Shown: positions 1 to 64,000 of the stretch, piece by piece | Layout of the letters: each line of letters starts with the position of its first letter | Position numbering within the stretch: the first letter of the stretch is position 1 | Assembly: GCF_007845675.1 (NCBI RefSeq) | Contig: NZ_VOBR01000002.1 | Span: 62,001-126,000 of the forward strand | Source: Lentzea tibetensis | GTDB lineage: Bacteria; Actinomycetota; Actinomycetes; Mycobacteriales; Pseudonocardiaceae | Direction of reading: 5' to 3' | Length of the DNA stretch: 64,000 bases | Notes under the pieces: model-generated | Database searches by the model: none | What the model saw: only the letters and a program-made list of their open reading frames with translations | Told to the model about the DNA's origin: nothing | Made by a program: the position numbers and the translations under genes

Positions 1-1
1 G

Positions 2-3000
2 CTCACGGTCGTGGTGAGCCCCGACACCGAACTGTCCATCCGGCTCGACTACGACCCGACGTTGTTCCAAGCCACCACGATCGAGCGGATGGCGGCCAAC
101 CTCGAAGCTCTGCTGTCGAGCATCTCCAGGGACTTCGGCCGGACCCTGCGCGAGTTGCACGCGGTGTCCCCGGCCGAGCGCATCCACGTCTTGCTGAAGT
201 GGAACGAGAACGTCCGCGGGGTCGAGCACGCGACAGTTCCCGAGAAGTTCGCCGCTCAGGTGTCGCGTGCGCCGGAAGCGGTGGCGCTCGTGACGGACGG
301 CTCGTCCTTGACGTACGCGGAGTTGGACGCGTGGTCGAACCGGTTGGCACATCGCCTTGACCGGCTGGGAGTTGACCGGGAACAGCGCGTCGGTCTGCTG
401 ATGGCCCGATCTGCCGACTTCGTCGTCGCCGAGCTGGCGGTGCTCAAGGCCGGTGGGGCGTACGTACCGGTGGATCTGCGCGCTCCGGTGGATCGGATGC
501 GGGCGATCCTGACGGAGGCCGGTGCATCGGTGCTGATCACCGATCAGACCTGGCACGAGACAGCTTCATCGGTGCACAACGGATCTGTTGTGCTGGCGAC
601 CGACGTCGACGCGGAGTCGAGTGACTCGCCTGAGGTGCGGATCGATCCGGACGGTCTTGCGTACGTGATGTACACGTCGGGCTCTTCGGGAGTGCCGAAG
701 GGTGTGGCGGTGTGCCATCGCGATGTCGTCGCACTGGCCGCGGACAGGCGGTTCGCAGGTGGCGCCCACGACCGCGTGCTGCTGCATTCCGCGTCGGCAT
801 TCGACGCGTCGACGTACGAGGTGTGGGTTCCGCTGCTGACCGGAGGCCGGGTCGTGGTGGCGTCGGCGGGTGACGTGGATCCCGATGTGTTGCGTGTGCT
901 GGTCTCCCACCACGGTGTGACGGCGTTGTGGCTGACGGCGGGGTTGTTCACCGTGCTGGCACAGGATGATCCGTCATGTCTGGCGGGGGTGTCCGAGGTG
1001 TGGACCGGTGGGGATGTCGTGCCCGCCGGCGCGGTGCGCCGGGTGCTGGAGGCATGTCCGGGGTTGGCTGTCGTCGACGGCTACGGTCCGACGGAGACGA
1101 CGACGTTCGCGACCGCTTACCGGTCGCCGAGCCTGGTGCCGGACATCGTGCCCATCGGAAGTCCTATGGACGGCAAACAAGTCTACGTTCTGGACGGCGG
1201 CTCCGGGCCGGTTCCCATCGGTGCCCCAGGGGAGTTGTTCATCGCGGGAGCCGGAGTCGCTCGGGGATACCTCGGCCGTCCCGGTTTGACCGCGGAGTCC
1301 TTCATCGCTGATCCGTTCGGCACTCCCGGCGGCCGGATGTACCGGACGGGGGATGTCGCACGCTGGACGGGCGACGGCGTGGTGGAGTTCGTCGGCCGCG
1401 CCGATGATCAGGTCAAGGTGCGCGGTTTCCGGATCGAGCTGGGTGAGATCGAGGCGGCGCTGATCGGTCATGACGGTGTCGGTGAAGCCGTGGTCGTCGC
1501 TCGCCAGGACCGCAGCGGTGTCAAACGACTCGTGGCATATGTCGTGCCGGACAGCGGAGGCGGTGTCGACGTCGAAGAGCTGCGGCGGCACGCGGCTGTG
1601 CTGCTGCCCGACTACATGGTCCCCTCCGCGGTGCTGGTGCTGGATGAACTACCGCTGACCCGCAACGGAAAGCTCGACCGGGACGCACTGGCCGCCAAGG
1701 ACTTCCACAGCTCACTCGCCGACCACGTGGCACCGCGCACCGCCGCGGAGACCGAACTGGTGCGGATCTGGGCCGAGGTCCTGGGCGTGCAGCAGGTCGG
1801 TGTCGAGGACGACTTCTTCGAGCTGGGCGGCGATTCGATCCTGAGCATCCAGGTCGTGTCCAGAGCTCGGAAGTCCGGATTCGGGATGACGCCGAGAGAT
1901 CTGTTCCGCTATCCCACTGTCGCAGGGCTCGCGGCCAGTGTCAGTGAGGTCGTCGCCGAGCGGGTCGACCAGGGTGCGGTGACCGGCGATGTGCCGCTGA
2001 CCCCGATTCAGCACTGGTACTTCCAGACCAACCCGGATCACGCCGAGCACTTCGACCAGTCGGTGCTGATCGAACTGGGTGGCGGAGCGGACGAGGAGGC
2101 TCTCCGCGGTGCGTTGGCGGCGGTGGTCAGCCACCACGACGCGCTGCGGATGTGCTTCGACGTGGTCGACGGCCGCTGGACACAACACAACGCTCCGGTC
2201 GAACCGGTTGATCTGTTGCAGGTCTGCGACTTGCCCGATGCAGAGGGTGAATCGGCGATGCGGGACATCTCCGCGAATGTGCACGCAGGCTTCGACCTCG
2301 CCGGCGGGCCGTTGCTGAAGGCGGTGTTGTTCCGGTTCCCCGGTGACCGGCGGCCGGTGTTGTTGCTGGCCGTGCATCACCTGGTGGTGGACGGTGTGTC
2401 GTGGCGGATCTTGCTCGAGGACGTCAACGCCACCTATCAGCAGTTGGTCGCCGGTGAGCCGGTCAACATCGAGCAGAAGACGACCGCGTTCCGCGACTGG
2501 GCGTTGCGGCTCACCGAGTTCGCGCTCGGCGGCGGGTTCGATGACGAACTGACGCACTGGGCCGAGGTGCGAGGCGATCCCGGTCTCCCGGTGGACCGCG
2601 GTGGGGACAACACCGCCGCTTCGGTCCGGTCGGTGTCGGTGGGTCTGGGCGTCGCGGAGACCGAGTCGTTGTTGCGAGATGTTCCCGGGGTGTACCGGAC
2701 ACAGGTCAACGACGTGCTGCTGGCGGCGTTGGGCCGGGTGCTGGGCCGGTGGACCGGTCGCGACCGGGTCGTGGTGGATCTTGAAGGGCACGGTCGTGAG
2801 GAGGTCCTCGCCGGCGTGGACGTGTCTCGCACGGTGGGGTGGTTCACGAGCATGTTCCCGGTGGTCCTGGATGGCGGCGCGGGTGAATGGGGCTCGACGC
2901 TGAAGTCGGTGAAGGAAGGGCTGCGTGCGGTGCCACGTCGCGGCTCGGGCTACGGAGCCCTGCGCTACCTCGCGGGCCGTGAGGTGACGTCCACGCCGCC

Positions 3001-3330
3001 GGTCAGCTTCAACTACCTGGGCCAGTTCGACTGGACGAACCTCGGTGAAGGCCTGTTCCACGAGGTGCTCGGTGGCCTTCAGTCCGACATCAGCGCCGAC
3101 GCCGCTCGCGGACACCTGCTCGACGTCGTGGGAAGTGTCGAGGACAAGCGACTGGAGTTCACCTGGTTGTACTCGAGCGACGTGCACGAGGAGAGCACGA
3201 TCCGGGTCCTGGCGGAGAAGCTGGTGGCGGCACTGCGCGAGATCATCGCGCACTGCGCCGAACCGGGCGCGGGTGGTCGTACTCCGTCCGATTTCCCGCT
3301 GGCCGGACTCGACCAGGCAGGGGTGGATCG
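2..3330 (+). other. NRPS module 1: (C tail)-A-PCP-E, Val-like, D-configured
   Basis: The residual C-domain end reads like the tails of the DCL-type C domains in this window (form VVVSPxxxLSIxxDYDPTLF) and unlike the LCL tails (form DYSTDLFD), so the missing upstream module probably ends in an E domain. Residues aligned by eye to the GrsA pocket positions give the code DAYWWGGTFK, which agrees at 8 of 10 positions with the gramicidin S Val code DAFWIGGTFK. The PCP and E domain have intact motifs ([32 protein letters not shown]), so the residue should be epimerised. Val is an inference; Ile or a related branched residue is possible. Confidence 0.8.
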
Positions 3331-6300
3331 GCTCGTGGGAGACGGACGTTCGGTCGAGGACGTCTACCCCATGACACCGATGCAGGCCGGCATGGTGTTC
3401 CACGGGGTGTCGCAGGAAGGGCAGGGCCTCTACTTCGAGCAGGCGACGTTCGTGCTCGACGGCGTGCCCGATCCGGACGTGCTGGCCCGTGCTTTCCAGC
3501 ACGTCGTCGACAGCACACCGGTTCTGCGCAGCGGCATGGTCTGGGAGGGTGTCGACGAGCCGCTGCAGCTGGTCCACGCCGAGGCTGAGGTCCCGGTGAC
3601 CTTCCTCGACTGGGACTCCTCGACCGAGCAGGACCGTGAGCGCAGGCTGGCAGAGCTTCTGGCGGCCGACCGGTCCGAAGGGCTGGATCTGCGAGCCGTT
3701 CCGTTGATGCGGCTCGTTCTGGCGAGGCTGTCGGCCACCGAGGTCCAAGTCGTGTGGACCTTCCACCACGTCCTGCTGGACGGTTGGAGCGTCTTCCGCG
3801 TGCTGTCGGACGTGTTCGACGCGCACGCCGCTCTGGCCGGTGGACGGCCACCGACGCCCTCGAGCCGCCGTCCGTTCCGGGACTATCTCCGGTGGCTGGT
3901 GGAACAGGACCATGCTGCCGCGGAAACCCACTGGCGTCAGCTGCTCGCGAGCTACGAGGCGTCGGCGACGCTGCCGTACGACCGGACGCCGGTTCAGGCG
4001 TACGCCACCCGCTCGTCGGAGTGGCTCCCGTTCGAGTTGGGCGCCGGCCAGACGAGTCGCCTGCGCGACATGGCCCAGCGCAACGGATTGACCGTGAACA
4101 CGGTGGTGCAAGGTGCCTGGGCTCTGCTGCTGTCCAGGTACAGCGGGCATCGCGATGTCTGCTTCGGCGCCACGGTGTCCGGCCGTCCCGCCGATCTGCC
4201 CGGCGTGGATGACATCACCGGCATATTCATCAACACACTGCCCGTCCGGGTAGCCGTCGATGATGCGTCCGGCCTGGTCGACTGGCTGCGGTCGCTGCAG
4301 GCTTCGCAGGCGGAGTCCCGGCGCTTCGACTTCGTGTCGCTGGGCAAGGTGCAGGGGTGGAGCGGGCTGCCGGGTGGGACGAACCTGTTCGACAGCATTC
4401 TGGTGTTCGAGAACTATCCGATCAACGACGAAGCAGCCGCTGTGCGCGGGTTGCGGCTGCGCGCGTTGTCGGCGGTGGAGACGACGAACTACCCGTTGAG
4501 CGTGGTGGTGTCTCCTGGTGAGCGGTTGTCGGTCGAGTTCGGCTACGACCCCCACCTGTTCGACGCCACGAGCATCGAGCGGATCGCCGGGCACTTGACC
4601 CGTGTGCTCGGACTGGTCGCCGACGATCCCACCGTTGTCCTGGGGCAGATCGACGTTCTGGCCGAGCGCGAGCGTGATCAGATCCTGGTGGAGTGGAACG
4701 ACACCGCGCGGGACGTGCCGGGGCTGACGTTGGCGGAGCTGTTCGAGTGCCAGGTGGCGCGGACGCCCGAGGCGACAGCCGTGGTGTTCGAGGGCGGGTC
4801 GTTGAGTTACGCCGAGTTGGATGCGCGGGCGGATCGGCTGGCGCGTGCGTTGATCGATCGCGGTGTCGGGCCTGAGGGGATCGTGGCACTGGTTTTGCCG
4901 CGGTCAGCGGACATCGTGGTGGCGCAGCTGGCTGTGGCGAAGGCAGGCGGTGCGTATCTGCCGGTTGATCCTGCCTATCCGCCGGAGCGGATCGCGTTCA
5001 TGTTGGCGGACGCACGTCCGGTGTTGGTGGTGACCACCGCTGATCTCGCCGCGATGCTGCCTGGCGACGTCCAGGTGACGGTGCTCGACCAGTCCGTTGT
5101 GGATGGACCGGTCGAGGTGGATCGGCTGCCGCCCGTGTCGTTGGCCAGTTCCGCGTACGTGATCTACACGTCCGGGTCGACGGGGACGCCGAAGGGCGTC
5201 GTGGTGTCCCATGCCGGGCTTGCGAGTTTCTCGGCGGCGGAGGTTGAGCACTACCAGGTGGGCGCTGGTGATCGAGTGCTGCAGTTCTCGTCGCCGAGCT
5301 TCGACGCGTCGGTGCTGGAGCTGTGCATGTCCTTGCCGGTCGGTGCGGCGTTGGTGGTGCCACCGCCAGGTCCGTTGCTGGGTGAGGCATTGGCGGACTT
5401 CGTCGTGTCGCAGGGCATCACACATGCGCTGATTCCGCCGGTGGCGTTGTCGACTGTGCCGGACGGCTCGGAGTTGCCAGGGCTGCGGATGCTCACAGTG
5501 GGTGGAGACGCGTGTCCGGCCGAGTTGGTGACGCGGTGGGCGGCTGGCCGGCGAATGATCAACTCGTACGGCCCGACGGAGTCCACGGTGGTGTCGACGT
5601 GGAGTGGCCCGTTGTCGCCGGGCGGTGTGCCCGCGATCGGTGGGCCGATCTGGAACACCAGGGTCTACGTCCTGGACGGTGCGGTGCGTCCGGTTCCAGT
5701 GGGCGTGGTGGGTGAGCTGTACGTGTCCGGCGCGGGGCTGGCACGGGGATATCTGAACCGCGCGGGCTTGACGGCGGAACGTTTTGTGGCGTGCCCGTTC
5801 GGGCCTGCCGGGTCCCGGATGTACCGGACGGGGGACCTCGCGCGGTGGAACTCGTCGGGCGAGTTGACGTTCGCCGGGCGAGTGGATCATCAGGTGAAGA
5901 TTCGGGGGTTCCGGATCGAGCCCGGCGAGATCGAGGCGGTCCTGCGCCGGCACGCCGACGTCGACGATGTCGTCGTGGTCGCGGGTGAAGAGACGCCAGG
6001 AACCAAACGGCTGGTTGCCTATGTGGCGACATCGAACGCGAACGAGAACTTCGTCGGGACGCTCCGGGCCGTGGTGGCCGAGTCCCTGCCGGAGTACATG
6101 GTCCCGTCGGCGTTCGTGGTGCTGGACAGGTTGCCGTTGAGCCCCAACGGAAAGCTGGACCGGCGGGCGTTGCCTGAACCTTCTGGTGCGGTGCCGGGGG
6201 CGGGACATGTCGAGCCGCGAACCGACACCGAACGGATACTGGCCGGAATCTGGGCGGACGCTCTCGGTGTGCAACGGGTCGGGATCCATGACGACTTCTT

Positions 6301-6469
6301 CGACCTCGGTGGCGAATCGCTGAGCAGCCTCGGCATCGCGGCCAAGGCCAAGGTGGCGTTCGACATCTCGCTGACACCACGCGACGTTCTGGTCGCGCGA
6401 ACGGTCTCCGCATTGGCTGACGTCGTCGAGGAACACGTCCTGCGTGAACTGGAAAGGCTCGTCGGATAG
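2..6469 (+). CDS. NRPS subunit 1 (5' truncated): [C]-A-PCP-E-C-A-PCP
   Basis: Multimodular non-ribosomal peptide synthetase. The reading frame is open to the left edge (first full codon at base 2), so the real start is outside the window; the GTG at 11 is internal, because the residues before it continue a condensation-domain tail. Domains in order: end of C, adenylation (A, about 200-1700), carrier PCP (phosphopantetheine Ser codon 1835), epimerization (E, 1980-3300), C (3355-4670), A (4690-6180), PCP (Ser codon 6317). Catalytic motifs are intact: HHLVVDG in [10 protein letters not shown] in C, LGGDSI and LGGESL in the PCPs. The protein stops soon after the last PCP, so it must pass its chain to another subunit; the next gene starts 28 bases later with an LCL-type C domain, which fits an L-residue donor. 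Cytosolic; needs phosphopantetheinylation and probably the MbtH protein encoded downstream. Confidence 0.97.
3350..6466 (+). other. NRPS module 2: DCL-type C-A-PCP, Tyr-like, L-configured
   Basis: The C domain begins with the [14 protein letters not shown] signature and has HHVLLDGWS, as in domains accepting a D-configured donor; this matches the E domain just upstream. The pocket code read from the A domain is DALLTGSVVK, 8 of 10 positions identical to DALVTGAVVK, a code recorded for Tyr in fengycin-type synthetases, so an aromatic residue is likely. There is no E domain, so the residue stays L. The PCP has LGGESL rather than the LGGDSI seen in PCPs that precede E domains. Confidence 0.7.
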
Positions 6470-6497
6470 TCCGGGCACGGAACAGTGGGGAACGGCG

Positions 6498-9400
6498 ATG
6501 ACCGTATCGAAGCAGAATCGCATTGACGCGTTGCCCGCCGAGGTACGGGAACTGTTGAAGCGCCGGCTGGCGGGAGACGCCGAGCGCACGGACGTCATCC
6601 CTCGAGCCGAGCGTGACGGCTCGCTCCCGCTGTCATTCGCCCAGCAGCGCCTCTGGTTCCTCAACGAGTTCCAGCCAGGGGACTCCGAGTACAACAGTGC
6701 GGTGGCCCTCCGGCTGGCCGGTGAGCTGGACGTCGCCGCACTGGTGGCCGCGCTGAACGAGCTGGTGGTGCGGCACGAATCCATGCGCACCACGATCGAT
6801 GACGTCGACGGCAGTGCCGTGCAGATCGTTCATCCAGCGGCCGAGCTCCCGTTGCCGATCATCGATCTGGGACGGGACGAGCTGGACCGGGTGCTGTTCG
6901 AGGAGTACTCCGAGGCCTTCGACCTGCGGCAGGGACCGCTGTGGCGAGCCCGGCTCCTTCGCTTCGACGCGAAGGAACACGTGCTGCTGCTCACGGCGCA
7001 CCACATCGTCACCGACGGTGCGTCGATGGGCATCGTCGTCGACGAGTTGAGCAAGCTGTACGGGGACACCGAGCTGCCGGCGCTTTCGCTGCATCACGTC
7101 GACTTCGCGGTGTGGCAGCGCGCCAGGCTGGCCGGTGCCGTGATGGACCAGCACGTCGACTACTGGACCGGGCAACTGGCCGACATCGTCCCGCTGGCGT
7201 TGCCGACCGACCGGCCGAGGCCGGCCGTGCGCACTTCCGCGGGTGCGGTGCACGAGTTCGAGGTCCGTGCGGAGATCGCCAGTGGTTTGGCCGTGCTGGC
7301 CCGCGCGCACGGCACGACCTTGTTCACCGTCCTGATCGCGGCCTGCCAGGTCCTGTTCGCCAAGTACACCGGTCAGCAGGACGTCGCACTCGGCACGGTG
7401 GTCTCCGGCAGGGGCCGGCCGGAGGTGGAGCGGATGGTCGGGTTCTTCGTGAACACCGTCGTCCTGCGCTCCACAGTGGACGGTTCGACCCGGTTCACCG
7501 ACCTCCTGGATGCGGTGAAGGGCACTGTGCTGGACGCCTTCGCGCACGACGAGGCCCCGTTCGAGAAGCTGGTGGAGGCACTGCGGATCGAGCGCGATCC
7601 CAGTCACAACCCTCTGTTCGACGTCATGGTTCTGCTGCACGGGGCCCAGGGCGAGTCCCCTCGGTTCGCCGGTCTCGACGTCAGCCCGGTCGCCCTGACC
7701 AAGCGCACGGCCAACTTCGACATCACGGTGGAGTTCCAGGAGTCGGCCGGCGTGCTGTGCGGCTCGATCGACTACAGCACGGATCTGTTCGACGCCACCA
7801 CGATCGATCGGCTGGCCGGGCACCTGGTGCGGCTGGTCGAGGCCATCGCCTGCGACCCGGAGCAGCCGGTGTCGGGGCTGCCGTTGATGTCCGGTGCCGA
7901 GCGGGACCGGGTGCTGGTGGAGTGGAACAACACCGATCGCGAGTACCCGGACGGGACAGTTGCCGGTTTGTTCGCGGACCGGGCTCGGCAGGCGCCCGAC
8001 ACCACTGCCCTGATCGCCGACGGGGTGTCGTTGACCTATGCGGAGTTGAACGCGCGAGCCAATCGGCTGGCGCACCACCTGATTGGGCTCGGTGTCCGGC
8101 CAGAGCACCCGGTTGGCCTGCTGATGGACCGCTCGGCCGACCTCGTCGTGGCCGTGCTGGCGATCGTCAAGGCTGGCGGAGCGTACGTACCGCTGGACGT
8201 ACGAGCACCGGTCGAACGGATGCGGTCGCTCCTGCTGGAGACCGGCGCGTCGGTCCTGCTCACCGACTTCGCCTGGGAGACCACGGCCGAGGAGATCCAC
8301 TGCGGGCGAGTGGTTCCGGTGGACAGCGCCGACGGGCCGGATACCGATCCCGGCATCGAGATGCACCCCGACAACCTGGTCTACGTCATGTACACCTCGG
8401 GCTCGACGGGCACGCCGAAGGGCGTGGCGGTCCGTCACCGCGACGTGGTCGCGCTGGCTGCCGATCGCCGGTTCGACGGCGGCGGGCACGACCGCGTGCT
8501 GCTGCATTCGCCATCCGCGTTCGACGCCTCGAGCTACGAGCTGTGGGTGCCGTTGCTCAACGGTGGCAGCGTCGTCGTCGCCCCGCCGGGCGATGTGGAC
8601 GCGGACGTGCTGCGACTGATGGTCACCGAGCACGGGGTGACCGGCTTGTTCTTGACGTCGGGGTTGTTCCAGGCGGTGGCACAGGACGCACCGGACTGCC
8701 TCGCGGGTGCCCGCGAGGTCTGGACCGGCGGCGACGTGGTGTCCGCGTCCGCGGCGCGCAGGATGTTGGCCGCTTGTCCTGGTATCTCGGTCTCGGACGT
8801 CTACGGGCCGACCGAAACCACGACGTTCGCGACCTCGCACGAGTTGTCCGACACCGAGCAGGTGCCGGACGCGGTGCCGATCGGGCGTCCGTTGGACAAC
8901 ATGCGGGTCTACGTCCTCGACGACGCGCTGTCACCGGTACCGGTCGGCGTTCCCGGCGAGTTGTTCGTCGCAGGTGCCGGATTGGTACGTGGCTATCTGA
9001 ACCGGCCGGGGTTGACCGCGGACCGGTTCGCGGCCGATCCCTTCGGGGAGCCGGGTACGCGGATGTACCGGACCGGGGACGTGGTGCGGTGGACGGCTGG
9101 CGGCCTGCTGGAGTACCAGGGCCGGGCCGATGATCAGGTGAAGATCCGCGGGTTCCGGATCGAACCGGGCGAGATCGAGAACGCGCTGACGCGGCACCCT
9201 GACGTAGCCGAGGCGGTGGTGGTTGCGAGGGAGGACAGTGGGCGCAAGCGCCTGGTGGCCTACGTGACCTCCGCGGGGACGGCAACGGGAGACCTGCGGC
9301 CCTGGCTGAAGCGGACCTTGCCCGACTACATGGTGCCGTCGGCGTTCGTGGTGCTCGGCGAGCTGCCGCTGAATCCCAACGGCAAGGTGGATCGCAAGGC

Positions 9401-12400
9401 GTTGCCCTCTCCCGAACCCGGCCCGGACGCGGGAGCACGGTACGTGGCGCCGCGCAGCGCGGTGGAGACCACGCTGGCTGAGATCTGGGCGGACGTCGTC
9501 GGCGCGGAGCGGGTCGGGGTCCAGGACAACTTCTTCGAACTGGGCGGCGATTCGATCCTGAGCATCCAGGTCGTGTCCAGGGCCCGGCGCGCAGGCCTGC
9601 GGCTGACCTCCCGGGACCTCTTCCTGTGCCAGACCATCGCCGAGCTCGCCACCAGCGTCGAGACGGTGGCAGAGCAGGCGAGCGACGATCACCGGCCACT
9701 CACCGGTCCGGTGCCGCTGACGCCGATCCAGCGCTGGTTCTTCGACGCAGTGCCGGTGGCTCGCGAGCACTTCACGATGTCCATGCTGGTGGAGCTGCCC
9801 GCCGGCGTTGACGAGAAGGCGTTGCGCGAGGCCGTTGAGGCAGTGGTGTCGCACCACGACGCGCTACGCATGCGGTTCGCGCCGATCGATGGCGAGTGGC
9901 GTGTGGACATCGCGCCATCCGAACCGGCCGAGGTGGTGCGTCGTCGCGATCTGTCCGCACTGGACCCCGAAGCGCAGCAGGAAGCGATCGAGACCGAGGC
10001 GCTGACCGCCCAGACCGGTCTGAGCCCGCACACCGGTCCAGTGATCAAGGCTCTGCTGTTCGATCTGGGGTCTCAGCGACGGCCGCGGCTCTTCCTGACC
10101 GCGCATCACCTCGTGATCGACGGAGTGTCCTGGCGAATCCTGCTCGACGACCTCGAGACGGCCTACCACCAGAGGACCGCGGGTCACCGGGTGGAGCTGG
10201 AGCCGGTCGGCACCTCGTTCGCCCGCTGGGCACAACGCCTGACGGAGCACGTCGAAGCCGGTGCGTTCGACGACGACCTCGCGCGGTGGACGGCGGCATC
10301 GAGCTCGGCGTCGGCCGACCTGCCGATCGACCGTTCCGGCGTCAACACCGTCGGATCGACCCGAACCGTCACGGTCAGGCTGGACGAGGAGCACACGGAC
10401 GCGTTGCTGCACGAGGTTCCCCGTGTGTATCGCACTCAGATCAACGACGTTCTGCTCAGTGCCCTCGGCGTGGTCCTGTCGAGGTGGACGGGGCGGGACA
10501 GCGTGCTGGTCGCGATGGAGGGACACGGCCGTGAGGAGATCCTCGACGGTGTCGATCTCTCCCGGACGGTCGGTTGGTTCACGACCATGTTCCCGCTCGC
10601 GCTCACGGTGCCCGCTGACAGCCACTGGGGCCAGGTCCTCCAGTCGGTGAAGGAACAGCTGCGTGCCGTGCCGCGGCGAGGACTGAGCTACGGCGCCCTG
10701 CGTTACCTGCGCCGGAACGCGCTGAATGACGATCCGTCGCCGCAGATCAGTTTCAACTACCACGGCCAGTGGGACATGGCGCCGACCGCTGACGCGTTGT
10801 ACACGGCCCGCTGCGCCAACGTCGGCCAGGACCTGGCCCCTGAACAGGCCCGTGCCCACGTGCTGGACATCTCATGTGCGGTGGAGGACGGGGAGCTGGC
10901 CATCAGTTGGCTGTACTCCGACCAGTTGCACGACGATGCCACGGTGGCGCGCCTGGCCGGGGAGATGCGCCAGGCACTGCTGGAGGTCGTCGACCACTGC
11001 GCCCTGCCGGACGCCGGTGGACGCACGCCGTCCGACTTCCCGCTGGCGCAGCTCGATCAGGCCGCGGTGGACCGCCTGGTGGGCAACGGAAAGGCCGTGG
11101 AGGACGTCTGCCCGCTGACGCCGTTGCAGGCGGGGATGGTGTTCCACAGCCTGGTGGACGCGGAATCCGGCGCCTACTTCGACCAGGCGCGTCTGACGTT
11201 GGCAGGCGTTTCCGATCCCGAGGCCCTCGGCGTGGCCTGGCAGCGCGTGGTGGATCGCACGCCGGTCTTGAGAAGTTCCGTGGCGTGGGAAGGCGTGGCC
11301 GAGCCGCTTCTCCTGGTGCACGGGCGAGTCGTGGTCCCGACTTCGCATCACGACTGGCACGGCCTGTCCGATGTGGACCGCGACAACGAGGTGTCGCGGG
11401 TGGCGGCTGAGGACCGTGCCGCCGCGAAGGACCTGACCAAGGCTCCGTTGATGCGGGTGAGCATCGCCGCACTGCCGGCCGGCGAGGTGCTGCTCGTCTG
11501 GACCTTCCACCACGTCCTGCTGGACGGCTGGAGCCTGGGGCAGGTCTTCGCAGAGGTGTGCGAGCAGTACGCGGCGATCGTTCAGGACCGGCAGCCGGAA
11601 CTGCCTGCCCGGCGGCCGTTCCGCGACTACCTGCAGTGGCTGCACCGGCAGGACCGGTCCGCGGCCGAGGAGTACTGGCGAGCACTGCTGTCGGGGTTCG
11701 AGTCGGCCACTGTGCTGCCGTTCGATCGGACACCGCTGGAGGCCCACCGAACCGAGTCTTCCGAATCGGTGCACATCGCCCTGTCTGAGGAGGAGTCCGG
11801 GCAGCTGCGCCAGATGGGCATGCAGAACGGCTTGACCGTGAACACAGTCGTCCAAGGCGCGTGGGCAGTGCTGCTGTCCCGCTACAGCGGCGAGCGGGAC
11901 GTCGTTTTCGGCACCACCGTGTCCGGGCGTCCGGCCGAGCTCGCCGGTGTCGAATCGATGATCGGCATGTTCATCAACACGGTGCCGACCCGCGTCCGGG
12001 TCGACGACACCCAGCAGTTGGTGCACTGGTTGCGCGACCTGCAGGTGCAGCAGGCCGAGTCCAGGCGGTTCGAGGCGGTGTCACTGGCCGAACTGCGGAC
12101 CTGGAGCGACCTGGCGGGCGGGAACTCCCTGTTCGACAGCTCGGTCGTCTTCGAGAACTACCCGTTCGACGACACAGCCACCGCGGGCGCAGGTATCCGG
12201 GTGACCGACGTGCGGGCGGTGGACACGACGAGCTTCCCGCTCAGCGTGCGTGCTCACCTCGACGAGCGACTCCACGTCGCGCTCTCCTACGATCCGAGGT
12301 TGTTCGACGCGGACACCGTCGAACGGATGGCGGCACACCTGGGTGTGTTGCTGACCGGGTTCATCACCGACCCGGCTCGGTCCGTGTCGGAGTCGCCGAT

Positions 12401-15400
12401 GCTGACCGAGTCCGAGCGACACCAGGTGCTGGTGGAGTGGAACGGCTCCGCCTCCGACCTGCCCACCGGCACCTTGCCCGCGCTGTTCGAGGCGCAGGCG
12501 GGCAGGACTCCTGAAGCGATCGCGGTCACGTGCGAGGGCGACAGCCTGTCGTACGCGGAGCTCAACGCACGGGCCAACCGCCTGGCTCACCGGTTGATCG
12601 AACTGGGCGCGGGTCCTGAACGATTCGTGGCGTTGGTCCTGCCGCGGTCGGCCGAGGTGGTCGTGGCGATCCTCGCGGTGCTCAAGACAGGGGCGGCGTA
12701 TCTGCCGTTGGATCCGGACCAGCCGCCGGAGCGGATCAGGGCGATGCTCGACGACGTCCAGCCCGTTGTGGTGCTGGAGGACATCGGTGACAACGCGGGC
12801 TACCCGGACACCGATCCCCACCCGCCGCTGTCCCCGATGAACCCGGCATACGTGATCTACACGTCGGGATCGACCGGTGTGCCCAAGGGCGTCGTCGTCC
12901 CGCACAGCAACGTCACGCGCCTGTTCGAGGCCACCCGCAAATGGTTCTCCTTCGACGAGCACGACGTGTGGACGTTGTTCCACTCCTGCGCGTTCGACTT
13001 CTCGGTCTGGGAGATCTGGGGTCCGCTGCTGCACGGCGGGCGTCTGGTCGTCGTGCCCCAGTCCGTCTCCAGATCACCGCGCGAGTTCCTGCAGCTGCTG
13101 GTCGACGAGCGGGTGACCGTGCTCAACCAAACCCCGTCGGCCTTCTACGAACTGATGGACGCCCCCGAACTCGAAGCGCTGCGCTACGTGATCTTCGGCG
13201 GCGAAGCGCTCGACGTGCGGCGGCTGGGGGAGTGGTACGGCCGGCACGACGACTCCGCCCCGGTGCTGGTGAACATGTACGGGATCACCGAAACCACCGT
13301 GCACGTCACCTGTTCGGTGCTCACGAAGGACTCGACCAACACGATCGGTGTCGGCCTGCCTGACCTGAGGGTGTACGTGCTCGACGCCGGCTTGCGCCCG
13401 GTTCCGGCCGGAGTGTCCGGCGAGGTGTACGTGGCCGGGGCAGGCCTGGCACGTGGCTACCTCAACCGCCCCGGCCTCACCGCTGAACGGTTCGTCGCCG
13501 ACCCGTTCGGCGTGGCCGGTACCCGGATGTACCGCACCGGTGACGTCGCTCGGTGGAGCAAGGAAGGTGCGCTGGAGTACGTCGGCCGCGCCGACCGGCA
13601 GGTGAAGATCCGCGGTTTCCGCATCGAACTCGGTGAGGTCGAGGCCACCCTGCTCGGGCTGCCCCAGATCGCCGCAGCCGTTGTGATGGTGCGTGAGGAC
13701 GAGACGGGCCTCAACCGGCTGGTGGCCTACGTCGTGCCGGTCGCGGACGGGGACTTGCCGAGCACAGCGGACTTCCGCGACGCGCTGATGCGCACCCTGC
13801 CCGGCTACATGGTGCCGTCGGCTTTCGTCGCGCTCGCGGAGATCCCGTTGACGCGCAACGGGAAACTGGACCGACAGGCACTGCGGGCGCTGGATGCGGG
13901 CGCTGTGGCGAGCAACGGGTACCGAGCGCCTCGGACGGATGCCGAGCGGACGGTCACCGCCATCTGGGCCGAGGTTCTGGGCGTCGAGCACGTGGGCGCG
14001 GAGGACAACTTCTTCGAGCTCGGCGGCGACTCGATCCTGAGCATCCGGGTCGCGTCCCGGCTGCGCGCGGCCTTCGGTGTCGATGTGTCCCCGCGCGTCC
14101 TGTTCTCCTCGCCGACGCCCGCTTCGCTGGCTGCCGATCTGCCCGCGAGCTCCAGCGGCCCGGTCCTGTCCGCCATCCCGGCCGTGCGCCGCGACCAGGA
14201 CCTTCCGTTGTCCTTCGCGCAGCAGCGGTTGTGGTTCCTCAACGAGTTCGATCCGGACAGCGCCGAGTACGTGACGGTCTTCGCGGTCCGCCTGAAAGGT
14301 CACCTGGACGTCGACGCCCTCGGCCGCGCGCTGAACTCGCTGATCGCCAGGCACGAGTCGCTGCGCACCACTTTCGACTCGGTCGACGGCCGACCGCGGC
14401 AGGTCGTGCACCCGCCGCACGAGACCGCGGTGTCCGTGGTCGCTGTGTCCGAGGTCGAGGCCAAGGACGAGACCGAACTTCGCGGATTGATCGAGAACGA
14501 CACGACCCGCCCGTTCGATCTCGGGCACGGTCCGCTGCTGCGCGTCCTGCTGGCGCGGTTGGCCGCGGACGAACACGCTCTCGTGCTGTCCCTGCACCAC
14601 ATCGTCACCGACGGCTGGTCGATGGGCGTGCTCGCCGAGGAGTTGAGCGCGCTGTACAGCGGATCCGTCGAGCTGCCCGCGCTGCCGATCCAGTACGCGG
14701 ACTTCGCCGTGTGGCAACGGGAACGTTCGGCAGACGACTCGATGAGCGCGCAGGTCGAGTACTGGCGTGGTCAGCTCGACGGGCTCGCCGCGCTGGAGTT
14801 GCTGACCGACCGGCCCCGGCCTCCGATTCAAACCACCAACGGTGCCTCACGAGAGTTCACCGTGCCGGCCGGGGTCACGGCCGGACTCAGGGAGCTGGGG
14901 CGCCAGAAGGACACGACGCTGTTCATGACGCTCGTGGCCGGTTGTCAGCTGTTGCTGCAACGCCTGTCCGGTCAGAACGACATCGCGGTCGGCACCGTGA
15001 GTTCCGGTCGCGAGCAGCCAGAGGTGGAGCGGCTCGTCGGAATCTTCGTCAACACCCTCGTGCTGCGGTCACAGGTGGACGGCAGGCGCGGGTTCCGGGA
15101 GTTCCTCGCGGAAGTCCGGGGGACCGTGCTGGACGCCTTCGCCCACCAGGATCTGCCCTTCGAGCGGGTGGTGGACGAACTCCAGCCCGACCGCGACACC
15201 AGCCGCTCGCCCCTGTTCCAGGTGATGGTGACGTTGCAGAACGCGGGCAATCGACTGCCCGAACTGGGTGGCCTCGCTGTCAGTGAGCTCACGCTGCCGA
15301 TCACCAAGGCGAGCTTCGACATCGGGTTCGAGTTCGAGGAACACGACGACGGCCTGCGCGGACTCGTCGACTACAACACCGACCTGTTCGACGCGGACAC

Positions 15401-18400
15401 GATCGACCGGATGATCGGGCACCTCGGCGTTCTGCTCGATGCCGTCGTGGCTGACCCTGATCGGCCCGTGGCGCAGCTCGACCTGCTGACCGGCACCGAG
15501 CAGGACCAACTCCTGGTCTCCTGGAACGACACTGACGTCGATGTGCCCCCGGCGACCTGGCCGGAGTTGTTCGAGCAACAGGCGGCGCGGACCCCGGACG
15601 CGACCGCGTTGGTGTTCCAGGACGAGGAACTGACCTTCGCCGAGCTGAACGCCCGCGCGAACCGGTTGGCCCGCTACCTCGTCGACAGCGGCGCGGCTGC
15701 CGAGCGGTTCGTGGCCGTGTCCCTGCCTCGGTCCGCAGAGGTGGTCGTGGCGATCCTCGCCGTGCTCAAGTCGGGAGCGGTCTACCTGCCCATCGATCCT
15801 GAACTGCCACCCGACCGGATCGACTTCGTGCTGCGCGACGCACAGCCGGTCGTGGTCCTCGACTCGATCCCGGCGCTCGACGGCTCCGATGCGAACCCGA
15901 CCATCCCGGCCGGCGGTGCCGCGTACTGCATCTACACCTCGGGTTCGACCGGTGTGCCGAAAGGCGTGGTCGTCGACCACCACGCTCTGGCCGATCTGAG
16001 CCACGACCACCGGGCCGAGTTCGGTGCCGCCCAGGGGAACGACCGGATGCGGGTGGCGTTGACGTCCGCGTTCTCGTTCGACGCGTCGTGGGACGGCCTG
16101 CTCATGATGGCCGACGGTCACGAGCTGCACCTGATCGACGACGTCATGCGGCTCGACCCCGAGGCGTTGGTGGACTACGTCGTCAGCCGTCGGATCGACC
16201 TGGTCGACTCGACCCCTTCCCATGTCCAGCAACTGATGCTGGCCGGTCTGTTCGCCGGACGTCATCAGCCGTCGGTCCTCATGCTCGGTGGAGACGCCGT
16301 CGACCAAGCGTTGTGGCGTGAGCTGTCAGCGGTCGAGGAGACGGTCTCCTACAACCACTACGGGCCGACCGAGACCACGGTCGACGTCGTGTGGACGCGC
16401 CTCGACGCCCACGATCGCCCGGTGATCGGCCGGCCGGGCCACAACGTGCGTGCGTACGTGCTCGACGAACTGCTGCGCCCGGTGCCGATCGGCGTCCCCG
16501 GTCAGCTCCACCTGGCGGGCGGCCGCCTTGCCCGTGGATACCTGAACCGGCCGGGACTGACCGCGGAGAGGTTCACGGCCAACCCGTTCGGACCGCCTGG
16601 CAGCCGGCTCTACGGCACCGGCGACCAGGTGCGCTGGACCCCCGGCGGACTCCTGGAGTACCTGGGACGCGTCGACGAGCAGGTCAAGATCCGGGGCTTC
16701 CGCATCGAGCCCGGTGAGGTCGAGGCGGCACTGCGCGGCAACGGCGAGGTCGCCGAGGCCGTCGTCGTCGCCAGGGAGGACGAGGGGCACCGGAGACTGG
16801 TGGCCTACCTCGTGCCTGCTGGCGAGCGCGCTCCTGAGGCATTGGAACTGCGTGCCCGGCTCAAGCAGACCCTGCCGGACTACATGGTGCCGTCCGCGTT
16901 CGTCGTGCTCGACCGGCTGCCCCTGACCACGAGCGGCAAGGTCGATCGCAGTGCCCTGCCCGCACCGGACCGCCTGCGGGAAGGTCCGAGCGGGACCTCG
17001 CCGCGCACGCCGATCGAGCGTCAACTGGCTGAGGTGTGGGCCGCCGTGCTCGGCGTCGAGCGGCTGGGCGTGGAGGACAACTTCTTCGCGCTCGGCGGTG
17101 ACTCGATCCTGAGCATCCAGGTCGTCTCCCGCGCCCGGCAGGCGGGCTTGCGGCTGACCTCGAAGGACATCTTCCGCCACCAGACGATCGCCGAACTCGC
17201 GGTCGTCGTGGGGGAGGGAGCAGCGGCCGAGCCCGCCGACCTCGACCTGATCATCGGCCCGGCGCCGCTCACCCCGATCCAGCGCTGGCTGCTGGAAACC
17301 GATGATCCACACCACTTCACGATGTCGACGCTCGCGGAGCTGCCCCCCGACCTCGACGCGGAGGCGCTGTCGTCGGCGTTGGACGCGGTCGTGGCCCACC
17401 ACGACGCGCTGCGCGCCCGTTTCACCCAGGTCGACGGCCAGTGGCAGCAGGAGTTCGCGCCGACCGATCACATCCCGGTGGTGAGGTGCTTCGATCTGTC
17501 CGAAGAGGACGTTCAGGACACCGCCATCGGAGCTCAGTCGGGCCTGGACCTGACGAACGGCCCGCTGATCGCGGCGGTGTTGTTCACCTTCAGCGACCGG
17601 GCACCTCAGCTCTTCCTGGCCATCCACCACCTCGTCGTCGACGGCGTGTCGTGGCGCATCCTGCTCGGCGACCTCGAGACCGCCTACCACCAGGTGCGGG
17701 CGGGTCAGCCGATCGACCTCGGTGCCAAGACGAGTTCCTATCACCTGTGGGCGCGGCGGCTGACCGAGCACGTCGTGGCCGGCGGCCTCGACGAAGACCT
17801 CGCGCATTGGGAGAAGGTCGTCGCATCACCGGAGCTGCCGGTGGATCGCAGAGGTGCCAACACGGCCGGATCGAGTCGCACGATCTCGGTGCGGCTGGAC
17901 CGGGACAACACCGATGCCTTGCTGCGCAAGGTTCCCGACGTGTACCGCACGCAGGTCAACGACGTGCTGATCGCGGCGCTCGGCCGGGTGTTGGCGCAGT
18001 GGACCGGTCGTGAGCGGGTCCTGGTGGCCATGGAGGGGCACGGCCGCGAGGAGATCCTCGACCGGATCGACCTGTCGCGCACCGTCGGCTGGTTCACCGC
18101 GGAGTTCCCCGTCGCGCTCGAGGTGCCCGGCACCGGCTGGGGCGACGCGCTCAAGTCCACCAAGGAACAGCTGCGCGCGATCCCCCACAAAGGACTCAGC
18201 TACGGCGCGCTGCGCTATCTGAACGGCGTGCTGAAGACCGGCCAAGTGGCGGAGATCTGCTTCAACTACCACGGCCAGTGGAACGCCACCGCCGACTCAG
18301 AGGGGTTCTACCGCTCCTGGGGGACCGGCATCGGCCAGGACGTCGCCACTGACCGGCTGCGCACCTACCTGCTGGAGGTGACCGGCGTCGTCGAGGACGG

Positions 18401-21400
18401 CGAGCTGGAGCTGGGCTGGACGTACTCCACGGCCGTGCACGACGAGGAAACCGTGCAATGGCTCGCAGAACAGCTCATCTCGGCCCTGCGGGAGATCGTC
18501 GACCACTGCGGTTCACCGGGAGCGGGCGGCCGGACCCCGTCGGACTTCCCCTTCGCCCGGCTGAACCAGGCACAGGTGGACGACCTGGTCGGCGGACGTT
18601 CGGTCGAGGACATCCACCCGTTGACCCCGTTGCAGGCCGGAATGCTGTTCCACGGTCTGGTGGACACCGAATCGGCTGCCTACTTCGAGCAGATCCGCAT
18701 CCGGCTGTCCGGTGTGCCCGACCCGAGTGGGCTGGGTGAGGCGTGGCAACGGGTGGCGGACCGGACCCCGGCGCTGCGCAGCAGACTCGCGTGGGCGGGC
18801 GTCGACGAGCCGGTGCAGGTCGTCGAACGTGACGTGGTGCTGCCCGTCGTCCAGCACGACTGGCGGGACCGGTCCGAGGCCGATCGGGAAACCGCGCTGC
18901 GAGACCTGCTGGAACGCGATCAGGCCGACAGGTTCGACCTCGCCACGGCGCCGCTGTCCAGGGTGGCGATCATCGCGCTGTCCGATGACGAGGTGCTGAT
19001 GGTGTGGACCTCGCACCACGTCGTGCTCGACGGGTGGAGCGCTGCCCAGGTGTTCGCCGAGGTCTGCGAACAGTACGCGGCCGCGGCTGGAGGAAGCGAG
19101 CCTCAGCTCGTGGCTCGCCGCCCGTTCCGCGACTACCTGAGCTGGCTGTCCGACCAGGATCCGGGACAGGCCGAGGAGTACTGGCGGCGGACGCTGTCCG
19201 GCTTCGAGTCGCCGACCCCGTTGCCCTGCGACCGTCGTCCGCTGCAGGCGCACCGAACGCAGTCAGCCGCGTCGGTCCGCGTCGAACTCCAGCCGGACGA
19301 GACAACCAGGTTGCACGAAGTCGCCAAGCAGAACGCGCTCACCATCAACACGATCATCCAGGGAGCGTGGTCGCTGCTGCTGTCCCGCTACAGCGGCGAG
19401 CGGGACGTGCTGTTCGGCACCACGGTGTCCGGCCGCCCGGCGGAGCTTCCCGGTGTCGAATCGATGCTCGGGATGTTCATCAACACCGTGCCGACCCGTG
19501 TTCAGGTCCGCAGTGGATGGACGCGGGCCAAGTGGTTGAGGGAGTTGCAGGCCGCGCAGAGCGAGTCGCGGAGCTTCGACTTCGTGTCCCTCGGACAGCT
19601 GCGGCCCTGGAGCGACGTTCCTGCTGGGCAGAACCTGTTCGACAGCATGGTGGTGTTCGAGAACTACCCGATCAGCGAACCCGCGACCGCTGGGGCGCCA
19701 CAGGTGCTCGAGGTGAACTCCTCGGACGCGACGAGCTTCCCGCTGTGTCTGCGCGCCTCACTCGGTGAAAGTCTCGCCCTGGACCTCGCCTATGATCCGA
19801 AGCTGTTCGACGCCGGCACGATCCGTGCGATGGTCCAGCGCCTGCGCTTCTTGCTCGAGGGCATCGCGGGCGATCCGGACGGTCTGGTGGCCAGGCTGCC
19901 GTGGATGTCCGACGACGAGCGTGGTCACGTTGTCGCAGAATCTCTGGGGACCTGGCGTGACGTGCCCGCGGCGACGGTCCCCGAACTGTTCGCCGCCCAG
20001 GTGGCCCGCACGCCGGACGCACCGGCGGTCGTGCACGGGGCCGTCACCCTGTCGTACGCGGAACTGGACGCCCGCTCGAATCATCTGGCGAATCGGCTGG
20101 TGGAGCTCGGTGTCCGGCTGGAAGACCGGGTCGGACTGCTGCTGGAGCCCTCGCTCGGCCACTGCGTCGCCGAGCTGGCTGTGCTGAAGGCTGGCGGGGC
20201 CTATGTTCCGCTGGACGTTCGTGCGCCACGGAAGCGAATGCGCTCGATGCTGGCGGAAGCCGCCGCGTCGGTGCTGATCACCGATCTCACCTGGCAGGCG
20301 GTGGCCGACGACGTTCACGGCGGACGAACCGTGCTGGTCGATGCCGGCGAGTCGGCAACGGGTCCGGCACCGCGCGCGAACCAAGACAACTTGGCCTACG
20401 TCATGTACACGTCGGGGTCGACCGGAACGCCCAAGGGTGTCGCGGTCCGCCACCGGGACGTGGTGGGCCTGGCCTCCGACGGCCTCTTCCGCAGTGGCGC
20501 CCACCAGCGGGTGCTGGCCCATTCACCGCTGGCGTTCGACGCTTCGACCTGCGAACTGTGGGTGCCGTTGCTCAGCGGCGGCCAGGTCGTGCTGGCGAGC
20601 ACCCCGGACCTGAGCGTGGAGTCCTTGGGCCGAGCCATCGCCGACCACGAGGTGACCGCATTGTGGCTGACCGCGGGCCTGTTCCGGTTGGTGGCCCAGG
20701 ACGCACCTGGTTGTCTGGCCGGTGTCCGAGAAGTGTGGACCGGCGGCGACGTGGTTCCTGCGGCGGCGGTGCGCCGGGTCCTGGCGGCGTGCCCCGGTGT
20801 GGTGGTCGTCGACGGCTACGGTCCGACCGAGACCACTACTTTCGCGACCGCCTACCGGATGCACGGGCCGGTGGCCGACCCGGTGCCGATCGGGCGACCG
20901 TTGGACAACATGCGCGGCTACGTGCTCGATCACGAGCTGCGCCCGGTGCCTCGTGGTGTGCCAGGCGAGCTGTGCGTTGCCGGTTCGGGGCTGTCCCGCG
21001 GCTACCTGAACCGGCCCGGGCTGACAGCGGAGCGGTTCGTGGCGGACCCGTTCGGTGTCCCTGGGGAGCGCATGTACCGAACCGGAGACGTCGTCCAGCG
21101 GATCGCCAGCGGCGAACTCGCCTTCCTCGGCCGATCCGACGAGCAGGTGAAGCTGCGCGGATTCCGGGTCGAACTGGGCGAGGTGGAGGCTGTGCTGGCC
21201 GCTCACCCCACCGTCGGCCAGGCGGTGGCCGTCCTCAACGGTGACAGGTTGGTCGCCTACGTCGTACCCGCGGCCGTCGAACCTTCGGACGTGCGCGAGC
21301 ACGCCGTGGCGATGCTGCCGGAGTACATGGTTCCCGCCGTGATCATGGTTCTTGACGAGCTGCCGTTGAGCCGCAACGGAAAGCTGGACCGCCGGGCGCT

Positions 21401-24400
21401 CCCGGCACCGGGCGCGGCGGCCGGCGAACGCCATGTGGCACCGCGTACCGGCCTCGAACGAGCCGTCGCGAACATCTGGGCACGCCTGCTCGGTGTGGAG
21501 CGCGTCGGCGTCGACGACAACTTCTTCGAGCTCGGCGGCGACTCGATCATGAGCATCCGGCTGGTGTCCGGGTTGCTGGCCGAGTGCGGGCTGAGCGTGT
21601 CCCCGCGAGCGGTGTTCAGCAATCCGACGGTCGCTGGTCTGGCTGCCGCGATCGGCGCGGAGAACGCCACGCCTGCCGACCGGATTCCGGTGCTGCCGCG
21701 GCACGGCACCATCGCGCAGTCGTTCGCCCAGCAACGACTCTGGTTCCTCGACGACTTCGAGCCCGGTGGCGCCGAGTACGTCACGTTCACCGCTGTGCGT
21801 CTGGTGGGCGCGCTGGACGTCGGCGCGTTGTCCGAAGCGTTCACGGCACTGGTCGCCAGGCACGAGTCTCTCCGCACGACGTTCGGGTCGATGGCGGGCA
21901 GTGGCGTCCAGGTGGTGCATTCGCCGTTCGAGGTTCAGATTCCGGTGGCCGACCTGCCTCAGGACGGGGATCTGATGGCGTTGCTCGCCGAGGAAGGCGG
22001 TCGCCCGTTCGACCTTCGCCGCGGCCCGCTGATGCGGCCGGGGTTGATCCGGCTGGCTGATGACGAGCACGTGCTGACCTTGGCCCTGCACCACATCATC
22101 ACCGACGGCTGGTCCAACGGAGTGATCGCCGGTGAGTTGAGCGTGCTGTACAGCTCTGCCCTGCGCGGCGAGCTGCCGGATCTGCCACCGCTTCCCGTGC
22201 AGTACGCGGACTTCGCCACCTGGCAGCGAGGACTGCTGTCGGAGAGCGTGCTGGACGAGCAGGTGTCCTACTGGCGCGGGCAACTCGCAGACGTCCCGCC
22301 GCTGGAGCTGCCGACGGACCACCCCAGGCCCGCGGTGCGCTCGACCAGTGGTGCGATGAGAGAGACCGTCATTCCCGCGGCGGTCACCGCGCGGCTCGTG
22401 GAGCTGAGCCGCGAGCGGGAGACCACCTTGTTCACGACGCTGGTCGCGGCCTGTCAGGTCCTCTTCGGACGATTGGCCGGGCAGGACGACGTGACTGTGG
22501 GAACGGTGGCCTCCGGCCGTGAGCGTGCCGAGCTGACCGGACTGGTCGGGTTCTTCGTGAACACGCTGGTGCTGCGATCTCACGTGCGTGGGGACCTCAC
22601 GTTCACCGAGTTCCTCGGAGGCGTGCACGAGACCGTCCGCGACGCGTTCGACCGCCAGGACCTCCCGTTCGAGCGGGTCGTGGACAGCGTCCAGCCCGAC
22701 CGCGACACCAGCCGCACTCCGTTGTTCCAGGTCATGGTGGTGCTGCAGAACGCTCCCCAGGAGGCGCCGCTGCTGCCAGGCCTGGTGGTCGAGGACGTGC
22801 CGCTGCCGGTGACGACGGCCAACTTCGACGTCACGGCCGAGTTCCAGGAGGTCGACGGCCACCTGCGGGTCGCGTTGAACTACAGCACGGACTTGTTCGA
22901 GCCGGCCACGATCGAGCGGCTCGCGGACCAGTTGCAGGTGCTGCTCGGCGCCATCGCGGACGATCCGGCACGACCTGTCTCCCGGCTGGCCCTGCTTTCC
23001 GAGACCGAACGACGGCGCCTGCTGGTCGAGTGGAACGACACGGATCGCGACGTGTCCGCCGGCCTGCTGCCGGAGTTGATCGAGTCGCAGGCGCGGCGTG
23101 ATCCGCACGCTCCAGCGGTGTTCTCGCGCCTCGCCACCGGCGAGGACGAGGTGGTGCGCTACCTCGAACTCAACGCGCGAGCCAACCGGCTGGCCAGGGT
23201 GCTGGTCGACAGAGGAGTCGGCCCGGAGCAGATCGTCGCGCTCATCTTGCCGCGTTCGGTGGACATCATCGTCGCTCAGCTCGCGGTGCTGAAGGCCGGG
23301 GCGGCGTTCCTTCCGGTGGACGCGGCCTATCCGGCGGAACGAATCGGCTTCATGCTCGCCGATGCCCGTCCCGCACTGATCCTGACTCGCAGCGACATGG
23401 TCACGAACCTGACCAGCGCCGGGGGAATCACCGTGCTGGTGCTCGACGAGCCCGATGTGATGTCCGAAGTGGACGGTAGGCGGGCCGACAATCTGACTGA
23501 CGCGGACCGGACCTCAACCCTGTTGCCGGGGCACCCGGCCTACGTGATCTACACGTCCGGATCGACCGGGCGGCCCAAGGGGGTCGTCGTGCCGCACACC
23601 GGCCTGGCCAGTCTCTCGGCGGCCGCAACAGATCATTTCGTCATCACACCGGCCGATCGCGTCCTGGAGTACTCCTCCCCGAGCTTCGACGTCTCGGTGC
23701 TGGAGCTGTGCATGTCGTTGCCAGCCGGAGCAGCGCTGGTCGTACCACCTCCTGGCACGTTGCTGGGCGAACAGCTCGCCGATGTGCTGGCTGATCACGC
23801 GGTGACCATCGCGGAGATCCCTCCCGCCGCACTGGCCACCGTGCCGAAGACTCCGCTACCGGACCTCCGCACGCTCATCGTGGGTGGTGACGTGTGCACC
23901 GCGGACCTGGCGGCCCGCTGGGCGCCTGGCCTGCGGATGATCAACGGCTACGGGCCGACGGAGTTCACGGTGTCGACGACCTGGAGCGGACCACTGACGG
24001 GTGTGGAAACCCCGCCTATCGGCAGGCCGATCTGGAACACCCGCGTGTACGTGGTGGACAGTGCCCTGCAGCCCGTGCCGGTCGGTGTTCCCGGCGAGCT
24101 GTACATCGCGGGCACGGGTCTGGCCCGCGGCTATCTCAACCGCCCTGGGCTGACCGCGGACAGGTTCGTGGCGAACCCCTTCGGGCCGGCCGGGTCGCGG
24201 ATCTACCGCACCGGAGACGTCGTCAGATGGACCGCGGCCGGCGAGCTGGACTTCATCGGACGGATGGACGACCAGGTGCAGATCCGCGGATTCCGGATCG
24301 AGCTGGGCGAAGTCGAGTCGGTGCTGTTGCGGCACCCGGATGTCGGCGAGGCCGTCGTGGTCGTGCAGGACGAACGCTTGGTCGCCCACGTGGTGCCGGC

Positions 24401-26171
24401 GCCGGGTTCGGCCGCACCCGGTACGGCGGACCTGCGCGAGTTCCTCGGCCGGACGTTGCCTGACCACATGGTGCCCGTCGCTTTCACGGCGTTGGACGCG
24501 TTGCCGCTGAACCCGAGCGGAAAAGTCGACCGCCGCCTGCTGCCCTCGGTGACCGCGGCTCCCGATCCGGGAACCTCCTACGTGGAGCCGAGCACGCCGG
24601 CCGAGAGTGCGCTGGCTCAGATCTGGGCCGACGTACTCGGGCTGGACCGAGTCGGAGTGCGAGACAACTTCTTCGATCTGGGCGGCGATTCGATCCTCAG
24701 CATGCAGGTGGTGTCCAGGGCCAGGAAGGCCGGCCTGGGGCTGACGTCCAAGGATCTCTTCCTGCACCAGAGCATCGACGTGCTCGCCGTCGAACTGGGC
24801 GCGTCGGCTGGCACTTCGGTGCCGCGAGGGCCGGCGGAACCGGTCGTCGGATCGGTACCGCTGACACCGATCCAGCGGTGGTTCTTCGAAAGCCACGCGG
24901 TCAATCCGCACCACTTCAACCAGTCGATGCTGCTGGAGCTGTCCGCCGACCTGGACGAGGCGGCGTTGCGGCAAGCCCTGGACGCGTTGTGGCTCCACCA
25001 CGACGCCCTGCGGATGCGTTTCGAGTGCGTCGATGGTCGGTGGCAGCAGCACAACGCCGCCCCCGAGCCGGTCCCGCTGTTGCAACGACGCGATCTGTCC
25101 GATGTGGATGTTGACGGGCAGATGGCCGCGATGGAGAAGGTGGCCGACGAGGTCCACGCGAGCTTCGACCTGCTGACCGGCCCACTGCTGAAGGCCGTCC
25201 TGTTCACCGGCCGCGGGCAGCCGTACCTCTTCCTGGCGTCGCACCACATCGTGGTCGACGGAGTCTCATGGCGGATTCTGCTGGACGATCTCGAGGTGGC
25301 CTACCAGCAGTCGGCCCGAGGTGAGCCGGTCGACCTCGGCGGCAAGACGACCTCGTTCCTGGACTGGGCCAACCGCCTCAGCGAACACGTGGCGGCGGGC
25401 GGCCTCGATCACGAACTCGGACACTGGGCCGGCGCCTCGGACGTGGGGGACCTGCCGGTGGACCGTGCGCCCGAGAAGTCCGAGACTCCGGCCGAGTTGG
25501 TGTCGATCGCTCTGAACGCCGAGGACACGGACGCGTTGCTGCACTCAGCACCCACCACGTACCGCACGCGGATCAACGAGGTTCTGCTCAGCGCCCTCGC
25601 CTGGGCGTTGTCGCGGTGGACCCGGCGGCGCGTCGTGTCGATCGACCTCGAGGGGCACGGTCGCGAGGACGTCCTCGATGCCGTCGACCTGACTCGAACC
25701 GTCGGCTGGTTCACCACGATCTTCCCCATCGCCTTGACCGTGCCCGATGAGGACGAACCGCGGTGGCGGGAGCTGATCAAGTCGGTCCGGCGGCAACTGC
25801 GAGCCGTTCCAGGAAACGGGTTCGGCTACTCGGCCCTGCGCCACCTCGGTTCACCCGAGGCACGCGAGCGGCTGTCCACCGACGGGCAGGGGCCGCAGAT
25901 CGCCTTCAACTACCTCGGGCAGTGGGACAGCACCGCCAGGGGCACCGACGGCGGTCTTTACGTGGCGTCGCACTCCTCGCTGGGGCAGGACCACGATCTG
26001 GCTGAGAGCAGTTCCCACGTGCTCGAGGTCGTGGGTGCGGTCCAGGGCGGCGAGTTGGTGTTCTCCTGGTTCTACCAACCTGACCTGCACGACCTGTCGA
26101 CTGTGCAGTCCGTGGCCGGTGACTTCGCGGTCGCTCTGCGGAGCATCGCGCGCGACTGCGGGAAAGGCTGA
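6498..26171 (+). CDS. NRPS subunit 2, five modules, no thioesterase
   Basis: Very large synthetase of 6557 residues. An ATG at 6444 is in frame, but the ATG at 6498 is preferred: it follows a GGGG ribosome-binding stretch at 6487-6490, and the protein then starts with a short basic-acidic helix ([17 protein letters not shown]) as is usual before a C domain. Order: C-A-PCP-E / C-A-PCP / C-A-PCP-E / C-A-PCP / C-A-PCP-E. Phosphopantetheine serines fall near residues 1019, 2512, 3536, 5016 and 6065. C domains alternate LCL, DCL, LCL, DCL, LCL, exactly as the E domains predict. The protein ends inside the last E domain with no thioesterase, reductase or terminal C domain, so another enzyme must release or extend the peptide. 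Part of one operon with the genes on either side (6-base gap to the transporter). Confidence 0.97.
6620..11085 (+). other. NRPS module 3: LCL C-A-PCP-E, Ile/Val-like, D-configured
   Basis: C domain starts [13 protein letters not shown] and has HHIVTDGAS, the LCL form, matching the unepimerised residue on the previous subunit. Pocket code DAYFWGVTFK agrees at 7 of 10 positions with the bacitracin Ile code DAFFYGITFK; a beta-branched aliphatic residue is the best guess. PCP serine at codon 9552 in LGGDSI; E domain has [13 protein letters not shown] and EGHGRE, so the residue is expected in D form. Confidence 0.7.
11090..14170 (+). other. NRPS module 4: DCL C-A-PCP, L-Thr
   Basis: C domain has the DCL hallmarks ([21 protein letters not shown]) after the E domain of module 3. 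The A domain pocket reads DFWNIGMVHK, identical to the classical threonine code, and the A5 motif is the typical YGITETTVH. This is the firmest substrate call in the cluster. No E domain, so L-Thr; its hydroxyl could serve as a macrolactone nucleophile, which is only a possibility. Confidence 0.9.
14195..18590 (+). other. NRPS module 5: LCL C-A-PCP-E, probably cationic residue, D-configured
   Basis: LCL C domain ([22 protein letters not shown]). Pocket code read as DADDMGHVDK. Three extra acidic residues (positions 239, 278 and 331 in GrsA numbering) suggest recognition of a basic side chain such as Arg, enduracididine, Orn or Lys; no exact code match is known to me. Motif A7 is YGTGDQVRW rather than YRTGDxVRW. 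PCP serine codon 17103; E domain intact ([13 protein letters not shown]), so a D residue. Confidence 0.6.
18595..21690 (+). other. NRPS module 6: DCL C-A-PCP, Val-like, L-configured
   Basis: DCL C domain ([21 protein letters not shown]) after the E domain of module 5. Pocket code DACWWGGTFK, one change from module 1 (DAYWWGGTFK), so a Val-like residue is expected. PCP serine codon 21543 in LGGDSIMSI; no E domain. Confidence 0.7.
21700..26168 (+). other. NRPS module 7: LCL C-A-PCP-E, unassigned substrate
   Basis: LCL C domain ([22 protein letters not shown]). Pocket code read as DVLEIGGVSK, which I cannot assign. The A domain departs from consensus at three places: A1 region reads VVRYLEL with a short insertion, A5 reads GPTEFTV where GPTETT or GPTEST is normal, and A8 reads QVQIRG where QVKIRG is usual. 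Overall it is closest to the A domain of module 2 (shared [16 protein letters not shown] and WSGPL segments). The PCP serine (codon 24690) and the terminal E domain are intact. Confidence 0.65.
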
Positions 26172-26177
26172 GCCGCC

Positions 26178-27428
26178 ATGACTGTTCCGCTGTCCCGCAA
26201 CCGCGACTACCGGCTGTTGTGGATCAGCCAGGCGTTGTCGGGGGCCGGGTTCAGCGCGTCGATGATCGCCTTTCCGCTGCTGGTGCTCGCCGTCACCGGG
26301 TCGCCCGCGATGACCGGGCTGGTGCTGGGGGTGGAAGCGATCGCCCAGGTCGTGGTGGGAGTCCCCGGCGGTGCATTGGTGGATCGCTGGGACCGCAAGA
26401 AGATCATGCTCACGGCTGAGGCTATGCAGGCGCTGGCCGTCGCCAGTCTGGTCGTCGCGTTGTGGCTGGATGTGCTGAGCGTGCTGCACATGGTGGTGGT
26501 GGCGGCGCTGATGGGCGTCTGCAACGCCCTGTTCGGACCTGCCGAAAGTGCCGCGCTGGTGCGGATCGTGCCGCAGGAGCAGTTGTCGACGGCGCTGGCG
26601 ATGAACTCGGCCCGCGGTTCGGTGGGGCAGCTGTCGGGCACGGCGTTGGGCGGTTTCCTCTTCGCGGTGGGAAGACTGGTGCCCTTCGCGTTCAACGTGC
26701 TCACCCACACGATCTCGTTCCTGGCGTTGTTGTTCGTCCGCGTGCCGCCCAGGGACGTCGAGCAACGACCAGACAGCCATCTGGGCCAGGAGATGGTCGA
26801 AGGCCTGCGCTGGGTCTGGCGGCAGCGGCACGTCCGGGTCACGGTGCTGTGCGCGGTGAGCCTCAACTTCTTCTTCAGCGCCTACTACATCGTCATCATC
26901 GTGCTGGTCGCCGGCAGGGGAGTCTCGCCGGGCGAGATCGGCGTCATGGCGGCGATGCTCGGCGTGGGCGGCGTTCTCGGTGCTCTTCTCGCGCCGTACC
27001 TGCATCGAATGGTGAGTCCCTACACATCGATCATCGGGGTGTTCTGGGCGTTGGCAGCGCTCACCCCGGTGGCGGTGTTCATCGACAGCGGCTTGGTGAT
27101 GGGAGTGCTGTTCTTCGCGATGGCCCTGCTGCCGCCGACCGCGAACACGACGATCAACACCTACCAGCTGTTGCTGACGCCCGACCGCCTGCGCGGCAGG
27201 CTGAGCGGTGTGATGGGGATGATCTCCGGGGTGTCCGCCGCGGCCGGCCCGGCGTTCGGTGGCCTGCTCGTGCAGGCGGTCTCCGGCAGCAACGCGGTCC
27301 TGCTGATCGCCGCCGCCATCGCGGTCATCGCGGTCATCGCGACCCTCAGTCCCACCATGCGCTCGTTCCCTCGCGACGAGACCGTCGCGACGGACGCATC
27401 AGAAGCGGAAACCACGAAAGGACGATGA
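26178..27428 (+). CDS. MFS exporter of the NRPS cluster (EntS/MFS_3-like)
   Basis: Major facilitator protein of 416 residues with about 12 hydrophobic segments, opening with RNRDYRLLWISQALSGAG, a start typical of the enterobactin-exporter-like MFS_3 group. The conserved loop DRWDRKKIM lies between helices 2 and 3. It starts 6 bases after the NRPS stop and ends 4 bases before the MbtH start, so it is almost certainly cotranscribed and translationally coupled. The inferred role is export of, and self-protection from, the peptide product. The substrate itself cannot be told from sequence. Confidence 0.93.
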   Translation: MTVPLSRNRDYRLLWISQALSGAGFSASMIAFPLLVLAVTGSPAMTGLVLGVEAIAQVVVGVPGGALVDRWDRKKIMLTAEAMQALAVASLVVALWLDVLSVLHMVVVAALMGVCNALFGPAESAALVRIVPQEQLSTALAMNSARGSVGQLSGTALGGFLFAVGRLVPFAFNVLTHTISFLALLFVRVPPRDVEQRPDSHLGQEMVEGLRWVWRQRHVRVTVLCAVSLNFFFSAYYIVIIVLVAGRGVSPGEIGVMAAMLGVGGVLGALLAPYLHRMVSPYTSIIGVFWALAALTPVAVFIDSGLVMGVLFFAMALLPPTANTTINTYQLLLTPDRLRGRLSGVMGMISGVSAAAGPAFGGLLVQAVSGSNAVLLIAAAIAVIAVIATLSPTMRSFPRDETVATDASEAETTKGR

Positions 27429-27432
27429 CGAC

Positions 27433-27639
27433 ATGGACGAGGACACCCAGTACCAGGTCCTGATCAACGACGAGGAGCAGTACTCGCTGTGGCCGGCCGA
27501 CCAGGACGTCCCCGCGGGCTGGCGCAGCACCGGCACCGAAGGGAGCAAGGAGGACTGCGTGTCGTACGTCGATGAGGTGTGGACCGACATGCGGCCGCGC
27601 AGCCTCCGCGAGCGCATGGCGGCCAACCAACAAGACTGA
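27433..27639 (+). CDS. MbtH-like NRPS chaperone
   Basis: Small protein of 68 residues with the family signature: NDEEQYSLWP near the start, DVPAGW in the middle, and YVDEVWTDMRPRSLR at the end. MbtH proteins bind A domains and are needed for solubility or adenylation activity of many actinobacterial NRPSs. It is the last gene of the tightly spaced NRPS operon, so its partners are presumably the seven A domains encoded upstream. Confidence 0.97.
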   Translation: MDEDTQYQVLINDEEQYSLWPADQDVPAGWRSTGTEGSKEDCVSYVDEVWTDMRPRSLRERMAANQQD

Positions 27640-27698
27640 TGCGGCCTGGGCACGGCGAGTCTGGACATGTGGACTCCCACGCCCACCGACCTGATCTT

Positions 27699-27724
27699 GT
27701 TTAGCGCAGGGCACGTCCGGGAAC
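27699..27724 (+). promoter_or_regulatory. Candidate sigma-B-like promoter for the desaturase gene
   Basis: GTTT (27699-27702), 16-base spacer, GGGAAC (27719-27724), about 65 bases before the desaturase start. The -35 fits the stress-sigma consensus; the -10 departs from GGGTAT. It lies in the 150-base gap that separates the NRPS operon from the desaturase. Confidence 0.35.
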
Positions 27725-27789
27725 CCGTACGGGGTGAATTGAGTGGTCGCCCCAGTCCCCGGCGCCGCGGGACTCGGGGAAGGACGCAC

Positions 27790-28842
27790 ATGGCCACGTC
27801 TCCGGCGAGCTTCGGCACTGGCGCTCACGCAACGTCGTCGCCCGACGACTACCGCGATCTTTCTCGCCTCGTGCGGCGTGCAGGTCTGCTCGACCGACGT
27901 TACGGCTACTACGCGATGAAGATCAGCCTCACCTTGCTCGCTCTGGTCGCCGGGTGTGCGGGGTTCGTCGTGCTGGGCGACTCGTGGTGGCAGCTGGTCA
28001 GCGCGGTGTTCTTCGCGGGGATGTTCGCCCAGATCGCGTTCCTCGGCCACGATGCGGGGCACGGCCAGATCTTCCGCACCGGACGGGCCAATGATCTTGC
28101 CGGCTACGCTTTCGGGGTGCTCGTCGGCGTCAGCTACGGCTGGTGGATGGGCAAGCACACCCGGCATCACGCCAACCCCAACCACGAAGGTGACGATCCT
28201 GATCTCGACATCCAGTTGCTCGCCTTCACCCGTGGGCAGTCGGACGAGAAGAGCGGGTTCGTGCGCTGGACGACGAAGCACCAGGCGGCCCTGTTCTTCC
28301 CCCTGCTGTTGCTGGAAGGGGTGAGCCTGCACTGGGCCGGCATCCGAGCCGTGCGGCGCGGCGAGATCAAAGCCCGCCGGCTCGAGGCAGTGCTGCTGCT
28401 CGCGCACGCCGGTGTCTACCTCACCGCGGTGTTCACGGTGTTGTCCGCGCCGGTGGCGGTCGCGTTCATCGTCGTGCACCAGGGACTGTGGGGCGTGTAC
28501 ATGGGCTGCTCGTTCGCACCGGGCCACAAGGGCATGCCCACCTACACCGACAAGACCAAGCTCGACTTTCTGCGCAAACAGGTCCTCACCAGCCGCAACG
28601 TTCGCGGCGGCCCGTGGGTCGATTTCGTGCTCGGTGGGCTGAACTACCAGATCGAGCACCACTTGTTCCCCACCATGCCGCGCGTCAACCTGCGCCGCGC
28701 GCAACCCCTGGTGCGGGAGTTCTGCGCCGAGCACGGGATCGACTACGCGCAATGCGGACTGCTGAGGACCTACCGCTACGTCCTGCAGCACCTGCACGAC
28801 GTCAGTGCACCGCTTCGCGCCGCGAGCGCACCCGCGCGTTGA
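27790..28842 (+). CDS. Membrane fatty-acid desaturase
   Basis: Protein of 350 residues with the three histidine boxes of the membrane diiron desaturase family: HDAGHGQ, HTRHHANPNH and QIEHHLFP, set among hydrophobic helices. These enzymes insert a double bond into fatty-acyl chains of lipids or acyl-CoA/ACP using O2. An in-frame ATG exists at 27667, but the ATG at 27790 is chosen because GGGGAAGGA precedes it by about five bases and the family starts here (SPDDYRDLSRLVRRAGLLDRR). A 150-base gap from mbtH and a candidate stress promoter suggest it belongs to the stress region rather than the peptide cluster, although lipid tailoring of the peptide cannot be excluded. Confidence 0.92.
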   Translation: MATSPASFGTGAHATSSPDDYRDLSRLVRRAGLLDRRYGYYAMKISLTLLALVAGCAGFVVLGDSWWQLVSAVFFAGMFAQIAFLGHDAGHGQIFRTGRANDLAGYAFGVLVGVSYGWWMGKHTRHHANPNHEGDDPDLDIQLLAFTRGQSDEKSGFVRWTTKHQAALFFPLLLLEGVSLHWAGIRAVRRGEIKARRLEAVLLLAHAGVYLTAVFTVLSAPVAVAFIVVHQGLWGVYMGCSFAPGHKGMPTYTDKTKLDFLRKQVLTSRNVRGGPWVDFVLGGLNYQIEHHLFPTMPRVNLRRAQPLVREFCAEHGIDYAQCGLLRTYRYVLQHLHDVSAPLRAASAPAR

Positions 28843-28885
28843 CGCTCGCCTCTCGCCCAGTCCACGACAGTGAGGACATCGCGCC

Positions 28886-29044
28886 ATGACCGAACGGGAA
28901 GAACCACGCATCAACCCGGACCCGCCGTACTCACCCGGCACGCCGGAACCGCCGAACCTCGACGTCGACGTGGAGCAGTTCATGGACGACCGGGAACGGC
29001 CGGCGGGCCAGGACGTCACGGAGGACGATGAAGAACCCGCGTGA
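28886..29044 (+). CDS. Small acidic hypothetical protein (52 aa)
   Basis: Short frame encoding 52 residues, rich in Pro, Glu and Asp, starting MTEREEPRINPDPPYSPG. The ATG follows a GAGG sequence by about ten bases and lies 43 bases after the desaturase stop, so the two may be cotranscribed. Third codon positions are strongly G/C, as in neighbouring genes, and a clear terminator follows. No family recognised; no membrane segment. Confidence 0.55.
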   Translation: MTEREEPRINPDPPYSPGTPEPPNLDVDVEQFMDDRERPAGQDVTEDDEEPA

Positions 29045-29079
29045 CGCCGTGTCGGTCGGCACGCGGTCGCCGTCACGCC

Positions 29080-29120
29080 GAAGCCGATCTCAACCTCCAT
29101 CGGGGGTCGAGATCGGCTTC
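29080..29120. terminator. Bidirectional terminator hairpin
   Basis: Perfect 12-base-pair stem (GAAGCCGATCTC at 29080-29091 with GAGATCGGCTTC at 29109-29120) and a 17-base loop. It lies between the plus-strand small gene and the convergent minus-strand DUF3618 gene, so it can serve both. No U-tract, as is common in actinobacteria. Confidence 0.8.
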
Positions 29121-29128
29121 GAGTTGCG

Positions 29129-29746
29129 TCAGGACTTGACTTCGCGGGCGGCCTCGCGGCCGTGATCGGCCACCTCCTTGGCTGATGCCTTGGCGTGCTC
29201 GGTGGTGGTCGCGACGGCGTCCGATGCGGTCTGCTTGACCTCGTCCGCCGCGTCGCGGACGTCGGACTTCACCTCTTCCTTCAGGTGTTGCGCAGCCTCG
29301 CCGATGGCGTCCTTGACCGGCTCGATGGCGTCACTCGCGCGGTCACCGATCTCCTGCACGAACTGCTGCTCGGCCTCCGACCTCGGCAGCAGCGACGCGA
29401 CCAGCAGACCGCCGCCGAACGCGATCAGACCTGCCGCGATCGGGTTGCCCTGCGTCTGCCGCATCGCCTGCTGCGGTGCGTCCTGCACCGCCTCCGCAGC
29501 CCTTTCGGCACCCTCGGCGACGGCGTCCTTCGCCTGGTGCGCCTGATCCCGCACCGTCGACGTGGTGTCCGCGGTGGTGCCCATGACCGTGTCCCGCAAC
29601 GCGATGAGGCCGCGCCGGGCTCCCCGGACGCGCCGTTGCGCGATGCGGCGGGGGCTCGTCCGGTCGACCAGTCGGTTGGCGTCGTCGACGAGCTCCGCGC
29701 GGGTCATGTCGATCTCGCGCCTTATTTGGTCGGGTGTCGTGCCCAT
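29129..29746 (-). CDS. DUF3618 family protein
   Basis: Protein of 205 residues. The N-terminus TPDQIRREIDMTRAELVDDANRL is the DUF3618 signature; a hydrophobic segment (IAAGLIAFGGGLLVASLL) follows near residue 110, then a long charged Ala/Glu/Lys helix. The ATG at 29746 is chosen because AAGGAGG precedes it by seven bases. It overlaps the end of the holin-like gene by 25 bases and is the last gene of a three-gene operon read from 30838. Such proteins are usually small membrane-associated stress proteins; the molecular function is unknown. Confidence 0.85.
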   Translation of the reverse strand: MGTTPDQIRREIDMTRAELVDDANRLVDRTSPRRIAQRRVRGARRGLIALRDTVMGTTADTTSTVRDQAHQAKDAVAEGAERAAEAVQDAPQQAMRQTQGNPIAAGLIAFGGGLLVASLLPRSEAEQQFVQEIGDRASDAIEPVKDAIGEAAQHLKEEVKSDVRDAADEVKQTASDAVATTTEHAKASAKEVADHGREAAREVKS

Positions 29747-30135
29747 TCCGCGTCCTCCTTGAGGGTTTCGACCGTGCGCTCGGGTTTTGGTGAGACCTGG
29801 CGAAGCCGGGTGCGGCCGCTGGTGAACAAGGCGAAACCGGCAATGCCCCACACGGCCGCGACGATCAGTGCCGCCCAGCCCAGCGGCATCACGGCACCCA
29901 GTGCGAACACCGCGGCGAGGCTGAGCAACACCGCGGTCATGTACCCGGCGAAGCCCGCGCCGGCGAGCATCCCGGTGGCCTTGCCCGCTTTCACCGCCTC
30001 CTCGCGGATTTCCGCCTTGGCGAGCTCGAGCTCCTGCCGCATCAGCCGGGAGAGGTCCTCGGCGAGTTCTCCGACCAGCTGGCCGAGCGACTCGCGGTCG
30101 GCCGTGTCCGGCAACCCGATGTCAGGGCTGGACAT
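29722..30135 (-). CDS. Phage-holin-superfamily/DUF1469 (YqjE-like) membrane protein
   Basis: Protein of 137 residues: an amphipathic N-terminal helix (LGQLVGELAEDLSRLMRQEL) and two adjacent membrane segments in the middle, the layout of the actinobacterial phage-holin family III/DUF1469 proteins. The ATG at 30135 has GGAGGT seven bases upstream. It overlaps the gene before it by 14 bases and the gene after it by 25, so translation is coupled in a three-gene operon. Despite the family name there is no sign of a lysis cassette; a role in envelope stress is inferred from the neighbours. Confidence 0.85.
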   Translation of the reverse strand: MSSPDIGLPDTADRESLGQLVGELAEDLSRLMRQELELAKAEIREEAVKAGKATGMLAGAGFAGYMTAVLLSLAAVFALGAVMPLGWAALIVAAVWGIAGFALFTSGRTRLRQVSPKPERTVETLKEDAEWARHPTK

Positions 30136-30838
30136 GCCGCGCACCTCCGGTGCTCACCGGTCCCGGAGCCGATGTCGGCTGCCGGGACGGATCGGGCCCG
30201 GTGGTGACCGGGCCGGGCGCGCTCGTGCGCCCCTCGGCGAGCTTCGGCTCGGTGGTCGTCCGGCTGATGGCCGGGCCGCGCGGCGCGGGTGGGGCGAACT
30301 CCGGCGTCGCGGTCGTCTGTCGCGCGGCCTCGGGCCGGCTGGTGGCCGGTCGCCCGTTTCCGGGCTGACCGGTCGCGCTCTTGGCGACACGGCCGACCAG
30401 GAACCCGGCGACGGCCGCGCCCACCAGGAACGTGCCCGGCCTGCGGCGGGCGAAGTCCTGCACGGAGTCGAGCAGCCCGTAGGCGCCGCGCTCGTCCAGG
30501 TAACGGGCCGCCTGCCTGCTGGTGTCGGCCACCTGGCGGATCGCGCCTGCCGACATCGAGTCGGACGACGCGCGTTCGGCCATCTCATTCAGTTCGTCCG
30601 CGACTCTGCTGAGCTGGTGCGACGCCTTCTTGGCCTGCTGTTCGGCCTCGTCGGCCATCTTGTCGCGCATGTCCTGCACGACGTGGCCTGCCTGAGCCTT
30701 GGCTTCCCGCACCACGTGCCCGGCCTGCTCCTGAGCTGTCGCACGCACCTCCCCGGCCGCGTCCTGGGCGTGCTGCGTCACCGCGGCACCCTCCTGCTGG
30801 GCGGTTCCTCGAACCCCGCCCATCTGGTTCTCGGTCAC
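30122..30838 (-). CDS. Membrane-anchored Ala-rich coiled-coil stress protein (copy 1)
   Basis: Protein of 238 residues: long Ala/Gln/Glu amphipathic region, then RQAARYLDERGAYGLLDSVQDFARRRPGTFLVGAAVAGFLVGRVAKS with one membrane segment, and a Pro-rich tail (only pieces quoted from positions 122-170). The GTG at 30838 is preferred: GAGGAG lies six bases upstream and the closely related copy at 49799-50290 starts the same way (VTENQ). A sigma-B-type promoter sits 41 bases upstream. First gene of the operon with the holin-like and DUF3618 genes. Function not known. Confidence 0.8.
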   Translation of the reverse strand: MTENQMGGVRGTAQQEGAAVTQHAQDAAGEVRATAQEQAGHVVREAKAQAGHVVQDMRDKMADEAEQQAKKASHQLSRVADELNEMAERASSDSMSAGAIRQVADTSRQAARYLDERGAYGLLDSVQDFARRRPGTFLVGAAVAGFLVGRVAKSATGQPGNGRPATSRPEAARQTTATPEFAPPAPRGPAISRTTTEPKLAEGRTSAPGPVTTGPDPSRQPTSAPGPVSTGGARHVQP

Positions 30839-30878
30839 GACTGACTCCTCAACGGTCGATGTGCACTCGTCTTGCGAG

Positions 30879-30903
30879 CTACCCCGTCGCACCCTGCGCG
30901 AAC
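30879..30903 (-). promoter_or_regulatory. Sigma-B-type promoter, minus strand
   Basis: On the minus strand GTTC, 15-base spacer, GGGTAG, followed 41 bases later by the GTG start at 30838. The same layout (GTTT-N15-GGGTAG) precedes the paralogous gene at 50290, and the sequence between -10 and start is conserved between the two copies (ACTCGTCTTGCGAGCTACCC on the plus strand). Confidence 0.7.
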
Positions 30904-30939
30904 CTCATTGGCGGACATCAGAAGTATTGCGCCGCAAGG

Positions 30940-30964
30940 GTTTTGACCGAAGGTTCGCGGGTAG
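30940..30964 (+). promoter_or_regulatory. Sigma-B-type promoter, plus strand, with no gene behind it
   Basis: GTTT (30940-30943), 15-base spacer, GGGTAG (30959-30964), divergent from the promoter at 30879-30903. In the duplicate locus at 50331-50415 the matching plus-strand promoter drives a gene; here only about 100 bases separate it from the 3' end of the antiporter gene, so its target seems to be lost. Confidence 0.6.
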
Positions 30965-31065
30965 TGCTGCTGATGCTCGAGCGAGGTTCAGGTTTGTCGT
31001 ACCGCGAACCGCGTCTCGGCTCGGTGACTGCGCGGCGCCGCTCGGTGCGGTGGTCGCAGGTGCGA

Positions 31066-32328
31066 TCAGGGCGCCGAGTGGCGCTCGTAGAAGCGGTCGA
31101 GGAAGAGCATGGCGGGTGTGGCGGTGATCCCGTGCACGATGATCGACCCGATCACGACGAGTCCGACGACCCGCCAGACCGTGCCGTGCTCGGCGAACCG
31201 GCCGGCTTCGACGGCGTAGGCGACGTAGAACAACGACCCGACCCCGCGCACACCGAAGAACGAGATCACCGCGCGTTCCCGCGGCCCGGTCCGGCCTCGG
31301 GCGAGTCCGATGAGACCGGTGAGCGGCCGCACCAGCAGCAGAACCGCCAGCGCGACCCCGACTTCGCGCCACGTGGTGCCGGCGAGCAGCCCTCTGACCG
31401 CGGCTCCGCCGAGCAGGAAGATGATCAGTACGGTGAGCACGCGCTCGATCTGCTCGACGTACTGGTGCAGCACGCGGTGGTAGCCGTGCGACCGCTCGGC
31501 CGCGCGGATCGTGCACGCGCAGACGAACACCGCGATGAAGCCGTAGCCCTCCGCGAGCTCGGCGAGGCCGTAGGTGAGGAACGTGGCGGCCACTGCCACG
31601 AAGCCTTCCGCGTGCTCGGACAGCCGGAACTTCTCCGACGGCGCGGAGAAGAACCACGTGCGCAGGCACCAGCCGACCAGCAGTCCGACTCCGATGCCGC
31701 AGCCGAGCCTCCAGAGGACGTCCACGGCCAGCCAGTGCGGCAGCCACGCCGCGGGTGCCGCGCCGAGTGCGCTGATCGCGACGGCGGCGTAGGTGAAGGG
31801 GAACGCCAGTCCGTCGTTGAGCCCTGCCTCGGAGGTGAGCGTGAACCGCGCCTCGTCCTCGTCGGTCTCGGGGTTCTCCGCGGGTTCGCCGACCTGCACC
31901 TCCGTGGCGAGCACCGGGTCGGTCGGTGCCAGCGCGGCGGCGAGGAGCAACGACGACGCGACGCCGATCCCCAGCACAGCCCACCCGAGCAGGGCGACGC
32001 CGAGGATCGTCAGCGGCATCGTGATCGCCAGCAGCCGCCACGTGGTGGCCCACCGGCGCCGGCCGACCGGGCGGTTGAGCGCGAGTCCCGCGCCCATCAG
32101 CGAGACGATGACGCACAGTTCGGTGAGGTGCATCGTGATGCCCGCGTTCCGAACCGGATCGGGGTCGGGCAGGCGGTCGATGACGGTGAACACCAGGGCA
32201 CCCGCTCCGAGGAACACCATCGGCATCGAGATCGGCGCCCGGCCCAGCAGGCGCGGCAGCAGTGCCGCGAGCAGCGTGGAGACGCCGAGCCCGGTGTAGA
32301 CGATCGGAGTGGGGTCCATGATGGGCAC
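31066..32328 (-). CDS. CPA1-type Na+/H+ (cation/proton) antiporter
   Basis: Protein of 420 residues with about twelve hydrophobic segments. Conserved transport motifs of the NhaP/CPA1 group are visible: LAPTDPVLATEV near residue 135 and SEAGLNDGLAFPF near residue 167. It would exchange Na+ or K+ for protons across the cytoplasmic membrane. The start is either GTG 32328 or ATG 32319 (three codons apart); neither has a well-placed ribosome site. It lies 11 bases downstream of the hydrolase gene, so the two may be cotranscribed. Confidence 0.9.
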   Translation of the reverse strand: MPIMDPTPIVYTGLGVSTLLAALLPRLLGRAPISMPMVFLGAGALVFTVIDRLPDPDPVRNAGITMHLTELCVIVSLMGAGLALNRPVGRRRWATTWRLLAITMPLTILGVALLGWAVLGIGVASSLLLAAALAPTDPVLATEVQVGEPAENPETDEDEARFTLTSEAGLNDGLAFPFTYAAVAISALGAAPAAWLPHWLAVDVLWRLGCGIGVGLLVGWCLRTWFFSAPSEKFRLSEHAEGFVAVAATFLTYGLAELAEGYGFIAVFVCACTIRAAERSHGYHRVLHQYVEQIERVLTVLIIFLLGGAAVRGLLAGTTWREVGVALAVLLLVRPLTGLIGLARGRTGPRERAVISFFGVRGVGSLFYVAYAVEAGRFAEHGTVWRVVGLVVIGSIIVHGITATPAMLFLDRFYERHSAP

Positions 32329-32339
32329 TTACCCCCTGA

Positions 32340-33155
32340 TCAGCACTCCGGGCGAGCCGCGATCCTGCGATGGGAATTCTCATCACGGCGACCTGACCTG
32401 CGCAGCGCCGGCGCCTGCCTGGTGGCCCACGCGGCGAGCCGCGGCCGCAGCGCGGTGTAGACGTCCGGGGCGAGTCCCATTCCGATGTGGGTGCTGTTCA
32501 CCTGGACGCATTCGGCGGACGGGTCGAGGCTCAGGCGCCACGGTACGACGGCGTCGGTTCGGGAGTACATCGACACCGCCGGAACCGTTGATGGCAGCGG
32601 GGTGGCCAGTGCGCGGGTGCTGTCGGCGTAGCAGGCGCCGCTGAAGCACTCCTGGTCCATCAGGCCGGGGATGCCTGCCGCGGTCAGCTTGGCGAGCGCC
32701 CGTGCCGCGAGCATCACGCGAGGGTTGGCGGCCGTTGGATTGACAACTGGGCTGCCCAGCATCACCAGGCCGCAGACCAGATCGGGCCTGCGCGCGGCGG
32801 CGAGCCGGGCGAGACCACCACCGCGGCTGTGGCCGATCAGCGCCACCGGCCCACCGGTGGCGTCCGTGTGCTCCTCGAGTCGTCGTTCGATCCGGTCCAC
32901 GAGTTCGCTGGTGCAGCCGAGGTTGAACCCGATGCGAGCGCCCGCGGGACGGTAGCCGCGGCTGGCCAGCCACGTGCTGGTGAAGCTCAGACTGGCATCG
33001 GCGGCGCCGAAGCCCGGCACGAGCAGGACACCCAGTCCCGCGCCCTCGTCCGGATCGGCGTTACGCCACACCGGGTGGGCCATCAGCTGAAATCCGAGCA
33101 TCGCCGTCCCGACGTGCTCACGGGCGACGGAACGCAACGAACGCAATGCACGCAT
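32340..33155 (-). CDS. Alpha/beta hydrolase (lipase/esterase-like)
   Basis: Protein of 271 residues with an alpha/beta-hydrolase core: LVPGFGA oxyanion-type motif, nucleophile elbow GHSRGG (Ser near residue 109), acid in SRTDAVVPW, and His in NSTHIGM; the order Ser-Asp-His is correct. No signal peptide is evident, so probably cytosolic. The ATG at 33155 has GAGGAG upstream at a spacing of about eight. Substrate unknown. Located just upstream of the antiporter gene on the same strand. Confidence 0.85.
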   Translation of the reverse strand: MRALRSLRSVAREHVGTAMLGFQLMAHPVWRNADPDEGAGLGVLLVPGFGAADASLSFTSTWLASRGYRPAGARIGFNLGCTSELVDRIERRLEEHTDATGGPVALIGHSRGGGLARLAAARRPDLVCGLVMLGSPVVNPTAANPRVMLAARALAKLTAAGIPGLMDQECFSGACYADSTRALATPLPSTVPAVSMYSRTDAVVPWRLSLDPSAECVQVNSTHIGMGLAPDVYTALRPRLAAWATRQAPALRRSGRRDENSHRRIAARPEC

Positions 33156-33353
33156 GAACGTGTCTCTCCTCGCCTCGACCAGTAGAGGCAGGATTGCCGT
33201 GGAGGAGTGCGAGAAACGCGAGCAACATGACGTTTACCAGCTGGCCGGAACGTCGCGCCGCCGGAGAACCGACGTCATGGCGTTCAACCAGCGGGAAGGA
33301 TTGTGACTGACCGGTTGAGTAGCGTGATGCAGACGAACTGACAGGGAGGTGTC

Positions 33354-33728
33354 ATGGTCACCGAGGACGACGGCGTGGGGGCGCCACTGCGAGTGGACAC
33401 CGAGCGGCGTGAGGACGCTGTGGTCGTGCGGGGCGCGGGCGAGGTCGACTCCTACACGGCCCCGCTGCTGCGCGATCGCCTGGCCGCGGCGTTCACCGAC
33501 GCGAAGTCCGGCGGGCTCCCGGTCGTGCTGGATCTGAGCGGCGTCGCCTTCTTCGCGTCGTCCGGCCTTTCGGTGCTGGTCGAGTACCACCTGCTCGGTG
33601 TCGACCGGGGCACGCCGCTGCGGCTGGTGGCTCCCGCCGGGAGCGTGCTGCGGGCGCTGCGGGCCACCACGCTGAACGAGCTGCTGGAGCTGTACTTCAG
33701 CCTGCCGGAAGCACTGGCGGCCCGCTGA
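33354..33728 (+). CDS. STAS-domain anti-sigma factor antagonist (copy 1)
   Basis: Single STAS domain of 124 residues. The conserved LDLSGVAFFASSGLSVL segment carries the serine expected to be phosphorylated by an RsbW-type kinase. Such proteins (RsbV/SpoIIAA) release stress sigma factors by binding anti-sigma factors. The ATG follows GGGAGG closely. 108 of 124 residues are identical to the copy at 56955-57329, so the two arose by recent duplication. Its partner kinase may have been the broken ATPase at 37085-37351 or lies elsewhere. Confidence 0.92.
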   Translation: MVTEDDGVGAPLRVDTERREDAVVVRGAGEVDSYTAPLLRDRLAAAFTDAKSGGLPVVLDLSGVAFFASSGLSVLVEYHLLGVDRGTPLRLVAPAGSVLRALRATTLNELLELYFSLPEALAAR

Positions 33729-33774
33729 GCCACTCGTCGCTCTGCTAGACCCCGCTACCTACCGGGAGGCACCG

Positions 33775-34335
33775 TTGCGCACGCTCGCAATCACCCAGAA
33801 CATCACGGTCGACGGCTCGATCGAGATGCTGGGGGACTGGTTCGATCCCGAGGGGCAGGCCGGCGTGGACACGTCGGACCTGCTCGCGGAGATGCACCGC
33901 CAAAGCCACGACGCCGACGGTTTCCTGGTGGGTCGTCAGACGTTCGAGGATCTGCGTGGCTACTGGCCCACTCTGTCCGACGACGCCACGGGTGTCAGCG
34001 ACTACCTCGGCCGGGTGCAGAAGTACGTGATCTCCTCCACGATGACAGACCCGCAGTGGCAGAACACGAGGGTGCTGTCGGGTGACCCCGCCGAGGAGGT
34101 TCGTGCGCTCAAAGACGAGCCAGGCAGCGACATCGTGGTCACCGGCAGCATCATGCTGTGCCACACCCTGATCGAGGCAGGACTGGTCGACGAGTACCGG
34201 CTGTTCGTGTATCCCGTCGTGCAGGGGCGCGGCCGTCGCCTGTTCCCAGACGGGTTCGAGTTGCCGGCACTGAAGCTGCTCGAAGCGAAGGCGTTCCGCT
34301 GTGGCATCACCTACTCGCGGTACACCCCGGCCTGA
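33775..34335 (+). CDS. Dihydrofolate reductase-family protein (RibD C-terminal-like)
   Basis: Protein of 186 residues of the DHFR/RibD-C family (YyaP/YwjB-like): start RTLAITQNITVDGSIEM, central FLVGRQTFEDLRGYW, and late GSIMLCHTLIEAGLVDEYRLFVYPVV with the usual RGRRLF segment. These proteins bind NADPH-like cofactors; true reductase activity is unproven for most. The start appears to be TTG, preceded by GGGAGG at about five bases. It follows the STAS gene by 46 bases. Confidence 0.85.
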   Translation: MRTLAITQNITVDGSIEMLGDWFDPEGQAGVDTSDLLAEMHRQSHDADGFLVGRQTFEDLRGYWPTLSDDATGVSDYLGRVQKYVISSTMTDPQWQNTRVLSGDPAEEVRALKDEPGSDIVVTGSIMLCHTLIEAGLVDEYRLFVYPVVQGRGRRLFPDGFELPALKLLEAKAFRCGITYSRYTPA

Positions 34336-34372
34336 CTTGGCTTCGCACTTCCGTGACAGCGCTGAGACCAAA

Positions 34373-34403
34373 GGACTGTCCACTGTGGCTTGATCGGGCC
34401 GTC
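34373..34403 (+). repeat. Dispersed repeat, copy 1 (pairs with 63803-63833)
   Basis: 31 bases beginning GGACTGTCCACTGTGGCTTG; they differ from the copy at 63803-63833 at three positions. A second shared element, a hairpin, follows 3 bases later here and 79 bases later at the other site. It lies just past the 3' side of the transposase remnant, so it may be an insertion-sequence end. Confidence 0.65.
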
Positions 34404-34405
34404 GC

Positions 34406-34431
34406 CGGTCGCGGAAGCAGCTCCGCGACCG
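34406..34431. repeat. Hairpin shared with 63913-63944
   Basis: Stem CGGTCGCGGA (34406-34415) with TCCGCGACCG (34422-34431), loop AGCAGC. The central 24 bases are identical to the terminator-like hairpin at the right end of the window. Confidence 0.7.
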
Positions 34432-34439
34432 TGTAGGTG

Positions 34440-34720
34440 CGGAAACCTCGTCTTCGTGGAGTGCGTGCAGTAGGTGTGAGCGGTTGAGGATGAGGGTGCG
34501 GTCGAGAAGTTCGACTCGGCGGGTGTGTATCCAGCGTTCCATGATCGCGTTCATTCGCGGGACGCGGATCCCGGTCTTGACGATCGTGATCCCGCTGTCG
34601 GTGAGGACGGCGTCGAACTGAGTGGTGTATCTGCTGTCGCGATCCCGGATCACGTACTTCACGGCGGTGCCCGTGTCCTGCAGGTCCATGAGGAGGTTGC
34701 GGGCTTGCTGCGTGGTCCAG
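34440..34720 (-). pseudogene. Transposase (integrase-core) remnant
   Basis: The minus strand encodes an integrase-core fragment: WTTQQARNLLMDLQDTG, KYVIRDRDSRYTTQFDAV (with the DRD catalytic region), then RVPRMNAIMERW and ELLDRTLILNRSHLLHALHE. This is the middle-to-end part of an IS481/IS3-group-like transposase. The usual following YNxHRPH segment is lost through a frameshift, and the N-terminal half is missing. The left side of the fragment abuts an HPF-like coding remnant, in a different frame, at about 34720. Confidence 0.75.
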
Positions 34721-34729
34721 GTCCTTCAG

Positions 34730-34921
34730 GCTGATCTCGAGGTCGACCTGGTCGTCGCGGAACGACCGCAAACGCGAGCCGAGTGCGCCCAGGCGTTCCA
34801 CGATCCGGTCGCGCTCGTTCGCGAGGAAGCCGGTGGCGAGGTGCAACCGCTGGGCGATCACCGCGGAGTCTTCCGGAAGTTCGCTCGTGCGCTCACTCGT
34901 CCTTTGTGGAGGGTTGTTCAC
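34730..34921 (-). pseudogene. HPF/RaiA-like ribosome-hibernation protein, N-terminal remnant
   Basis: About 60 residues on the minus strand ending RLRSFRDDQVDLEISLKDLD, which resembles the N-terminal domain of hibernation-factor (sigma-54 modulation/S30AE) proteins; the frame then runs directly into the transposase remnant. A GTG at 34921 could be its start and overlaps the end of the STAS gene by 28 bases. Similarity is judged by eye on a short segment, so the family call is tentative. Confidence 0.4.
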
Positions 34922-35486
34922 CCGTGCGCAGATTCCGATCCGGCCGGGCAACACTCCGTGCCGGGCGCAGATCGGGCCGGTGTGGCGGGAGTTGTGCCAG
35001 GACTCGACGGACGGGGGAAGTAACCGGTGCGGGAAGATGGGGTGACCCGATCACATCCAGCGGCTGGGTCCGCATGGGGGCGTGGTCGAGGTCGGGGTAG
35101 CAGGCGATCACGCCGTGCAACTCGGTGATCCCCAGCAGCCTGAGGACCTGCGGTGTGTCCGCGACCAAGCAGAACCCGATCTCCGCGGCGATCGCCGCGG
35201 TGCGAGCGGTGTTCAGGACGGAAAGACCGGTCACGGCGAGGAAACCGACGTCGGTGAGATCGACGACCAGATCCGGGCCGCAGTGGCGGATCTGATCGTG
35301 CAGGCGATCCCGCAACAGCGAAGCGGTGAACATGTCCACCTCTCCGCACACCGTGACCACGATCGTTCCCGGCCGGGCGGTGGGGGTCGTCACGGTGAGC
35401 TGATCGGCAACCGGGATCGGGGCGGATCGGCCTGCGGTCGCGAAGCGCGGAGGAACAGACACCTGAGAGTTGATGACGGTGCTCAC
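34893..35486 (-). CDS. STAS-domain protein with N- and C-terminal extensions
   Basis: Protein of 197 residues. A STAS domain spans about residues 30-145: GTIVVTVCGEVDMFTASLL, then LVVDLTDVGFLAVTGLSVL where the position usually held by the phosphorylatable Ser is occupied by Val-Thr, and VADTPQVLRLLGITEL. The tail is Arg/Pro-rich. The GTG at 35486 has GGAG about six bases upstream. It differs clearly from the two short STAS paralogues, and the Ser-to-Thr change could alter kinase control. It is the only gene between the iron-permease/GlsB block and the IS remnant on this strand. Confidence 0.82.
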   Translation of the reverse strand: MSTVINSQVSVPPRFATAGRSAPIPVADQLTVTTPTARPGTIVVTVCGEVDMFTASLLRDRLHDQIRHCGPDLVVDLTDVGFLAVTGLSVLNTARTAAIAAEIGFCLVADTPQVLRLLGITELHGVIACYPDLDHAPMRTQPLDVIGSPHLPAPVTSPVRRVLAQLPPHRPDLRPARSVARPDRNLRTGEQPSTKDE

Positions 35487-35829
35487 GGAGGTCTCCTCAC
35501 GAGACCGTGGCGACCGCGGGGTCCAGGCGGACGGAAAGGATGAGAACCCCAGCGTAGACCTGTCCGGCGGCCGCACAAGGCGCACCCAACGTGCTGCGCG
35601 ATCGCGCTGAGTGAGAACCCCGCGGAGCCGATCCCGCACCTCGCCGACACCGCATCAGCCCTGTTCAGAGGCCTCGTAGAGGTCTACGCTGAGTGGACAA
35701 CCCACCCGGTCACAGCGTCCCGCCAGGCCCGCAACGGCCTGACACGGCAGATCGTGGTGCATCGAAATCCGCTCCGGACCTTGGCGGCGCACGCGTCGAA
35801 ACCGCAGACGCGCCAAGGAGGCAGTGGAC

Positions 35830-35943
35830 ATGTTCCCGCTCACAGCGCCAGCCGACATCTCACGCGGCCTCATCGCCATCCGCCGATACCGCCGGGAATC
35901 CCGTCGGCGCCGGTTCCGGGTCTCCGACTCGCGATCGTCCTGA
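35830..35943 (+). CDS. Arg-rich micropeptide (37 aa) with a strong ribosome site
   Basis: Frame of 37 residues, MFPLTAPADISRGLIAIRR then an Arg-rich end. The ATG lies eight bases after a perfect AAGGAGG (35815-35821), the main reason to consider it real. It sits in an otherwise gene-free 529-base stretch (35487-36015), 72 bases before the GlsB gene. No family recognised. It could be a leader peptide or a small regulatory protein. Confidence 0.45.
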   Translation: MFPLTAPADISRGLIAIRRYRRESRRRRFRVSDSRSS

Positions 35944-36015
35944 GTGGACGTTAAGCGAGCCATTTCGACCCGATCAGCAGATATGTCTGCGATCTGAAGC
36001 ATTGAGAGGTGCACC

Positions 36016-36306
36016 ATGGGCATCATCGCCTGGATCGTGCTCGGTCTGGCCGCCGGCATCATCGCCAAGTGGCTGCTGGGCGGCAGGGCGAAGCACGGCG
36101 TCATCGTCACCATCCTGATCGGCGTCGCCGGGGCGTTGCTCGGCGGCTGGTTGGCATCGGCGCTGTTCGGCATCGACGCTGTCGGAGGATTCTTCGAGAT
36201 CCGCACCTGGGTCACCGCCATCCTGGGATCCGCTGTCCTGCTGCTGCTCTACCACTTGGCCAGCGGCGGCGCCCGCAAGCCCAGCTTCTGGCGCGCCAAC
36301 CGATAA
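36016..36306 (+). CDS. GlsB/YeaQ/YmgE family small membrane protein (copy 1)
   Basis: Protein of 96 residues, almost entirely three hydrophobic Gly-rich segments: IIAWIVLGLAAGIIAKWLLGG, VIVTILIGVAGALLGGWL and a third near residue 70 (each a membrane span). This is the GlsB/YeaQ (transglycosylase-associated) stress membrane protein family. GAGAGG precedes the ATG. A shorter homologue is at 56652-56918, next to the duplicated STAS gene. Confidence 0.92.
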   Translation: MGIIAWIVLGLAAGIIAKWLLGGRAKHGVIVTILIGVAGALLGGWLASALFGIDAVGGFFEIRTWVTAILGSAVLLLLYHLASGGARKPSFWRANR

Positions 36307-36498
36307 CGGGCTCACCAACCTGGTAGCGATGCTGACGCACCCCCGCAACGGCCCGCCCGCGCCAAGGGGGCAGCGACGCCATGGCCACTCCAAGTCCCGG
36401 TGCGGGCCGCTGAGGTGAACGTAGCGGGCTGTCGTCTCACATGCGCCCGCCCGTGCCGGAGCGAAGCAGTCTGACTGGGTTCACCTAGAAGCATCCAA

Positions 36499-36527
36499 AC
36501 AGGACACCGTCGTGGACGGTGTCCTGT
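36499..36527. terminator. Strong perfect hairpin (terminator or operator)
   Basis: 13-base-pair perfect stem, ACAGGACACCGTC (36499-36511) with GACGGTGTCCTGT (36515-36527), loop GTG. It lies in the 273-base gap between the GlsB gene and the permease-like gene, nearer the latter (53 bases before its start). There is no T-run. It could end GlsB transcription or be an operator for the following gene. Nothing else was recognised in the gap. Confidence 0.6.
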
Positions 36528-36579
36528 CCTGTAAAGGATCACCGGCCTTCGACTGCGCTTGCGACGAGGGAGAATGACG

Positions 36580-36975
36580 ATGGAGATTACTGCCGCAGCA
36601 CAAACCCGCGCGAGCGGAGATCGCCGCTCACCCTTCGACCGCTTCGTCGAGTGGACTCACCTGCGGGTCAGCCAAGCGCCGTTCTTCTTCGTGTGCGCGG
36701 GCATCGTCGTGGGATGGTTGATCAGTCTGCCACTGTGGACGGATCTCAAGGAGTGGCAGACGGCCATCCACACTGTCTCAAGCGTCGTCACGCTGCTTCT
36801 GGTAGCGCTGCTCGCCAATGCGGGCCGCCGCGAGCGTGAGGCCACGCAGGAGAAACTCAACGTCATCGCCACGACGCTGGCCGCGCTCATGGCTGTGAAT
36901 GCGAACAACAGTCCCGAGTTGCAAGACGCCACGAAGGCCCTGCGCGAAGCCGTCGGCCTCGAGGAACGTCACTAG
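36580..36975 (+). CDS. Low-affinity iron permease-family protein
   Basis: Protein of 131 residues: a hydrophilic start, FFFVCAGIVVGWLISLPLW and a second membrane segment (TVSSVVTLLLVALLANAG) separated by WQTAIHTV, then an amphipathic helix REREATQEKLNVIATTLAAL. This is the Iron_permease/DUF family layout; the iron-transport label rests on the family name. An ATG at 36574 is also possible, but GAGGG (36566-36570) is better spaced for the ATG at 36580. Confidence 0.8.
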   Translation: MEITAAAQTRASGDRRSPFDRFVEWTHLRVSQAPFFFVCAGIVVGWLISLPLWTDLKEWQTAIHTVSSVVTLLLVALLANAGRREREATQEKLNVIATTLAALMAVNANNSPELQDATKALREAVGLEERH

Positions 36976-37084
36976 ACTCACGAAACGCGGTGCCCCCGAA
37001 GCTGCGACAATCGAGGCTGAGGTGTGCTCGGTCGCCCCGGGCGGTGGATCACTCCGGCGCCAGGCAGCGGGAATCACGCGGTAC

Positions 37085-37351
37085 TCAGCTCGCCCCGCAG
37101 TTGATGTCGGCCCGGACGGTCTTGCCGGCCCGGACCGAGCACGGTTCGGGGAGGCGCAGCATCCGGATCTCACGCGGGGAACGGCCGTGGTCGTAGGCGT
37201 TGGTCACCAACTCGGTCGCGACCAGCGGCACATCGCCGAGTTCCTCGTCGGTCAGGTCGGTCAGTGCCTCGGCGGCCCAGCGGCGTGTGGCAGGGAGTTC
37301 GTGAGCATCGGGGTCTGTTGTGAATCGCCGCCGCGGTGTGCCTGCTCGGCG
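37085..37351 (-). pseudogene. RsbW-like histidine-kinase-type ATPase, truncated
   Basis: A minus-strand frame between two stops reads ATRRWAAEALTDLTDEE, then VPLVATELVTNAYDHG, matching the N-box (ELVTNAxxH) of RsbW-type anti-sigma ATPase domains, then REIRMLRLPEPCSVRA. After that the sequence changes and a stop follows; the G1/G2 boxes of the ATP lid are missing. No start codon lies in frame after the upstream stop (near 37352). This looks like a decayed anti-sigma kinase, natural partner of a STAS protein such as those nearby. Confidence 0.7.
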
Positions 37352-37931
37352 TCACCGTGATCATGTACGCGCCTCGTGGCTGAGGCCCTGACAGTCTCTT
37401 GTGGACATGAGCCGATCCGTGTCCCGGTGTTCGCCGTCCGAGCTGGTGACATCGGGCATGGCCATCGCGGGTCGCCTGGGTCGAGTTCCTGCAGGATCGG
37501 GTCTTCGCGTCCGGCGCGGAGCAGGTCGCAGGTCGCGCTGTCAGCCGGGAGGGCTTGAAGATCAGCGGTTCGCCGTTCCAGGTCGGTGTTTTTCTCGTCT
37601 CTGCAACGACGTCGGCAGCGGCGCCACTGGTGTTGTCGTCAACGGGCTCGGTAACGCTGTCGGCGGCCTCGATGGCTAACGAGGTGCGGCGCATGGAACC
37701 GCGCGATGCCGTGGCGGACCTGAGTTGCGCTCTGACCGGACGGCCGGTCGGCCGGGCTGGTGACGAGATCGGCACGGCGTCATCGGTGACGGCGATGAGG
37801 TGGCCTGCCTCTTCACCGTCGTCGGACAGTCGCGGGCCGAGGTCGCGATCGCTGTGGCAGGTGTGTGACCTCGGCCTGGCTATCAGGTCGTGCCGGGCTT
37901 GGCGGGGCGTCGACGTCCTGACCTCAGGTGG
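37352..37931. other. No recognisable gene (580 bases)
   Basis: Frames on both strands were read. A minus-strand frame gives a hydrophilic sequence (HLIAVTDDAVPISSPARP and on) with no family resemblance and no well-placed start. It may be further decayed sequence linked to the truncated ATPase. Confidence 0.5.
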
Positions 37932-38309
37932 TCACACGCCTCGCAAAGGTGGGTACGGCTCGTCGGGAGTGTGCGGTGGTGGTGTCTGGGTGTTGAGGTT
38001 TCGGGCTTCTTCGAGTTGGTCTTCCAGGGTGACGATGCGGCAGGCGGCGTCCAGGCCGATGCCTTCGTCGATCAGTGTGCGGACGCGGGCGGCCAGGTGC
38101 AGTTGGTGGCGGGAGTACCGGCGGTGTCCACCGGTGGAGCGCTGCGGCTCGATGAGCTTCGCGTCGTCGAGGGTGCGCAGGAATGCCGCGGTGGTGTTGA
38201 GCATCTCCGCGGCGCGGCCCATGGTGTAGGCGGGGTAGTGGTCGTCGTCGAGGTTCTCGGCCGCGGTGTGCGGCTCGTTGGTTTCTGGCCGGGGTGTCTC
38301 TGGGGTCAT
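37932..38309 (-). CDS. MerR-family transcriptional regulator (copy 1)
   Basis: Protein of 125 residues with a MerR-type winged helix: YTMGRAAEMLNTTAAFLRTL, then GHRRYSRHQLHLAARVRTLI, and a short effector helix LEDQLEEARNLN, ending PYPPLRGV. No metal-binding cysteines, so not a classical metal sensor. GGAGG lies just upstream of the ATG. The same C-terminal end (PYPPLRGV) recurs in a remnant at 56260-56361. MerR proteins of this type in actinobacteria often accompany STAS/anti-sigma stress genes, as here. Confidence 0.88.
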   Translation of the reverse strand: MTPETPRPETNEPHTAAENLDDDHYPAYTMGRAAEMLNTTAAFLRTLDDAKLIEPQRSTGGHRRYSRHQLHLAARVRTLIDEGIGLDAACRIVTLEDQLEEARNLNTQTPPPHTPDEPYPPLRGV

Positions 38310-39105
38310 CGAGCCTCCGCATCACGAGGGGCCCCGATGCGGTAGCACCGGGGCCCCAAGGGTTTGTGGGTTTCACTTCCATCAACCGACCGTGAGATCG
38401 GGTTCCTGTGTCCGCGTGACCCGCATCAGGGGCGGGAACTGCGGGGATCGTTGCTTGTGCGTAACCGAAGACCACCTGCCAATCTGATGGAACTGCGGTA
38501 GCCGCCCGGCGATGTTCAGCCTGAGACGGGCGATCCGATGGTGTGCAACCCTTCCCTTCTCCTCTGGTACCTGATTTTTCTGTTCTTGTGTGAATGTCGG
38601 CGCCGGACCTCTTGCACATGCCGGTTTCACCTCGCCGACCGCCTTGCAACTGCATCTGCACTGCGTCTTGCACTTGCTCTTCACGCGACTGTCGGCTCCG
38701 GGTAACGCGTACTGCGGTCGTGCTTCCGGTCTTGCCTGCCGACTGTCCTTGGTCGCCGCCGGAACCCCTTCCACTGATCGGCTCCGGCGTGTCCGACCGT
38801 CTTGCGCAGATCCACGGGTAGTTCGTCATCTCCCGTGCCGATATGACGTTCTCTCTCTCGCAACGTGCAGAACACTACACTCAGCCAGACGCGAATGTCT
38901 ACCTCAGCGACTACAGATTTACTCGAACAGGGGACATAGGCATGCTGCTGCCTGCGGTCTGCGGGGGGAGCGATCTGATCCGGCATGTGCGACGGCGACG
39001 GCACCCCGACGATCCGCCCCTGTGAGCCGGGCCTGTTCGGCGCCGCTGTGTGGTCTAGACACGTCTGCTGGTGGGTTAGCCTTCGTGCAGATTGTGGGTG
39101 ACCTG
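38310..39105. other. Long intergenic region without a convincing gene (796 bases)
   Basis: This stretch has lower G+C than its surroundings (for example CTGATTTTTCTGTTCTTGTG near 38570) and no frame with actinobacterial codon bias, good start and family likeness. It separates the divergent MerR and TPR genes and probably holds their promoters. Confidence 0.5.
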
Positions 39106-39960
39106 ATGAGTGAGCCTGACTTAGGCCCGTTGAGCCGTCGTGGCTCTGACTTGCTCGACGGCGGCACTGGCCGGAGGCCGTACGAACGGGCGATCGAAGT
39201 TCTCGAACAGGCCGTCGCGGCGGGTGAACCCGCGGCCGCTCGGTTGTTGGCGCGTGGTTACCTCGAGCGGGGCCGGCTGATCGAGGCGCAGGAGTTGCTC
39301 GGTCCTCTGGTCGCCGCCGGACGTGACGATCTTGCTGATGTGCTGGCCGATGTGCTGGCCGACCTCGGCATGACCTCCGACGCCGAGAGCGCGTACCTGC
39401 TGGCCGTCGCCGGGGGCGACAGCAAGGCGATGAACAACTTCGCGTTGTTCCTGGCCGAGCAGGGCCGCCTCGACGAGGCGGTGACGATGTTCGAGCGTGC
39501 CGTCGAGCTGGACGACACCCTCGCGCCCGCCAACCTGGCCCGCACCCACCTGCACGACCGGCGCGACGTCGCCGCCGCGCTCGCCGTGGCCGAGCGGCAT
39601 CTTGATCCGGCCAAACCGACCACCTACTGCGCCCTCGCCGAGGTCTACGCCGAACTCGGACGTCAGGACGAAGCCGAGCAGTTGCTGCGCAAGGCCATCG
39701 ATCTGGAGGCTCAGCAGGCGCACATCGACTACGCGAAGTTCCTGCACCGTCACAGGAACGACCTCGTGGCCGCCGAGCGCGAGTACCGGCTGGCCGGGGA
39801 ACTCGACGAACCGGCCGCCGGCTACCACCTCGGCGCGTTCCTGCTCGACCACGGCGACGAGGACGAGGCTGCCGACGTGCTCGAGCAGGCCGCCTCATGG
39901 GGAGATCTCGACGCTCGACGGCTACTGGACACCGAGTTCGAGCTCGTAATGGATCCGTGA
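39106..39960 (+). CDS. Tetratricopeptide/Sel1-like repeat protein
   Basis: Protein of 284 residues made mostly of helical TPR-type repeats: AIEVLEQAVAAGEPAAARLL, AESAYLLAVAGGDSKAMNNF, AVTMFERAVELDDTLAPANL, AEQLLRKAIDLEAQQAHIDY, ADVLEQAASWGDLDARRLL. Such repeats form protein-binding solenoids; no catalytic domain or signal peptide is seen. The ATG at 39106 begins the family-like region; the frame extends upstream without family resemblance. The ribosome site is weak (GTGGGTGA). Role unknown. Confidence 0.82.
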   Translation: MSEPDLGPLSRRGSDLLDGGTGRRPYERAIEVLEQAVAAGEPAAARLLARGYLERGRLIEAQELLGPLVAAGRDDLADVLADVLADLGMTSDAESAYLLAVAGGDSKAMNNFALFLAEQGRLDEAVTMFERAVELDDTLAPANLARTHLHDRRDVAAALAVAERHLDPAKPTTYCALAEVYAELGRQDEAEQLLRKAIDLEAQQAHIDYAKFLHRHRNDLVAAEREYRLAGELDEPAAGYHLGAFLLDHGDEDEAADVLEQAASWGDLDARRLLDTEFELVMDP

Positions 39961-40497
39961 GCGCACAGCGGCTTGCAGAGACGAATCGAATCCTGCTCGG
40001 CGGCGCAACCGCGCTTCTCCGGCTCGGCCCCTGCCGTGGCCCCGCCAGCGCACGAAGCATCTTCGCCGAGGCACAGCAGTGCAGTTCTTTCGATGGACGT
40101 GCTGTCTTTGGCTGAGCTGGGTGTGAAGCCGATGGCAGACCTGCTGCACTGCGCCTCCGATGGGACGCGGGTCACTGAACGTGCTGGAGCTGACTGGAGC
40201 GGGGCAAGGAGTTGAACGTCGCGAAGCTGCATGTAACTGCGCTGAGCGGTGGTCAACCGCACCGAGTTCGTTGAGGGCTCTTGTGTTCGCGCTGACAAGA
40301 GTCCTTGGAGGACTTCTCCAGCAAGATCGTGGCTCGCTGGTGTGATCAGGTCGGTCGAGTGTCCCTCCCGCCAATGGTGGCGAGGGGTCATCTTCGGCCA
40401 TTCATCACGTATTTGCTGCCACTGTCAGCGCCGGCCGTGTGGAGGATCAGCGGTGCAGCTTCGGGTTCTGGCGTGGCAGCGATGCGCACGACGGCGT
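39961..40497. other. No recognisable gene (537 bases)
   Basis: Between the TPR gene and the convergent minus-strand Asp23-linked operon. No frame shows codon bias or family likeness, and no tRNA or clear terminator was found. Confidence 0.5.
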
Positions 40498-40806
40498 TCA
40501 GTCGCTGACGAAGGCGGAAGCATCGACGTCGGTGATGACCAGTCGCAGGAACGCCTTCTCCCACGGTGTGTCATCCAATGTGGACCGAAGGACGGTCTCC
40601 GCGTGTCGCAGCAGCGGCGGTAACGGCAAAGTCAGCGCGACCAGCCGGATCTCGACCAGTTCGTGGTCGACGTCGACCGCGATCGCGTCGAGATCCCACG
40701 GCATCTTGGACGCCAGCGAGTCGGTCGACGGGGTGGCGGGCCGCAGTCCGGGGAGCGTGTGCACCACGGCGAGCAGGGTGCGGACCAGATCGGTGCGAGC
40801 GGTCAT
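40498..40806 (-). CDS. Hypothetical protein of the Asp23 locus
   Basis: Protein of 102 residues, not recognised. It reads MTARTDLVRTLLAVVHTLPG, with alternating hydrophobic segments (DLDAIAVDVDHELVEIRLVAL) suggesting a small alpha/beta domain, like a reduced Asp23 fold. It overlaps the end of the upstream Asp23 gene by four bases (ATGA), so it is translationally coupled and last in the sigma-factor operon. Confidence 0.7.
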   Translation of the reverse strand: MTARTDLVRTLLAVVHTLPGLRPATPSTDSLASKMPWDLDAIAVDVDHELVEIRLVALTLPLPPLLRHAETVLRSTLDDTPWEKAFLRLVITDVDASAFVSD

Positions 40807-41219
40807 CGGCCGCCTCCCTTGAGGCTGATGTCCAGGACGGACACGGTCACGGCTGTCGGCGTCAGGCCGGTGGCGACCGTGACGGCGCGAGTGACCGCGC
40901 GTTGCACGTCCCGAGCTACGGCGGCGGTCTGGTCGTGGCAGGAAGTCGCCAGGTCGATCTCCAGTCGTATCGACGGTGCCGTGTGAGTGTCATCGGTCAC
41001 GACCCGCACGCCCCCGGTGGGCGTGGGATCGAGCCCTGTGATCCGTTGGCGTGCGGCGTGGGCGAGTGACGTGGCGAGTCCGAGCAGTCCCGGTTCGAGT
41101 CGCACGACACCGGCGACGGTCATCGCGGCGTGCGCGGTGATCGCGGCGATCACCGGACTGGTGATCACCGATTCCGTGCGGGGCACGCCCCCTGCCGTGT
41201 CGTGGAGGTCGGTCTTCAT
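40803..41219 (-). CDS. Asp23/Gls24 family envelope-stress protein
   Basis: Protein of 138 residues with the Asp23 pattern: VIAAITAHAAMTVAGVVRL (like the xxIAxxAAxxVxGV start), a central SIRLEIDLATSCHDQTAAVA strand-helix, and the end VTVATGLTPTAVTVSVLDI. Asp23 proteins are membrane-associated through AmaP and respond to envelope or alkaline stress. It lies 27 bases after the preceding Asp23-like gene and overlaps the next by four, within the minus-strand operon headed by the ECF sigma gene. Confidence 0.85.
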   Translation of the reverse strand: MKTDLHDTAGGVPRTESVITSPVIAAITAHAAMTVAGVVRLEPGLLGLATSLAHAARQRITGLDPTPTGGVRVVTDDTHTAPSIRLEIDLATSCHDQTAAVARDVQRAVTRAVTVATGLTPTAVTVSVLDISLKGGGR

Positions 41220-41246
41220 CGCGGTGCTGTCCCTTGCTGTCGCCCG

Positions 41247-41810
41247 TCATGCGTTGTAGAGGTCTTCGACGGTCAGGTCGAGGCGCGCGAGGCGCACCCC
41301 GATCCGTGCGCCGACGGCCGCGGTGACCCTGTCGCGCACTTGCTCGATCGCGGCAGCGGTGAATCCGCCGGCACGGACCGCGATGCTCATGTCGACTTCG
41401 ATGGCCAAGGCGTCCGAGTCGGCCTGACGCACCCTGCAGCGGCGGGCGCGCACGCCGCCGACGGTGTCCGCGGCGAAACGCAGCACCGCGGCCACGGCCT
41501 GTTCACTGACGCGGACTCCGCCTGGCTCGTCGGTCGGCAGCGCGAGCATGTTGTGGCGACGCACGTCGGCGCGGACCGCGGCCATGATTCGGTTGGTCAG
41601 GTTGCGTGAGGGTTCGGTGTCGTCGGCAGCGAGCACGCCGGTCAGGTCGCGCAGGACCTTCAGGCTCTCCCGCGCCGCGCCGCAGTACGGACACTGGATG
41701 TCGTGTGTGTTGGCTCGACCGGTCTCGACCTCGTCGATTCGTTCCCACACCGTCTCCACGTCGCGGCCGCACGGCAACAGGTACTCCTGCGTCGGCTGGT
41801 TCACCGCCAT
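41247..41810 (-). CDS. Asp23-family protein with N-terminal Cys motif (possible anti-sigma partner)
   Basis: Protein of 187 residues. The N-terminal part has YLLPCGRDVETVWERIDEVE then HDIQCPYCGAA: three cysteines plus His, resembling a small zinc finger of the kind found in anti-sigma factors. The C-terminal half is Asp23-like (VSEQAVAAVLRFAADTVGGV ... IEVDMSIAVRAG ... VGARIGVRLARLDLTVEDL). The ATG at 41810 overlaps the end of the sigma-factor gene by ten bases, the usual place for an anti-sigma factor. That it restrains the sigma factor is inference. Confidence 0.82.
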   Translation of the reverse strand: MAVNQPTQEYLLPCGRDVETVWERIDEVETGRANTHDIQCPYCGAARESLKVLRDLTGVLAADDTEPSRNLTNRIMAAVRADVRRHNMLALPTDEPGGVRVSEQAVAAVLRFAADTVGGVRARRCRVRQADSDALAIEVDMSIAVRAGGFTAAAIEQVRDRVTAAVGARIGVRLARLDLTVEDLYNA

Positions 41811-42388
41811 GGCGCCATCACCTCCGCCAGTTGTGCTCGTGCTCGCGCGATTCGTCCGCGCACCGCCGTGCTCGTCGTTCCGGTGGCGTCCGCGATCTCG
41901 TCGTAGGACCGCCCGTGCACCTCCCGCAGCAGCCAGCACGCCCGCTGCTCGGAGGTGAGCAGGTCCAGTGCCGCGGTCAGCGCCGTCATCTGCGCACTGG
42001 TCTCCGCCGCTCGCTCCGGGCGTCCGGACGATCCGGCCGACTCGTGCTGGTCGAGCTCCGCGTCGGTGGTCGGTTTCCGGGCCCGGATGACGTTGAGACA
42101 CCGGTTTGTCGTGGTCCGGTAGAGCCAGCCGACGAACGCGGCGTCCTGCTCGAGCTGCCCCAGACGCCGCCACGCGGTGAGGAACACCTCCTGCACCACG
42201 TCCTCAGCGTCGCCCGTGCTGGCCAGCATCCGCAACGCGAGCCGGTACATCGGGCCCTGGTAGCGGCGCACGAGCTGTTCGAACGCCTGGACATCGCCTT
42301 CGCGTGCGCGGGCCACCAGCGTGCCCTCGTCCAGTGCCGCGTCGTCCGGGGGCGGGAGCCGAAGGTTGATCTCGGCGGGGGCTGTCAC
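41801..42388 (-). CDS. ECF-type RNA polymerase sigma factor
   Basis: Protein of about 195 residues with sigma region 2 (AFEQLVRRYQGPMYRLALRM, DAEDVVQEVFLTAWRRL) and region 4 (LTSEQRACWLLREVHGRSY, GTTSTAVRGRIARARAQL). A longer in-frame start (42469) exists, but the family begins near the GTG at 42388. That GTG overlaps the stop of a tiny upstream frame MTGADK preceded by GGAGGAAAGG, which might couple translation. First gene of the minus-strand operon with two Asp23 genes and a hypothetical; divergent from a second Asp23/AmaP operon, which it may control. Confidence 0.88.
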   Translation of the reverse strand: MTAPAEINLRLPPPDDAALDEGTLVARAREGDVQAFEQLVRRYQGPMYRLALRMLASTGDAEDVVQEVFLTAWRRLGQLEQDAAFVGWLYRTTTNRCLNVIRARKPTTDAELDQHESAGSSGRPERAAETSAQMTALTAALDLLTSEQRACWLLREVHGRSYDEIADATGTTSTAVRGRIARARAQLAEVMAPWR

Positions 42389-42483
42389 TTGTCTGCACCG
42401 GTCATGCTCGACCCGTCCTTTCCTCCCGGCCGCTCTGTCATGGAGGCGGGCAGTTGAATGACACGGCAAGGTGCTGGTTCGTC

Positions 42484-42526
42484 ATGGGTGCCCGGTGAGT
42501 CGGTGCCTTTGCCCGGTGTCACCCAT
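42484..42526. promoter_or_regulatory. Putative operator between the divergent Asp23 operons
   Basis: Direct repeats TGCCCGGTG at 42489-42497 and 42510-42518 (21 bases apart, two helical turns) nested in an inverted repeat ATGGGTG (42484-42490) / CACCCAT (42520-42526). It lies in the 268-base region between the sigma-factor and plus-strand Asp23 starts. The function as promoter or operator is inferred from position and symmetry. Confidence 0.5.
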
Positions 42527-42656
42527 TAGGGCGCCGTACGGTCGTGGCGAACATGCCGTGACGATCCGCGCCGGGCCGGGTCTACCTGGTGTGGAGGCAA
42601 GCGGGGCACCGCGAACTTTCGCGCCAGGCAAGCACATGTGGACCCAAGGAGAGAAC

Positions 42657-43133
42657 ATGACGAACCCGGCCACCAAGGCCCCTGACCAGTCGTCCGCCCC
42701 GAGCGGCGAAGTGCAGAAGACGTCCGTCAGCGCGCTGGTGTCCCCCCAGGGTGTTACCACCATCTCCGATGTCGTGGTGCAGAAGGTTTCCGGTCTGGCC
42801 ACCCGCGAAGTGTCCGGCGTCTACGCCCTCGGTGGCGGTGCGGCCAGGGCGTTCTCCGCGATCCGCGAGCGCATTCCCGGCGCCTCGGCCAGCGCGAGCC
42901 AGGGTGTTTCGGTCGAGGTGGGGGAGAAGCAGGCCGCGATCGATCTGCAGATCCTCGTCGAGTACGGCGTCTCCATCGGCGACCTGTCGCGTGCGGTCCG
43001 CCGCAACGTGATCACCGCGGTTGAGCAGATGACCGGTCTCGAGGTCGTGGAGGTCAACATCAACGTCTCCGATGTGCACGTCCCCGGTGACGACGAGAGC
43101 GGCGAGACGACTGACTCCAGCCGCGTGCTGTGA
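42657..43133 (+). CDS. Asp23/Gls24 family envelope-stress protein
   Basis: Protein of 158 residues, the most typical Asp23 of the locus: TTISDVVVQKVSGLATREVSG, VYALGGG, VSVEVGEKQAAIDLQILVEY, and the end VEQMTGLEVVEVNINVSDVHV. The ATG at 42657 has AAGGAGAG just upstream; the longer open frame before it is not family-like. First gene of a five-gene plus-strand operon (Asp23, DUF2273-like, Asp23, DUF6286-like, AmaP-like), divergent from the sigma-factor operon. Confidence 0.93.
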   Translation: MTNPATKAPDQSSAPSGEVQKTSVSALVSPQGVTTISDVVVQKVSGLATREVSGVYALGGGAARAFSAIRERIPGASASASQGVSVEVGEKQAAIDLQILVEYGVSIGDLSRAVRRNVITAVEQMTGLEVVEVNINVSDVHVPGDDESGETTDSSRVL

Positions 43134-43310
43134 GTCCCGGCGTCGATCTCGACGCCGCCCGCACGGCCGGTTCGGTGAGATCGCCACCGATCGGCCGGTG
43201 AACGTGCTGATCGGCGAGATCTCGGGCCCGGCGTCCCGCCTGCGCCTTCACTGGTTTTTCGGACGGCCCCGTCTCGGCACGGGCCGACCGGCACAGCAAG
43301 GAGAAATCCC

Positions 43311-43487
43311 ATGAACTCCACCCAACTCGGCCTCATGACCGGTCTCGCACTCGGCTTCGCAGCCGCGTTCGGCGGGTTCGGCGCGTTCCTCGCCGTGCTC
43401 GTCTTCGGTGCGCTCGGCCTGTTCGCTGGCCGCGTGCTGGACGGCAAGCTGGACCTCTCGCAGCTCGCCGGCCGAGACCGGGGCTGA
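43311..43487 (+). CDS. Small DUF2273-like membrane protein of the Asp23 operon
   Basis: 58-residue protein with a ribosome site (CAAGGAG) well placed before the ATG. It is nearly all hydrophobic: LGLMTGLALGFAAAFGGF and FLAVLVFGALGLFAGRVL, then DGKLDLSQLAGRDRG. Asp23/AmaP operons usually include such a small DUF2273 integral membrane protein. It lies 177 bases after the first Asp23 gene and 6 before the next. Confidence 0.8.
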   Translation: MNSTQLGLMTGLALGFAAAFGGFGAFLAVLVFGALGLFAGRVLDGKLDLSQLAGRDRG

Positions 43488-43493
43488 GCCGTC

Positions 43494-43889
43494 GTGACGA
43501 CCACCACCGAGCCGAGCCCGGTCACCAGCCCGCCGGGTGCCGACCGTGGCCGGCTCACGATCGGCGCCCGCGCGGTCGAGCGGATCGCGGCTCAAGCGGC
43601 CACAGAAGTCGACGGGGTCGGGGGATCGGCCGCGCGCATGCTCGGCCTCGCCGTTGGCGGCGAGGACCGCGAAGGAGCCGTGAAGATCACCGCACATGTC
43701 AGCGGCGACACCGTGGTTCTCAACGTGCGTTTGTCGATCAATTACCCGCAGTCGATCACGCGAACCACCGAACGGGCCAGGGCGCACCTGACGCGCCGCG
43801 TCGAGGAGCTCACCGGCCTGACGGTGTTGCGAATGGACATCGTCGTCACCGCGCTGCACGGCGCCACCGCCGCCAGGAGGGTCCAGTGA
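43494..43889 (+). CDS. Asp23/Gls24 family protein
   Basis: Protein of 131 residues: GRLTIGARAVERIAAQAATE, VDGVGGSAARMLGL, then VKITAHVSGDTVVLNVRLSI and LTGLTVLRMDIVVTALH. Start is GTG 43494, six bases after the DUF2273-like stop; the end overlaps the next start by four bases. A fourth Asp23-fold protein at this locus suggests that several different Asp23 proteins assemble together at the membrane. Confidence 0.88.
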   Translation: MTTTTEPSPVTSPPGADRGRLTIGARAVERIAAQAATEVDGVGGSAARMLGLAVGGEDREGAVKITAHVSGDTVVLNVRLSINYPQSITRTTERARAHLTRRVEELTGLTVLRMDIVVTALHGATAARRVQ

Positions 43890-44422
43890 AGCGAAGGCCC
43901 CGCCGCACCACACCTGCCGTGCTCGTCGCAGTGGTCGGGCTGGTGGCGTGTGCCTTCATCGCGGTCATCGCGATCCAGATGATCCTGGGCCGCGCCCCGT
44001 GGACGGACTACCGCGCGGTCGCCGCCGCACTGCACGGCGCAGAATGGAACGACCCCATCCCCGCGATCATCGGTGGTGTCACCGCACTTGTGGGGCTGAT
44101 CCTGCTGCTGGCCGCGGTCATGCCCGGCAAACCGACGGTACTTCCGTTGCGGGGCAGCGATACCGCGATCGACTCCGGCGCCTCGCGGCGGAGCTACTGC
44201 AACACCCTGCGCGTCGCAGCGTCCACAGTGGATGGAGTGTCCGGCGCACGGCTCACGTTGCGCAGGAACACGGTCGCCGCGGCTGTGAACACACAGCGGA
44301 CCAACACCGACGGCTTGGCCGAAGCAGTGCGCGCGGCGATCGAGCACAGGATCGAGCAGATCACCCCCGCCGCCCGACCGAAGATCAAGATCAAGGTCAG
44401 GGCCGTCAGGAGCGCTTCATGA
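43886..44422 (+). CDS. DUF6286-type membrane protein of the Asp23 operon
   Basis: Protein of 178 residues with two N-terminal membrane segments (VLVAVVGLVACAFIAVIAIQ, and IIGGVTALVGLILLLAAVMP) and a soluble Asp23/AmaP-like domain (VAASTVDGVSGARLTLRRNT, PKIKIKVRAVRS). This is the actinobacterial DUF6286 layout. Four-base overlaps on both sides show tight translational coupling. It is likely a membrane anchor for the Asp23 proteins. Confidence 0.85.
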   Translation: MKRRPRRTTPAVLVAVVGLVACAFIAVIAIQMILGRAPWTDYRAVAAALHGAEWNDPIPAIIGGVTALVGLILLLAAVMPGKPTVLPLRGSDTAIDSGASRRSYCNTLRVAASTVDGVSGARLTLRRNTVAAAVNTQRTNTDGLAEAVRAAIEHRIEQITPAARPKIKIKVRAVRSAS

Positions 44423-44991
44423 CCAACCTCAACCGCCCCGCCCGCCTCAACCGCAGCCTGCTGGCCGTCGTCGGACTCCTGCTGCTCGCAGCAGGTGGCT
44501 TCGCGGTCGCGACCCACTTCGGCGCGCTGACCCTGGTGAGGCCCGATGCCGCGCTCGTCCCCGCCGTCGGCGACCCACCCACCTCGGCCCTCTACGCCAC
44601 CGCCGTTGCTGCCGTTGTGATCGGCCTGCTGACGTTGCGGTGGCTGCTCGCACAACTGGCGCGCAAACCCAAAACCCACACCTGGCACTTCGAACAGGAC
44701 CCGGATCGGGGTCGGACCGAACTCGCGGCGAGCACGGCGATCGAGCCGTTCCTCGACGAGGTCTCCGCCTACCCAGGAGTGCACGCCGCACACGCCACCC
44801 TGGCCGGGACTCGCGCCACTGCGGCGTTGGCGCTCGTGGTCAGCGTCGAGCAGCACGGTGACCTTGCTGCCATCCGCCACGAGCTGGACACGACCGGACT
44901 ACCCCGCCTGCGGCATGCCCTCGACCTGGACACCCTGCCGGTCACCGTCGAATTCAGGTTCTCCACCAAGGCCGGCTCCCGCGCCTGGTGA
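44419..44991 (+). CDS. AmaP-like membrane anchor of the Asp23 operon
   Basis: Protein of 190 residues with two N-terminal membrane segments (SLLAVVGLLLLAAGGFAVAT and ALYATAVAAVVIGLLTLRWL), a basic loop (ARKPKTHTW) and a cytoplasmic domain ending LDLDTLPVTVEFRFS. This is the layout of AmaP, the Asp23 anchor. The ATG overlaps the stop of the preceding gene. Last gene of the operon. Confidence 0.85.
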   Translation: MTNLNRPARLNRSLLAVVGLLLLAAGGFAVATHFGALTLVRPDAALVPAVGDPPTSALYATAVAAVVIGLLTLRWLLAQLARKPKTHTWHFEQDPDRGRTELAASTAIEPFLDEVSAYPGVHAAHATLAGTRATAALALVVSVEQHGDLAAIRHELDTTGLPRLRHALDLDTLPVTVEFRFSTKAGSRAW

Positions 44992-45011
44992 CGCCCGCGC
45001 GGTCCAGGCGG

Positions 45012-45145
45012 GGTCTTCGGCTACTCCCGTGCGATGGGCGGTTTCAAGGCAGCCACGCCCAGTACGTGCGGGTGCCGTTCGCCCACCACACCGCTATCCC
45101 GATCCCCGAGGGCGTGGACGACATGAGCGCCCTGTTCGCCTCCGA
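45012..45145 (+). pseudogene. Zinc alcohol dehydrogenase fragment
   Basis: Two adjoining frames read GVFGYSRAMGGF and then FQGSHAQYVRVPFAHHTAIP and IPEGVDDMSALFASD, a contiguous central piece of a glutathione-independent formaldehyde-dehydrogenase-type enzyme, with one frameshift. The N- and C-terminal parts are absent. It is not a piece of the intact dehydrogenase at 48618-49802, which differs in sequence here. The remaining 260 bases up to the methyltransferase gene show nothing recognisable. Confidence 0.65.
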
Positions 45146-45371
45146 CCGGCCGGTGCGGAGAACACCGGGTCGGGCCAGTCGCAAGGCAGGTCGTTCGGGA
45201 CGGAGCCGAACGACAGCTGACGTTGCGCCGGATTCTTGTGGCGCACCGCGGACTGGTGGCTCAGGTGCACCGGCTCTCGACTGAGCCGCATCGGCCGCCT
45301 GCGGCAGCGGAACGAAATCCGCGCGCGTCCAAGGTTGTCCGCGACGTCGTGTGACGAAGTGCGCCCCTCCC

Positions 45372-45396
45372 GTGTGGACCGCACTCACGCGGGTAT
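45372..45396 (+). promoter_or_regulatory. Candidate sigma-B-like promoter for the methyltransferase gene
   Basis: GTGT (45372-45375), 15 bases, GGGTAT (45391-45396), ending 10-13 bases before the start, so the transcript would be leaderless or nearly so. The -10 is perfect; the -35 is weak. Confidence 0.3.
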
Positions 45397-45405
45397 CTGG
45401 TATCT

Positions 45406-46041
45406 GTGATGCTGACGAACACCCCTGGGGTGTACGCGCCCCAAGAGGACACGCGGTTCCTGATCGAGGCCCTGCGCGCCGCCGCGATTCCAAGGGGAGC
45501 GAAGGTTCTCGACTTCGGCACGGGTACCGGAGCACTCGCACTGGCCGCGTTGCGCGCGGGCGCGGCGACGGTGACAGCGGTCGACGTATCGCTGCGGGCG
45601 GTGCTCACCGCGCGGCTGAATACGCTCTGCAGGCCGGTTCGCGTGCGTTGGGGGAATGCGCTCGACGTCCGCGGCCGGTTCGACCTGGTGCTGGCGAATC
45701 CGCCGTACGTGCCCGCGAACCACGCTGCGAGGGGACCGGCTCGTGCGTGGGACGCGGGAGCTGACGGGCGTGAGTTGCTGGACCCGCTGTGCGCCAAGGT
45801 ATCTGGGCTTCTCCAACCAGGAGGCGTGCTGCTCCTCGTCCACTCAGCCCTGTGTGGAGTGGACACCACTGTGAGCAGGTTGCGCGGCGTCGGGCTCGAG
45901 GCATCCGTTGTCGACCGGCGTTGGACACCGTTCGGTCCGGTGATGCGCCGGCGGATCGCCTTCCTCGAGGCGCGGAGACTGGTCGAACCGGGCCAGCGGC
46001 ACGAGGAGCTGGTGGTGATTCGCGGTGATAAGCCCGCGTAG
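45406..46041 (+). CDS. HemK2/PrmC-like class I methyltransferase
   Basis: Protein of 211 residues with a SAM-binding Rossmann core: VLDFGTGTGALALAAL, VTAVDVSLRAVLTARLN, and the NPPY motif in LVLANPPYVPAN, which marks methyltransferases acting on the amide of Gln/Asn or on amino groups of bases. The HemK2/MTQ2-type single-domain form is suggested by the length. Start GTG 45406 or ATG 45409. It overlaps the CDGSH gene or abuts it, depending on that gene's start. Target unknown. Confidence 0.87.
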   Translation: MMLTNTPGVYAPQEDTRFLIEALRAAAIPRGAKVLDFGTGTGALALAALRAGAATVTAVDVSLRAVLTARLNTLCRPVRVRWGNALDVRGRFDLVLANPPYVPANHAARGPARAWDAGADGRELLDPLCAKVSGLLQPGGVLLLVHSALCGVDTTVSRLRGVGLEASVVDRRWTPFGPVMRRRIAFLEARRLVEPGQRHEELVVIRGDKPA

Positions 46042-46243
46042 GGTGACCGTCGTGCCGGGCGGCCCGGTTCTCATCGAGGGACCGGTCGAGATCGAGGTCG
46101 ACGGCATGGTGCACGCGTCGGACCGGTTCGTGGTGGCGTTGTGCGCGTGCCGTCGCAGCAAGCGTTATCCGTTCTGCGACACCAGCCACCGGCGGCGCAT
46201 GCGCAGGGACGTCGAGCCGGAGCGCCACGACGACAGCAGGTGA
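46025..46243 (+). CDS. CDGSH-type iron-sulfur protein
   Basis: Protein of 72 residues (66 if the GTG at 46043 is used, right after the TAG of the methyltransferase gene). It carries CACRRSKRYPFCDTSH, the Cys-X-Cys...Cys-Asp-X-X-His ligand set that holds a [2Fe-2S] cluster in CDGSH proteins. Likely role is redox or iron-sulfur handling. Its 3' end overlaps the convergent diiron-oxidase gene by 79 bases, an unusually long overlap; both frames look genuine. Confidence 0.9.
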   Translation: MISPRRVTVVPGGPVLIEGPVEIEVDGMVHASDRFVVALCACRRSKRYPFCDTSHRRRMRRDVEPERHDDSR

Positions 46244-47148
46244 TCGGCGAGCCGGGCTTCGAGGAGTTCGGTGGCCTGGATGCCGAACACCACGTCGGCG
46301 GTCAGCTCCGGTTCGCGCGCGAGCAGGTCGCCGATGACGTCGCGGCGCATGATCTGCTCGTGCACGGCGTCCGCCTCGACGTGCTCGCTGAAGAAGAGCT
46401 TGCACGCCGGGGGAGCGTCCAGCCGTTCCAACGCTTGCAGCATTCTCGCGGCGCTCGGAGCGGTGGTGATCTCGGCCGCGGCGAAGTGGCCGACCAGCGC
46501 GCCGCGCAGTGACCGGTGCAGCCCGAAGAGCGACATCATGTTGACGATCGCGATAGCGGGCGCGGGCACGTTGTCCAGGTAGTGCAGGTACTCGGCGGAC
46601 AAACCGGCCGCCGCGAGCAGGTCCGCGTAGAGCCGTGAGTGCATGCGGTCGCCGCGCCCGCCGCCGAATTCGTCGAACTCAACCGCCACCAGCGACGCCT
46701 TCGCCTGGCCGCGCAGCCGGGGGATGACCCACGCGTGCGGGTCGGCCTCCTTGTGGTGGTAGACCGAGCGGTGCGCGAAGTACTCGCGCATCTGCTCTCG
46801 GTCGCCGTGGTCGCGCAGGTGGTGCGAGACGCCGTCGCCGGGCACGACCTCGACCAGCAACGCGTCCAGCGCCTCGTCCAGCGACGGTGTGGTCACGCCG
46901 TCCCGCAGTGCCTCCACGAAGTCCTTTTCGAGCGCGGCGCGCAGTCGCAACAGGTCAGGGTCCCACTCCCAAGCCGCGTCCACCCCGTCGAACCCGGCGT
47001 AGTGCAGCTCGTACATGGTGTGCAGGGCGATGGTCGCGTCCTCGCCGAACGGGTGGAGGTCACCAGGGGACGGCAGCGGCCCGCGGCCGAGCAGGGCCTC
47101 GTTGAGGCCCGCGGAGAGCGGGCCCCTGGACTCCGGCAGCTTCGTCAT
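46165..47148 (-). CDS. Heme-oxygenase-like diiron oxidase (iron-containing redox enzyme family)
   Basis: Protein of 327 residues of the HDO superfamily: helical, with TMYELHYAGFDG early, EFDEFGGGRGDRMHSRLYAD in the middle, and FFSEHVEADAVHEQIM late, giving the expected Glu/His/Asp metal ligands on successive helices. HDO enzymes bind two irons and oxidise varied substrates. Its ATG overlaps the stop of the carboxylate-amine ligase gene by four bases, so the two are coupled, and its end overlaps the CDGSH gene on the other strand. Substrate unknown. Confidence 0.85.
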   Translation of the reverse strand: MTKLPESRGPLSAGLNEALLGRGPLPSPGDLHPFGEDATIALHTMYELHYAGFDGVDAAWEWDPDLLRLRAALEKDFVEALRDGVTTPSLDEALDALLVEVVPGDGVSHHLRDHGDREQMREYFAHRSVYHHKEADPHAWVIPRLRGQAKASLVAVEFDEFGGGRGDRMHSRLYADLLAAAGLSAEYLHYLDNVPAPAIAIVNMMSLFGLHRSLRGALVGHFAAAEITTAPSAARMLQALERLDAPPACKLFFSEHVEADAVHEQIMRRDVIGDLLAREPELTADVVFGIQATELLEARLADHLLSSWRSGSTSLRMRRRWLVSQNG

Positions 47149-48128
47149 GGGAGTTTCTCCAGAGTGTCTGTGTCACCGGTCTCCTCCAACGCGGCGGCTA
47201 CGTGCTCGACCAGCGCGTTGACCAACTTCGTCGCGGGCACCTGGCACTCGTGCTGGACGTGCACAGCGGGACCGTCCAGACCGTGCCGCGCGGCCGTCCA
47301 GATCGCTGCGGCGCACACGTCGTCGCGGACGCGCGGAGCCTCCCGCCCTGCAGCGATGTCTGTGATGGCAGTGCGCACCAACGCCCGTGACAACGCGGCC
47401 TGGAGGACCGCCATCTCGACGTCGGGCACGGCGTCCGCGGCGCGGAACTCGACTGTCGGCCACCGGCGTGAGAGCCGGGCGAGCCAGAACGTCATCGACT
47501 CGTCCACCAGCGTCCCGCACTCGACCATCCGTCGGATGTGCGCGTCGTAGTCGTCTGCCGAGGAGAACCACGGCGGCACACCGGATCCCGGAAACCGCGA
47601 CTGGAGCACCATCCGCCAGCTCGCGTAGCCGCGGTGCGGAGAGCTCGCCGACAACGCCAGCAGCGTGGGCAACCACGGCCGCAGATGGTTCAGCACCGCC
47701 ACGCCGGTCTTCCGGTCGGGTACCCCGATGTGCACCTGGCAGGCGCACGCCTCGTAGTCCGCGACCACGCCCGCATACCGGATCAGGATCTCGCGGAACC
47801 GCTTGCCGCGCCCGCCGACGGGTTGCTCCGCGCCGCGTTCAGGGAGGCCCGCCGACACGACTCGGAGTCCGTGCTGCCGCGCGGCGGCGCGCACCCGTTC
47901 CCGCGCGTCGCACAAAGCCACCCGCAGCTCGGCCAGCTCGGTGCACGGTCCGGTGGCCGCCTCCACCTGGGTGGCCGCGAGCTCGGCGTGGAACCGCGTC
48001 AGCTGTGTGTTCTCGAGGACCGACAACACAGCGTCCGCACGCGCGGCTGTGCGCCCGGACGCCGGGTCGATCAACAAGAACTCCTCTTCCACGCCAATGG
48101 TCTCAGCGGACCGCTCGACGCCTGGCAA
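47145..48128 (-). CDS. Carboxylate-amine ligase, glutamate-cysteine ligase type 2 (YbdK-like)
   Basis: Protein of 327 residues with the GCS2/YbdK signature: TIGVEEEFLLIDP at the start (ATP/metal-binding acidic residues), ELAATQVEAATGPC, CACQVHIGVPD, and a late VEFRAADAVPDVEMAVLQ. These enzymes join a carboxylate to an amine using ATP, glutamate plus cysteine in the best known cases. Translationally coupled to the diiron oxidase downstream, and overlapping the DUF4383 gene by 26 bases upstream. The exact substrates are not evident; it is somewhat shorter than YbdK. Confidence 0.87.
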   Translation of the reverse strand: MPGVERSAETIGVEEEFLLIDPASGRTAARADAVLSVLENTQLTRFHAELAATQVEAATGPCTELAELRVALCDARERVRAAARQHGLRVVSAGLPERGAEQPVGGRGKRFREILIRYAGVVADYEACACQVHIGVPDRKTGVAVLNHLRPWLPTLLALSASSPHRGYASWRMVLQSRFPGSGVPPWFSSADDYDAHIRRMVECGTLVDESMTFWLARLSRRWPTVEFRAADAVPDVEMAVLQAALSRALVRTAITDIAAGREAPRVRDDVCAAAIWTAARHGLDGPAVHVQHECQVPATKLVNALVEHVAAALEETGDTDTLEKLP

Positions 48129-48534
48129 GGGCCACCCCCAGCCCGATCATGCCGATGCCGAGCGCGAGGTGCAGCCAGTCGTCAGCGCCGTTGAGCGGCA
48201 CGAAGTTCGCTTCGCTCGCCTTGTCGACGACCAGCCCGTAGAGCCACAGCACCAGGTAGATCGCTCCACCGCCGATGAGGAACCCCCTGGCGCCGCTCGC
48301 GGTGCGAGCCATTGCCAGTCCGGCGACACCGAACAGCAGGTGCACGACGTTGTGCAGGATCGAGACGTGGAAGAGCCCCAGCAGCATGGCGCCGGACTCG
48401 GGGCCTGCGAACGTCATGCTCTCGTAGTCCGTCGTGATTCCTGGGATGAAACCCAGCACACCGACCAGCAGGAAGACCGCTCCGACTCCTGCGGCGGCGC
48501 CCTGCACGGGATTGCGGGTCCTGACATCGACCAT
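48103..48534 (-). CDS. DUF4383 membrane protein
   Basis: Protein of 143 residues with four hydrophobic segments (AAAGVGAVFLLVGVLGFIPG, LLGLFHVSILHNVVHLLFGV, FLIGGGAIYLVLWLYGLVV, WLHLALGIGMIGLGVALA), the DUF4383 layout. The ATG at 48534 has GAGGTGA upstream, and a sigma-B-like promoter lies 39 bases before it. First gene of the operon with the ligase and diiron oxidase. Function unknown. Confidence 0.87.
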   Translation of the reverse strand: MVDVRTRNPVQGAAAGVGAVFLLVGVLGFIPGITTDYESMTFAGPESGAMLLGLFHVSILHNVVHLLFGVAGLAMARTASGARGFLIGGGAIYLVLWLYGLVVDKASEANFVPLNGADDWLHLALGIGMIGLGVALARRRAVR

Positions 48535-48572
48535 TGCGTGGTCACCTCTTCTCTGATCGCGACAACCGGCGG

Positions 48573-48597
48573 CTACCTCTGGTGGGTACGCCCGAAC
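48573..48597 (-). promoter_or_regulatory. Sigma-B-like promoter for the DUF4383 operon
   Basis: On the minus strand GTTC, 15 bases, AGGTAG, 39 bases before the ATG at 48534. Same spacing and distance as the two clearer promoters of this type in the window, with one change in the -10. Confidence 0.45.
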
Positions 48598-48617
48598 CGA
48601 TCGCCCGTCGGGATCCC

Positions 48618-49802
48618 TCAGGGCTGGAGCAGCACCTTGATGGCACCGTCCTGCTTCTTCTGGAACATCTCGTAGCCGTGCGGCGCCTCGACGAGCGGCA
48701 GCTTGTGCGTCACGAACGCCTCGGTGCCCAGCGGGTCGTCGTCGGACAGCAGCGGCAGGATGTCGTCGACCCAACGCCTGACATTGGCCTGCCCCATCCG
48801 CAGCTGGATCTGCTTGTCGAACATCGTCAGCAGCGGCATGGGGTCGGCCATCCCGCCGTACACGCCGGCCAGGGAGATCGTGCCGCCCCGCCGCACGATG
48901 TCGATGGCCGCGTGCAGAGCGCTCAGCCGGTCGATTCCGGCCGTTCGCATCAGCCTGGCGGCCACCGGATCCGGGAGGAAACCGGTGACGTCCTGGGCCA
49001 GCTTCGCGACCGGTGCGCCGTGCGCCTCCATCCCCACCGCGTCGATCACGGCATCCGGGCCGCGGCCGTTCGTCAGGTCACGGATGTGCTCGGCCAGCCG
49101 TTTGCCGTGCTCCCTGAGGTCGAGCGCGGTCGCTCCGCGAGCCCGTGCCCGAGCGAGCCGTTCGGGTACCAGGTCAACGCCGATCACCGTGCCGGCACCG
49201 CGGTGCAGTGCGATCCGCGCCGACATGTCACCGATGGGGCCCAGTCCGAGCACGACCACGCTGCCGCCCTCGCGCACACCCGCGTACTCCACCGCCTGCC
49301 ACGCGGTCGGCAGGACGTCGGACAGGAGTACGAACCGGTCATCCCGTGGGCCGTGCGGCACTTTGATCGGCAACGTGTCACCGAACGGAACGCGCATGAA
49401 CTCCGCCTGGCCGCCGGGCATTTGACCGTAGAGCTTGGTGTAGCCGAACAGCGCGGCGCCGGTGCCCTGTTCGCGGACCTGGGTCGTCTCGCACTGGGAG
49501 TGCAGGCCCTGTCCGCACATGAAGCAGGTGCCGCAGGACACGTTGAACGGGACTACGACGCGGTCGCCCACGCTCAACGTGGTGACCTCGGGGCCTACCT
49601 CCTCCACGACGCCCATCGGCTCGTGACCCAGCACATCGCCCTCGTCGATGAACGCCCCGAGCACTTCGTAGAGGTGCAGGTCCGATCCGCAGATTCCGGT
49701 GGACGTGATCCGCACGATGATGTCCGTCGGTTCCTCGAGCACCGGGTCCGGCACCGTGTCCACTCTGACGTCGCGTTTGCCGTGCCAGGCAACAGCCTTC
49801 AT
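48618..49802 (-). CDS. Zinc-dependent alcohol dehydrogenase (formaldehyde dehydrogenase-like)
   Basis: Protein of 394 residues of the medium-chain dehydrogenase family. Catalytic zinc ligands Cys in GICGSDLH and the GHEPMG motif; structural zinc cysteines in CGTCFMCGQGLHSQC; NAD-binding GLGPIGD. The long insertion and the MPLLTMFDKQIQLRMGQANV region resemble glutathione-independent formaldehyde dehydrogenases. The start at 49802 overlaps the stop of the preceding gene (ATGA) and has GGAGGA upstream, so it is coupled to that stress gene and shares its sigma-B-type promoter. Confidence 0.92.
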   Translation of the reverse strand: MKAVAWHGKRDVRVDTVPDPVLEEPTDIIVRITSTGICGSDLHLYEVLGAFIDEGDVLGHEPMGVVEEVGPEVTTLSVGDRVVVPFNVSCGTCFMCGQGLHSQCETTQVREQGTGAALFGYTKLYGQMPGGQAEFMRVPFGDTLPIKVPHGPRDDRFVLLSDVLPTAWQAVEYAGVREGGSVVVLGLGPIGDMSARIALHRGAGTVIGVDLVPERLARARARGATALDLREHGKRLAEHIRDLTNGRGPDAVIDAVGMEAHGAPVAKLAQDVTGFLPDPVAARLMRTAGIDRLSALHAAIDIVRRGGTISLAGVYGGMADPMPLLTMFDKQIQLRMGQANVRRWVDDILPLLSDDDPLGTEAFVTHKLPLVEAPHGYEMFQKKQDGAIKVLLQP

Positions 49803-50290
49803 CGAGTCCTCCAGCCACTTGTCGTCCCCATCGGCGTTGCCCGGCTCCCGCGCCCGCAAACCCGTGTTGAGGGCGCGCGCGTCTGGGCCTCAGGCGGGCG
49901 AACCGGCTCCGGCCGCCGCGCGACGTGTTGTCCCTTGCCCTGCTGGTCGGTCGCGCTCTTCGCGACGCGGCCGACGACGAACCCGGCCGCCGCGGCGCCC
50001 AGCAGAAACGCGTCGGGCCTGCGACGTGCGAAGTCCTGTGCGGAGTCGAGCAGCCCGCGGGCGCCTCGCTCGTCGAGGTAGCGCGCCGCCTGCCTGCTGG
50101 TGTCGGCCACCTTGTCCCGCACGTCCCGCACGACGTGGTTCGCCTGGGCTCTTGCTTCCCGTGCGACCTGCCCGACCTGCTCCTGAGCTGCCGCACTCAC
50201 CTCTCCTGCAGCTTCCTTGGCGTGGTGCGCCACCGCGGCACCTTCCTGCTGGGCGGCTTCGCGGACACCGCCCACCTGGTTCTCCGTCAC
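49799..50290 (-). CDS. Membrane-anchored Ala-rich stress protein (copy 2)
   Basis: Protein of 163 residues closely related to the product of 30122-30838: same start (VTENQVGGVREAAQQEGAAV), same RQAARYLDERGARGLLDSAQ and membrane segment region, but with an internal deletion of the helical part and a different tail. GTG start at 50290 with GAGGAG upstream. The stop overlaps the dehydrogenase start, so this copy now heads a different operon from copy 1. Confidence 0.8.
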   Translation of the reverse strand: MTENQVGGVREAAQQEGAAVAHHAKEAAGEVSAAAQEQVGQVAREARAQANHVVRDVRDKVADTSRQAARYLDERGARGLLDSAQDFARRRPDAFLLGAAAAGFVVGRVAKSATDQQGKGQHVARRPEPVRPPEAQTRAPSTRVCGRGSRATPMGTTSGWRTR

Positions 50291-50330
50291 GACGGACTCC
50301 TCGTCGGTCGACGTGTACTCGTCTTGCGAG

Positions 50331-50355
50331 CTACCCCGCCGCACTCCGTGCAAAC
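50331..50355 (-). promoter_or_regulatory. Sigma-B-type promoter, minus strand
   Basis: On the minus strand GTTT, 15-base spacer, GGGTAG, 41 bases before the GTG at 50290. It duplicates the arrangement at 30879-30903 and is the better match to the stress-sigma consensus. Confidence 0.72.
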
Positions 50356-50390
50356 GCAGCGGGAGCAAGAGAAGTCATTGCGAGACAGTC

Positions 50391-50415
50391 GTTTTGGTCG
50401 GTGGTTCAGGGGTAG
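50391..50415 (+). promoter_or_regulatory. Sigma-B-type promoter, plus strand
   Basis: GTTT (50391-50394), 15-base spacer, GGGTAG (50410-50415), 39 bases before the ATG at 50454. Divergent from the promoter at 50331-50355. Confidence 0.72.
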
Positions 50416-50453
50416 GTCTCGGAGGTCTCATGTGCCTGTTCGAGGAGGAAGCA

Positions 50454-51038
50454 ATGGCCACTGGAGAGACCGGCGTCGACGACGTCACGTTCGACTTGAT
50501 CTCGGTGCAGTACCACTCGCTCAAGGCGGGGCACGACTACGGCCAGTACGTCCGCGACGCCGAGAACGCGGGCAGGAGTGACATCGCCGACTTCTTCAGC
50601 CGCGTGATGGAGGAAGACTCCGCTCGAGCCAAGCAGTGCCACGACTACATCAGCGAGCTGGCCGGTACGAAGCAGTCCGGTCCTGCCATGACCTGCCCGC
50701 GTCTGGCCCCCACCGCCGGGTGGGCGCGACCCCCCGCAAACACGTCGACGCCTTGCGTCAGCCCGATGAGGGCCGGTCGGCCACACGTGCGCCGGGGGCC
50801 TGTCGGGCGAGCATTCGCGCGCGTTCGTACACGCGCAGCGTGTCGGAGGCGATGCGGTCCCAGGAGTACCGAGCGCAGACCCGGTCCCGCCCCGCGATAC
50901 CGAACTCGTAGCGGTCGGTGTCGCTTGCCAGCAGCGAGTGCAGCGTGCGCGTCAGTGCGCCGGGATCGCGTGGTGGCACGTGCCGGCCGGTCACGCCGTT
51001 CACGACGGCGTCGACGAGTCCGCCGACCGCAGTGGTGA
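50454..51038 (+). CDS. Small ferritin-like/stress protein with apparently lost stop codon
   Basis: The first ~78 residues look genuine: ATG with GAGGAGGAAG upstream and helical sequence DDVTFDLISVQYHSLKAGHD, then NAGRSDIADFFSRVMEEDSA and AKQCHDYISELAG, a pattern like small actinobacterial ferritin-like proteins. After GPAMT the frame runs on for over 100 residues of Arg/Pro-rich sequence antisense to the glycosyltransferase gene and stops at 51038. I infer that the natural stop (about 50690) was lost by mutation. No recognised family beyond the helical core. Confidence 0.6.
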   Translation: MATGETGVDDVTFDLISVQYHSLKAGHDYGQYVRDAENAGRSDIADFFSRVMEEDSARAKQCHDYISELAGTKQSGPAMTCPRLAPTAGWARPPANTSTPCVSPMRAGRPHVRRGPVGRAFARVRTRAACRRRCGPRSTERRPGPAPRYRTRSGRCRLPAASAACASVRRDRVVARAGRSRRSRRRRRVRRPQW

Positions 51039-51954
51039 CCACCGGTGCGCCGCAGGCCATCGCTTCCAACGCAAGTGCGTCGGGTCTGTCGCACCAAGGG
51101 CCGCACACGACGACGTCCGCCGACCGCAACAGGGCCGGTTGTGCGGAGCGTGCCACCTCGCCCGCGAACACAACTCGCTCCGCGACACCGAACTCCACGG
51201 TCAGCGCCCGCAGCCGCTTCGCTTCGGAAGCGTCGTCCGAGCGTCCCGCGATCACGAGCTCTGCGTCATCGAGGGCGGGCAGTGCGGCGATGATGTGGTC
51301 AAGACCGCTGCGCGGCAACAGGTGGCCGAAGGTGACGACGCGGCGCGGAAGGGTGCGACCCGCTCGCGGACCGTCGGGCGTGAAGGCGTCGATGTCCACA
51401 CCGGACGGGATGACCGAGATGCGAGACCGGTTCATGCCCATTCGGATCAAGTCGAACGCCTCGTTCGAACAGTTCGCGACGACGTGCGCCGCCTCGCGGG
51501 CGAGCAGCCGCTCGACATCGGTCCTCTTGGACGTGCTCCCGTCGCCGGAAGAGGCAGCGATGCCGAGCTCGTGGTAGCTCTGCACCACGGGAACACCCGT
51601 CCGGCGTGACGCCAGCACGCTCGCTAGGCCGGACGTCCAGAAGTGCGCATGCACCACATCGGGCGCGTTCGCGTTCCAGTGCTCGACGAGCACGTTGGTG
51701 AAGTCTCCCAAGTGGGGCAACGATTCGAGTCGTTCGGCGGGCCCGGCGGGGACGTGCACAACCTGGTATCCGCGGTCCGCGCGCACGAGATCTGGCAGGT
51801 GGGGGGCGTCTCGGCGGGTGTACACGGTGACCTCGTGCCCGTGCCGGCACAACGCGGCCGCGAGTTCGGCGACGTGGCGACTCTGCGGGCCTACGTCGAC
51901 TGCGTCCGGTGCCGGGAGCGGACTGGCGTGCTCGGACACCATCGCGATCCTCAT
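50758..51954 (-). CDS. Glycosyltransferase, GT4/family 1 type
   Basis: Protein of 398 residues with the GT-B fold: N-terminal half RIAMVSEHASPLPAP ... GPQSRHVAELAAALCRHGHEV, central VIPSGVDIDAFTP, C-terminal donor site DALALEAMACGAPVVTTAVGG with the Glu pair typical of GT4 (retaining). The ATG at 51954 has GGAGGT about eight bases before it. It would transfer a sugar from a nucleotide donor in the cytosol. Acceptor unknown. It stands alone; its end overlaps the run-on frame on the opposite strand. Confidence 0.92.
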   Translation of the reverse strand: MRIAMVSEHASPLPAPDAVDVGPQSRHVAELAAALCRHGHEVTVYTRRDAPHLPDLVRADRGYQVVHVPAGPAERLESLPHLGDFTNVLVEHWNANAPDVVHAHFWTSGLASVLASRRTGVPVVQSYHELGIAASSGDGSTSKRTDVERLLAREAAHVVANCSNEAFDLIRMGMNRSRISVIPSGVDIDAFTPDGPRAGRTLPRRVVTFGHLLPRSGLDHIIAALPALDDAELVIAGRSDDASEAKRLRALTVEFGVAERVVFAGEVARSAQPALLRSADVVVCGPWCDRPDALALEAMACGAPVVTTAVGGLVDAVVNGVTGRHVPPRDPGALTRTLHSLLASDTDRYEFGIAGRDRVCARYSWDRIASDTLRVYERARMLARQAPGARVADRPSSG

Positions 51955-52169
51955 GCCTGCCACCTCCGTCGCGTTCGACGGACGTGATCGGTGATCAACC
52001 CTGAACGTTCGGTGGCGTGCTGATTCATCGGTGAGGTCCCCTTGTGCCACAGGGCAATGACAGCGAGCTGTCTCCTCAACCCGGAATTGCCACTCCTCCA
52101 GGCAGCCGGTGGCCGCCCGGAATCACCACGCTAGGCATGCACCGGTTGAAGAACAAGCACGTGGGACCG

Positions 52170-52194
52170 GTTTATTGGCACTCTTAGCGGGTAT
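52170..52194 (+). promoter_or_regulatory. Consensus sigma-B promoter without an obvious gene
   Basis: GTTT (52170-52173), 15-base spacer, GGGTAT (52189-52194), a perfect match to the stress-sigma consensus on the plus strand. Downstream lies the 3' end of a minus-strand gene, so transcription would be antisense to it or would read a small RNA. The 258-base gap 51955-52212 holds nothing else I can name. Confidence 0.55.
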
Positions 52195-52212
52195 CGGACC
52201 GCAGCGTCCCGT

Positions 52213-52545
52213 TCACGTACGCCACTCCTCCTGCCAGCTGTGATGGGTGTCGTAAGCGAGCGCCAGGAACCGCAACAGCGACTCGTCCTCGGTGTTCTCG
52301 ATCTCGGTGCGCAGCATCGCCACCTTCTCCGGGAACGGAACAGGCGCCCGTTCGCCCTGGGCCTGCACCGGCCCAGGGATGAGCAGCAGGCCTTTGCCGT
52401 CGTCAGACCGCAAGATCCGCAGCCTGCCTCGCCGCTCGGCCTCGTCGAGGAACGGCAACTCGTCGTCCGCCAGGCGCTGCTCGTCTTCGGCGAGCCGGCC
52501 GAGCACGAACTGCCTCAGGTCATCCCGCACCTTGTCGTAGTTCAT
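52213..52545 (-). CDS. Hypothetical protein, DUF6221-like
   Basis: Protein of 110 residues, helical and highly charged: RDDLRQFVLGRLAEDEQRLA, FLDEAERRGRLRILRSDD, and a late FLALAYDTHHSWQEEWRT with a His-His pair. The pattern recalls the actinobacterial DUF6221 family (an assignment from memory). The ATG at 52545 lacks a clear ribosome site. A sigma-B-like promoter points at it from its 3' side on the opposite strand. Confidence 0.65.
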   Translation of the reverse strand: MNYDKVRDDLRQFVLGRLAEDEQRLADDELPFLDEAERRGRLRILRSDDGKGLLLIPGPVQAQGERAPVPFPEKVAMLRTEIENTEDESLLRFLALAYDTHHSWQEEWRT

Positions 52546-52789
52546 GACGTGTGGGGTATCCCGCCGGCGCCCACCGGACACGCGCGGTGTGCTTCGTTCC
52601 CAGTGGGGTAGCACGTTAGGTGGCCGCGTCAGTGCGGCGACGCTTTCGTGGGCCGGACGGTTCCGGCGGTTGAGCAGACAGCTGGCGGGATCTTTCCGCG
52701 AGACTCACGGCCCTCGTTCATCGTCAGAGTTGAAACGACAGACCAGCCGCGACGGTGGCGGAGCAAATGACGACGAGCCAGGGGCTGAG

Positions 52790-53350
52790 TGGATGTGGCG
52801 GGACGGTTCGAGGCCGAGTTCGGCGCGCAGCCGGGCTCGGTAATTGTGGTACTGACGCACCGCCTGTGTGGTCACCGCACGACCTGGACCTGTCGCTGAG
52901 CACCTCCAGCGCGCAGCCGGGCTTGACGCCACCAGTCCTGCTCGGCCTGGACCCACGGTTGCCGCCAGCCCGGTAGGAGATCGGCCTTGAGCAGGGCCAC
53001 GGCGTCTGGACTGGTTCCCGGTGCGGCGGCGAACGCACGCGCGCCGGAAGTCGACGTCGACCTCCGCGGTGAGGGTGAGTGCGTCGTCGGCGACCACGAC
53101 CAGCGGTGTCGACGGCTTGCCGAGCCGTCACAACGACGACCGCAGACAGGCGCTCGCGCGATGGACGGTGGCCTCCGGCCAGAGCAGTGTCGCCGCGACG
53201 GTGCGCGGCACGGGCCCCTCGCACAGCGCGAGGAATGCGAGGAGCCTGCGCGCGGCGGGAACAACGTGGATCGGCGTCTGGTCGCAGTCCAGGCGGAAGC
53301 CGTCGAGCAGCCGGTTCCGCTCGTGGTCCGCGCAGCCGCGAGCCGAGCAG
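52790..53350 (-). pseudogene. BTAD/SARP-type transcriptional regulator, decayed
   Basis: Read across three minus-strand frames, the region gives RLLDGFRLDCDQ, RRLLAFLALCEGPVPRTVAA, TLLWPEATVHRASACLRSSL then an in-frame TGA, LTAEVDVDFRRA, then (shifted) ALLKADLLPGWRQPWVQAEQ, DWWRQARL, and (shifted again) YRARLRAELGLEPSRHI. This is the winged-helix plus bacterial transcriptional activation domain order of SARP/BTAD regulators, broken by one stop and at least two frameshifts. The intact gene probably encoded about 250 residues. Confidence 0.8.
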
Positions 53351-53457
53351 GTTCACCTCCGCGGGCGCAGGCGTCGCACGTGTCGCAGGCCGTACCATTC
53401 GTCGGGAGCGTCAAGCAGCGGCGCCGCGGACTCGGTTCGAGTTGGAAGGCGGCTTGC

Positions 53458-54252
53458 GTGCACGACGAAACAGACCCCGTTGAACGAACACAGTCACAAG
53501 CCCGATCCGTCAACGATGACCGCCCGGATCCTCTGGAGCGACTCGACGAGGCGACCGAGGCGCTCGCCGTGCTACGGGACTCCTTCTCCACCGAGGAGCC
53601 GCTCGGCCAGGCACTGCGCCGACTGGCTGAAACCGCGACACGGGCGATCCCGGACGCCGACGCCGTGACCATCACCGTGATGACTCCGGAACCGCCTCGG
53701 ACAGTGGCCGCCAGCGACGAGCAGCTCGTCGATGTGGACGAGAAGCAGTACGGCGCCAACCGCGGGCCCTGCCTCGAGTCGGCTCGCACGCTCCAGGCCG
53801 TTCGCGCGGTCGTCGGTGAGCACCGGGAGACCTGGCCTGAGTTCGAATCGGCGGCCGAGGAACACGGCGTGCGCGCCTATCTGTCGGTCCCCATCGTGCT
53901 CCCGGCATCGGGCAGGTCCGACGCCGAACACGTTGGGTCGCTCAACATCTACAGCTACACCGCCGCCGCCTTCGACCCGTTCGACGAAGGTCTGATGCGG
54001 CTGTTCACCACCGCCGCGTGCGCCACGATCAGTTCCGCCGACCAGTGGCAGCGGTCTCGTGAGCAGATCAAGCACTTGGAGACCGCGCTCGTCTCACGAG
54101 CGGTGATAGACCAGGCCAAGGGTGCTCTCATGGCGGTGCACGCCTGCACCGCGGAGGAGGCCTTCGCGATGCTCGTGCGGCGCTCACAGCACGACAACGT
54201 CAAACTCCGTGAAGTAGCCCAGGACGTGCTCAACGCCGTCGTGCGCCTCTGA
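53458..54252 (+). CDS. GAF-ANTAR domain regulator
   Basis: Protein of 264 residues: an N-terminal GAF sensor domain (about 60-200, with VTITVMTPEPPRTVAASDEQ, GPCLESARTLQAVRA, AYLSVPIVLP) and a C-terminal ANTAR domain (SRAVIDQAKGALMAVHACTA, EEAFAMLVRRSQHDNVKLRE). ANTAR proteins bind RNA and prevent transcription termination in response to the sensor domain. The start is set at GTG 53458, where AAGG lies about nine bases upstream. No response-regulator receiver is present. Target RNA unknown. Confidence 0.88.
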   Translation: MHDETDPVERTQSQARSVNDDRPDPLERLDEATEALAVLRDSFSTEEPLGQALRRLAETATRAIPDADAVTITVMTPEPPRTVAASDEQLVDVDEKQYGANRGPCLESARTLQAVRAVVGEHRETWPEFESAAEEHGVRAYLSVPIVLPASGRSDAEHVGSLNIYSYTAAAFDPFDEGLMRLFTTAACATISSADQWQRSREQIKHLETALVSRAVIDQAKGALMAVHACTAEEAFAMLVRRSQHDNVKLREVAQDVLNAVVRL

Positions 54253-54304
54253 ATCCTGGTCCGCGTCAGCGACGCAAAGGGTGGCAGGCGGAGTCGACGG
54301 CGCC

Positions 54305-54800
54305 CGGCGGATGCGCCAACAGCTGATGCACATCGGCTCTGCGACCCTGTCTGCGGGGGTGCCGGTCCGGACGCGATACCTGGAACACGTGCGGCGCAGT
54401 GCGCCTGCGGTGCTGACGGGTCGACAGCGCGAACTCGAGGAGTTGGCCTGGTTCTGCACCGCGCCCACGGCTCAGAGCTACACGTGGTGGCGTGGCGAGG
54501 AAGTCTGCTCTGCTGTCGTGGTTCGTGTTGCACCCCCCGGAGGGGGTGTGTGGTGTCGTTCTTTGTGACGGGGGACTGGGCAGGCCGGAACGACAGGGTT
54601 GCGTTCCTCGACAACGTGCTGGAGCAGTTGTTGGCATTGCTCGGCCAACAGCCTCCACCGCTCCTGACCGAGGCGACGCGGGAAGCGCACTTCCTGGGGT
54701 TGCTCGCGGATGCACCAGCCAGTCTGCCGAAACTTGTTGATGCTTATCGTCATGAGGCGCATGGCTTTCTTGACGAGAAGGCGCGCCCGCGTCGCCCAGT
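54305..54800 (+). pseudogene. P-loop NTPase (NACHT/repeat-protein type), N-terminal remnant
   Basis: Successive pieces in three plus-strand frames: RYLEHVRRSAPAVLTGRQRE, LEELAWFCTAPTAQSYTWWR, then ARKSALLSWFVLHPPEGV, then VVSFFVTGDWAGRNDRVAFL and NVLEQLLALLGQQ. This matches the start of the large actinobacterial NTPases whose Walker A (AGKSALLSW) follows a WWR segment. The Walker A glycine is changed to Arg and two frameshifts break the gene; the rest is missing. Confidence 0.7.
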
Positions 54801-54994
54801 TCAGCAGGTCGACACGAGGTGGCCCCGTGCCGCGATCCAACGGCACGGGACCACCGGGTGGAAGAGTCCGGGCGGCTCGCGGAGTGCTGCGCCCCTGCGC
54901 TCGGGTGGCGTCAGCCGGATTGGCCACCGCGGGGTCGGTCCGACGGTGCGAGCGGTCGACCGGACGTCTTCGTGTTGTTCATCGTGTCCACGCA

Positions 54995-55138
54995 TCACCT
55001 GCCTTCCGTGACGGAGGGGAGCGTTGCCGTGCCGGTGCGCCGGTCGGGATGTGGCCCTGCCGGTGCGGGTGGACCGTGTCCCGGTGCGGCGTCGACGGGA
55101 CCGGGCGGCGTGGCTTCGTCCAGCGTCTGTGCGGCCAT
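54995..55138 (-). CDS. Pro/Ala-rich small protein downstream of hsp20
   Basis: Frame of 47 residues, MAAQTLDEATPPGPVDAAPG then HGPPAPAGPHPDRRTG and on. The ATG has AGGAG five to six bases upstream and lies 12 bases after the small heat-shock stop, so it would be translated from the same transcript. Low complexity and no known family; it may be a real small protein or chance. Confidence 0.4.
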   Translation of the reverse strand: MAAQTLDEATPPGPVDAAPGHGPPAPAGPHPDRRTGTATLPSVTEGR

Positions 55139-55150
55139 GACCGCTCCTGG

Positions 55151-55588
55151 TCAGGCGTTGATCTGCTTGACGTCCTGGTCGGTGTGCGTGATGGCGATCT
55201 TGCGGGGCTTGGCCTTCTCCAGCACCGGGATGCGCAGGGTCAGCACACCTGCGTCGTAGGCGGCTTGGATGTGTTCGGTGTCGAGGGTGTCGCCGAGGAA
55301 CAGCTGGCGGGAGAACACGCCCAGCGGTCGTTCCGCGACCTGCATCTCGACGTTGTCGCCGGTGATGGTCGGGCGCCGCTCGGCCTTCACGGTCAGCACG
55401 TTGCGTTCGACGTCGAGCTCGATGGCGTCCGCGGACACGCCCGGCAGGTCGAACGCCACCACGAACTCGTCGCCCGAGCGGTAGGCGTCCATCGGCATCG
55501 CCGTGGGTCGTGACCACGTGCCCGGCCCGGTGAACACCTGCTGCGCCAAGCGGTCCAGCTCCCGGAACGGGTCAGTGCGCATCAACAT
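55151..55588 (-). CDS. hsp18: Small heat-shock protein, Hsp20/alpha-crystallin family
   Basis: Protein of 145 residues with an alpha-crystallin domain: [56 protein letters not shown], and the [20 protein letters not shown] strand ending in the conserved GVLTLxIP. It holds unfolding proteins during stress. The ATG at 55588 has GGAGGT upstream. It is divergent from the RheA-type regulator, and the region between carries two RheA-type operators, one of which overlaps the promoter, so heat-inducible repression is expected. Confidence 0.95.
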
Positions 55589-55632
55589 CCGGCACCTCCT
55601 CGATGTTTTGTCTGCTGTCAACGCGCACCTCT

Positions 55633-55661
55633 GTTGTAACATGTCGTCGGAACGATGACAA
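55633..55661 (-). promoter_or_regulatory. Vegetative-type promoter of the small heat-shock gene
   Basis: On the minus strand TTGTCA, 17-base spacer, TACAAC, about 45 bases before the start. Operator 1 (55642-55660) lies between and over these boxes, so a bound repressor would block polymerase. Confidence 0.65.
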
Positions 55662-55687
55662 GTCTGTTTGTCGTCGAAAGGATGACA
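55642..55687. promoter_or_regulatory. Two RheA-type operators
   Basis: TGTCGTC-N5-GATGACA occurs at 55642-55660 and again at 55669-55687, centres 27 bases apart. The Streptomyces albus RheA site is TGTCATC-N5-GATGACA, so each copy differs by one base. The first overlaps the hsp20 promoter; the second ends two bases before the regulator's ATG, which fits autorepression. Confidence 0.85.
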
Positions 55688-55689
55688 CG

Positions 55690-56250
55690 ATGCCGGTGGG
55701 TGACTACGAGACGGTCCGCGCCGCCGCGCACGCGAACGCGGACCTCAGCCCGACCCAGGTGCTGGCCGCGCTGGTCCTGCTGCGCGAGCTGCGGGCCGAG
55801 CTGACGGACTGGGAACCCCAGCTGATCGCCGCCGCCCGCGAGCTCGGCACCAGCTGGGCGGACCTGGCGCCCGCGCTCGGGGTGGCCAGCCGACAGGCCG
55901 CCGAACGCCGCTACCTCCGCCTGCGACCGTCCGATCTCGCCGGTTCGACGGGGGATGAGCGCGTGCAGGCGGAACGCGACCGGCGGGCGGGCGATCGCGC
56001 TGTGACGCGGTGGGCACGGGACAACTCCGCCGCGCTGCGCAGCCTCGCCGGACACGTCGGCGAGGTGGACCCCTCCGTTCGCCTGGCCCTGTCCGAGGAC
56101 AACGCGGCGGAGCTCCTCAACCCACTGGCCGACGCGCACGACCAAATCCGGGAAACGCATCCCGCCCTGGCCGACCAGATCGCCGCGATCACCGAGCAGA
56201 CCGAGCAGGTGCGCCGCGACACCCAGAGTCGCCGGACGAGACTTGGCTAG
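55690..56250 (+). CDS. rheA: RheA-type repressor of the small heat-shock gene
   Basis: Protein of 186 residues with the features of the actinobacterial Hsp18 repressor: [20 protein letters not shown] at the start, then [20 protein letters not shown] and ERRYLRLRP as the helix-turn-helix, followed by a charged helical region ([20 protein letters not shown]). RheA in Streptomyces is itself the thermosensor. The ATG at 55690 follows AAAGGA at a spacing of about eight. The identity is supported by divergence from hsp20 and by the operator pair between them. Confidence 0.85.
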
Positions 56251-56259
56251 CTCGGAACC

Positions 56260-56361
56260 TCACACGCCACGCAAGGGCGGATATGGCGTCTCGGGGTCTG
56301 GTGGTGAGTTCCGGGTGTTGATGTCCTTGGCTTCCTGGAGTTCGTCCTCCACCGTCGACGA
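56260..56361 (-). pseudogene. MerR regulator, C-terminal remnant
   Basis: The last ~33 codons of a minus-strand frame read TVEDELQEAKDINTRN and end TPYPPLRGV, matching the end of the MerR protein at 37932-38309 (TLEDQLEEARNLN ... PYPPLRGV). The DNA-binding part is gone. Its position before GlsB and STAS copies shows that the duplicated block once included a MerR gene. Confidence 0.75.
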
Positions 56362-56561
56362 CCTGTGAGACGCGGTGCTGGACCGGATCGGCACCGCACA
56401 CCACAACTGCGCGAGCATGGCCATGACCGTGATTGCGGCGGAAGGAACCACGCCCCGTGGATTCTCGCCCTGTCCGGGCTACACGGAATCTCCACCGGTG
56501 AGGACCTTGTGGTCCACACCGTTCCCCGCTGATCACGCCAGCGAGCATTCATTCCAAGCAT

Positions 56562-56586
56562 GTTTGAGATCTCGGGACTTGGGCAT
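56562..56586 (+). promoter_or_regulatory. Sigma-B-like promoter for GlsB/STAS copy 2
   Basis: GTTT (56562-56565), 15-base spacer, GGGCAT (56581-56586), 66 bases before the GTG at 56652. The rest of the 56362-56651 gap shows nothing clear. Confidence 0.5.
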
Positions 56587-56651
56587 TCTGCCGCAGCACG
56601 ACGAGAGCCACAGCGAAGAAGTCGCTGTGGCACAACGAAGGAGGAGCAGTC

Positions 56652-56918
56652 GTGGGAATCTTGGGATGGATCGTCCTCGGCCTGATCGCCGGTGCCATCG
56701 CGAAGGCCATCATGCCCGGCAAGGACCCCGGCGGCATCATCGTCACCCTGTTGATCGGCATCGTGGGCGCCATCCTCGGCGGGTTCGTCGGGCGCGCGCT
56801 GTTCAACAGCGACATCAACAGCTTCTTCGACCTGAGCACGTGGCTGCTGGCCATCCTCGGTTCGTTGATCCTCCTCGGCATCTACCGGCTGGTCAGGGGC
56901 AGGCGCGCCCACGCCTGA
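56652..56918 (+). CDS. GlsB/YeaQ/YmgE family small membrane protein (copy 2)
   Basis: Protein of 88 residues with three Gly-rich hydrophobic segments (ILGWIVLGLIAGAIAKAIMP, IIVTLLIGIVGAILGGFVG, WLLAILGSLILLGIYRLV). GTG start with AAGGAGGAG upstream. It is followed after 36 bases by STAS copy 2, so the two likely form one stress operon. Confidence 0.92.
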   Translation: MGILGWIVLGLIAGAIAKAIMPGKDPGGIIVTLLIGIVGAILGGFVGRALFNSDINSFFDLSTWLLAILGSLILLGIYRLVRGRRAHA

Positions 56919-56954
56919 CCTCACAGCACATGAACCCCGCCGACAGGAGGTGTC

Positions 56955-57329
56955 GTGGTCACCGGGGACGAGGGCGTGGTGGTGCCATTGCGGGTGGACA
57001 CCGAGCGGCGTGAGGATGCTGTGGTTCTGCGGGCAGCGGGCGATGTCGACTCCTACACGGCCCCGCTGCTGCGTGATCGCCTGGCCGCGGCGTTCACCGA
57101 CGCGAAGAGCGGCGGGCTCCCAGTGGTGTTGGATCTGAGTGGCGTCGACCTTTTCGCGTCGTCCGGCCTCTCGGTGCTGGTCGACTACCACGTGCTCGGT
57201 GTCGACCGAGGCACGCCGCTGCGGCTGGTGGCGCCTGCCGGGAGTGTGCTGCGGGCGCTGCGGGCCACGACGCTGAATGAGGTGCTGGAGCTGTACTTCA
57301 ACCTGGCCGAGGCCCTGGCGACTTCCTGA
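56955..57329 (+). CDS. STAS-domain anti-sigma factor antagonist (copy 2)
   Basis: 124-residue STAS protein, 108 residues identical to the product of 33354-33728; the phosphorylation-site segment (FASSGLSVL) is unchanged. GTG start after GGAGGT. In this copy the gene sits directly behind GlsB, whereas at the first locus the GlsB and STAS genes are 2.3 kb apart and in the reverse order. Likely role: release of a stress sigma factor from its anti-sigma kinase. Confidence 0.92.
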   Translation: MVTGDEGVVVPLRVDTERREDAVVLRAAGDVDSYTAPLLRDRLAAAFTDAKSGGLPVVLDLSGVDLFASSGLSVLVDYHVLGVDRGTPLRLVAPAGSVLRALRATTLNEVLELYFNLAEALATS

Positions 57330-57389
57330 GCCGCAGCGCGTGTTGAGTCGAACTCCGCTGGCGCCTTCCGCTCATCACGCACTGTTCGA

Positions 57390-57500
57390 GCGGCCGTGCG
57401 TCTGGGGCAACATCCACATGTGCTTCGCCCCGGAGATGCCGCACGGTAGCTTCAAGTCCTCGGGCTAAGGCAAGGACCTGTCTCGCTTCGCGGTGGCAAC
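57390..57500 (+). pseudogene. Aldehyde dehydrogenase C-terminal fragment
   Basis: Reads CVWGNIHMCFAPEMPHGSFK, SSG, stop (TAA, 57466-57468), then GKDLSRFAVA, corresponding to the family end EMPHGGFKxSGYGKDLS with Tyr changed to a stop codon. The fragment ends where the tRNA-like sequence begins. Confidence 0.7.
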
Positions 57501-57552
57501 AGCACTTGAGCTGGGGTCAAGGGGTCGCAGGTTCAAATCCTGTCGTCCCGAC
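57501..57552 (+). other. 3' half of a tRNA-Pro-like gene (attachment-site scar)
   Basis: Holds an anticodon stem CTTGA (57505-57509)/TCAAG (57517-57521), a T arm GCAGG-TTCAAAT-CCTGT (57527-57543) and the 3' acceptor strand CGTCCCGA. It matches actinobacterial tRNA-Pro from the anticodon stem to the 3' end. The 5' acceptor strand and D arm are absent, and the anticodon loop reads GCTGGGG, which lacks the invariant U33. tRNA-Pro 3' ends are known insertion sites for pSAM2-type integrative elements, so this is probably an att site or its scar, not a working tRNA. Confidence 0.72.
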
Positions 57553-57556
57553 GGCC

Positions 57557-57599
57557 AAGAGGGTCTTTGCAGCTCAGGTGCTGTGGAGGCCCTCTTTTT
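57557..57599 (+). terminator. Intrinsic terminator after the tRNA fragment
   Basis: AAGAGGG (57557-57563) pairs with CCCTCTT (57590-57596) and runs into a T tract (57595-57599). It was probably the terminator of the tRNA gene; it could also stop transcription from the ALDH side. Confidence 0.65.
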
Positions 57600-57701
57600 G
57601 TGGTCTTGTTCGGCTCCGCCATACCGAGCATGCCGCTCGTAGACTCCTTGACTCACGTGGTCGCGGCGCTGTCCATGTGCGACCACCAAGCAGCCAAAAG
57701 C

Positions 57702-60179
57702 TCATGAGAACAGGTCCAGCTCGCGCAGCTGAGATCTGCTTGCTATCCCCAGTTTGGGGAAGATCTTGTACAGGTGATAGCCGACGGTCCTTGGGCTGAG
57801 GAACAAGCTTGCGCCGATCTCCTTGTTGGTCAGGCCCTTCGCCGCGAGCCGCGCGACGCTGAGTTCCTGTGGCGTGAGTTCGAACTTGGTGCCGGTGGCG
57901 GGACGGAGCTGACGCGCCGCCGCCGAGGTCCAGTGGGTCGCGCCCAAGTGCGTGAACGTGTCGTGGGCCAGCCGTAGCTGTGAGCGGGCCTGGTGTTTGT
58001 TGCGGCGCAGCCATTCGCCGTGCAGCAGGGCCGCGCGGGCTTGCTCGTGAGGATGGTCGGGGAACGCCTCGGAGGCGGCCTTGGCGAAGAGGTCCGGCGC
58101 GTCGGTGAGCAGTGCCTGGGCGCGATAGCTCCTGCTTCGCATGAGTGGTGTTGCGGCGGACGGGAGCATGACGTGGTCGGCCGGCGTTCTGGTGCGGACG
58201 CAGGCCTCGACGAGATCGGCGGCTGCCCACTGGCTGACCAGGGTGTGTCCCGTGGGAGAGGTTGGTTCGGTGATCGAGGACAGATGTGAGACCGCGGTCG
58301 CGTTGTCACCCGTGGACAGTGCGAGCAGGCCCAGTGCCCACTTCGCTTTGGCCGCGGCCAGACGGTTGTGCAGCGGGATTGCCATGGCAAGCGCTGCAGA
58401 GGCGTGACGACGGCACAGCTCGGGATTCGGCGCCACGAGTGCCAGCACGGCGTGGAAATCGGCGGCACGGGCGCGTTGACCGGTTTCCTGTGCCGAGCGG
58501 AGTCCTTCCGTGGCGCGGGAGAACGCCGAGGCCCAGTGGCCCAGTTCGTGTTCCAGCTCGGCCAGCCACAGCTCGGGGAACGCGAGCACGGCTTGCATCC
58601 CGTTGGTGGAGAACGATGTCCGGGCCTCGACGCCGAACCGCAGCGCGGCTCGCGGGTCGGCGCCGTAGCGGGCGATCACGAGCGGCCACAGCCATTGGTG
58701 GACGTCGCTGTGCCGCAGCGCCGCCGGTGCGGTGGCGCGCAGCTGCCACGGGTCGGCGTCGATGGTGCCGTCTCGCAGCCGGGCGAGGTGATCGACGAAC
58801 ACCGCGAAACCCAGGTCCGCACCGGCCTCGGACAAGCGGGCCAGCGCGGGCGAGGTGCCGATGTCAGCGTGGAGTGCGGCGGCGACCGCCATGAAGAGCA
58901 GGCCGACGGCTTCTTCGGGTGGTCTGCCACGTGCCGCGCGCACCAGGTGGTCGTGGGCCGAGCGTTGGTCGTCGTCGCTCAACGCGATGAGGCCGTGCAA
59001 ACGGTCCAGGGCCGCGACGTCGGAAACCGATGCGCTCAGGGAACGGGCAAGCGTCGGCTGGCCCGACTTCCACGCCGCGTACCCCGCGGCGGCCAGCCTG
59101 CGGTCGCGGGAAGGCCGCGAGGACAGGGACGCGGCGCGGCGGAGCAGGTCGGCCGCGGTCGACAGGCCGCCGCACGAAGAGGCGTCGGCAGCGGCGATTT
59201 CCAGCGAGGCCGCCAGTTCGTCGTCCTGGCCGGACGCGGCCAGCGCGCAGTGCCACAGCGCGCGGCGTGGCTCTCCCCGTGCGATCAGTTCGTCGGCGAG
59301 CGCACGGTGCACAGCGCGAGGGGCGCGGATGCCCTGATAGATCGCCGAACGGACCAGCGGATGATCGATTGCGGCCGGGTGCGGCTCGATGCCGAGCCGG
59401 TGGGCGGCGCCGGCGTGCACATCGGATCGATCCGTGCCGTCAGCCGCCACGATTTCGAGGAAGGGCAAGGCGTCTGCGGGCAGGCGGGCGGTGAACGCCG
59501 TCCGCAGGCGATCGCTCAGCGGTACCACCTCGAGAAACGACTGGTGGGCGCACTCGACCATCGCGAGTGGATTTCCGGCTGTCGCAGTGAGCAAGGCGCG
59601 TCGTCTCTCGGCCGGCACGTCGAGCGCGTCGAACAACGGGCCGGCGGCCGCGAGCGACAATCCGGACAGCGCCAGTTCAGGCAAGTCCGGCGAAGGGCCG
59701 TCGGTGGCCAGCACGAATGCGATGGGCGCGTCAGCGGCGCGGCGTGCGCAGAACGACAGTGCGGTGGCCGAGGCACGATCCCACCACTGCAGGTCGTCGA
59801 CGATCACCAGCAACGGCCCGGCCGACCGTAGTAGCCGCAGCACAGCCGTGTACAGCAGGAGATCCGTGCACGGGGCGTCGGAGCAGCCCAACACCACCTC
59901 GACCGCCGACTGGTGCGGCTCGGGCAAAGCCGAGAAGTCCAACGGGGACAGCAGTTGCTGCAACCCGGCGAACGGGAGCTCCGACTCGGCCTCGACACCC
60001 GCCGTGGACAACACGGTCATCTCCGGCGCACGTTCCGCGGCCCAGCGCAACAGCGTGGTCTTGCCGATGCCCGGCTCACCTCGCAGCACCAGCGCGCCAC
60101 CGCGTCCCGAGCGCGCCGTGGTCAGCAGCGCGTCCAACTCCTCCTGCTCGCCGTCCCGCCCGTAGATCACATGTCCCAA
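57702..60179 (-). CDS. LuxR-family ATPase regulator (LAL type)
   Basis: Large regulator of 825 residues: N-terminal AAA/STAND ATPase with Walker A GEPGIGKTTL (about residue 35) and Walker B LLVIVDDLQWWD (about 125), a long helical repeat region, and a C-terminal LuxR helix-turn-helix (LTPQELSVARLAAKGLTNKE, then LSPRTVGYHLYKIFPKLGI). LAL regulators often activate neighbouring catabolic or biosynthetic genes. It is divergent from the SDR gene at 60238, the most likely target. The ATG at 60179 is the only start that keeps the whole ATPase domain. Confidence 0.93.
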   Translation of the reverse strand: MGHVIYGRDGEQEELDALLTTARSGRGGALVLRGEPGIGKTTLLRWAAERAPEMTVLSTAGVEAESELPFAGLQQLLSPLDFSALPEPHQSAVEVVLGCSDAPCTDLLLYTAVLRLLRSAGPLLVIVDDLQWWDRASATALSFCARRAADAPIAFVLATDGPSPDLPELALSGLSLAAAGPLFDALDVPAERRRALLTATAGNPLAMVECAHQSFLEVVPLSDRLRTAFTARLPADALPFLEIVAADGTDRSDVHAGAAHRLGIEPHPAAIDHPLVRSAIYQGIRAPRAVHRALADELIARGEPRRALWHCALAASGQDDELAASLEIAAADASSCGGLSTAADLLRRAASLSSRPSRDRRLAAAGYAAWKSGQPTLARSLSASVSDVAALDRLHGLIALSDDDQRSAHDHLVRAARGRPPEEAVGLLFMAVAAALHADIGTSPALARLSEAGADLGFAVFVDHLARLRDGTIDADPWQLRATAPAALRHSDVHQWLWPLVIARYGADPRAALRFGVEARTSFSTNGMQAVLAFPELWLAELEHELGHWASAFSRATEGLRSAQETGQRARAADFHAVLALVAPNPELCRRHASAALAMAIPLHNRLAAAKAKWALGLLALSTGDNATAVSHLSSITEPTSPTGHTLVSQWAAADLVEACVRTRTPADHVMLPSAATPLMRSRSYRAQALLTDAPDLFAKAASEAFPDHPHEQARAALLHGEWLRRNKHQARSQLRLAHDTFTHLGATHWTSAAARQLRPATGTKFELTPQELSVARLAAKGLTNKEIGASLFLSPRTVGYHLYKIFPKLGIASRSQLRELDLFS

Positions 60180-60237
60180 GCTAGACCAGTCGTTCTGACA
60201 GATGCCCGGTCATGACGATTTGCCGAAGATCAAGGAC

Positions 60238-61116
60238 ATGAACAACAACCTCAATCGCCGCACGATTCTGACCGCTGCGGCCGCGGCGGGCCTGGCCATA
60301 GCGGCTCCCGCCCACGCGAAGGCCCGTGGCAAGGTCGTCCTCATCACCGGTGGCACGTCAGGGATCGGCAAGGCCACGGCCAAGGCGTTCGCCGCACAGG
60401 GTGCCAAGGTCGGCTTCTGCGGCCGCCGCGAACAACTCGGGCGGCAGGTCGAGCACGAGATCCGCAAGGCCGGCGGCGAAGCCACGTACATCCGCGCCGA
60501 TGTGCGCAAACCCGACGAGGTCAGAGCGTTCGTCGACGCTGTCGCCATCCGCTACGGAGGCCTCGACATCGCCTTCAACAATGCCGGCATCGGCGCCTCT
60601 GGCATGCCGCACGAACTCACCCTCGAACAGTGGGATGACGTCATGGACACCAACGCGCGCGGTGTGTTCCTGGCGATCAAGTACGAGATCCCCCACATGC
60701 TCAAGGCCGGGCACGGCGTCATCATCTGCACCTCGTCCACAGCGGCCGAGCAGGCCCGGCCGACCGGCGCCGTGTACAGCGCCGGCAAGCGCGCCGTCCA
60801 AGGCATCGTGAAAGCAGCGGCGGTCGCATACGGCACCAAGGGCATCCGGATCAACGCGATCCTGCCGGGCACCACCGACACGCCGTTCGTCCGGCCGCCG
60901 GGCATCCCCGACGAGGCCTGGGCGAAGTTCAAGGCCGCGTACGGGCCGCTCAACATCGACGGCATCGAGCGGATGGCCGAACCCGAGGAGATCGCGAACG
61001 CCGTGGTCGGGCTCGCCGCCGACGGGTTCGGCTACCTCAACGGAGCCTCCGTCGTGGTGGACGGTGGTGCGACGGCGGGCCGCAAGATGGTCATGCCGCC
61101 GGGTTTTCCCAACTGA
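60238..61116 (+). CDS. Short-chain dehydrogenase with Tat-type signal peptide
   Basis: Protein of 292 residues. The first ~30 residues form a twin-arginine signal (NRRTILTAAAAAGLAIAAPA, then AHA as a cleavage site), followed by a complete SDR domain: TGGTSGIG nucleotide-binding motif, NNAGIG, catalytic Ser in IICTSSTA, YSAGK active site, and the C-terminal GASVVVDGG. An upstream in-frame ATG (60202) would add 12 residues; 60238 leaves more room for the divergent promoter. Export of an NAD(P)-dependent enzyme is uncommon; Tat can carry folded cofactor-bound proteins. Confidence 0.88.
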   Translation: MNNNLNRRTILTAAAAAGLAIAAPAHAKARGKVVLITGGTSGIGKATAKAFAAQGAKVGFCGRREQLGRQVEHEIRKAGGEATYIRADVRKPDEVRAFVDAVAIRYGGLDIAFNNAGIGASGMPHELTLEQWDDVMDTNARGVFLAIKYEIPHMLKAGHGVIICTSSTAAEQARPTGAVYSAGKRAVQGIVKAAAVAYGTKGIRINAILPGTTDTPFVRPPGIPDEAWAKFKAAYGPLNIDGIERMAEPEEIANAVVGLAADGFGYLNGASVVVDGGATAGRKMVMPPGFPN

Positions 61117-61242
61117 ATGGCCGACCAGCTGCACTGATCATCGCATCGTTCCCGAGATGCCGGTCTGGAAACGTGGCGCGCCTCGACGTGTGCTACCGCA
61201 GGCACTCCTTTACGTTCCGACGGTCAAGGGGGTTCTCGCAGG

Positions 61243-61690
61243 TCAGATACTGCGAGGGCCCAATACGGCGAGGATCCCTGTCGCGTCGACCGTCCTGCCC
61301 TGGTGTGTGATCTCCAGTCTGCAGGACAGTTGCGCGGCCGCTCTGGCCAGCCTGCCTGCGGGGCGTGCGTGCAGGTGCGCGGGCAGCACGACGTCGATCT
61401 CGGCCGTGTCGCCGGTGTGCAGGGACGTGTCAGAACCTGGTGGCATGGCGGGCCTCCTGTGCAGCGGTCGTGACTGCGGCGAGATCGGCACCGGTCGTCG
61501 CGGCGACCGCAGCGGCAACCGCACCTTCGACGAATGGTGCGTCCACAAGCACCACGTCATCCTGGGCGTGGTCATCCAGCACCGCGCGGGTGGTGATCAC
61601 CGAGCTGCCGAGGTCGGGCAGTTTGAGGCCGGTGTTGGTACCGGCGTCTGTGGCGGAGATCAGCACGAAGTCGACCATCTGGTCGGCCAA
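61243..61690 (-). pseudogene. DhaM/HPr phosphotransferase remnant
   Basis: Two overlapping minus-strand frames. The first (61430-61690) is an EIIA-type DhaM domain reduced to its start (VDFVLIS) and its second half (LPDLGSSVITTRAVLDDHAQ, VVLVDAPFVEGAVAAAVAA). The second (61243-61446, ATG with AGGAGG upstream) is an HPr domain with the active-site His in HLHARPAG but cut off after GILAVL, about 35 residues early. DhaM/HPr pass phosphate to dihydroxyacetone kinase; neither DhaK nor DhaL is nearby, so this looks like a remnant. Confidence 0.65.
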
Positions 61691-61913
61691 GTTGATCGCG
61701 GTGCGAGACGTCAGGGACCAGGATCAGCGGATCGATTCGAGCGTCGCCCTTGGGCATGACGAGCAGGTCCGTGTGTGCGGTGAGCGCTTCTCCGATGGTG
61801 CCGGAACGAATGCGGTGCTTCGCAGCATCAAGAAGTTGGCGGATGTACTGGTGTGTTTCCTCGTCCAGCAGACCGATGATGTGGTCCAGGTCGTCTTGGC
61901 CGCGTTGTGACAT
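61572..61913 (-). CDS. Hypothetical protein, doubtful C-terminus
   Basis: Frame of 113 residues starting MSQRGQDDLDHIIGLLDEET, helical and charged (HQYIRQLLDAAKHRIRS). The first ~70 residues look like coding sequence; the remainder is Arg-rich and overlaps the DhaM remnant in another frame, so the original end was probably lost at the same junction. The ATG lies 10 bases after the MmyB-type regulator's stop, so it may be cotranscribed with it. No family recognised. Confidence 0.4.
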   Translation of the reverse strand: MSQRGQDDLDHIIGLLDEETHQYIRQLLDAAKHRIRSGTIGEALTAHTDLLVMPKGDARIDPLILVPDVSHRDQLGRPDGRLRADLRHRRRYQHRPQTARPRQLGDHHPRGAG

Positions 61914-61923
61914 GGCTGAACCA

Positions 61924-62793
61924 CTAGCCGAGGACGGTGCCCTCGGCCATGGTCTGGGTGCCGATGACGTCGAGGAGCTTGAGCTTGCCCGCCGCGTCGC
62001 TGCCGGGAGCGGCGGTGCAGGCCACGACGCGCAGATCGCTGCCCGGCGCGATGAGCACGTCACAGTCGAGGGTGAGCGTTCCCACGTCCGGGTGGCCGAT
62101 GGTCTTGGTGTCGGTCTCGTGCACACCCACGATTCCGGTGTCCCACAGGCGTTCGAAGGCGGTGCTGGCGTCGCGCAGGTCCTTGATCAGGGAGCGCAAG
62201 GCGGTGTCGGCGGGGTAGCGGGCGGTGGCCGCTCGGAGGTCGGCGACGACGGCCGCCTCGAAGCGAGCAAGCTGCGCGGGGGTGTGGCTGACTCTGCCGG
62301 GCAGTCCGGTGAAGTGGCGCCACACGACGTTGCGCTCCCGTCCCCGCTGCGCGGACGGGTCGCCGAACAGCGCGGACCACAAGGGGTTCCAGAGGATCAG
62401 GTTCCAGGCGGCGTCGTGCACGCTCAGCGGTGTGCCGTCCAGCTGGTCGAGCAGCCGGTGGACGCCTGGGGGGATGTGGGCGGACAGCCGTCCGGGGCCG
62501 GGCGGCCGGTGCCCGGCGAGCAGGAACAGGTGCTCGCGCTCGGCCGCGGACAGTCGCAGGGCGCGGGCCATCGCGGACAGGACCTGCGGGGACGGCGACG
62601 TGGCCCGGCCCTGTTCCAGGCGGACGACGTAGTCCACCGACAGTCCGGCGAGCTGCGCCAGCTCCTCGCGCCGCAGCCCGGCGGCTCGGCGGACGCCGCC
62701 GACGGGCAACCCGACGGCCTCAGGCAGTGTTCGGTCACGCCAGCCGCGCAGCGCCCTGCCCAGGTCCTTGCCCGCGTTCTCCGATGCGTTCAC
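61924..62793 (-). CDS. MmyB-type helix-turn-helix regulator
   Basis: Protein of 289 residues: XRE-like helix-turn-helix (RREELAQLAGLSVDYVVRLE, QGRATSPSPQVLSAMARAL) followed by the MmyB-like ligand-binding domain (WNLILWNPLWSALFGDP, VVWRHFTG, and a late GTLTLDCDVL). Such regulators usually control an adjacent divergent oxidoreductase gene in response to a small lipid-like ligand. The GTG at 62793 starts the family-like region; no ribosome site is visible, so the message may be leaderless. Divergent from the SDR at 62924, with repeated sites between. Confidence 0.92.
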   Translation of the reverse strand: MNASENAGKDLGRALRGWRDRTLPEAVGLPVGGVRRAAGLRREELAQLAGLSVDYVVRLEQGRATSPSPQVLSAMARALRLSAAEREHLFLLAGHRPPGPGRLSAHIPPGVHRLLDQLDGTPLSVHDAAWNLILWNPLWSALFGDPSAQRGRERNVVWRHFTGLPGRVSHTPAQLARFEAAVVADLRAATARYPADTALRSLIKDLRDASTAFERLWDTGIVGVHETDTKTIGHPDVGTLTLDCDVLIAPGSDLRVVACTAAPGSDAAGKLKLLDVIGTQTMAEGTVLG

Positions 62794-62828
62794 CTCTGCA
62801 GTATCCGGCTGTCGTGCCGGAACAGCCT

Positions 62829-62867
62829 GGTACTGGCAGTCCACAGGCAAAGGACGGTACTGCCTGT
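62829..62867. promoter_or_regulatory. Putative operator of the MmyB-type regulator
   Basis: Direct repeats GGTACTGGCAGT (62829-62840) and GGTACTGCCTGT (62856-62867), starts 27 bases apart, with an inverted pair CAGGCA (62843-62848)/TGCCTG (62861-62866). Located in the 130-base gap between the divergent regulator and SDR genes. Confidence 0.5.
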
Positions 62868-62923
62868 TCGTTCCGGGTGCGGCCACGGTGGAGACCACAA
62901 CACCGACTCCCCGGAGGCAAGAC

Positions 62924-63619
62924 ATGACCACCACACTGATCACCGGAGCGAACAAGGGCTTGGGCTTCGAGACCGCCCGTCGCCTCATCGCCTTGGGGCA
63001 CACCGTCTACATCGGGGCGCGCGATCCTGAGCGCGGCCAGGAGGCAGCCTCGAGGCTGGGCGCCCGCTTCGTTCAGATCGACGTGACCGACGAGGACTCC
63101 GTCAAGGCCGCCGCCGAGGTCGTCCGTCGGGACGCTGGCAGCCTCGACGTCCTGATCAACAACGCCGGGATCGCGGGCGCGGGAAAGCCGGTCGGCGAGG
63201 TCACCGCGCAGGACATGCAGACCGCCTACGACACCAACGTCTTCGGCGTCGTGCGCGTCACGCACGCTTTCCTGCCACTGCTCGAGACCGGCGCCACGGC
63301 GGTCGTCGTCAACGTCAGCAGCGGCCTGGGATCACTGGCGGCGACGACCGACCCCGACCGCGTCGAGTACCACGTGGCGTTGCTGGACTACAACTCCTCC
63401 AAGACCGCCCTCGTCATGATCACCTCGCAGTACGCCAAGGCATTTCCGGCCATCCGGTTCAACGCCGTGGATCCCGGCTACACCGCCACCGATCTCAACG
63501 GCCACCAGGGCACCAGCACCGTCGAGGAGAGCGCGGACATCATCGTCCGCATGGCCACCATCGGTGCCGACGGCCCGACCGGCGGCTTCTTCGACAAGGA
63601 CGGCCCGGTCGTCTGGTAG
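62924..63619 (+). CDS. Short-chain dehydrogenase (carbonyl reductase-like)
   Basis: Protein of 231 residues with TGANKGLG cofactor motif, NNAGIAG, catalytic region VVVNVSSGLGSL and the YNSSK active site (Tyr-X-X-X-Lys), and the PGYTATDLN segment after it. The sequence pattern is that of carbonyl-reductase-like SDRs using NADPH. ATG with CCGGAGG seven bases upstream. It is probably controlled by the divergent MmyB-type regulator, a very common pairing in actinobacteria. Confidence 0.93.
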   Translation: MTTTLITGANKGLGFETARRLIALGHTVYIGARDPERGQEAASRLGARFVQIDVTDEDSVKAAAEVVRRDAGSLDVLINNAGIAGAGKPVGEVTAQDMQTAYDTNVFGVVRVTHAFLPLLETGATAVVVNVSSGLGSLAATTDPDRVEYHVALLDYNSSKTALVMITSQYAKAFPAIRFNAVDPGYTATDLNGHQGTSTVEESADIIVRMATIGADGPTGGFFDKDGPVVW

Positions 63620-63654
63620 CTCGTTCCGCGGCGCCGTCCAGCTGTCGCTGGGCT

Positions 63655-63682
63655 TCTGATCGCGGCATGTTGCCTGATCAGA
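63655..63682 (+). terminator. Possible terminator after the SDR gene
   Basis: TCTGATC (63655-63661) pairs with GATCAGA (63676-63682), loop 14 bases, followed by GGGGCTTTCT. Weak stem. Confidence 0.35.
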
Positions 63683-63802
63683 GGGGCTTTCTCGTGTCTC
63701 TAGTTCGATCATGATCCCGATCTTGCTGGGGACCATTTGGAGGCCTGAGTGACCAACTTAGTGACAACGGTTCTAGCTGGCCGCAGGGAAGACGCCGTCG
63801 CT

Positions 63803-63833
63803 GGACTGTCTACTGTGGCTTGATCAGGTCGTC
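63803..63833 (+). repeat. Dispersed repeat, copy 2 (pairs with 34373-34403)
   Basis: 31 bases beginning GGACTGTCTACTGTGGCTTG, three mismatches to copy 1. No transposase is recognised here, and the stretch 63683-63912 is otherwise featureless to me. Confidence 0.65.
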
Positions 63834-63912
63834 CTACAGGCCGTCAGAGAAAAAATCGCAACGGGACGCAACGCGACGTGACGGGCCTGGCCTGCGGAAA
63901 TCGGCGTGCGAA

Positions 63913-63944
63913 GGCCGGTCGCGGAAGCAGCTCCGCGACCGGCC
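63913..63944. terminator. Strong hairpin, terminator of the right-edge gene
   Basis: 13-base-pair perfect stem GGCCGGTCGCGGA (63913-63925)/TCCGCGACCGGCC (63932-63944), loop AGCAGC, 13 bases past the stop of the minus-strand gene at the right edge. Its core is repeated at 34406-34431. Confidence 0.75.
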
Positions 63945-63957
63945 TGAATCGCCCGAC

Positions 63958-64000
63958 TTACTGGTTGGCCCACCAGTTCTGGCCGGTCTCGCCGAGCGTG
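63958..64000 (-). CDS. 3' end of a minus-strand gene (partial)
   Basis: Only the last 13 codons are inside the window: TLGETGQNWWANQ, then TAA. The strong hairpin just after the stop supports a real gene end. The aromatic GQNWWANQ ending is reminiscent of secreted carbohydrate-active or other exported proteins, but the family cannot be named from so little. Confidence 0.6.
   Translation of the reverse strand, partial: TLGETGQNWWANQ

What the first reader, a model, noticed from the sequence alone, without database searches (positions are those of the whole stretch)
2..26171. Seven-module NRPS line with alternating D and L residues and a Thr, possibly a new peptide
Reading the A-domain pockets gives D-Val-like, L-Tyr-like, D-Ile/Val-like, L-Thr, D-cationic, L-Val-like, D-unassigned. 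Every C-domain subtype agrees with the presence or absence of an E domain upstream, so the order of the two genes is self-consistent. I do not recognise this sequence as a known peptide; the mix of hydrophobic D/L residues and one cationic D residue resembles membrane-active or lipid II-binding peptides.
Basis: partly seen in the sequence, partly recalled or inferred. Interest (0 to 1): 0.75.

Follow-up and report, generated by a model that had tools for sequence, protein, structure and literature searches.

The report
Ten-module cyclic decapeptide assembly line
The window holds the last seven of ten modules of an uncharacterised enzyme assembly line that very probably makes a small ring-shaped ten-residue peptide in a Lentzea bacterium; sister lines occur in related actinobacteria, so it is an interesting but known kind of system.

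Summary
The NRPS genes are real, but the "seven-module line" is a window artefact: the first gene starts about 12.7 kb upstream of the window. The whole line has ten modules in two genes, and a stand-alone penicillin-binding-protein-type thioesterase (PBP-type TE, SurE/Ulm16 relative) lies immediately upstream. Stereochemistry by domain logic is L-D-D-D-L-D-L-D-L-D, so alternation holds only for modules 4-10. First residue L and last residue D is the published rule for PBP-type TEs, so the best reading is a head-to-tail cyclic decapeptide. The seven pocket readings are reproduced; module 8 "cationic" is plausible, not proven; module 10 is nearest an Orn code. TE, MFS exporter and MbtH beside the same kind of NRPS pair occur in 19 of 19 fetched Pseudonocardiaceae relatives; all ten A domains are seen in 18, the 19th being cut by its contig end. 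The two Lentzea lines differ by a swapped module-6 adenylation core. I found no characterised product in the searches run; MIBiG was not available. Observation partly confirmed; new member of a known kind. The lipid II idea has no evidence.

The parts
2..6469 (+). 3' part of NRPS gene A (full gene G000:C22:49291 or 49120 to 68469; modules 1-5). Upstream of the window lie modules 1-3, most of the module-4 C domain (it ends at window 172) and, at C22:47991-49205, the PBP-type TE
161..3271 (+). module 4: A (161-1711, code DAYWWGGTFK, Val), T (1718-1927), E (1955-3271): D-Val
   Evidence: Val meaning of the code from a PMC9113097 passage
3344..6412 (+). module 5: C (3344-4666), A (4655-6193, DALLTGSVVK, aromatic/Tyr-like by recalled codes, not firmly assigned), T (6200-6412), no E: L residue
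6498..26171 (+). NRPS gene B, modules 6-10 (GTG start at 6444 also possible); ends in an E domain, no cis thioesterase
6579..11015 (+). module 6: C (6579-7895), A (7884-9425, DAYFWGVTFK, Val/Ile), T (9435-9644), E (9675-11015): D-Val/Ile. The A core is swapped relative to the relatives; 18 of 18 non-Lentzea relatives read DTLDMGFVDK here (DTEDMGFVDK with another gap placement)
11088..14126 (+). module 7: C, A (12399-13904, DFWNIGMVHK, Thr), T: L-Thr
   Evidence: DFWNVGMVHK is listed as Thr in PMC9113097, the I variant is recalled
14169..18524 (+). module 8: C, A (15483-16976, DA(W/D)DMGHVDK, polar, probably basic, Gln or Glu not excluded), T, E: D residue
18594..21638 (+). module 9: C, A (19902-21422, DACWWGGTFK, Val-like), T: L-Val
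21666..26168 (+). module 10: C, A (22992-24563, DVLEIGGVSK, nearest an Orn code), T, E (24819-26168): D residue, C-terminal of the peptide
26178..27428 (+). MFS exporter; homolog in 19 of 19 fetched relatives
27433..27639 (+). MbtH-like protein; homolog in 19 of 19 fetched relatives; downstream end of the conserved core

Best explanation
This is the larger part of a five-gene biosynthetic cluster (PBP-type TE, two NRPS genes with ten modules, MFS exporter, MbtH) in a Lentzea species. Module 1 probably starts without a fatty acid, because its N-terminal C-like stretch is a remnant in which no HHxxxDG motif was found. The two proteins add ten residues with configuration L-D-D-D-L-D-L-D-L-D. The stand-alone PBP-type TE then takes the decapeptide from the last carrier domain and joins the L N-terminus to the D C-terminus, giving a head-to-tail cyclic decapeptide: cyclo[L-aromatic1, D-small2, D-Val/Ile3, D-Val4, L-aromatic5, D-Val/Ile6, L-Thr7, D-polar or basic8, L-Val9, D-Orn-like10]. 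The MFS protein probably exports it. Shown by sequence: modules, stereo-logic, TE family and catalytic residues, conserved core. Inferred: substrate identities at modules 1, 2, 5, 8 and 10, ring closure, export, and any antibiotic action (a membrane-active, gramicidin S- or tyrocidine-like role is a guess).
For: Ten A, ten T, nine C and six E domains, all C and E with the HHxxxDG motif, in two adjacent collinear genes; no cis TE seen, last domain E. PBP-type TE at C22:47991-49205: Pfam Beta-lactamase E 9.9e-49; best solved structures 6KSU, E 4.7e-71, named as SurE in PMC11735501, and 8FEK, Ulm16, E 2.1e-59. Aligned Ser, Lys, Tyr, Asn and His kept in 20 of 20 cluster TEs. PBP-type TEs join an N-terminal L to a C-terminal D residue (PMC11735501, section 7), and the line begins and ends that way. 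TE, MFS and MbtH homologs beside the NRPS pair in 19 of 19 relatives; ten A domains in 18 of 19. C-domain subtypes match E domains.
Against: No product has been seen. If module 10 really loads Orn, the PMC11735501 statement that SurE disfavours cationic C-terminal residues counts against it, although WolJ accepts D-Orn and D-Arg; the SurE Gly235 equivalent is kept here. The codes of modules 1, 2, 5, 8 and 10 have no exact match in the papers searched. The E domains of the relatives vary at the motif: module 4 has N or D for the first His in 12 of 18 non-Lentzea relatives, module 6 has Leu for the Trp after it in 18 of 18, modules 3 and 8 vary in the five genomes of one genus; so their D pattern is less sure than that of the window, whose six E domains are regular.
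Confidence: 0.85

Rival explanations
1. The line makes a linear decapeptide: the PBP-type TE acts mainly as a hydrolase, or the linear peptide is the end product, as with surugamide F beside cyclosurugamide F.
For: PMC11735501 names surugamide F as the linear analogue of a decapeptide handled by SurE.
Against: [quoted passage not shown] A first module without E and a last module with E are kept in the 18 relatives in which both ends were read; in the nineteenth, G165, the start lies beyond the contig end.
Confidence: 0.08
2. A lipopeptide antibiotic: the N-terminal C-like stretch of NRPS A is a starter C domain that acylates residue 1.
For: About 300 residues before the first A domain match the C-domain profile in part (best stretch residues 160-239 of the translated piece); a fatty-acid-desaturase-family gene lies at window 27667-28842.
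Against: No HHxxxDG found in the stretch. In 16 of 18 non-Lentzea relatives the first A domain starts within 96 residues of the start of its frame, leaving no room for it; G165 (contig end) and G253 (frame broken inside A1) could not be read there. The desaturase gene hit in 0 of 19 relatives' fetched DNA, L. terrae included. A head-to-tail cyclising TE needs a free N-terminus.
Confidence: 0.03
3. The product is a compound already known, whose cluster I could not look up (MIBiG not on hand), for example a described Amycolatopsis cyclopeptide.
For: The cluster type is widespread: TE match at E <= 1e-120 in 21 of 391 family genomes, own genome included. A compound may have been isolated without its genes being named.
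Against: No paper on it found in the open library by pocket codes or by genus, enzyme and decapeptide terms (most subscription papers are not held). In the part of the PBP-type TE section that I read, the surugamide F group are the only peptides called decapeptides.
Confidence: 0.2

Closest known systems
Surugamide system: SurE with the NRPS genes of surugamide A and (cyclo)surugamide F
   Same: Stand-alone PBP-type TE acting in trans on NRPSs; L start and D end; a decapeptide is among SurE's products (PMC11735501). The window genome's TE aligns with 6KSU over residues 9-399.
   Different: Here one TE lies with one ten-module line. The NRPS genes themselves were not compared with the surugamide genes.
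Ulm16 / ulleungmycin system
   Same: TE homology (8FEK, E 2.1e-59).
   Different: Decapeptide line here; ulleungmycin as a hexapeptide is recalled.
Gramicidin S and tyrocidine
   Same: Head-to-tail cyclic decapeptides (PMC11735501 passages); D residues and a basic residue in both (recalled).
   Different: Those use fused type-I TEs; such TEs join an N-terminal D to a C-terminal L (PMC11735501). Opposite chirality rule and an unrelated TE here.
   Same: Ten modules with E at the same six places in 18 of 19 (G165 cut by its contig end, the visible part agrees); TE, MFS, MbtH.
   Different: 18 of 18 non-Lentzea relatives: module 6 DTLDMGFVDK and module 10 DALL(V/I)GA(V/I)VK; gene order NRPS A, MbtH, TE, NRPS B, MFS instead of TE, NRPS A, NRPS B, MFS, MbtH.

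Membership tests
PBP-type-TE-dependent head-to-tail cyclic NRP systems | Stand-alone TE homologous to SurE/Ulm16 | tested here: met
PBP-type-TE-dependent head-to-tail cyclic NRP systems | Catalytic Ser, Lys, Asn, His of PBP-type TEs | tested here: met
   20 of 20 cluster TEs, window genome included
PBP-type-TE-dependent head-to-tail cyclic NRP systems | C-terminal lipocalin-like domain | tested here: inconclusive
PBP-type-TE-dependent head-to-tail cyclic NRP systems | NRPS without cis TE; first module without E (L N-terminus), last module with E (D C-terminus) | tested here: met
   rule from PMC11735501
PBP-type-TE-dependent head-to-tail cyclic NRP systems | Cyclic macrolactam product | not testable with these tools
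   needs chemistry
Lipopeptides with starter C domain | Functional starter C domain at the N-terminus | tested here: not met
   No HHxxxDG found in the N-terminal stretch; partial profile match only
Gramicidin S/tyrocidine-type lines | Fused type-I TE, N-terminal D and C-terminal L | tested here: not met
Lipid II-binding peptides | Binding to lipid II | not testable with these tools
   no sequence evidence for or against
Characterised cluster in MIBiG | Whole-cluster match | not tested
   MIBiG not available; literature searches only

The most novel reading that the evidence does not exclude
A family of PBP-TE-cyclised decapeptides, found here only in Pseudonocardiaceae, in which the Lentzea branch and the other genera differ by an exchanged module-6 adenylation core (basic-type code against Val/Ile) and by a changed module-10 pocket (aromatic-type against Orn-like), so that the charge moved around the ring. 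The TE C-terminal pocket changed with it: Pro-Cys at SurE positions 233-234 in the two Lentzea TEs, against Ala or Gly followed by Ala in the other 18. It would be a natural example of a synthetase rebuilt by subdomain swap with a co-adapted cyclase.
Probability: 0.2. Interest if true: 0.55.

Novelty: new member of a known kind. Interest (0 to 1): 0.38.

Why it matters
PBP-type TEs are sought as peptide-cyclising catalysts; PMC11735501 counts five characterised in vitro. This family offers about 20 natural pairs of TE and line for ten-residue rings. It also gives a natural experiment: a replaced A core in an otherwise matching module, which is what NRPS engineers try to do by hand. The product may be a membrane-active cyclic peptide, but that is untested.

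Tried and rejected
Rejected: seven-module reading (window edge); strict D/L alternation (modules 2-4 are all D); lipid start (remnant C domain, no acyl gene in the conserved core); fatty-acid-desaturase-family gene at 27667-28842 as tailoring enzyme (hit in 0 of 19 relatives, tested as the shorter gene call 27871-28842); alpha/beta hydrolase at 32340-33155 as the thioesterase (its shorter gene call g27, 32340-33101, hit in 0 of 19, and the PBP-type TE explains release).

Led nowhere: literature searches with pocket codes gave only PMC9113097 and PMC3992020 as useful; otherwise listed unrelated papers (20 listed of 22 and of 4,108). PDB searches with the A cores of modules 5, 8 and 10 returned 52, 43 and 51 sequences, mostly NRPS domains of various substrates, without a specific hint. 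I recall codes such as DAQDLGVVDK (Gln), DAKDLGVVDK (Glu), DMENLGLINK (Orn) and DALVTGAVVK (Tyr) and a daptomycin-type Orn code beginning DTWDMG; none of these came from a call. DALVTGAVVK was among the terms and DTWDMG, without a useful paper. An earlier count said '24/25 Lentzea genomes'; this is wrong, the count is 13 of 25.

Paper use: PMC11735501 passages and section 7 part 1 of 2; PMC9113097 one passage; PMC9120177 twelve of 37 places; PMC3992020 four passages; all others search listing only.
Full report
Where it is. The window is G000:C22:62001-126000 of a 9.36 Mb genome. Genome G021 of the same genus has the TE at the same place on a contig of the same length (317,126) as the named record of Lentzea terrae NEAU-LZS 42, so the host is a Lentzea species.

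What is there. The open frame at window base 2 continues upstream: NRPS A runs from C22:49291 (or 49120) to 68469 and NRPS B from 68498 (or 68444) to 88171. Motif and profile reading gives M1 A-T; M2 C-A-T-E; M3 C-A-T-E; M4 C-A-T-E; M5 C-A-T; M6 C-A-T-E; M7 C-A-T; M8 C-A-T-E; M9 C-A-T; M10 C-A-T-E. The nine C and six E domains keep HHxxxDG. The N-terminal part of NRPS A is a C-domain remnant in which none was found.

Stereochemistry. A tree of C and E domains from six clusters (window, L. terrae, A. vastitatis, G175, G252, G389) puts the 30 C domains that follow an E in one clade (1.0), the 24 that follow none in another (0.993), and the 36 E domains in a third (1.0). The chain is L-D-D-D-L-D-L-D-L-D.

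Substrates. Codes: M1 DALLAGSVVK, M2 DVFGVAIVYK, M3 DAYFWGVTYK, M4 DAYWWGGTFK, M5 DALLTGSVVK, M6 DAYFWGVTFK, M7 DFWNIGMVHK, M8 DAWDMGHVDK or DADDMGHVDK, M9 DACWWGGTFK, M10 DVLEIGGVSK. PMC9113097 lists DAYWWGGTFK and DAYFWGVTFK as Val and DFWNVGMVHK as Thr. PMC3992020 gives DVGEIGSIDK for Orn, which shares six of ten positions with M10. M1, M5 and M10 of six clusters form one A-domain clade with support 1.0; their aromatic reading rests on recalled Tyr codes. M8 falls in one clade with the relatives' M6 (1.0). A basic substrate is likely for it, Gln or Glu not excluded. M2 as a small residue is a guess.

Release. No cis TE was seen in either NRPS. The gene at C22:47991-49205 is a Beta-lactamase-family protein whose best solved relatives are SurE (6KSU) and Ulm16 (8FEK). 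The catalytic residues are kept in 20 of 20. PMC11735501 states that these enzymes join an N-terminal L to a C-terminal D residue, which is what this line offers.

Cluster limits. Of 22 genes tested by tblastn against the fetched DNA of 19 relatives (genes g8-g31 without the two NRPS genes), TE, MFS and MbtH hit in 19 of 19. The desaturase-family gene hit in 0 of 19, three small genes at 29129-30838 in 6 of 19, the Na/H exchanger in 1 of 19 and the STAS-domain gene in 1 of 19; the other 13 hit none. The fetched DNA reaches only about 1-11 kb before the first and 2-30 kb after the last gene of the core, so genes elsewhere are not excluded. The core is five genes, about C22:47991-89639.

Distribution. 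TE matches at E <= 1e-120 occur in 21 of 391 genomes of the family, the own genome included, in four genera. Among 397 genomes drawn from the order (E <= 1e-110) only the own genome and G165 matched; among 394 drawn from the class (E <= 1e-105) only the own genome (both sets include genomes already searched). Within Lentzea, 2 of 25 genomes carry it. Of the 20 other matching genomes I read 19; 18 show all ten A domains with E at the same six places, and G165 shows modules 4-10 and the end of module 3. For G168, whose second gene is split over overlapping frames, this holds after ordering the pieces by position.

Against a simple picture. Several relatives' E domains vary at the motif: N or D for the first His at module 4 in 12 of 18 non-Lentzea relatives, Leu for the following Trp at module 6 in 18 of 18, and variants at modules 3 and 8 in the five genomes of one genus. 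Their C domains after these modules still fall in the after-E clade in the four non-Lentzea clusters of the tree.

Evolution. C domains of modules 2 and 4-10 of the window are about as close or closer to the same module of the relatives than to any other C domain of their own line; module 3 C is closer to the window's own module-5 C (62%) than to the orthologs (50-53%). The clear exception among A domains is module 6: 47% to the A6 of each of four relatives, but 66% to the line's own A3 and to the A3 of G389. Around it, C6 is 61-64% to orthologs against at most 52% to own paralogs; T6 is 67-74% (own best 73%) and E6 53-56% (own best 55%), with the three nearest non-Lentzea domains being module-6 ones in each case. 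Sliding identity places the swapped core at about residues 541-840 of the ORF, and in the tree the two Lentzea A6 domains sit among Val/Ile-type domains (1.0). Other A domains moved too: the module-1 and module-5 A domains of Lentzea group together (1.0), and its module-10 A domain falls beside them in the tree rather than with the relatives' module 10, which points to exchange within the line. In 18 of 18 non-Lentzea relatives M6 reads DTLDMGFVDK and M10 DALL(V/I)GA(V/I)VK. The two Lentzea TEs have Pro-Cys at SurE 233-234, the other 18 Ala or Gly followed by Ala. Since both Lentzea lines presumably share one ancestor, this is one event, a correlation and not proof; which state is older was not tested. 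SurE disfavours charged C-terminal residues and Gly235 is kept, which speaks somewhat against Orn at position 10.

Known or new. No paper on this cluster was found in the searches named in Rival explanations; MIBiG could not be searched. The Lentzea genome survey PMC9120177 names no cluster that I could match to it in the twelve of 37 places seen. I file it as a new member of a known kind: PBP-type-TE cyclic nonribosomal peptides.

Noticed in passing
G000:C1:444331-445479 and G000:C13:179728-180861 (outside the window): Two further PBP-type TE homologs (47% and 50% identity to the cluster TE), each near giant NRPS genes (C-domain matches at C1:447390-482076 and C13:153714-177997); the genome has 86 Pfam condensation-family matches in all, E domains and fragments included.
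   Followed up: no
Lentzea genus: 13 of 25 Lentzea genomes carry another PBP-type TE homolog at about 47-50% identity (E <= 1e-90), so this release type seems common in the genus.
   Followed up: no
window 27667-28842: Fatty-acid-desaturase-family protein (PF00487) right after the cluster, without a hit in the fetched DNA of 19 relatives; weak NCBIfam matches, all far below cut-off, include a guanitoxin-pathway arginine hydroxylase family.
   Followed up: partly
window 29129-30838: A putative actinobacterial Holin-X protein (PF07332, 29722-30135) between two small genes with weak apolipoprotein-like matches; the trio also lies downstream of the decapeptide line in 6 of 19 relatives at 38-58% identity.
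   Followed up: no
N-terminus of NRPS A, G000:C22:49291-50085 (outside the window): Degenerate C domain, no HHxxxDG found, in both Lentzea lines; no room for it in the frame of 16 of 18 non-Lentzea relatives, two not readable there.
   Followed up: partly
E domains of modules 4 and 6 in the non-Lentzea relatives: Motif variants: N or D for the first His at module 4 in 12 of 18, Leu for Trp after the motif at module 6 in 18 of 18; whether these E domains are active is open.
   Followed up: no
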